Source: a virus
DNA: 24,545 nt
Strand: one strand, 5' to 3'
IMG/VR virus record: IMGVR_UViG_3300027782_000350
Coordinates: 1 to 24,545 of that record
The notes under the pieces are model-generated. The model saw only the letters and a list, made by a program, of their open reading frames with translations, was not told the DNA's origin and did not search any database. The position numbers were made by a program, and so were the translations under genes. Shown one piece after another: positions 1-24,545 of this stretch (positions are counted from its first letter, which is position 1; each line of letters opens with the position of its first letter).

Positions 1-420
1 GTGCTTAAGATGTGCAGGATCATAATGCTCAGTATTGGATAGGTCAGTTCGTTTGAACATAAGAGCCATGATGTCTGATATATATTCTTTATTATCTTTC
101 TTAACTATTTTTTCAACAATCCTACTATCTTTCACTGAGAGCTTCATCTCAGCCTTATAAGTATAGCCATCTATCTCTATCTCCTCTACAGGATCTTTCT
201 TATCATAGTTATTGTTATTGAACTCTTTAACATTAGCTAAGAACAGGTCAAAGTCTACATCCATCTCCTCCTCTGTAATGCCTAAGTACTCAAAGACTTT
301 ACAATGTTTCTCAAGGGTATCATACTCATCACTGTTATGGATAGCAGATATCTTTTGGAACTGCTCTAGGGTAAGCTCATCCATCTTAGATGGGATTTCT
401 TTGCCAAATAATTTTATCAT
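1..420 (-). CDS. Partial phage protein, possibly tail assembly chaperone
   Basis: This is the first 140 codons of a minus-strand gene that starts at 420 with ATG and stays open to the left edge. The protein begins MIKLFGKEIPSKMDEL and is acidic and lysine-rich, with no membrane segment or signal peptide. Its position beside the head genes and its style (a small alpha-helical protein with an ISDIMALMFKR stretch) resemble tail assembly chaperones that precede the tape-measure gene in siphoviruses. I cannot confirm that family from sequence alone. It is the only minus-strand gene I can support in the window. It is divergent from the protease gene across a 43-base gap, so tail genes probably continue leftwards on this strand. 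The reading frame is well supported by coding-like codon use; the function is a guess. Confidence 0.75.
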   Translation of the reverse strand, partial: MIKLFGKEIPSKMDELTLEQFQKISAIHNSDEYDTLEKHCKVFEYLGITEEEMDVDFDLFLANVKEFNNNNYDKKDPVEEIEIDGYTYKAEMKLSVKDSRIVEKIVKKDNKEYISDIMALMFKRTDLSNTEHYDPAHLKH

Positions 421-436
421 AATTTTAATTTTTGAA

Positions 437-472
437 CAAATATAAAAAAAATATAATATAGTTATGACAAAA
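437..472 (-). promoter_or_regulatory. Bacteroidota-type promoter for the minus-strand gene
   Basis: Read on the minus strand, TTTTG (472-468) is followed after 23 bases by TATATTTG (444-437), matching the TTTG...TAnnTTTG pattern of Bacteroidota housekeeping promoters. Transcription would start near 431, about ten bases before the ATG at 420. The 23-base spacer is slightly longer than the usual 19-21. The element overlaps the plus-strand late motif at 452-463 and the first codons of the gene at 464. Confidence 0.5.
452..463 (+). promoter_or_regulatory. Late promoter-like motif, copy 1
   Basis: TATAATATAGTT lies directly against the ATG of the protease gene. The same core TAATATAGTTAT recurs only before the genes at 3040 and 18987, all late-type genes. 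If TATAAT acts as a -10 element, transcription would begin at or next to the start codon, giving a leaderless or nearly leaderless mRNA. No shared -35 element is visible among the three copies. A translation-initiation role is an alternative. Confidence 0.55.
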
Positions 473-1423
473 GATATACCAATCTATAAAATTACTATAG
501 ATCCTGAGTACTCAGATGGCGAAGAGTTAGGGATTGAGCAAATAGCTTTCACCTCAACTCCTGCTATTGTTACTAAGGGGATGGCATTTGATGAGCATAA
601 GAAATTGTTTTTCTCAGATGACCTAAAGTATAGAGTAGTAGCTCCTGCCATGATTCCTATGGAAATCTATAGGAATGATGAGAATGATGAAGAGTACTAT
701 GTACAATTTACAGCTGAGACTATTGAGCAGATTCATTCTAAGTTCATGCAAGACCTATCTAATAGGAATGTCTTTAACCTAGAGCATGATACTGATAAGA
801 CAGTACCTGCTTATGTACTTGAGGCATGGATAGTAGAAGATCCTAAGAAAGATAAAGCCTACTCAAGCTATGGTATTGAAGTACCTAAAGGCACATTAAT
901 GGTAACAGCTCAGGTAACTGATAAGGAGTACTATAATGAGCTAGTAAAGAATGAGCAGATAGGATTCTCAATAGAGGGATTTCTAGGCTTAAAACTAAGT
1001 AATCAATTAAATAATAAATATAGTATGAAGTTACCTGATGGAGAACATCTAATCGAGGGTAAGATCTACATCGTTGTTGATGGAGAAATTACTGAGATAA
1101 AAGATGCACCTGTTGTTGAAGAAGAAGCAATGACAGAAGAGATTGCACTAGAAACAGTAGTAGAAGAGGAAGTAGTTACAGAGACACCTGCCACAGAAGA
1201 GATGGCTATTGATCCTGCTGCTGATGCTGAAGCTATACTAGCTATAGTTCAACCTGTAATTGATGAGCAAATCAATGCTTTAATAGCAATGATAGCTGAT
1301 TTAAGAAATCATATGGAGGAGGTTATGGCTGAAGATGTTGCTACTGAGGAAGTCGTAGCTACTAAACTATCACAGCATGATAAATTCAGTATGGTAAGTA
1401 AATTTTTAAAAAATAATAACTAA
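464..1423 (+). CDS. Prohead protease (XkdF-like) with scaffold-like C-terminus
   Basis: This is probably the capsid maturation protease. Residues about 55-175 resemble the XkdF-type phage serine protease: YRVVAPAMIP near 56, NLEHD with candidate catalytic His108, EAW near 120, and GFSIEGF with candidate nucleophile Ser169. Residues about 205-319 are very rich in Glu, Ala and Val with a likely coiled coil near 255-290, as expected of an internal scaffold, and end in a basic tail. Head assembly normally needs both a protease and a scaffold. No separate scaffold gene lies between this gene and the major capsid gene, so one protein may serve both roles. The gene starts directly after the late motif. 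The protease call rests on motif pattern and position; the scaffold role is inference. Confidence 0.75.
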   Translation: MTKDIPIYKITIDPEYSDGEELGIEQIAFTSTPAIVTKGMAFDEHKKLFFSDDLKYRVVAPAMIPMEIYRNDENDEEYYVQFTAETIEQIHSKFMQDLSNRNVFNLEHDTDKTVPAYVLEAWIVEDPKKDKAYSSYGIEVPKGTLMVTAQVTDKEYYNELVKNEQIGFSIEGFLGLKLSNQLNNKYSMKLPDGEHLIEGKIYIVVDGEITEIKDAPVVEEEAMTEEIALETVVEEEVVTETPATEEMAIDPAADAEAILAIVQPVIDEQINALIAMIADLRNHMEEVMAEDVATEEVVATKLSQHDKFSMVSKFLKNNN

Positions 1424-1439
1424 ATAAAAAACAAAAAAA

Positions 1440-2375
1440 ATGAGTAGAAAATTAAGATTTGACTTGGACATTGATGCTAGTGCATTATTACAAGCTAACA
1501 GCGAAGCATTTTACAGCCGAGCTTATTTAAACGAGGAAGTAGTAGACAACTACCGTACATTACCAGGAGTAAAGTATAAGACTAAGATTTCTAATGTTGT
1601 CTTTGGACAGGTATTGCAGGCAGAGAACTGTGGATGGAACTCTTCAACTGATGAGCTTGCATCTGTAGAGATTGATGTATGTGGATTATCAGCAATGGCA
1701 GAGATTTGTCAATTCCAATTAGAGCAGTCTTTTGTATCATTACAAATGACTAAAGGATCTAATGGTGATTTCACTGTTGCATCTTTCATGGATTACTATT
1801 GGAATGAGATGTCTAAGACAATCGCTGAGAACATTGAGAAATTACGTTGGTCAGGTGATACTGAATCAGAAACTGCTGCACTTGCTTTATGTGATGGATA
1901 TAAGAAGTCACTAGTAGCTGATGCTGCTAATGTAATTGAAATTACATCTCCTGTAGCTATTACACCATCTAATGTACTTGCTAAATTAGCTTTAGTATAT
2001 GCTGCAATTCCTGCTGCTGTTATTGCTAATCAAGAAGAGTTGAGATTGTATGTATCTTCTCCTGTAGCTACTGCTTATCGTGCTGCTGTTGCTGCATCTA
2101 ACACTCAAGCTAACTTGACTCAAGCATTAGACTTTACTTATCTTGGAATAAAGATGGTATTATGTCCTGGAATGCTTGGTCTATCTACAATCGTAGCTTC
2201 ACCTCGCTCAAATTTTATCTATGCTTTTGATGCTGAAGGCGATGGTAAAGCATTACGAGCTATCAATTTAGCTGATACTATTGCTGAGCCTGTAATCAGA
2301 ACTCGTGCAAATATGAAAGTAGGATTTACTCATGTTAATGGTAATGAGATTGTATTCTACAACTCTGCATCTTAA
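1440..2375 (+). CDS. Major capsid protein (HK97-fold likely)
   Basis: This 311-residue protein follows the protease by 16 bases and has the length and position of a siphovirus major capsid protein. The C-terminal part, with a strand-rich YLGIKMVLCPGM segment, RSNFIYAFDAEGD and a final VGFTHVNGNEIVFYNS strand, resembles the P-domain end of HK97-fold capsid proteins. There is no Shine-Dalgarno sequence: the upstream bases are an A-rich run, a typical strong start in Bacteroidota. Codon use differs from neighbours. Arg is often CGT/CGA/CGC, and I count 12 CpG in 0.94 kb against one or two per kb in nearby genes, suggesting selection for very high expression. Fold assignment is by context, not by alignment. 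Confidence 0.8.
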   Translation: MSRKLRFDLDIDASALLQANSEAFYSRAYLNEEVVDNYRTLPGVKYKTKISNVVFGQVLQAENCGWNSSTDELASVEIDVCGLSAMAEICQFQLEQSFVSLQMTKGSNGDFTVASFMDYYWNEMSKTIAENIEKLRWSGDTESETAALALCDGYKKSLVADAANVIEITSPVAITPSNVLAKLALVYAAIPAAVIANQEELRLYVSSPVATAYRAAVAASNTQANLTQALDFTYLGIKMVLCPGMLGLSTIVASPRSNFIYAFDAEGDGKALRAINLADTIAEPVIRTRANMKVGFTHVNGNEIVFYNSAS

Positions 2376-2394
2376 TTAACTAATTTATAAATCT

Positions 2395-2414
2395 AAGGGA
2401 GTGCAAGCTCCCTT
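2395..2414 (+). terminator. Hairpin between capsid and tail-tube-like genes
   Basis: AAGGGAG (2395-2401) pairs perfectly with CTCCCTT (2408-2414) around a 6-base loop. Only a short, interrupted T tract (TTTACTT) follows, so it is probably a partial terminator or an mRNA-stabilising or processing hairpin that sets different levels for the capsid gene and the next gene. Confidence 0.5.
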
Positions 2415-2431
2415 TACTTAAAACATATACA

Positions 2432-2956
2432 ATGAGCTGTGAAGCATTAATTTCAATCGAGAAGCCGTGTGATTCAAACACGGGAGGAATAAGAACAGTA
2501 TGGATCTGTCAACAAGAAAATGTTACTACTGCTACTCCTGCTTGGGAGATAACATCATTAGTTCTTACAGATCCTGCTAATGTCTATGCAATCAATAGAA
2601 ATACAGGTAACTATACAGAAGAGACTGCTCAAGATTTATTGAGTGGATCTACAGTAGTTACTCAGACTATTACTCTAATGTTTAATCGTAGAGACAAAGA
2701 TAAGTCAGAAGCTATCAGTGTACTTGGATCAGGACAGCAGTATTTAGCAGTATTTGTATTAGATGCAAATGGTAAGTATTGGTACTTTGAGAATGTACAA
2801 CTTACTGCTACAGGTGAGGGATCAGGTACAGCTCGTGCTGATGGATCTAAATATTCTATCACACTATTAGCTGAGTCAGATCACTTGGCTTATGAGGTAC
2901 TTAGTAGTGAGATTGCAGGTAACACAGGAGATTTCCCATTACCTACTCAAGCATAA
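2432..2956 (+). CDS. Structural protein, likely tail tube / major tail protein
   Basis: This 174-residue protein is rich in beta-strand-forming and Thr/Ser stretches, with ITLMFNRRDKDKSEA and a YLAVFVLDANGKYWYFENV hairpin near the middle. Such single-domain beta proteins next to the capsid gene are often the major tail protein. Like the capsid gene, it uses some CGT Arg codons and carries about five CpG in 0.5 kb, well above its neighbours, which fits a highly expressed virion component. It starts 17 bases after the hairpin at 2395-2414 and is followed by a strong terminator. The tail-tube role is inferred from fold style, expression signature and position. It could instead be a head decoration protein. 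Confidence 0.55.
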   Translation: MSCEALISIEKPCDSNTGGIRTVWICQQENVTTATPAWEITSLVLTDPANVYAINRNTGNYTEETAQDLLSGSTVVTQTITLMFNRRDKDKSEAISVLGSGQQYLAVFVLDANGKYWYFENVQLTATGEGSGTARADGSKYSITLLAESDHLAYEVLSSEIAGNTGDFPLPTQA

Positions 2957-2975
2957 TCTTAACACCCTAATAATT

Positions 2976-3006
2976 AAAGCTCTAGTAATACTAGGGCTTT
3001 TTTTTT
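2976..3006 (+). terminator. Intrinsic terminator after capsid module
   Basis: AAAGC-T-CTAGT pairs with ACTAG-G-GCTTT around an AAT loop: an 11-bp stem with one G-T pair, followed by six or more T. It lies 20 bases after the stop of the tail-tube-like gene and just ahead of the second late motif, so it separates two transcription units. Confidence 0.85.
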
Positions 3007-3025
3007 AAACATTTTTTGACCTTAG

Positions 3026-3039
3026 TATAATATAGTTAT
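3026..3039 (+). promoter_or_regulatory. Late promoter-like motif, copy 2
   Basis: TATAATATAGTTAT, identical over 14 bases to the copy at 452-465, lies directly before the ATG at 3040. It follows a terminator by only 20 bases, where a promoter for the portal-lysis unit would be expected. The start codon is shifted by two bases relative to the other copies. Confidence 0.6.
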
Positions 3040-3381
3040 ATGATATACATTAAAAAAGATGAGGTCAATCAGATTATCCTTACTCTCACTGAGGTAAGTA
3101 CACTGCCTACTCCTTATTATTTATTTGTTTTTCAGAATGAAATGGACAAGCTGTCTGCACCTATTACATTCTACACTGCTGATCTATCAGCTTATCCTGA
3201 AAGATTCAATCAGTTTGAGCTAGATGAGCCTGTAGATTTGGAACTAGTAAAAGGACAGTATACATACAGCATCTATGAGTCAAGTACCACACCTCCAACT
3301 ATTGCTAACTCTACAGGAGTAGTGATTGAAGAGGGCAGGATGGTAGTATCAGGACCAATAGTATCATCAATTTACGAATAA
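3040..3381 (+). CDS. Conserved-looking small virion protein before portal
   Basis: This 113-residue protein begins MIYIKKDEVNQIILTL and has alternating hydrophobic patterns typical of an all-beta domain. I recognise the type (an MIYIKK start, a PYYLF strand, a YTYSIYESS strand and an IEEGRM strand near the end) as a small protein often found beside structural genes in Bacteroidota phages, but no function is known to me. It is the first gene after a terminator and the second late motif, and it lies two bases before the portal gene, so the two are almost certainly co-transcribed. A structural role is inferred from this context. Confidence 0.6.
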   Translation: MIYIKKDEVNQIILTLTEVSTLPTPYYLFVFQNEMDKLSAPITFYTADLSAYPERFNQFELDEPVDLELVKGQYTYSIYESSTTPPTIANSTGVVIEEGRMVVSGPIVSSIYE

Positions 3382-3383
3382 TT

Positions 3384-4670
3384 ATGGCATTAAAAGATTT
3401 TTTTAAAACAGTAAAGCATGAAATAGTAGAGGGATATCAATCATTCTCTACTCCATTCCTAAAAGTAGGAGGTGCAAATCTAACTCTACCTTATGTTAAT
3501 GGTAGGAATCAGACTAATGGCTATATTCCATTTGGTCAGGATAATCTGTATCCAGAACTACTCAATCAAATTTTCTATTCTAGCCCACTGCATGGCTCAA
3601 TAGTGGGGTATAAAGTGAATGCAGCTGTAGGAGGTGGATTTAATATAGTAGCTGATAGACTTACACTTGAAGATAAGCTAGAGCTATATACATTAGAGAG
3701 AAAATTAAACATAAAAAAGGTAGTACCTGCAGTAACTCAGCAACTAATACTACACAATAGAGTATATTTTAAGTTATGCTTTGATGATAAGATGAAGCTC
3801 ACAAAGATAGTCAATCTATCTCCTGAGAAACTTAGAGTAAACTTAGATAGAAAGAGATACTATATCTGTGATGATTGGGCTAGTAGGATTGGAGTCCAGG
3901 AGATAAGGAGATATACTCCTACCTCTAGAGACTATGAGCAGTTATTTGTATATGAGGTAGAATGTATTGGGCAGGATTACTATCCATTACCTCAATACAC
4001 CTCAGCACTTAACTTTGCATTCCTATCAGGTGAGCTTAGCTATTTTGCTAAAAGTAATATCCAAAATTCAGTATTTCCATCCTTTGCTATGATGTTCCCT
4101 AAGAGACCTCAGTCTGAGGAGGAGAAAAACATGATAAGAAATACTATTGATAGATTGAAAGGTGCTGCCAATGCAGGTAAAGCTGTAGCATTCTTTGCTA
4201 ATTCACAGGACCAACTACCTAAGATAGAGTCACTGCCTACAAATGGTAATGATAAACTATTTCAGGAGGCATCACAGCTGAATACTGAGCAGATTTGTTT
4301 TAGTCATACTATAGATCCTATCTTAATGGGAATCCGTACTACAGGCTCACTAGGTAATGGCTCAGATATTAAGCAGGCTTATATCATATTTGAGAAGAAT
4401 GTAGTAATGCCACTCAGAGACCAGGTTGCTGACATCTTTAATGAGCTGTTATTCATAGCTAAGATAGATGCAGATTTCACTATCAATAACTATCAGATAA
4501 TTAACGAGGCAATAGTAGAGCTTGAGGGAGATACCTCTAAGACTAATGATGCACTTAATACATTGAATCCTGCAATAGCTGCTAAGGTCCTAGAAAATAT
4601 GTCTAAGAATGAGATAAGAGCTTTAGCATCTTTACCTCCATTGAATGATACACCAACACCAACAATCTGA
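3384..4670 (+). CDS. Portal protein
   Basis: This is the 428-residue portal, which would form the ring at the capsid vertex through which DNA enters. The N-terminal part contains PFGQDNLYPELLNQIFYSSPLHGSI, a pattern of phage portals in which short strands precede a stem-loop region. Residues about 230-270 (FPKRPQSEEEKNMIRNTIDRLKG) and the segment FSHTIDPILMGIRTTGSLGNGSDIKQAYIIFEKNVVMPLRDQVADIFNELL resemble the clip, stem and wing helices of the SPP1-like portal family. The C-terminus is hydrophilic. It overlaps the next gene by one base (TGATG). Length, motif pattern and neighbours agree well. Confidence 0.85.
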   Translation: MALKDFFKTVKHEIVEGYQSFSTPFLKVGGANLTLPYVNGRNQTNGYIPFGQDNLYPELLNQIFYSSPLHGSIVGYKVNAAVGGGFNIVADRLTLEDKLELYTLERKLNIKKVVPAVTQQLILHNRVYFKLCFDDKMKLTKIVNLSPEKLRVNLDRKRYYICDDWASRIGVQEIRRYTPTSRDYEQLFVYEVECIGQDYYPLPQYTSALNFAFLSGELSYFAKSNIQNSVFPSFAMMFPKRPQSEEEKNMIRNTIDRLKGAANAGKAVAFFANSQDQLPKIESLPTNGNDKLFQEASQLNTEQICFSHTIDPILMGIRTTGSLGNGSDIKQAYIIFEKNVVMPLRDQVADIFNELLFIAKIDADFTINNYQIINEAIVELEGDTSKTNDALNTLNPAIAAKVLENMSKNEIRALASLPPLNDTPTPTI

Positions 4671-5236
4671 TGCTATACTTTATAACAGAAACTTATCTAA
4701 AGAATAATACACCCATCACAGCTAATGTAGATGTAAATAATGTTACTCCCTACCTAGCTACTCAAGCTCAGCTAAGAATCATGCCTATCTTAGGTACTAC
4801 ATTCTACAATGACTTGCTAACTAAGTACAATGATCAGACATTAGATCCTGATGAAGAGACATTAGTAACATTTATACAGCCTATTATAGCATGGAGAGCA
4901 GCTGAAGATGCTGTATTTGGTCTATCATTACAGCTAAAGAATAAAGGATTGCAAACTCAATTTGGAGATAACAGCTCATCTGTAGATAGAGGTACAATAG
5001 CATTTAGTATGGAACACTATGCACAAAAGGCTGCATTTTTTGAGCAAAGATTAATCAGATACCTACTTAAGAACAGAGCTTTGTATCCAATATTCACCGG
5101 TACAACTAACCGAGATACTGACCTTAGACCTATGATTGATGGCTGTAGCTGTTTATCTAATGGATTACTAGAGTGTAATGGTCTATGTGGAGGTGCAGGT
5201 AATAATGGCTATAACAATTCAATCTTAATAATATGA
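4670..5236 (+). CDS. Head-tail connector-like protein
   Basis: This 188-residue protein directly follows portal with a one-base overlap, the usual place of a head-tail connector or adaptor. It is mainly helical in residues 25-140 (LATQAQLRIMPILGTTFYNDL, then VTFIQPIIAWRAAEDAVFGL), which fits the gp6/gp15-type connector fold. The last 30 residues are odd: a cysteine cluster at 159, 161, 169 and 173, followed by a Gly/Asn-rich tail. This could bind a metal or form disulfides. The connector role is inferred from position and fold style. Confidence 0.6.
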   Translation: MLYFITETYLKNNTPITANVDVNNVTPYLATQAQLRIMPILGTTFYNDLLTKYNDQTLDPDEETLVTFIQPIIAWRAAEDAVFGLSLQLKNKGLQTQFGDNSSSVDRGTIAFSMEHYAQKAAFFEQRLIRYLLKNRALYPIFTGTTNRDTDLRPMIDGCSCLSNGLLECNGLCGGAGNNGYNNSILII

Positions 5237-5394
5237 AGCACTCAGGCATCTTATCATTCTTGACTTTTGGCTTTGGATATCTTTCAGGTATCTCATTAGT
5301 ATTTGCTGATCAGTTACATTTTAAATTCTTAGGATGCCTATTAATATCCTACTTTACTTTTTTACTAGCATCTGAAATAGAATCTAAAGAATGA
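5233..5394 (+). CDS. Small two-pass membrane protein of the lysis region
   Basis: A 53-residue reading frame starts with ATG inside the stop region of the previous gene (ATGA overlap) and ends in an ATGA overlap with the holin gene. It has two likely membrane segments, about residues 6-24 (ILSFLTFGFGYLSGISLVF) and 31-47 (FKFLGCLLISYFTFLLA), and a charged tail EIESKE. Such small membrane proteins next to a holin may be a second holin or an antiholin. The frame is supported by tight coupling on both sides. The function is inference. Confidence 0.65.
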   Translation: MKHSGILSFLTFGFGYLSGISLVFADQLHFKFLGCLLISYFTFLLASEIESKE

Positions 5395-5852
5395 AAGCAC
5401 AAATATCCCTACTACTAATATCTATACAATCAGAACTATTGACACTTATATCTATATGCTTTGCATTCTTTTTACCAATAAGTGGCATCCTGTTAATGAT
5501 AGGAGTATTAATATGTATTGATACTATCACAGGTATTTGGAAAGCTAAGAAATTAGGGGAGAAAATAACTAGCAGAAAGCTCTCATCTATAATCAGCAAG
5601 CTAGCACTCTATGAAGTAACTGTGATTATGTTCTTTTTGATAGACCAATTCATACTAAATGATATCATGCTTACTTTTTTCAGTGTACCATTCATGCTCA
5701 CTAAAGTAGTGGCATTGGTCCTAGCTAGTATTGAGGTGATGTCTATCAATGAGTCAATAAAACAAGTAAAAGGGGTGGACCTTTGGCAAAGTGGAAAGGC
5801 ATTATTTGCTAGAGCTAAGGAAATTAAAGAGGACCTAAACAAACTGAAATGA
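5391..5852 (+). CDS. Phage holin (Holin_4_1-like)
   Basis: This 153-residue membrane protein probably forms the inner-membrane holes that let the endolysin out. Hydrophobic segments lie at about residues 12-45, 70-90 and 92-115. The motif [20 protein letters not shown], between the first and second membrane segments, is characteristic of the phage_holin_4 (PF05105) family, as are the hydrophobic N-terminus and the long charged C-terminal helix. It overlaps the endolysin gene by four bases (ATGA), the classic holin-endolysin arrangement. Confidence 0.8.
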
Positions 5853-6313
5853 CTAGATGGGAACTTACATCTAAATACGGTACTGCTAATGTAACAGGAG
5901 CAGGATACTTAGTGAAGATTAAGCTACCTTATCCAATGAGAATAGCTTGGGACTTAGACAGCACTGTCAATACTATGATGTGCCATAAACTAGTAGCAGA
6001 TAATTTTACAGCTGTATTTAATGAGCTTTTAGCTACCTATGGATATGATAAGATTAAGGAGTTAGGAATAGATCTATTTGGTGGATGTTTCAACTATAGA
6101 AAGATGAGGGGAGGTACAGCATTATCCATGCATTCATGGGGGATAGCAATAGACTTAGATCCTGCTAGAAATCTACTTAAGGAGTCATCAAAGACTGCTA
6201 GATTTGCTAGACCTGAATACAAGCCAATGATAGATATATTCTATAAGCATGGCTTTATATCTTTAGGTAGAGAGAAGAACTACGATTGGATGCACTTTGA
6301 AATAAAAGAATGA
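5849..6313 (+). CDS. Endolysin, peptidase M15 (D-Ala-D-Ala carboxypeptidase-like)
   Basis: This 154-residue zinc peptidase of the M15/VanY type should cleave peptide bonds in peptidoglycan. The zinc ligands are visible: [13 protein letters not shown] supplies His95 and Asp102, and DWMHFE near the end supplies His149, with Asp146 as candidate catalytic acid. FNYRKMRGG near residue 81 provides the conserved arginines upstream of the first zinc ligand. No signal peptide is present, so export should depend on the holin encoded immediately upstream. The short length matches phage M15 endolysins with no separate cell-wall-binding domain. Confidence 0.88.
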
Positions 6314-6729
6314 TGAGATACTTAGCTATAATCTTACTCCTCAGCAGCTGCTCTGCTCAATACCATCTTAATAAGGCAATTAAGAAAGGATATAAATGTG
6401 AAGAGACAGGTGATACTATCAGAATCACTACACTAGATTCTATCCCTGTTATAATTAATAATGATATAATTTGGGAGAAGTTTATAACTACTAAGGATAC
6501 TATCATAAAGTATAATACTGTCTATGTGCCTAAAACTAGACTAGATAAAAAAATAGAATATAGACTAAAGGTTAAAACTATCTACAAAGATAGGATAGTA
6601 GAGAAAGCACAGGCTAAGGCTACAAGACCTAGAACTAGAGGCAATCTTAACCTGTTATTTGTAGGGGTAGGCATTGGTCTACTACTATCATATCTCTTTA
6701 AATTTGCGAGAGAAAGATATTTGTTCTAA
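6310..6729 (+). CDS. Probable unimolecular spanin (lipoprotein with C-terminal membrane anchor)
   Basis: The 139-residue protein has a lipoprotein signal: [14 protein letters not shown] with the lipidated Cys14. A second hydrophobic segment lies at residues 112-130 ([19 protein letters not shown]), followed by a basic end. A lipid anchor for the outer membrane at one end and an inner-membrane helix at the other is the topology of a one-piece spanin, which fuses the two membranes at the last step of lysis. The middle part is strand-rich with many Thr, Ile and Tyr. It follows the endolysin with a four-base overlap, completing a holin-endolysin-spanin cassette. Spanins are not conserved in sequence, so topology and position are the evidence. 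Confidence 0.7.
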
Positions 6730-6742
6730 GTTTACACCATAT

Positions 6743-7507
6743 ATGGTAAGAAAAAGACTGTTTTTTGACATTGAGACATCATTCAATGTTGGTATATTTT
6801 GGCGATCAGGATATAACCTCACAATCAATCCTGGTGACATCATCCATGAAAGAGCAATCATCTGCATCTGCTATAAATGGGAGTCAGAGGATGATGTACA
6901 ATTCCTAACATGGGATAAAAAGCAATCTGATAAGGCAATGATTAAAGCATTCCTCAAAGTTATGGCTCAAGCTGATGAAATTGTGGCTCATAATGGTGAT
7001 AGATTTGACCTCAAATGGTTGCGTACAAGAGCTATAATACATGGACTTGATGTAATGCCCTCACCAAAGACTATAGATACTCTTAAATGGGCTAGAAAGT
7101 ACTTTAATTTTAACTCAAATAAACTAGACTATATAGCTAAGTATTTAGGAGTAGGTCAAAAGATGGATACAGGAGGACTAGACCTGTGGAAAGATATTGT
7201 ATTTAAGAAAGATCAGCAGGCAATGGATAAGATGGTAGCATATTGTAAAATGGATGTCACTGTACTTGAAGCTGTATTCAATAAGCTCAATTCTTATGCA
7301 GCTCCTGCTACTAATTATGCTGTAATGGAGGGAGATGAGAAGTTCTGCTGTCCTGAATGCACTAACTATAATGTAAGACATAATAAACAGGTAGTAACTG
7401 CAGCAGGGACTATCCACTATTGGATGTTATGCAATGATTGTAGAAAACACTTTAAAATAAATAATAAAACTTACATAGAGTATTTGAAATTCAAATATAA
7501 ACACTAA
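6743..7507 (+). CDS. DEDD 3'-5' exonuclease with C-terminal zinc ribbon
   Basis: Starting at the ATG at 6743 gives MVRKRLFFDIETS, placing the first DEDD motif (Asp9, Glu11) at the usual distance from the N-terminus. An upstream ATG at 6674 would overlap the spanin gene by 56 bases. AHNGDRFDLKWL (residues 82-93) and CKMDVTVLE (168-176) give the second and third acidic motifs of the DnaQ/RNase H-like exonucleases. The C-terminal part has CPEC (203-206) and CNDC (230-233), a zinc ribbon that may bind nucleic acid. It is the last gene before a strong terminator. A nucleic-acid enzyme at the end of a lysis operon is unusual. The role is unknown; proofreading, host DNA or RNA decay and recombination are possible. 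Confidence 0.78.
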   Translation: MVRKRLFFDIETSFNVGIFWRSGYNLTINPGDIIHERAIICICYKWESEDDVQFLTWDKKQSDKAMIKAFLKVMAQADEIVAHNGDRFDLKWLRTRAIIHGLDVMPSPKTIDTLKWARKYFNFNSNKLDYIAKYLGVGQKMDTGGLDLWKDIVFKKDQQAMDKMVAYCKMDVTVLEAVFNKLNSYAAPATNYAVMEGDEKFCCPECTNYNVRHNKQVVTAAGTIHYWMLCNDCRKHFKINNKTYIEYLKFKYKH

Positions 7508-7532
7508 CTTAGCACTTGTTTCCATGTTAAAG

Positions 7533-7571
7533 AAAGCAGTTGTAAGCTCCCCAGCACGCAGCTGCTTTTTT
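7533..7571 (+). terminator. Intrinsic terminator ending the late portal-lysis unit
   Basis: AAAGCAGTTG (7533-7542) pairs with CAGCTGCTTT (7559-7568) through ten pairs including one G-T, around a 16-base loop, followed by a run of six T (7566-7571). It lies 26 bases after the stop of the exonuclease gene and before the regulatory region of the early genes. Confidence 0.75.
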
Positions 7572-7741
7572 ACTTTTACATAATAGGCATAATTCCGATT
7601 AACTATGTAATTCTAAGGTAATACTTTGAAATTACATGATATTCTTAAGGTTATAACCCTAAATTATTATAATATTCTGCGGTTGCAGTCGCAAATTGCG
7701 ACCTATTCTTATTTAGAATGAATATAAATTACACTTTTTTA
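7572..7741 (+). promoter_or_regulatory. Operator-like region upstream of the early promoter
   Basis: This stretch has no gene. It contains a perfect 15-base palindrome, GTCGCAA-A-TTGCGAC (7688-7702); an inverted repeat ATGTAATT / AATTACAT (7605-7612, 7630-7637); a palindrome GGTTATAACC (7649-7658); and ATTCT-TATTT-AGAAT (7705-7719). It lies just upstream of a strong promoter at 7742-7771, so binding sites for regulators are likely. No regulator can be assigned. The region is also relatively rich in CpG, which is rare in the coding sequence. Confidence 0.55.
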
Positions 7742-7771
7742 TTGCAGATATAAAACTTTTTAATATCTTTG
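7742..7771 (+). promoter_or_regulatory. Early promoter, Bacteroidota housekeeping type
   Basis: TTG (7742-7744), a 19-base spacer and TATCTTTG (7764-7771) match the TTTG/TTG-N19-TAnnTTTG consensus closely. Transcription should start near 7778, about 27 bases before the first early gene at 7805. The segment ATTGCAGATAT at the -33 end recurs in the promoter at 14090. TATAGTTAT at 7775-7783, around the predicted start, shares nine bases with the late motif. Confidence 0.8.
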
Positions 7772-7804
7772 GCGTATAGTTATTAACAATTAAAACTTTT
7801 ACAC

Positions 7805-7978
7805 ATGGACAAACAACAAATTATGAAAATTATTTTAGCTGAGGAGGCATCATTGCTAGACCAAGCTAGAGAGATGAGAGATGCTTTTGGCAATGAAGAT
7901 CCTGCTACACAAAGAGCTTTCTCTCAATGGATAGTTATTTCTAACCTAATAGATAGAATCAATGAAGAGACTAATTAA
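7805..7978 (+). CDS. Small early protein, unknown function
   Basis: A 57-residue acidic helical protein, starting MDKQQIMKIILAEE and containing FGNEDPATQRAFSQW. It is the first gene after the early promoter, with a 5' leader of about 27 bases, and overlaps the next gene by 17 bases. I recognise the general type (an acidic helix, then FGxxDPATxRAxSxW) as common in Bacteroidota phages, but know no function. First-position early genes are often host-takeover factors; that is speculation here. No membrane segment or metal-binding motif is present. Confidence 0.65.
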   Translation: MDKQQIMKIILAEEASLLDQAREMRDAFGNEDPATQRAFSQWIVISNLIDRINEETN

Positions 7979-8093
7979 ATACTTTACTCCTGTAGGAGAA
8001 GAGCAGATAGCATTTGCTAAGGCATTAATGGTAGTAGTTACTGCTGTTATATCAATCGTATTTTTATTTCCACTACTAACACTATTATCATGA
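7962..8093 (+). CDS. Small single-pass membrane protein
   Basis: A 43-residue frame from ATG at 7962, overlapping the previous gene by 17 bases and the next by four (ATGA). It has an amphipathic basic N-terminus (MKRLIKYFTPVGEEQ) and one long hydrophobic segment at about residues 22-42. Tight coupling on both sides supports it as real. Function unknown; early phage membrane peptides sometimes block superinfection or disturb the host membrane. Confidence 0.55.
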   Translation: MKRLIKYFTPVGEEQIAFAKALMVVVTAVISIVFLFPLLTLLS

Positions 8094-8281
8094 ATTTTAT
8101 AAACCTATTTAAAAAAGACAATACTTATTTTTCTAATTGGACTACTGACTATAATAGTGATGTATACATAGCAGGCACTATTGAGCCATTTACTTATGAT
8201 GCTACAGAGACTGATGATGGAGATATGTCCCTGTTTATTTTAAGTGATGCAAATCTTAACCTACTTAAATCTAAGCTATGA
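8090..8281 (+). CDS. Small acidic early protein, unknown function
   Basis: This 63-residue protein is acidic, with many Asp, Thr and Tyr (TDYNSDVYIAG, DATETDDGDMS). It overlaps both neighbours through ATGA and so belongs to the translationally coupled early string. No known domain is visible to me. The acidic surface could suit a DNA mimic or an inhibitor of a host enzyme, but nothing in the sequence proves that. Confidence 0.6.
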   Translation: MNFINLFKKDNTYFSNWTTDYNSDVYIAGTIEPFTYDATETDDGDMSLFILSDANLNLLKSKL

Positions 8282-8403
8282 CAATCAACGCAATTATAAA
8301 ATTTTGGACTAGTAGGAGAACAGCAGAAGAGATAAGAGGTGGATTTAATCTGCCTCTTTACCTGAGATATTTAGAAATCATAAACAATAAAAGCAATGAC
8401 TGA
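8278..8403 (+). CDS. Small basic early protein, unknown function
   Basis: A 41-residue frame from the ATG at 8278 in an ATGA overlap with the previous stop, ending eight bases into the next gene. It contains FWTSRRTAEEIRGGFNLPLYLRYLEII, with mixed charge and aromatic residues. It is short, and its support is mainly that it fills an otherwise empty stretch between coupled genes in a single frame. No function can be assigned. Confidence 0.5.
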   Translation: MTINAIIKFWTSRRTAEEIRGGFNLPLYLRYLEIINNKSND

Positions 8404-8602
8404 GTTCACACAGCTAGCTATTAAAGTCCAGGATGAAATAGCTAATGGTGATTATACTCACCAAAAATACCTGAGATTCAGAGAGTGGTACTTTCAGAAT
8501 TATGAGGGTAGTAAAAGGAATGCAAATAGAGATTTTGCAATGTTTGATTTAATGTATGGCTTAGATGTGCCAATTAAAAATAATGACAATGAAGATATAT
8601 AA
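8396..8602 (+). CDS. Small early protein, unknown function
   Basis: A 68-residue protein starting MTEFTQLAIKVQDEIANGDY, predicted mostly helical, with an aromatic and charged middle (YLRFREWYFQNYEGSKRNANRDFAMFD) and an acidic Asn-rich tail. It overlaps the previous gene by eight bases and the next by 14. No domain was recognised. Confidence 0.6.
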   Translation: MTEFTQLAIKVQDEIANGDYTHQKYLRFREWYFQNYEGSKRNANRDFAMFDLMYGLDVPIKNNDNEDI

Positions 8603-8741
8603 AGTAGTGTATAAAACCTTTGACTATTGGAATGGTCCTGTAAAGTTAGTCACTAGAATTATAGAGGCATATGATGCTGATCATGTTAAGCAGCTCATAC
8701 AGAAAAATGATGATTTAATTCTATTAATTGAAGAGGTATGA
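8589..8741 (+). CDS. Small early protein, unknown function
   Basis: A 50-residue frame beginning MKIYKVVYKTFDYWNG, like a small alpha/beta domain: two strands (KIYKVVYKT, VKLVTRIIEA) then a helix (DADHVKQLIQKND). An in-frame ATG six bases upstream (8583) is an alternative start. The frame ends in an ATGA overlap with the HNH-like gene, which supports it as real. This strand-strand-helix pattern is common in small phage proteins of unknown role. Confidence 0.55.
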   Translation: MKIYKVVYKTFDYWNGPVKLVTRIIEAYDADHVKQLIQKNDDLILLIEEV

Positions 8742-9349
8742 ATGACATCATAAGAGAAAGGTATCCATTTGAGCCTACTAAAAAGATAGCAGATGACTTA
8801 GGACTTAGTGAGTCATCAGTTTACAATAGAGCATTTGCTATGGGTATTAAGAAAGATCCTGTATATCTTCGGTCTACTCAATTCCCTCCAGGTTATCTAG
8901 GTGGTAAAGCTACTCAATTTCAGAAAGGTCAGATACCTCCTAACAAAGGACAAAAAATGTCCAAAGAAGTATATCAGAAAGTAGCTAAGACTATGTTTAA
9001 AAAAGGTACTGTACCTCCTAACACTCAACCTATAGGTACTATCCATCAAAGAAGAGATACAGGAGGAAAGATGTATCAGTATATTAAGCTAGCAGATTGT
9101 AAGTGGCAGCTGCTCAATAGATATACTTGGGAACAGCACAATGGACCAATTCCTAAGGGGATGGTGGTAGTGTATAAGGATGGTAATTATCTGAATAATG
9201 ATATTAACAATCTGCTAATGATAACTAAGAAAGAGAATATGGCTAGAAATACCATACAAAGATTGCCTAAAGAATTACAACAGGTAATGATATTAAAATG
9301 TAAACTAATAAAAAAAATAAATAAAAATGGCACAAAACAAACTAAGTGA
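8738..9349 (+). CDS. HNH endonuclease-like protein with N-terminal helix-turn-helix
   Basis: The 203-residue protein starts with a helix-turn-helix-like segment (residues 12-36, PTKKIADDLGLSESSVYNRA). A linker with two FxKGxxPPN repeats (61-69, 87-95) follows, of the type seen in homing nucleases. The C-terminal domain has the HNH frame W-x-LLNRYTWEQHNGPIPKGMVVVYKDGN, then LNNDINNLLMIT. Two positions normally His in active HNH enzymes are changed: the usual H-R-x-x-W is N-R-Y-T-W (Asn127), and the His before KDGN is Tyr146. It may be a divergent variant, a weak nuclease or a DNA-binding remnant. It overlaps the next gene by 23 bases. Confidence 0.75.
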   Translation: MNDIIRERYPFEPTKKIADDLGLSESSVYNRAFAMGIKKDPVYLRSTQFPPGYLGGKATQFQKGQIPPNKGQKMSKEVYQKVAKTMFKKGTVPPNTQPIGTIHQRRDTGGKMYQYIKLADCKWQLLNRYTWEQHNGPIPKGMVVVYKDGNYLNNDINNLLMITKKENMARNTIQRLPKELQQVMILKCKLIKKINKNGTKQTK

Positions 9350-9569
9350 TTTAAGAGATCACATCTTCATGGCTCTCGAGAGATTGAGTGATGAAACATT
9401 AACAACAGACCAGGTGAATGTGGAGGTAGATAAAGCTAAGGCAATATCTCAGCTCGCAGGTACTCTAATCCAATCTGCTAAAGTAGAAATTGATTTCATT
9501 AATGCTACAGGTGTAATGGAGTCTCAGTCTGATCTATTTAAGTCAGTAACTCAAACTAAGTTATTATGA
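9327..9569 (+). CDS. Small helical phage protein, unknown function
   Basis: An 80-residue protein with the pattern LRDHIFMALERL, VDKAKAISQLAGTLIQSAKVEIDF. It looks like a short helical bundle that may oligomerise. I recognise this type as a small protein common in phages, often next to HNH nuclease or replication genes, with no known function. It overlaps the HNH-like gene by 23 bases and the next by four (ATGA). Confidence 0.65.
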   Translation: MAQNKLSDLRDHIFMALERLSDETLTTDQVNVEVDKAKAISQLAGTLIQSAKVEIDFINATGVMESQSDLFKSVTQTKLL

Positions 9570-9838
9570 AAAAAACAGAAGTAAAATGGTGGAAATTATT
9601 AATTGTATTTTTTTCAGCAATAGTTTTAGAAGCAAATAGTATAGCAGGTTTTAGATTTCTAATGGATGAGCATTGGATGGGTATGGTTATGATGGCAGGA
9701 ATTAACCCTTTTTTATGCTTACCCATGAATCATTACACTATTGAAGTTAAAACGTTCAAGGGAAGAGCAATTATTGCAACAGCATTTAGTACAGGATTTA
9801 TAGTAGGAATATTAACAATTAGACCTTTTTTTATATGA
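9566..9838 (+). CDS. Small membrane protein, unknown function
   Basis: A 90-residue protein with likely membrane segments at about residues 8-27 (WWKLLIVFFSAIVLEANSIA), 36-53 (HWMGMVMMAGINPFLCLP) and 67-88 (AIIATAFSTGFIVGILTI). Start and stop are in ATGA overlaps with its neighbours. It could act on the host envelope early in infection, for example in superinfection exclusion. That is a guess from class and timing only. Confidence 0.6.
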   Translation: MKKTEVKWWKLLIVFFSAIVLEANSIAGFRFLMDEHWMGMVMMAGINPFLCLPMNHYTIEVKTFKGRAIIATAFSTGFIVGILTIRPFFI

Positions 9839-10044
9839 AACAAACAGCAGTAGAATGGCTTGAAAAAATACATCAAGGTCAGAAAGTACAACCATTTGAT
9901 GATTATGAGTGGGAAATAGCATTTAATCATGCCAAAGAAATGGAGAAAGAGCAGATAGTGGAGGCATTTGGAGATGGTGCTATGGATACTTTAAAATTAG
10001 GTAAAGAGTACTATAATTATTTATATAAAAACTCAGAACAATGA
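9835..10044 (+). CDS. Small early protein, unknown function
   Basis: A 69-residue protein starting MKQTAVEWLEKIH with a helical, acidic middle (AFNHAKEMEKEQIVEAF). I recognise the type (a TAVEWLEK start, then an AKEMEKEQI segment) as frequent in Bacteroidota phages and prophages; its function is unknown to me. It overlaps both neighbours by four bases and precedes the DnaA-like gene. Confidence 0.65.
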   Translation: MKQTAVEWLEKIHQGQKVQPFDDYEWEIAFNHAKEMEKEQIVEAFGDGAMDTLKLGKEYYNYLYKNSEQ

Positions 10045-10448
10045 AAGAACTAAATTTTTTAAAACTACAGATCACAAAGTATCAGCTAGATACTGACTGC
10101 AGAAATAGAGCATATGTCTATAAGAGATACTATGTAATGTACAGGCTGAATAAATGTAAGGTATCACTTACTCAAATAGGTAAGATGCTCAATAGACATC
10201 ATGCTACTGTTATACATGGTATCAGAATGCATAGAAGATGGACCAGGATGCAGGATAAAGTATATCTGCATGAGATAGATCCATTAGTGCAATCTGCTAT
10301 TAATAATGATTATGAGGATAAATACAAAGTTTCGGCAATAGAGAACTTTAATTACATCAATGTGAGGATTCAGATGCCTTGGGAGTATGATAAGATTAAT
10401 CAATTTAAAGAATATATGACAGCTAAAGAACTAGCAGAAATAATTTAA
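10041..10448 (+). CDS. DnaA domain IV-like DNA-binding protein
   Basis: Residues about 42-62 read SLTQIGKMLNRHHATVIHGIR, closely following the DnaA signature helix (the IG-x-x-x-x-R-x-H-x-T-V-x-H pattern) of domain IV, which reads DnaA boxes in bacterial origins. No ATPase domain is present: the whole protein is 135 residues with a short helical N-terminus. It ends exactly at a terminator, after which comes the non-coding region with iteron-like repeats. A role in binding the phage origin or competing with host DnaA is therefore plausible. The domain call is fairly secure; the target is inference. Confidence 0.7.
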   Translation: MKELNFLKLQITKYQLDTDCRNRAYVYKRYYVMYRLNKCKVSLTQIGKMLNRHHATVIHGIRMHRRWTRMQDKVYLHEIDPLVQSAINNDYEDKYKVSAIENFNYINVRIQMPWEYDKINQFKEYMTAKELAEII

Positions 10449-10468
10449 AGCTCTTAGGAGCTTTTTTT
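10447..10468 (+). terminator. Intrinsic terminator of the first early unit
   Basis: AAAGCTC (10447-10453) pairs perfectly with GAGCTTT (10458-10464) around a TTAG loop and is followed by T to 10468. The stem begins inside the stop codon of the DnaA-like gene. Confidence 0.88.
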
Positions 10469-10713
10469 GTGCTGTATAATTCCCTTACTGATATTGACTT
10501 GTAGATAATTAGAACGAAAGTACAATTCACATCCCTATACTCTATAATATATATATTTTTATTTACAATATATTTTTAATAAAAAAAAAATTATTTTCAT
10601 ATTAGGGGGTGAACAGTTTTTAGGAAAAAAAAATGTTTTTTCGTTCTAATCTTCTACAGCCTAATAACAATAGGAGTTAAGACAGCACAAATAATAGCAC
10701 AAAACAGCACAAA
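10466..10713 (+). other. Candidate replication origin region
   Basis: This non-coding stretch lies between the DnaA-like and primase-helicase genes. It holds a long inverted repeat: 10500-10519 (TGTAGA-TA-ATTAGAACGAAA) against the reverse complement of 10639-10658, 18 of 20 matching. Three direct copies of (A)CAGCACAAA or TAGCACAAA lie at 10682-10691, 10694-10703 and 10704-10713, with one inverted copy at 10466-10475. Between the inverted-repeat arms is a very AT-rich core (10540-10600) and a looser inverted pair (TTCACATCCCTATA near 10526; TATTAGGGGGTGAAC near 10600). Iterons, inverted repeats and an AT-rich core beside initiator-type genes fit an origin. A structured regulatory RNA is the main alternative. 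Confidence 0.6.
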
Positions 10714-10744
10714 TAAATTATTTTTGCACTTTAGTATCATATAT

Positions 10745-10764
10745 TAATTTTATTATTACATTTG
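10745..10764 (+). promoter_or_regulatory. Probable promoter for the primase-helicase unit
   Basis: TACATTTG at 10757-10764 is a full match to TAnnTTTG. The best upstream TTG (10724-10726) is 30 bases away, too far, so the -33 element is weak. An alternative is that TTG with TAATTTTA (10745-10752) after an 18-base spacer. Either would start transcription just before the small leader frame at 10782. Confidence 0.5.
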
Positions 10765-10777
10765 CAAACAACATAAT

Positions 10778-10867
10778 CGCCATGATAAAACACATTAGAG
10801 AGTATAAATCCCTGCAATTCCTCCTGGCGGTTGTGTTAAGCAGGGACTCTCACCTTTATTTATACTT
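10778..10867 (+). promoter_or_regulatory. Structured 5' leader of the primase-helicase gene
   Basis: Several complementary segments overlap in this short leader. TCCCTGC (10809-10815) pairs with GCAGGGA (10840-10846), and GAGAG (10798-10802) with CTCTC (10847-10851). AGTATAAAT (10801-10809) pairs perfectly with ATTTATACT (10858-10866), which ends one base before the ATG at 10868 and competes with the GAGAG pairing. CGCCA (10778-10782) can pair with TGGCG in the hairpin loop (10825-10829), and AACACA (10789-10794) with TGTGTT (10832-10837). Competing pairings next to a start codon suggest control of translation. It matches no riboswitch known to me. Confidence 0.55.
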
Positions 10868-10871
10868 ATGA
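10782..10871 (+). CDS. Possible 29-residue leader peptide
   Basis: A frame of 30 codons starts at ATG 10782 and ends with TGA overlapping the primase-helicase start (ATGA at 10868-10871), so translation would be coupled. The peptide starts MIKHIREYKS, has a hydrophobic middle (LQFLLAVVL) and ends in HLYLYL. It begins soon after a promoter-like TACATTTG and runs through the whole leader hairpin, so ribosomes on it would disrupt that structure. It could be a regulatory leader peptide or a chance frame. Confidence 0.4.
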   Translation: MIKHIREYKSLQFLLAVVLSRDSHLYLYL

Positions 10872-13228
10872 AAGTAACTTTTTACAAATCAATTAAGGAT
10901 GTATCACCTTATCAGAATAAGGATGTAGGATTCTATCTAGATCGCATTAAGAATGGTAAGTCTGAGCAGTTATGTAAGGACCTTAGATTCTCTACTGATA
11001 AAGAGGAAAGGAAATCTATTAAGATGCAGCTGCCTGTTGTTACCTTTGGAGGTGATTTCAGTAAGAGAAACAATGCATCTCTAAGAAAGGCATCAGGATT
11101 ACTGACTTTAGATTTTGATGAGGTGCAGGATATAGCTGCTCTGATTGTAGAACTGAAAGCTCACAAATCTATCTTCTCCTGTTGGACATCACCATCAGGC
11201 AATGGAGTGAAAGCTCTAGTCAAAATACCAATAGTACAGGATGACAAAGAATACAAAGAATATTTTAAGCAAATATCTGCAGTATTTAATGGAGTAGATG
11301 AATCAGGTAAGGATATTGCTAGAGCTTGCTTTGAGTCTTATGATCCTGATATCTATGTTAATTTAGATGCTGAGAATTATATCATTGACTATGATGTTAT
11401 CCCATTTGAGAGCAGTGAGGTGGGTAGTATTACTAACATTAAGGTATTAGATACTGATGAGATAGCTAATAAGCTGATGACTTGGTTTAAAAAGAAGTAT
11501 AATTCACAAAATAGAAACTCCTCACTTTACAAATTAGCAGCTGCCTTTAATGATTTTGGAGTGGATAAAAATACCTGTCAAGATTATTTAAAAGGATTTG
11601 AGCAGAAAGATTTTGGATCTGTAGAGATACTAGCTTTGATAAATTCTGCCTATAAAAAGACTGCTAACTTTAACACTAAGCAATTTGAGGATAAAGATAA
11701 AAAAGATAAGCTGATTAACTTTGTTCTAAGTGGCAAGTCTGATGCTGTCATCTTAGAGGAGTTTAAAGAGTACAATAAAGAGAATATTGAGTCAGAGATT
11801 CAGACTATTAAGGAGGTTATTAAAGTAGATGAGTTTTGGAAATATGATTTCAAAGGTGATGTATTAATTATACCATACCGATTCAAGCTATTTCTAGAGA
11901 ATCTACAGTACTATAAGTACTATCCTGTAGCTAATACTAAGACCTTTGTTTTTATTACTAAGAATGAGAACTTTATTAATCATGTCTCTGAATTTCAGAT
12001 AAAGGATAGAGTAATGGAGTACCTGGTCCAATCAAATCGGATACCTGTATTTGATGCTGTAGCTGAGAAGTCTAAACTATTCACTCCTCAATACCTCAGC
12101 ATGATAGATACTGCTAATGTAGAGATGGAAAGGGATGGGATAGACTATGGTATGATTTACTATAAGAATGCAGCTGTCAAAGTATTTGCTAAGCACCATG
12201 AGATATATGAATACTCAGAGCTAAAGGGATATGTATGGAATAATCAGATAATAGATAGAGATTTAATAGATGCTGATCACCATGAGTCAATGTTCAGGAG
12301 CTTCATTTGGTTTATCTCAGGGCAGGAGGTAGAGAGATATGATACTATGAAGAGTGTAATAGGTTATATGCTGCACTCTTATAAGACCTCTGCTAATAAC
12401 AAAGCAATCATTCTCAATGATGAAACTATCTCAGATAATCCTAATGGAGGTAGTGGTAAAGGGATTCTAATTAATGCTATTGGATACATGAAAAAAGTTA
12501 GCACTATTGATGGTAAGACCTTTGACTCAAATAAATCATTCCCTTATCAGACTGTCTCTTCTGACTGCCAGGTCCTAGCATTTGATGATGTAAGAAAGAA
12601 TTTTAACTTTGAGAGCTTATTTAGTATAATCACTGAAGGTCTTACTATTGAATACAAAGGTAGAGATGCAATTAAACTACCTGTAAAAGACTCACCTAAA
12701 GTCCTTATCTCTACTAACTACACTATCAAAGCAGATGGTGGCTCTTTTAAGAGGAGGATGTTTGAGGTGGAGCTCAGTAGTTACTTTGGTACACATCACA
12801 CTCCATTTGATGAATTTGGCTTTATGCTGTTTGAGGATTGGGATGAACAGGAATGGGCAAGGTTTGACCATTACATGATTAACTGCTTAAATTATTACTT
12901 AGAGAATGGTCTAGTAGAATCTGAGGCTAAGAATCTAGAGTTGAGAAAGTTTATCAATGAGACATCTCAAGACTTTATTGAATGGGTAGATAATAAGAAT
13001 TTAGGATTTGATCAGAGATTGAATAAGGTGTCAATGTTTGAGAATTTTATAGCAGAATATACTGACCAAAAGAAGTACCTGACTAACAGAACATTTAATA
13101 AATGGTGTAAGAAGTATGCAGAATATAATGGTAAGGAGTATGTAGATGGATCTAGCAATGGTGCTAGGTGGTTTGAGATTAAGACACAAAGAGATCCTGA
13201 TGTATGGGATAGTATAAATTATAATTGA
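10868..13228 (+). CDS. Primase-helicase: VirE_N/BT4734-like N-terminus plus SF3 (D5-like) helicase
   Basis: This 786-residue protein probably primes and unwinds phage DNA. The N-terminal domain carries GLLTLDFDEV (77-86, acidic pair), then WTSPSGNGVKALVKI (106-120) and ARACFESYDPDIYVN (about 150), the pattern of the BT4734-like/VirE_N domain seen in Bacteroidota primases. The C-terminal helicase has Walker A NPNGGSGKG (about 524-532), Walker B VLAFDDV (about 569-575), sensor PKVLISTNY (about 610-618) and an arginine-finger segment SFKRRMFEVEL (about 626-636). No separate helicase or polymerase was found in the window. It follows the candidate origin and structured leader. The start at 10868 is coupled by ATGA to the leader frame. 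Confidence 0.88.
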   Translation: MKVTFYKSIKDVSPYQNKDVGFYLDRIKNGKSEQLCKDLRFSTDKEERKSIKMQLPVVTFGGDFSKRNNASLRKASGLLTLDFDEVQDIAALIVELKAHKSIFSCWTSPSGNGVKALVKIPIVQDDKEYKEYFKQISAVFNGVDESGKDIARACFESYDPDIYVNLDAENYIIDYDVIPFESSEVGSITNIKVLDTDEIANKLMTWFKKKYNSQNRNSSLYKLAAAFNDFGVDKNTCQDYLKGFEQKDFGSVEILALINSAYKKTANFNTKQFEDKDKKDKLINFVLSGKSDAVILEEFKEYNKENIESEIQTIKEVIKVDEFWKYDFKGDVLIIPYRFKLFLENLQYYKYYPVANTKTFVFITKNENFINHVSEFQIKDRVMEYLVQSNRIPVFDAVAEKSKLFTPQYLSMIDTANVEMERDGIDYGMIYYKNAAVKVFAKHHEIYEYSELKGYVWNNQIIDRDLIDADHHESMFRSFIWFISGQEVERYDTMKSVIGYMLHSYKTSANNKAIILNDETISDNPNGGSGKGILINAIGYMKKVSTIDGKTFDSNKSFPYQTVSSDCQVLAFDDVRKNFNFESLFSIITEGLTIEYKGRDAIKLPVKDSPKVLISTNYTIKADGGSFKRRMFEVELSSYFGTHHTPFDEFGFMLFEDWDEQEWARFDHYMINCLNYYLENGLVESEAKNLELRKFINETSQDFIEWVDNKNLGFDQRLNKVSMFENFIAEYTDQKKYLTNRTFNKWCKKYAEYNGKEYVDGSSNGARWFEIKTQRDPDVWDSINYN

Positions 13229-13229
13229 T

Positions 13230-13643
13230 ATGAGTATAGATAGCAAATTACTTTTAAAAAGACATATTATGAATTTAATTTTAGGTAAAGATTCAGGATA
13301 TTATATAACTAAGGAGCAGATGCCATTAGTAGATTATTATTTAAACATTGAATTTCATTTTGCTTTATTAGAACAAGCTGGAGTTTATAAAATTATATTT
13401 GATAATAATACATGGTATATTGGTAAGACAAAAAATATAGTAAAAAGAATTTGGGAACATTTACAAAAAGGAAAATCTAATTTTGAATTTGTAGAAATTA
13501 AACAATATCATATAGACAATAACATTCCATTTACTGTATTAAAATTATCAGATAATGAAGAGGATGAAATAAAATTAATTCATTTACATTTAGATATAGA
13601 TAATAATTACTGTTATAATAAAGAACATAATAATAGAATCTAA
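13230..13643 (+). CDS. GIY-YIG endonuclease, probably selfish/homing
   Basis: Residues 50-77 read AGVYKIIFDNNTWYIGKTKNIVKRIWEH, giving the GIY variant GVY, the YIG motif (WYIGKT), the conserved Arg73 and His77 of the family. An acidic Glu-rich segment follows near 107-113, where the catalytic Glu is expected. Base use differs from neighbours: two 60-base samples (13261-13320 and 13441-13500) are 25% and 20% GC, against 43% at 13681-13740 in the next gene. It sits snugly between primase-helicase and nuclease genes with no spacer. This fits a recently acquired free-standing homing endonuclease. Active-site motifs are intact. Confidence 0.8.
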   Translation: MSIDSKLLLKRHIMNLILGKDSGYYITKEQMPLVDYYLNIEFHFALLEQAGVYKIIFDNNTWYIGKTKNIVKRIWEHLQKGKSNFEFVEIKQYHIDNNIPFTVLKLSDNEEDEIKLIHLHLDIDNNYCYNKEHNNRI

Positions 13644-14107
13644 TGAACAAAGAAAACAAAACACTACTCAAAGCCTTAGAGATTAACTACCTCACCCTAA
13701 AGCACCCTACCATGCCATACATTACAGCATCAGATTGGAATGATAACTCTGCTAATGCTCTCACTAAATGTATTATTCACTTTCTAACCTATTCAGGCTT
13801 TCAAGCTGAGAGAATTAATACAATGGGAGTTTATAGAGAGGGTAAGAAGATACAGGTAGGTGAGAATACTAGACAGCTGAAAGGCACTTATACTCCTAGC
13901 ACAGGTACAAAAGGATCTGCTGATATTTCTGCCACCATTAGAGGTAGATCAGTTAAGATTGAGGTAAAATATGGTAAGGATAAGCAGTCAGAAGTGCAGA
14001 AGAGGTATCAGGAATCAGTAGAAGCTGCAGGGGGTACATACTTTATTGCAAGAAATTTTGATGAATTTATGATATTTTATTTAAAATTCATTGCAGATAT
14101 GAATTAA
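13643..14107 (+). CDS. PD-(D/E)XK nuclease, VRR-NUC/Holliday junction resolvase-like
   Basis: The 154-residue protein has a late nuclease core: GTKGSADISATI (Asp94), KIEVKYGKD (Glu107, Lys109), then KQSEVQKRYQESVEAAGGTYFIARNFDEF. This Asp...Glu-x-Lys plus helix with Gln and final AGGTYFIAR strand is typical of VRR-NUC-type phage nucleases, which can resolve branched DNA. The N-terminal half is helical with no clear domain. The gene starts in a one-base overlap with the GIY-YIG gene. A role in replication or recombination intermediates fits its neighbours. Exact substrate unknown. Confidence 0.75.
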   Translation: MNKENKTLLKALEINYLTLKHPTMPYITASDWNDNSANALTKCIIHFLTYSGFQAERINTMGVYREGKKIQVGENTRQLKGTYTPSTGTKGSADISATIRGRSVKIEVKYGKDKQSEVQKRYQESVEAAGGTYFIARNFDEFMIFYLKFIADMN

Positions 14108-14120
14108 TTGATTATCTTTA
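14091..14120 (+). promoter_or_regulatory. Second early promoter, before the recombination genes
   Basis: TTG (14091-14093), a 19-base spacer and TATCTTTA (14113-14120) match the Bacteroidota consensus with one change in the last base. The 11-mer ATTGCAGATAT (14090-14100) is the same as at 7741-7751 in the promoter of the first early unit, and the spacer is also 19 bases. Transcription would begin near 14127, before the ERF gene at 14141. The -33 part lies in the last codons of the nuclease gene. Confidence 0.65.
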
Positions 14121-14140
14121 CTGAAATTTAAAACTTAATT

Positions 14141-14680
14141 ATGGAAACAAAAACAAAAGCTGTAGTACCAGCACCTGTACTAACTCTGCACCAAAAGCTC
14201 CACAAGGCTAAGCAGTCAATCGGCAAAGTAGCTAAGAATGCTACCAATCCACACTTTAAAAAGTCCTACAGTGACATCAATGCAATCACTGAGGCAGTAG
14301 AGCCTATCTTATTAGAGAATGGTCTACTATTATTACAGCCTATTCAGGGTAATTCAGTATGTACTCAGATTATTTGCATAGATTCTAATGAGTCTATTGA
14401 GTCATGTATGGAATTACCTGCAGGACTTAATCCTCAGCAAGTAGGATCTGCAGTTACTTACTATCGTAGATATACTCTGAGCAGTATCTTATGCTTACAA
14501 TCAGTAGATGATGATGCAAATCTAGCTAGTGTACCTGTTAAGGCAGCTAAGCCTGGACTATCTAAAGAAAGATTTGAGGAGGCATTAGTATCTATTCAGG
14601 ATGGTAAGTTTACTATCCCTAAGCTAAGAGAGACCTTTGAGCTTACAGATTTACAACTTAAAGCAATCATGTTACTATGA
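14141..14680 (+). CDS. erf: ERF-family single-strand annealing protein
   Basis: This 179-residue protein matches the ERF recombinase family: NPHFKKSYSDINAITEAVEPILLENGLLLLQP (residues 36-67), then GSAVTYYRRYTLSSILCLQSVDDDAN (102-127), the two signature blocks. ERF proteins form rings on single-stranded DNA and anneal complementary strands, allowing genome circularisation and recombination. The C-terminal part after residue 130 is a short helical tail. The gene has its own promoter-like element and overlaps the exonuclease gene by four bases (ATGA), a classic annealase-exonuclease pair. Confidence 0.9.
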   Translation: METKTKAVVPAPVLTLHQKLHKAKQSIGKVAKNATNPHFKKSYSDINAITEAVEPILLENGLLLLQPIQGNSVCTQIICIDSNESIESCMELPAGLNPQQVGSAVTYYRRYTLSSILCLQSVDDDANLASVPVKAAKPGLSKERFEEALVSIQDGKFTIPKLRETFELTDLQLKAIMLL

Positions 14681-15297
14681 AATGGCATCCATCTTCACTC
14701 GGAAAATTAATGACAGCATCTCGGACTAAGTCAGAGGTGCTATCTGAAACTACTAAGACTTACATTAGAGCTGTAGCTAAGCAGGATTTCTACGGTTACA
14801 ATGTAGAACTTAATAACAAGTACATTAATAAAGGTAAGATGCAGGAGAATGATTCTATTGATCTACTCAATACTGTATCATTCACTAGCATGGTAAAGAA
14901 CACTGAGAGACTGAATAACGAATGGCTCACAGGAGAGGCTGATATAGTTCTAGATGACCAAATAGTAGACATAAAGACCTCATGGTCCTTAGAGACTTTC
15001 CCTGCTACCTCAGAAGAGGGTATAAATAAAGATTATGAGTGGCAGCTAAGAGCTTACATGATGTTATATGATAAGAACTATGCTACTCTATGCTATTGCA
15101 TGGTCTCTACTCATCCATCACTACTGAATGAATGGGAGAACTTATCACTGCATCAGGTTGATCACATAGCTCCTGAGAAGAGAATCACTACTCTACTCTT
15201 TACTAGAGACCTGGAGCTTGAGGAGGAGATAAAGGTAAGACTGCATCACTGCACTGAGTACTATGTTAAGTATATTAATCAATTAAATAATAAATAA
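14677..15297 (+). CDS. PD-(D/E)XK exonuclease partner of ERF (YqaJ/RecB-like)
   Basis: The 206-residue protein starts MKWHPSSLGKLMTASR, a typical opening of phage YqaJ/lambda-exonuclease-like nucleases. The core motifs follow: GKMQEND with Glu57, LTGEADIVLDDQIVDIKTSW with Glu87, Asp89, Asp98 and Lys100, and YEWQLRAYMMLY with Gln123. Such 5'-3' exonucleases cut back one strand so that the annealing protein can bind. It follows ERF with an ATGA overlap and precedes the SSB-like gene by two very small genes. Substrate polarity is known for the family, not shown here. Confidence 0.82.
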   Translation: MKWHPSSLGKLMTASRTKSEVLSETTKTYIRAVAKQDFYGYNVELNNKYINKGKMQENDSIDLLNTVSFTSMVKNTERLNNEWLTGEADIVLDDQIVDIKTSWSLETFPATSEEGINKDYEWQLRAYMMLYDKNYATLCYCMVSTHPSLLNEWENLSLHQVDHIAPEKRITTLLFTRDLELEEEIKVRLHHCTEYYVKYINQLNNK

Positions 15298-15298
15298 G

Positions 15299-15469
15299 AT
15301 GAGAGTTCAATTCTATGAGGCTGCTTTGATTGCAGCCATGCAAGCACTAATACACAACAATCCTGGCATCAGTGCTAAATATGCAGCTAAAAAAGCTGTT
15401 GAATATGCTACTGAGTTAACTATACTAGAGTATGGTGTTTCTAATCCATTCCCTGACAAAGTAGTATGA
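15299..15469 (+). CDS. Small helical protein, unknown function
   Basis: A 56-residue frame from ATG 15299, one base after the exonuclease stop, ending in an ATGA overlap with the next frame. It is Ala-rich and helical (FYEAALIAAMQALI, then AKYAAKKAVEYATELT), ending SNPFPDKVV. It fits the tightly packed operon. No function was recognised. Confidence 0.6.
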   Translation: MRVQFYEAALIAAMQALIHNNPGISAKYAAKKAVEYATELTILEYGVSNPFPDKVV

Positions 15470-15558
15470 CAGAGAAAACAATGGCAATAATCCTGATGCT
15501 GATAATATATGGATTGATAATACTAGGTATGTATAAATTAATAACAACTATAATATGA
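15466..15558 (+). CDS. Tiny membrane peptide
   Basis: A 30-residue frame between two ATGA overlaps (15466-15469 and 15555-15558). After MTEK it is almost wholly hydrophobic (residues 6-21, MAIILMLIIYGLIILG), so it would be a single membrane helix. It is short, but precise coupling at both ends supports translation. Function unknown. Confidence 0.45.
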   Translation: MTEKTMAIILMLIIYGLIILGMYKLITTII

Positions 15559-15884
15559 ATGAGTACAAAGTAAAAGGACTTATCAAAGTGATAGGTGATA
15601 CCGTACAGGTGACTGAGAAATTCTCTAAGAGAGAAGTAGTAATAACAGTAGAGGATGGCAAATATCCTCAGCACATCAGCCTACAGGCTACAGGAGACAA
15701 AACATCTCTACTAGATGGCTGTAGAGTAGGTGAAGAGGTAGAGGCATCATTCAATCTGAGAGGTAGAGAATGGCAGGATAAGCATTTTAACTCATTAGAG
15801 CTATGGAAAATAGAAGTATTGACTGCAGCTGCAACAGCTCCTGCTCATGTACCTGATCAACCTGGTGATGATCTCCCTTTCTAA
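15555..15884 (+). CDS. DUF3127-like single-stranded DNA-binding protein
   Basis: The 109-residue protein starts MNEYKVKGLIKVIGDTVQV and contains FSKREVVITVEDGKYPQHISLQATGDK and EASFNLRGREWQDKHFNSLELWKIEVL, the pattern of the DUF3127 family, an OB-fold-like group frequent in Bacteroidota. After an Ala/Pro-rich linker it ends DQPGDDLPF, an acidic tip ending in Pro-Phe like that of bacterial SSB, which recruits partner proteins. Together with ERF and exonuclease it would cover single strands during replication and recombination. Family call good; SSB function inferred from fold type, tip and neighbours. Confidence 0.75.
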   Translation: MNEYKVKGLIKVIGDTVQVTEKFSKREVVITVEDGKYPQHISLQATGDKTSLLDGCRVGEEVEASFNLRGREWQDKHFNSLELWKIEVLTAAATAPAHVPDQPGDDLPF

Positions 15885-15906
15885 AGGGCAGAGCCTAAAG
15901 GACTTT

Positions 15907-16068
15907 ATGATTAAAGAGACCAAGTCTAAGCTCACCCAAAGATATAAGCTCAGCCATTATGCTGAGGATATCGGAGTCTCTTACTGCTCCATTTGGAGAT
16001 TCACCAATGGTAAGGCTGTCAATGAGCAGTTCTACCTTAAATGGTGGAAAAATTATCTAAATAATTAA
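15907..16068 (+). CDS. Small helix-turn-helix protein
   Basis: From ATG 15907, preceded by AAAGGA five bases upstream, the 53-residue protein contains LSHYAEDIGVSYCSIWRFTNGKA, a Cro/repressor-like helix-turn-helix, ending in an aromatic helix (FYLKWWKNYL). In-frame ATGs at 15868 or 15847 would overlap the SSB-like gene and lack such a ribosome site, so 15907 is preferred. It is the last gene before a terminator. A regulator acting at the operator-like palindromes near 7600-7720 is conceivable, but this is not shown. Confidence 0.65.
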   Translation: MIKETKSKLTQRYKLSHYAEDIGVSYCSIWRFTNGKAVNEQFYLKWWKNYLNN

Positions 16069-16107
16069 TAACTTTATGGCAGTCTTATGGCTGCCTTTGT
16101 TATTTTT
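16067..16107 (+). terminator. Intrinsic terminator after the replication/recombination unit
   Basis: AATAAC (16067-16072) pairs with GTTATT (16099-16104), and inside it GGCAG (16078-16082) pairs with CTGCC (16091-16095) around an 8-base loop, followed by T. The stem starts at the stop codon of the HTH gene. The sequence TATTTTTG at its 3' edge resembles a -7 box and could serve the next gene, but no matching -33 element is present. Confidence 0.75.
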
Positions 16108-16112
16108 GGCAG

Positions 16113-16364
16113 ATGAACATACTAACCTACATTGCAATATCATGGTTTTTAGTAAACTTTGAGCCATTACAACTGCTAATAGACTCAATCTATAGCAAAT
16201 TCAAGCCTAGCATTCTAGCAATGTATCTACACTCATCTGCTACCTGTATTAAATGTGTATCTTTTTGGCTAACATTAATCTGCACCTGGTCATTTATTGA
16301 AGCAACTATTGTAGCTCTATTATCGTTTATATTACAGGAATGTTTACTGAAGCTGAGCAAGTAA
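16113..16364 (+). CDS. Membrane protein with CxKCxSFW motif
   Basis: The 83-residue protein has hydrophobic segments at about residues 1-26, 33-55 and 57-79, and the motif CIKCVSFW (45-52) between them. I recognise this small membrane protein with a Cys-x-x-Cys-type motif followed by FW as recurrent in Bacteroidota phages; its role is not known to me. It starts six bases after a terminator and overlaps the next gene by 25 bases. Confidence 0.6.
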   Translation: MNILTYIAISWFLVNFEPLQLLIDSIYSKFKPSILAMYLHSSATCIKCVSFWLTLICTWSFIEATIVALLSFILQECLLKLSK

Positions 16365-16543
16365 TAATACAACAGGTATTCAGTCTACCTGAGAAAGAGC
16401 AGTCTTATAAGATTCATCTAATAAAACTCAAGCCCATTAAGATAAGACTGACAGCTACTCCTGATAAAGAATGCTTTTGTGGTAGTGTGAGGAGAAAGAT
16501 ATGGCTTAAGGATTTCAAGCAATGGTATGAGACCTATACTTGA
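16340..16543 (+). CDS. Small Cys-containing phage protein, unknown function
   Basis: The 67-residue protein has a strand-rich middle (KIHLIKLKPIKIRLTAT) and the motif CFCGSVRRKIWLKDFKQWYE near the end, with C-x-C and a basic-aromatic helix. I recognise this motif from small proteins encoded just before terminase genes in Bacteroidota phages. No function is known to me. It overlaps both neighbours (25 and 17 bases), so it is translated with them. Confidence 0.6.
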   Translation: MFTEAEQVIIQQVFSLPEKEQSYKIHLIKLKPIKIRLTATPDKECFCGSVRRKIWLKDFKQWYETYT

Positions 16544-17054
16544 CAACTACATATCAGCTCACTACAAAGAGATAAGGAAATATACTAACTATTTTCTAGT
16601 AAGAATGAAGTCTACTATTTCAGCTGATGCTGTAATAAATAACTCTTTTTTATATTTATGTAATATAGATATAGAGGTGACTGATCCAGGTAAGGTCAAA
16701 GCATATCTACTCAATACTATTAAGATGCAAATCCTATGGTCTACATCACTAACTAATAGGCAAGAGAGAGTGACAGCTACTGATAATACTATGCCGATAG
16801 TGATGGATGATGATACTGATTTGTGGGATAAGATTAGAGAAGATATGCAGTATCAGAACAATATGGCAGTGATAGAGACATATAGAGGGAGGATAACAGA
16901 TAGAATTAAGCTGATAGTTTTTCAGACTTACTTTGATAAAGGATACAGTACAGCTAGAGCAATGGCAGAATATTTTAAAATACCTGTTACATCTGCTCAC
17001 TATTGGATACAAGAGATTAAAAACGATTTAAAAAACCTAAGAGATGAAAATTAA
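16527..17054 (+). CDS. Sigma-factor-like protein, candidate late regulator
   Basis: The 175-residue protein has the layout of a small sigma-70 family protein. Residues 10-75 resemble region 2: helix, then ADAVINNSFLYLCNIDI, then PGKVKAYLLNTIKMQILW. Residues 120-172 resemble region 4: ITDRIKLIVFQTYFDKGYSTARAMAEYFKIPVTSAHYWIQEIKNDL, a helix-turn-helix of the type that reads a promoter -35 element. An acidic linker lies between (TMPIVMDDDTDLWDKI). The match is moderate. Its location just before the packaging and tail genes suggests late transcription control, possibly at the TAATATAGTTAT motif; this is inference. An alternative is a helix-turn-helix protein of another family. Confidence 0.6.
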   Translation: MRPILDNYISAHYKEIRKYTNYFLVRMKSTISADAVINNSFLYLCNIDIEVTDPGKVKAYLLNTIKMQILWSTSLTNRQERVTATDNTMPIVMDDDTDLWDKIREDMQYQNNMAVIETYRGRITDRIKLIVFQTYFDKGYSTARAMAEYFKIPVTSAHYWIQEIKNDLKNLRDEN

Positions 17055-17265
17055 AGATGAGTACATTGGAGCTAAGATCTCCCACAAGGGTAACAGGATT
17101 ACTTTAGATGTTAATAGATATGATTACTTTGTATCTATAGGTCTAGGCTATATGTTTGAAGAGCCAACAGTATCTGAGCCTAAAGTAGTGAAGTATAAAG
17201 CAGTCAAAGGACCAATACCTGAGCCTGAGACTATAGTAGAGGAGGAGGAGAATGGGCAGGACTAA
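17044..17265 (+). CDS. Small protein preceding small terminase, unknown function
   Basis: The 73-residue protein has a compact beta start (MKIKDEYIGAKISHKGNRITLDV, then YDYFVSIGLGYMF) followed by a Pro/Glu-rich tail. It overlaps the previous gene by 11 bases and the small terminase gene by 14. I recognise the type as common directly before terminase genes in Bacteroidota phages. Its role is unknown to me; a head-completion or packaging accessory is possible. Confidence 0.6.
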   Translation: MKIKDEYIGAKISHKGNRITLDVNRYDYFVSIGLGYMFEEPTVSEPKVVKYKAVKGPIPEPETIVEEEENGQD

Positions 17266-17677
17266 ACTAATAGAAACTCCTGAGAAGCTAATGGAGATAT
17301 TTGAGGAGTATAGAGCTTATACTCTAGCTAATCCTAGACATAAATGGGTGCTATCACAAAAGACTGCAGAGATGGTAGCAGAGCCTTTGAGAGTACCTTT
17401 AACTAATGAGGGATTTGAGATATTCTGCTATAAGAATTACTCAGATGTACATAACTATTTTGATAATCCTGATAACAGATATTCTGAATTTAAGACAGTC
17501 TGTTCGTACATAAAGAGAGAAATCAGAAATGATCAGATACAGGGTGGCATGGTTGGTCAATACAATCCATCCATCACTCAGAGACTAAACAACCTAACTG
17601 AGAAATCAGACATCACTACCAATGGTAAGGATATATCTGAAATCAAAGTGAACATCATTACTAGTGCAAAGGATTGA
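17252..17677 (+). CDS. Small terminase subunit
   Basis: The 141-residue protein would recognise phage DNA and start packaging. The helical N-terminal half contains PEKLMEIFEEYRAYTLANPRHKW, and the C-terminal region contains GQYNPSITQRLNNLTEKSD, a pattern I know from P22 gp3-like small terminases of Bacteroidota phages. It lies 110-130 bases before the large terminase, the expected order, with one very small gene between. The middle (FEIFCYKNYSDVHNYFD) is consistent with DNA-binding and oligomerisation helices. The specific DNA sequence it reads cannot be seen here. Confidence 0.8.
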   Translation: MGRTKLIETPEKLMEIFEEYRAYTLANPRHKWVLSQKTAEMVAEPLRVPLTNEGFEIFCYKNYSDVHNYFDNPDNRYSEFKTVCSYIKREIRNDQIQGGMVGQYNPSITQRLNNLTEKSDITTNGKDISEIKVNIITSAKD

Positions 17678-17678
17678 A

Positions 17679-17819
17679 ATGATGTGTCAAGCTGTTGAGG
17701 CTTACATCTATTCTAAGAAAGGAGTGCCTGTAAAGATAAACAGGATAGCAATTATCAGTGATAGTAGGCAGATGGAAATGCTAGCCTATGCTTATGCTTA
17801 TGCCAATGGAGATAGATAG
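17679..17819 (+). CDS. Small protein between terminase genes, unknown function
   Basis: A 46-residue frame from ATGATG at 17679, one base after the small terminase stop, ending 14 bases into the large terminase gene. It is beta-alpha in style (AVEAYIYSKKGVPVKINRIAII, then EMLAYAYAYANG) with no known motif. It may help couple translation of the two terminase genes. Confidence 0.5.
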   Translation: MMCQAVEAYIYSKKGVPVKINRIAIISDSRQMEMLAYAYAYANGDR

Positions 17820-18957
17820 TACAGTTATATTCCAAAAGAACTATGAAGCTCTCACTGATCCTGCACTAAGATTCATTATCAATGAGGGTGGGAGTAGAAG
17901 CTCTAAGACCTACAGCCTTTGTCAGATGCTAATAGTATATTGCTATCAGAATAAGAATAAGGTAGTATCAATCATTCGTAAGACATTCCCTGCACTGAGA
18001 GCTACAGTCATGAGGGACTTTCTAGAGATCATGAAGAGCATGGATATCTATGAGGTGACCAATCATAACAAGTCAGAGCATATCTACTCATTCCCTAATG
18101 GATCTATAGTGGAGTTCTTTAGTGTAGATGATGAGCAGAAGATAAGGGGTAGAAAGAGAGATGTGGCATGGTGCAATGAGGCCAATGAGTTATTCTATGA
18201 TGACTTTACTCAGCTTAACATGAGAACTGAGGATAAGTTAATCTTTGATTACAATCCCTCTGAGTCATCCTCCTGGCTCTATGACCTGCCAACTGAGGAA
18301 AGCATACTGATTAAGTCTACCTATCGAGACAATCCATTCCTACCTGATAGCATTAAAAAGCAGATAGAAGACTTGAAGAGAACTGATGAGGCAATGTATC
18401 AGATATATGCTCTAGGGGAGAAAGCTATTTCTAAGAGTAACATCTATTCTAATTGGACATTTATAGCTCATAGACCAACTAAGTTCGTGAAGTATGTCTA
18501 TGGCTTAGACTTTGGATACAATCACCCTACAGCTCTAGTCAGAGTGTATTACTGTGACAATGACATCTTCATTGAGAAGATAATCTATGAGAGCTACCTC
18601 ACCACTACTCAGCTGATAGAGAAGATGGATATACTAAATGTGGATAAGAATATAGAGATTATGGCAGATTACTCTAGACCTGAGATAATTGCCGAGATGA
18701 ATACTGCAGGCTATGATGTGCATAATGCTAACAAGGTAGTTAAGAAAGGCATAGATAACATTAAGACCTTTGGAGTATTTTGTCAGGAGGATAAGCAGAT
18801 AATGAAAGAGTATGAGAACTATAAGTGGAAAAAGATAGGTGACCAAATCATGGATGAGCCTGTCAAATTATATGACGATGCTATGGATGCTATCCGATAT
18901 GCTACCACTTACATCAGGCAGGAGTATTACACTGATGACTCCTATTATTCGTTCTAA
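17806..18957 (+). CDS. Large terminase subunit
   Basis: This ATPase and nuclease pumps and cuts phage DNA. Starting at ATG 17806, the Walker A-like NEGGSRSSKT lies near residues 26-35, Walker B with catalytic Glu (VAWCNEANE) near 120-128, and a coupling motif in FDYNPSE near 147-153. The nuclease domain shows YGLDFGYNHPTAL (Asp near 235), IMADYSRPEI (Asp near 288) and YDDAMDAIRYA (Asp pair near 357), the three acidic sites of the RNase H-like fold. An earlier in-frame ATG at 17788 would add six Met/Leu/Pro residues. Length of 383 residues is on the short side but complete. Confidence 0.92.
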   Translation: MEIDSTVIFQKNYEALTDPALRFIINEGGSRSSKTYSLCQMLIVYCYQNKNKVVSIIRKTFPALRATVMRDFLEIMKSMDIYEVTNHNKSEHIYSFPNGSIVEFFSVDDEQKIRGRKRDVAWCNEANELFYDDFTQLNMRTEDKLIFDYNPSESSSWLYDLPTEESILIKSTYRDNPFLPDSIKKQIEDLKRTDEAMYQIYALGEKAISKSNIYSNWTFIAHRPTKFVKYVYGLDFGYNHPTALVRVYYCDNDIFIEKIIYESYLTTTQLIEKMDILNVDKNIEIMADYSRPEIIAEMNTAGYDVHNANKVVKKGIDNIKTFGVFCQEDKQIMKEYENYKWKKIGDQIMDEPVKLYDDAMDAIRYATTYIRQEYYTDDSYYSF

Positions 18958-18974
18958 ACAAAAACCTATGTCAA

Positions 18975-18986
18975 TGTAATATAGTT
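18975..18986 (+). promoter_or_regulatory. Late promoter-like motif, copy 3
   Basis: TGTAATATAGTT ends directly against the ATG at 18987, sharing the 12-base core TAATATAGTTAT with copies at 454 and 3028. It occupies a 29-base gap after the large terminase, where the tail-fibre unit would begin. The first two bases are TG rather than TA. Confidence 0.55.
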
Positions 18987-19328
18987 ATGGCAAGTGATAT
19001 ATTAAAAGAAATAGCAGATAATCTAGGAGTGACTACAATCAATGGTAGCTACCTTAATGGTATAGCTAATTACTATGGAGTGAACTTAGCTACCTCTACT
19101 GATATAATGAAAGATTTGCTAACTGCAGTAGGAGGTGATCCATCTACATCTACTGACTATCTCCAGGATATAGTGAAAGAATTAGGTCAAGATACTACAG
19201 TCAATGCAAATTGGATGGAGGCATGGCTACTAGCTACTACAGGTCCTGTCTTTAGTGATGACAGAATCACTGAGATAGGAGATAGCAGATTCACTGAAGA
19301 TAGTTTGTATGAAAGAGTAACACAATAA
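18987..19328 (+). CDS. Structural protein with repeated helical units
   Basis: The 113-residue protein shows loose internal repetition: DILKEIADNLGVT, YLNGIANYYGVN, IMKDLLTAVGGD and YLQDIVKELGQD are similar short helix-turn units spaced about 19-26 residues apart. The C-terminus ends in an acidic segment with DDRITEIGDSRFTED. It is the first gene after the third late motif and precedes fibre-type genes, so a virion role is likely. The similar units could come from internal duplication. Function not recognised. Confidence 0.6.
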   Translation: MASDILKEIADNLGVTTINGSYLNGIANYYGVNLATSTDIMKDLLTAVGGDPSTSTDYLQDIVKELGQDTTVNANWMEAWLLATTGPVFSDDRITEIGDSRFTEDSLYERVTQ

Positions 19329-19341
19329 ATAAATATATATA

Positions 19342-20121
19342 ATGGCAAATAAAAAGATTAGTCAATTAACAGCAAAGGGTACAGCATTAGCTGCTACTGA
19401 CTTAGTAGAAATCAGTGAGAGTGATGGGGCAGGTGGCTATGTAACAAAGTCAGTAACAGGTGCAAACATAAAGAGTGGGCTACAAGCTACTCTAGTAAGT
19501 GGCACTAATATAAAGACAGTTAATAGCACTACATTACTAGGTAGTGGTGACTTAGCAGTACAAGCTACTCTAGTAAGTGCTACTAACATTAAGACTATTA
19601 ATAGCAATACTATTTTAGGTAGTGGTGATTTGGTAATAGCAGGAGGGATGAAAGTACCAGCAGTATCTAATACAATAGGTACAACTATTACAGGCTTAAC
19701 TAATGCTATATCAGATTCATTCTTATTACCTGCTAATACTTTTAGTAGTAATTGTCAAATTGAACTACAATGGTATCCATCTAGGATTGTAGGTACAACA
19801 GGTACGACACAGGGATTAGTATATATCAATAGTACTAACTCACTAACAGGAGCTACTCTAGTGGCTACAGGTATTAATCTTACAAATTCAGGAGTGAGTA
19901 ATATCACTTGTAGAAGAACTATACAGGTGAGGAGTAATGTAGGAACTTTAATGTCTACAATAAATCAGGCAAGTAGTGATTTTAGCGTAACTCAACCAAC
20001 AGAAAACTTACCATTTGACAACTCAGTAGGTATATATTTTCTATTCGTTATGAATAACACAACAAATGTTTTGCTACAATCTCGTAATGTAGGGTATAGA
20101 TTAGTAGGATATAACTTATAA
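19342..20121 (+). CDS. Tail fibre or receptor-binding-like structural protein
   Basis: The 259-residue protein starts MANKKISQLTAKGTALAATDLVEIS, a start typical of phage tail-spike or fibre proteins. Residues 48-73 and 74-99 form two repeats, QATLVSGTNIKTVNSTTLLGSGDLAV and QATLVSATNIKTINSNTILGSGDLVI, the GTNIKTIN...LGSGDL unit known from trimeric fibre shafts. The remaining part is rich in Ser, Thr, Asn and Gly with beta patterns, likely a receptor-binding or tip domain. It follows the repeated helical protein by 13 bases. The target receptor cannot be inferred. Confidence 0.72.
   Translation: MANKKISQLTAKGTALAATDLVEISESDGAGGYVTKSVTGANIKSGLQATLVSGTNIKTVNSTTLLGSGDLAVQATLVSATNIKTINSNTILGSGDLVIAGGMKVPAVSNTIGTTITGLTNAISDSFLLPANTFSSNCQIELQWYPSRIVGTTGTTQGLVYINSTNSLTGATLVATGINLTNSGVSNITCRRTIQVRSNVGTLMSTINQASSDFSVTQPTENLPFDNSVGIYFLFVMNNTTNVLLQSRNVGYRLVGYNL
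19483..19638 (+). repeat. Tandem 78-bp repeat in the fibre gene
   Basis: Units 19483-19560 and 19561-19638 are in frame and encode 26-residue shaft repeats. CAAGCTACTCTAGTAAGTG is identical at both starts, while many third codon positions later in the unit differ, so the duplication is not very recent or is under recombination. Confidence 0.85.
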
Positions 20122-20131
20122 TAATAAAGCA

Positions 20132-20356
20132 ATGAGCAATATAAAAACAAGCAAGGGTAAATTAACCTTTAATAAGACAGACTATGTATTACAGAACTTT
20201 ACTAATGATTCAGGTGAGTCAGTTAGCTATGTTCTAGTATCAGATAGTCAAGTGCATATAGGAACTGATAAAGGTATCATATTATTTGACCTGTCATGCA
20301 CTATTAACAAAGAGACATTTACAGATATTAATTTATTTACTGCAGCACTTTACTAA
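20132..20356 (+). CDS. Small structural-type protein, unknown function
   Basis: The 74-residue protein is beta-rich (KGKLTFNKTDYVLQNF, then YVLVSDSQVHIGTDKGIILFDL) and sits between two tail/fibre genes, 10 bases after one and 12 before the other. A tail or fibre accessory role is inferred from that position only. No motif was recognised. Confidence 0.6.
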   Translation: MSNIKTSKGKLTFNKTDYVLQNFTNDSGESVSYVLVSDSQVHIGTDKGIILFDLSCTINKETFTDINLFTAALY

Positions 20357-20368
20357 CACCTAGATAAG

Positions 20369-21772
20369 ATGGCTACTACTATAATAGCACAGCCTCAGGT
20401 ACTGATGCCTGCTTACAATCCTATTAAGTATATCATAGATAATACTAATAAGAATGAGCCTGGCTTTAGATATATCTTCACCATCTATCCTGCTGCATCT
20501 AATACTGTGATAGCTCAGTATAGGGTGCTACCTGTATTCAGTACAGGTTATGGTGAGCAGGATATCTCTAGACTGATGCAGTCATTAGTGACATGGAACT
20601 TTACATCAGGTCAAGTCAATGAGTCATGGTATCAGTATAAGATTAGACTAGGGTATGAGTATATAGATAATATACTGTATACAGATGACTTAGCACCTGA
20701 TGGATTGAATACCTTAATTGAATACACAGCTCATGGCTTTGTAGTAGGAGACCAGGTAGTGATTACTCAGGCAGATGGTGGAGTAGCTAATCCTGCATTA
20801 GAGGGATTGCATACTGTTATTACTGTAGATAATGCTAATCAGTTTACTGTCAATGTACTTTGGTCTACTATTACTGATGACACTATTAATGGCACTGTAA
20901 CCTATGCAGATTTAAGAAAGACTCAGGTAATAGATGATGAAATTATAGAGGACCAGGAGGTATTCAATGGAGCTTTTAGTTTAGGCATCTATGCTCAGGG
21001 ATCATTCCCATCTGCAAGTTACTTAGGAACTACAAATCCTAGCTTTGCACTTACATCATTAGGCAATCCTGCTAATCCTAGTAGTGCTACTAATGCTGCT
21101 GCTCTAGTAGCAGATAGTGGTTTTATTTATTATCTAATGTGTAGAGTATATAGTGGAGTGACTTATACTATGAGTTATTATAATACTGTAGGTGATTCAT
21201 TATTTCTAGGACCGTTCTCTCATAACCCTGCAGATGGTTTATATAATTTTCAAGTAGATCCATCTACCTCTGCTAATCAAAATTTCTATGTAGAGATAGT
21301 AGGAGATAATGGCTCTGAATTTAGATACTACTTTCAGTATGATAATAGATGTGCTATCAATGAAGATGTACTATACTACTTAGATAGAATGGGATCATGG
21401 CAGCACTTTGCATTTCAGCTAAAGACCTATGAGAAAGGGCAGATAACTAGAGAGATGTATAATCAGCATGTAGATGGTTATGTAGATGGTGCTAATGAAT
21501 GGGTATACAGCTCTGATGCTATGGGTAGCAGGACATATAATATCAATGTATCTAATACCTTAGACTTAAATACTAATTGGATGGACCAATACAATGCTGA
21601 TAGATTCCAGGAGCTACTGACATCCCCTCAAGTATTCTATTACAATGGTACTGACTATAGAGCTTGCACTATAGACTCTACATCCTTTGAAAACTTTAGA
21701 CAGCGAAATAAGAATCTAATTAAGCAATCAGTAACTATTAAGCTAGCTCTTAATACTCCTATCAATGGTTAG
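20369..21772 (+). CDS. Tail structural protein
   Basis: This 467-residue protein begins MATTIIAQPQVLMPAYNPIKYIID and is beta-rich throughout. A segment at about residues 115-175 (TAHGFVVGDQVVITQADGG, then EGLHTVITVDNANQFTVNV) looks like an inserted small beta domain of the AHGF...GD type common in phage tail proteins. The C-terminal 100 residues (RMGSWQHFAFQLKTYEKGQI, then FYYNGTDYRACTIDSTSFE) resemble conserved ends of baseplate or distal-tail-like proteins in Bacteroidota phages. It overlaps the following large gene by eight bases. Exact place in the tail unknown. Confidence 0.65.
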   Translation: MATTIIAQPQVLMPAYNPIKYIIDNTNKNEPGFRYIFTIYPAASNTVIAQYRVLPVFSTGYGEQDISRLMQSLVTWNFTSGQVNESWYQYKIRLGYEYIDNILYTDDLAPDGLNTLIEYTAHGFVVGDQVVITQADGGVANPALEGLHTVITVDNANQFTVNVLWSTITDDTINGTVTYADLRKTQVIDDEIIEDQEVFNGAFSLGIYAQGSFPSASYLGTTNPSFALTSLGNPANPSSATNAAALVADSGFIYYLMCRVYSGVTYTMSYYNTVGDSLFLGPFSHNPADGLYNFQVDPSTSANQNFYVEIVGDNGSEFRYYFQYDNRCAINEDVLYYLDRMGSWQHFAFQLKTYEKGQITREMYNQHVDGYVDGANEWVYSSDAMGSRTYNINVSNTLDLNTNWMDQYNADRFQELLTSPQVFYYNGTDYRACTIDSTSFENFRQRNKNLIKQSVTIKLALNTPING

Positions 21773-24545
21773 GATACAACTTAGCACAGGCTACCTAGAT
21801 GTCAAAGAGGGTACATCATTCCCTCTTAACTTTAGCATAGGGGATATTAGAGATATATCTAAGAGAACAGGCAACTTTAGTAAGACCATTACTTTAGTAG
21901 GCAATAGTAACAACAATAACCTGTTGAATCACTACTATGATGTAAACATTCAAGCTGGCACTTTTAATATTAATCAGCTCACTAGCTGTGATGTTATTCA
22001 GGATGGTATACCTGTTATGACTAACGCAACTCTTCAGCTCATTAACATTAAGAAGTCACAGCTCACATCAGCCTATGAGCAGATGGTGGAATATGAGGTA
22101 TTGATTAAGGAGGATAGAGGTACATTCTTTACTGACATCTCTAACAAGTATCTCAATGATATAGATTTCTCAGACTTAGATCACTTTGTAGATGCTGATG
22201 TAGTGATTAATACTTTTGACTATTCAGTAACAGAGGGGTATAAGTATGTGATGCCATTTAATATAGACAATCAGTATCAGCTAAATTGGTTTAAGCCTGC
22301 TATATATGCTAAGACTTACTTTGATAGAATCTTTGCTACATCAGGCTATAGTTATACTTGGGATGGACTAGCAGATGCTAACTTTGATAAGCTACTGATT
22401 CCATACAATGGTGATCAGAATGTAGTGGATTGGAATGATTATGAAGTCAATGCAGAGAGAAATAGTTTTACTAAAACTTTTACTCCTGCTAATCCTGTAG
22501 GAGCTCAATTAATAAAAACATGGGCTTATGGATCTGCAGGTGGATATCAAACGATTACAGGATACACTGAGACCTTAGATCAACAAAATATATTTAATCC
22601 ATCTACAGGTAACTACACTACTCCTCAATGGGTAGGCAATGGCTCAGGGGAATCTTATATATATGAGGTTACATTAGATTATGATTTTGTAATTAATTGC
22701 ACTCAGGAGTGTTTTATTGCAACTTATGTAATTAACTTACCTGCTGATTTTAGCATAAGATTTTTAACTAATGTAGATGGCTTTGATAATACATTTACTC
22801 AAAGCAATCCAATACCATTAAATATATATGATAGTGGTAATCCTTTAGTAGTAGGAGATAATGCCATAGTAAGTAGAACTGAAATATTTACTTTTAATGC
22901 AACTACTGATAGTATAGGAGGCATAGATGTAAATGATTTGCAAATAGTTAAAATGGTAGTAATTAATCCTAATGCTAATGCTTTAACATTTGAGACAACA
23001 GGTCCAAGCCCCTTTGTATTACCTACAGCTAAGGTGGTTATTAATAGCTTAAAGTTAAAAATCAGACCATCTGATAACATTCCATTAGTAAGTGGTATCA
23101 CTACCATGAATACCTTTATACCTGAGAAGATTAAGCAATCAGATTTCATTAAGAGTGTATTCATGATGTATAATCTTTATGCTACAAGTGATCCTAACAG
23201 CGAAAACAATCTAATTCTATTGCATAGAGATGAGTATTATGATTCAGGTAAGGGAGTAGATTGGACTAACAAACTGATGAAAGACAAAGAGCAATCTATG
23301 ATCTTTATCCCTGAGCTTAACAATAAGAAGCTAAGACTCAGCTACAAGGCAGATACTGATTCACCTAATACAGTTTATACTGATGTGACTAGAGAAATCT
23401 ATGGGCAGGTAGAGGTAACATTTGAGAATGAGTATGTGAAAGGTATAGATGTGAAAGAGCTTATCTTCTCACCTACACCTGTACAGCCTACAGTATTCGG
23501 TGCATTCCTACCATTACTAAATGGTGCAGCACCTAAGACTAATATAAGAATCTTATATGATAATGGACAGGTAACTGCTCAGAATGTAGTGATAAATTCA
23601 GGCTATGATACTACAACATCTACAAATGGACTCTATCCATACCTCTCACACTTTGGAGGAGCTGATCCATTTAATCCTATCTTTGATATTAACTTTGCAG
23701 AATGTCAGTACTACTATTATCAGGTAGCTCAGAACACTAATAACAATCTTTACAATTCATATTGGAGGAGAACAGTAGCTCAGATAAATGGAGGTAAGCT
23801 ATTGACTGCATACTTTCTACTCTATGAGGTAGACATCCAACACATGGAGCTGAATGATAAGATAAGGATAGACAATTCATGGTGGAGTATTAATAAAATT
23901 ATAGATTACAATGCTAATGACTTAGTGCCTACCAAAGTAGAACTAATAAGCCTAGAAACTGAGATAGATTTGCCTAGCTTTGCAGGTGGAACTACTACTC
24001 CTGTAGGACCAGGTAATGGTACTCAGATTCAATCTATAATGGAAACCTATAGAAGTACTACTAATGTCACTACTAACAACAATGACTCTATTATCTTAGG
24101 CTCAGGTAATGTAGTAGGTGATGGACTTAAAGCCTTAGTAGTGGGAGATGGTTTAAGTATAGAGAATGATGGCATAGCTACTACTAATCTTACAGTGACT
24201 ACCACACTCAATGGTAGAGCAGTTAGTGATATACTACCTACCTACACTAAGTACATAGCTTTAATTAGTCAGAGTAGCACCTCAGCACCTACAGTGATAG
24301 AGATAGAGAATACTATAGGACCTATAATTTGGACTAGAGCATCAGTAGGTATATATCTTGGGACATTAGCAGGAGCATTCACTTTAAATAAGACTTATGT
24401 AATGCTAAGCAATGTATTGCCTGATAGTATAGTAATGGCAAAGAGAAGAGATAATAATACTATTGAGATAAATACTACTAACTTACATAGTCCTAGTGCA
24501 GCTTATCATGATACACACTTATTTAACAACACACTAGAAATCAGA
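21765..24545 (+). CDS. Large tail/baseplate protein, partial
   Basis: This frame starts at ATG 21765 inside the previous stop region and is open for 927 codons to the right edge. It starts MVRIQLSTGYLDVKEGTSFPLNFSIGDIRD, then KRTGNFSKTITLVGN, a pattern of large tail-tip or baseplate hub proteins of Bacteroidota phages. Residues about 720-790 contain glycine-rich repeats (SIILGSGNVVGDGLKALVVGDG), like trimeric left-handed beta-roll or fibre-shaft units, suggesting a fibre-like extension after the hub. It has no membrane segment. The role in tail tip or host binding is inferred; the gene is incomplete. Confidence 0.7.
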   Translation, partial: MVRIQLSTGYLDVKEGTSFPLNFSIGDIRDISKRTGNFSKTITLVGNSNNNNLLNHYYDVNIQAGTFNINQLTSCDVIQDGIPVMTNATLQLINIKKSQLTSAYEQMVEYEVLIKEDRGTFFTDISNKYLNDIDFSDLDHFVDADVVINTFDYSVTEGYKYVMPFNIDNQYQLNWFKPAIYAKTYFDRIFATSGYSYTWDGLADANFDKLLIPYNGDQNVVDWNDYEVNAERNSFTKTFTPANPVGAQLIKTWAYGSAGGYQTITGYTETLDQQNIFNPSTGNYTTPQWVGNGSGESYIYEVTLDYDFVINCTQECFIATYVINLPADFSIRFLTNVDGFDNTFTQSNPIPLNIYDSGNPLVVGDNAIVSRTEIFTFNATTDSIGGIDVNDLQIVKMVVINPNANALTFETTGPSPFVLPTAKVVINSLKLKIRPSDNIPLVSGITTMNTFIPEKIKQSDFIKSVFMMYNLYATSDPNSENNLILLHRDEYYDSGKGVDWTNKLMKDKEQSMIFIPELNNKKLRLSYKADTDSPNTVYTDVTREIYGQVEVTFENEYVKGIDVKELIFSPTPVQPTVFGAFLPLLNGAAPKTNIRILYDNGQVTAQNVVINSGYDTTTSTNGLYPYLSHFGGADPFNPIFDINFAECQYYYYQVAQNTNNNLYNSYWRRTVAQINGGKLLTAYFLLYEVDIQHMELNDKIRIDNSWWSINKIIDYNANDLVPTKVELISLETEIDLPSFAGGTTTPVGPGNGTQIQSIMETYRSTTNVTTNNNDSIILGSGNVVGDGLKALVVGDGLSIENDGIATTNLTVTTTLNGRAVSDILPTYTKYIALISQSSTSAPTVIEIENTIGPIIWTRASVGIYLGTLAGAFTLNKTYVMLSNVLPDSIVMAKRRDNNTIEINTTNLHSPSAAYHDTHLFNNTLEIR

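Follow-up and report, generated by a model that had tools for sequence, protein, structure and literature searches.

The window, which is the whole stretch of DNA analysed here, comprises positions 1-24,545 (about 24.5 kb) of the IMG/VR record IMGVR_UViG_3300027782_000350, to which a near match was not found among isolated phages. Three of its gene units, presumably expressed late as judged by their gene content, open at one and the same short element (Table 1). The first encodes the protease and major capsid protein, the second the portal, holin and endolysin, and the third follows the terminase and begins with a gene for which no family match was found and which, judged by its position, is probably a tail or receptor-binding gene. 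By terminase, the nearest isolated phages are Flavobacterium phages (about 33%), and these relatives, together with the type of the early promoter, suggest that the host of the phage family is probably a member of the Bacteroidetes.

Table 1. Positions of the late units, their promoter boxes and related features in the window
Feature	Position	Strand	Remarks
-35-like AACAAA, protease-capsid promoter	435..440	+	N13 after AACAAA, N15 after AACA
TATATTTG, host sigma-A -7 box type (TAnnTTTG)	437..444	-	read leftward towards ORF 420..1
-10-like TAATATA, protease-capsid promoter	454..460	+	putative transcript start at A464 or adjacent to it
Late gene, head maturation protease-like	464..1423	+	first of protease/major capsid unit; weak to moderate PHROG matches; ATG abuts motif
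Intrinsic-terminator-like hairpin	2976..3000	+	just upstream of portal/lysis promoter
-35-like AACATT, portal/lysis promoter	3008..3013	+	
-10-like TAATATA, portal/lysis promoter	3028..3034	+	ATG at 3040
113-aa late gene, no assigned function	3040..3381	+	heads portal-holin-endolysin unit
Portal	3384-4670		within portal-holin-endolysin unit
Endolysin	5849-6313		within portal-holin-endolysin unit
Host-type early promoter, TTG-N19-TATCTTTG	7742..7771	+	heads early genes; kept in close relatives
ECF-type sigma factor-like protein, 175 aa	16527..17054	+	proposed late-promoter reader; AlphaFold models, weak profile matches
Terminase large subunit	17788..18957	+	stop codon overlaps third promoter's -35 by one base
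-35-like AACAAA, post-terminase promoter	18957..18962	+	
-10-like TAATATA, post-terminase promoter	18977..18983	+	ATG at 18987
First gene of post-terminase unit	18987..19328	+	

When both strands of the window were searched, TAATATAGTTAT was found in three exact copies on the plus strand (454-465, 3028-3039 and 18977-18988) and in none on the minus strand. The sequence-only reading had claimed three copies lying against start codons, and each of them does abut an ATG, at offsets of +10, +12 and +10 from the first T of the motif (ATG at 464, 3040 and 18987). In 300 dinucleotide shuffles of the window the motif occurred on average 0.05 times and at most once. It was, however, chosen after inspection, and the fairer control is any 12-mer present in triplicate, of which the same AT-rich shuffles held a mean of 0.8 each. 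Since some triplicate 12-mer thus arises by chance, copy number alone is weak to modest evidence, and the strength of the case comes from the placement at start codons and from the comparison with relatives. A 9-base part of the motif, TATAGTTAT, occurs five times on the plus strand (457, 3031, 7775, 18980 and 22347); the copy at 7775, which sits in the early leader with the rest of the element absent, is kept in close relatives, and a function in common with the late copies was set aside for it.

The absence of a common -35 had also been claimed, and this proved to be wrong. The sequence AACA is found upstream of all three copies (at 435, 3008 and 18957), 20 bp before TAATATA or, for the copy at 454, 19 bp before it. 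Aligning motif copies from related loci exposes AACA as a second conserved box, so that in the relatives the element is bipartite, AACA-N16-YAATATA, with N15 at the protease gene; the spacer sequence is variable and the two boxes are constant. When AACA-Nk-TAATATA was counted for k of 6 to 30, the peak of distinct sequences fell at k=16 (78), followed by k=11 (15) and k=6 (9), every other value giving 0 to 5. These counts take in near-identical orthologues and are not independent events, independence being provided by the different genes and lineages. At the protease promoter k is 15 in groups A, B, C and E of the family, and AACAAA occupies the -35 place of this promoter in 17 of 17 genomes; one late unit in group F is without a clear AACA. 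An AAC in the -35 is what extracytoplasmic function (ECF) sigma factors generally read (PMC4153023). The CGT of ECF-type -10 boxes is absent, its place being taken by TAATATA or CAATATA.

Hundreds of related loci were retrieved from IMG/VR by protein searches. In a first set of these, 101 of 103 exact motif copies lay at an ATG, and when the records of relatives were searched whole, all 43 had matches, usually two to four, as compared to none to two for a reversed-pattern control. A set of 17 genomes was made up of the window and 16 related IMG/VR genomes of about 30 kb, in which the identity of the sigma-like protein described below goes down to about 40%. The element heads late transcription units in every one of them, following the terminase and preceding a tail-region gene (MAYK...), the protease and the 113-aa gene, and with a simple profile, for which some of these 17 genomes had supplied the sites, late-unit starts ranked first in nearly all cases. 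Groups B and C have recurring matches, some of them high-scoring, within the coding region of the gene after the sigma gene, which recur by descent. Group D has one recurring minus-strand match as well as a further element site following the sigma gene, and in group F the element sites rank weaker. In an IMG/VR scan for AACA-N16-TAATATAGTTATG, 119 of the 123 matches listed were in contigs encoding proteins of this family, and 118 of these 119 stood at an ORF that either was 40 or more codons long or was cut off by the contig end; a scan for CAATATA-NNN-ATGG was less specific (79 of 120 in the family, by a loose criterion). An abundance of copies within coding regions, which had been named as evidence against a promoter, was not encountered, as nearly all matches in family contigs stand at gene starts. 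In its position at the start of late gene units, and in its recurrence among related phages, the element matches a phage late promoter. Two Flavobacterium phages related by terminase, for which the search gave no relative of the sigma gene, are without the late promoter at their late genes.

The window also encodes a candidate reader of the element, the product of ORF 16527-17054, which lies at the end of the early and middle genes, shortly before the terminase genes, and had been missed in the sequence-only reading. The protein has no Pfam or PHROG match. Against TIGR02985 it gave a weak alignment over most of its length (E 0.026, below the curated cut-off), and NCBIfam TIGR02937 (sigma70-ECF) matched 6 of 14 aligned family members with a best E of 1e-4. 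AlphaFold models built from 14 and 27 sequences reached moderate confidence (pLDDT 76.9 and 74.1), and the fold matches of both models in the PDB were chiefly ECF and other sigma-70 factors, the best being 9n9q chain C (E 5.2e-3 and 1.6e-3) and others including SigL, SigH, AlgU, SigW and SigmaE, as well as region 4 of SigmaE on its -35 DNA. Whole-chain TM-scores were low, which could reflect a differing placement of the two domains. Sigma-named matches were found in a viral library as well. ECF sigma factors consist of regions 2 and 4 joined by a linker, in some 150-200 residues, and the 175-aa protein is likewise predicted to have two helical domains with a low-confidence linker at about residues 75-95. 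Other searches returned little: hhalign of the sigma profile against E. coli RpoE alone gave nothing, a comparison of a single sequence with a shallow profile that has little power; from PDB sequences the profile search retrieved nothing beyond a TetR match that was insignificant; no relative was found when the sigma alignment was searched against GTDB contigs; and by tblastn none of the isolated phages encodes such a protein. On the strength of the predicted fold, the identification of ORF 16527-17054 as a sigma factor is probable rather than proven.

We consider it likely that the motif is the -10 half of a late promoter, AACA-N16-YAATATA-n3-ATG, read by the host core RNA polymerase carrying the phage ECF-type sigma factor encoded by ORF 16527-17054. 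Early genes would be read by the host housekeeping sigma from the TTG-N19-TAnnTTTG promoter. Once the phage sigma has been made, polymerase would be guided by it to the starts of the post-terminase, tail, protease-capsid and portal-lysis units, about four sites in each genome, and late transcripts would have their 5' end on the AUG or a few bases from it and would be translated as leaderless mRNAs. The original proposal of a phage late promoter that differs from the host-type early promoter is very probably correct. An AT-rich 12-mer may well recur three times by chance, as the shuffles illustrate, and yet chance recurrence of such a word is refuted, to the point of being barely credible, by conservation of the motif, in every lineage examined, at the starts of both orthologous and non-orthologous genes. 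It had also been suggested that part of the motif might act in translation. Most copies do abut a start codon, and in the Bacteroidetes, which are without Shine-Dalgarno sequences, initiation is tuned through adenines that precede the start codon (PMC6847099). Against an initiation element in the mRNA stand the small number of genes that carry the motif, about four per genome, and the conserved AACA some 30 bases upstream. In some relatives, moreover, the start codon is shifted 7-16 bases downstream. In L109, L118, L119, L120, L134 and L141 the distance from the first base of the -10 to the ATG is 17-26 nt, with boxes and spacing unchanged. An element acting in translation would follow the start codon when it shifts, and the constancy of the boxes thus argues for a promoter and not a ribosome signal, leaving the translational reading unsupported and very improbable. 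No RNA family was found in Rfam.

The same start codons bear on whether the late mRNAs have leaders. The -10 lies 3-5 bases before the start codon in most cases, and from this geometry leaderless or nearly leaderless late mRNAs are predicted, in keeping with what had been proposed from the position of the start codons. If the -10 is YAATATA, or an overlapping TATAAT in some copies, the transcript should start at or within about 2 bases of the ATG. In ECF promoters such as that of SigW (TGAAAC-N16-CGTA) transcription starts about 30 bases from the AAC, a distance that, by analogy, would fall on the ATG here. A real late promoter with leadered transcripts, starting upstream or translated from a true start codon further downstream, is unlikely, slightly more so than a different reader of the promoter (see below). 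Such a short discriminator does make the exact start uncertain, and the members with a displaced ATG must have short leaders. An upstream start, on the other hand, needs another promoter, and none is seen; the ATG keeps a distance of 10-12 at most sites across lineages, the encoded N-termini are conserved from the motif-adjacent ATG, and 116 of 118 sites have no in-frame start ahead of it. Some group E genomes have a GTG start at the same distance from the element. It is also unlikely that the promoter is real and is read by something other than a sigma factor, either because the sigma-like protein is a RinA/ArpU-like activator or because another phage protein reads it together with a host sigma. 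RinA-type proteins are late regulators of similar size, the RinA family weakly matches 2 of the 14 members (E 0.006), and the sigma-factor profile matches are themselves weak. The whole-chain fold matches, however, are two-domain sigma factors, and the two boxes are separated by about two helical turns, as is usual for sigma factors, which fits recognition by one of them. Furthermore, no host-type promoter was found on the plus strand at the three late sites, where the Bacteroidetes housekeeping pattern TTG-N19-TAnnTTTG was searched for, and a scan for E. coli-type sigma-70 promoters gave results no better than shuffles.

The -35 of the rightward protease-capsid promoter overlaps TATATTTG on the opposite strand. 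A TAnnTTTG box is present at this place in 17 of 17 genomes, and the leftward gene starts 11-17 nt downstream of it. We give about even chances to the fuller picture of a phage family that has its own ECF-class sigma, whose AT-rich -10 departs from the known ECF promoters, and in which the promoter is coupled tightly to the start codon, making almost every virion and lysis operon leaderless, with the protease -35 reused as the host -7 box of the divergent gene, so that polymerases carrying phage sigma and host sigma would compete at one site.

Phage late sigma factors with cognate promoters are already known. In T4, late promoters are without a -35 and gp55 of the late polymerase is without a sigma-4 equivalent (PMC2988020). 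The system proposed here resembles that of gp55 in having a small, diverged phage protein of the sigma family that would work with host core polymerase on late promoters with an AT-rich -10, and differs in its AACA box at fixed spacing and in a predicted region-4-like helix-turn-helix. With ECF factors (SigW, SigmaE, AlgU and those of Bacteroidetes) it shares the two-domain size, the predicted fold and the AAC in the -35, whereas its -10 is YAATATA and not CGT, sequence similarity is weak and an anti-sigma gene was not noticed. SPO1 encodes gp28 and gp34, sigma factors for middle and late genes that are essential for infection (PMC9429907); these are phage-encoded sigmas, as is proposed here, of an unrelated host and genome type. 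The middle and late promoters of Thermus phage P23-45 likewise form a class distinct from the -10/-35 class (PMC7403470), although there the host sigma acts at an extended -10 and a phage protein blocks -35 use, with no phage sigma. TA-led leaderless bacterial genes are marked by a -10-like box, some 10-12 bases ahead of their start codon (PMC3160421), a distance similar to ours, and their boxes differ in resembling sigma-70 housekeeping promoters. Leaderless mRNAs are few in flavobacteria: they make up 5.5% in F. psychrophilum (PMC9723704), and in F. johnsoniae 87% of predicted transcripts have leaders longer than 10 nt (PMC6847099). In the openly accessible literature, outside of which most subscription journals lie, no description was found of the phage family, its sigma or its promoter, nor was an ECF-like, start-codon-coupled version of a phage late sigma system found described. 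One sigma and about four promoters per genome would make a compact and testable early-to-late switch, in a large uncultured family without a close isolate. If the late mRNAs are leaderless, they would offer a phage a way of making structural proteins where the host ribosomes do not respond to Shine-Dalgarno sequences, and the two-part pattern can serve to recognise the family in sequence data.

The first base of the -10 varies between groups in step with the sigma-like protein. It is C in all counted promoters of group C (6/6) and group F (7/7), and outside these groups it is T in 45 cases and C in two, being always T in groups A, B and E, with six T and two C in group D. In the sigma tree group C falls within B (98/96) and group F beside D (99/98), indicating that the change from T to C happened twice. 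The residues that follow the invariant W71 are mostly [SNK]TS in groups A, B, D and E, QNL in C and TQG in F. Because they differ in the same groups as the -10 base, these residues are candidate -10 contacts, two events being suggestive only. Such natural co-change of -10 and sigma provides ready pairs for studies of promoter specificity.

The -35 of the promoter that heads the protease gene doubles, on the opposite strand (window 435-444), as a TAnnTTTG box of the host type for the leftward gene 420..1. Since this overlap of -35 and TAnnTTTG was found to be conserved in 17/17 genomes, it is suggested that the region is a bidirectional promoter, with bases common to both directions.

In the sigma protein, the proposed reader of the late promoters, residues 72-75 (window 16740-16751) lie directly after the invariant W71. 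In two lineages the residues following W71 vary in step with the first base of the -10, and residues 72-75 are candidate specificity residues. An additional late-type promoter lies close to the sigma gene in two groups of relatives, D and F; this extra promoter was not seen in the window.

Promoter features in related genomes
Feature	Position	Genome	Group
Extra late-type promoter near sigma gene	8547 (in L142)	L142 and relatives	D
Extra late-type promoter near sigma gene		G029, G030, G033	F
Post-terminase promoter and gene start, two copies	about 470 and 29652 (turned record)	G006	

The doubled post-terminase start in the related 31-kb record G006 (IMGVR_UViG_3300042433_000009) may point to a duplication, or else the genome may be circularly permuted, with the ends of the record overlapping. 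Within the window, the post-terminase unit includes a gene with internal repeats, ORF 19342-20121, in which AGCTACTCTAGT occurs three times (19485, 19563 and 19851). The early leader at window 7764-7800, TTTGGCGTATAGTTATYAACAATTAAAACTTT, is almost unchanged among close relatives, a conservation that exceeds what a promoter requires.
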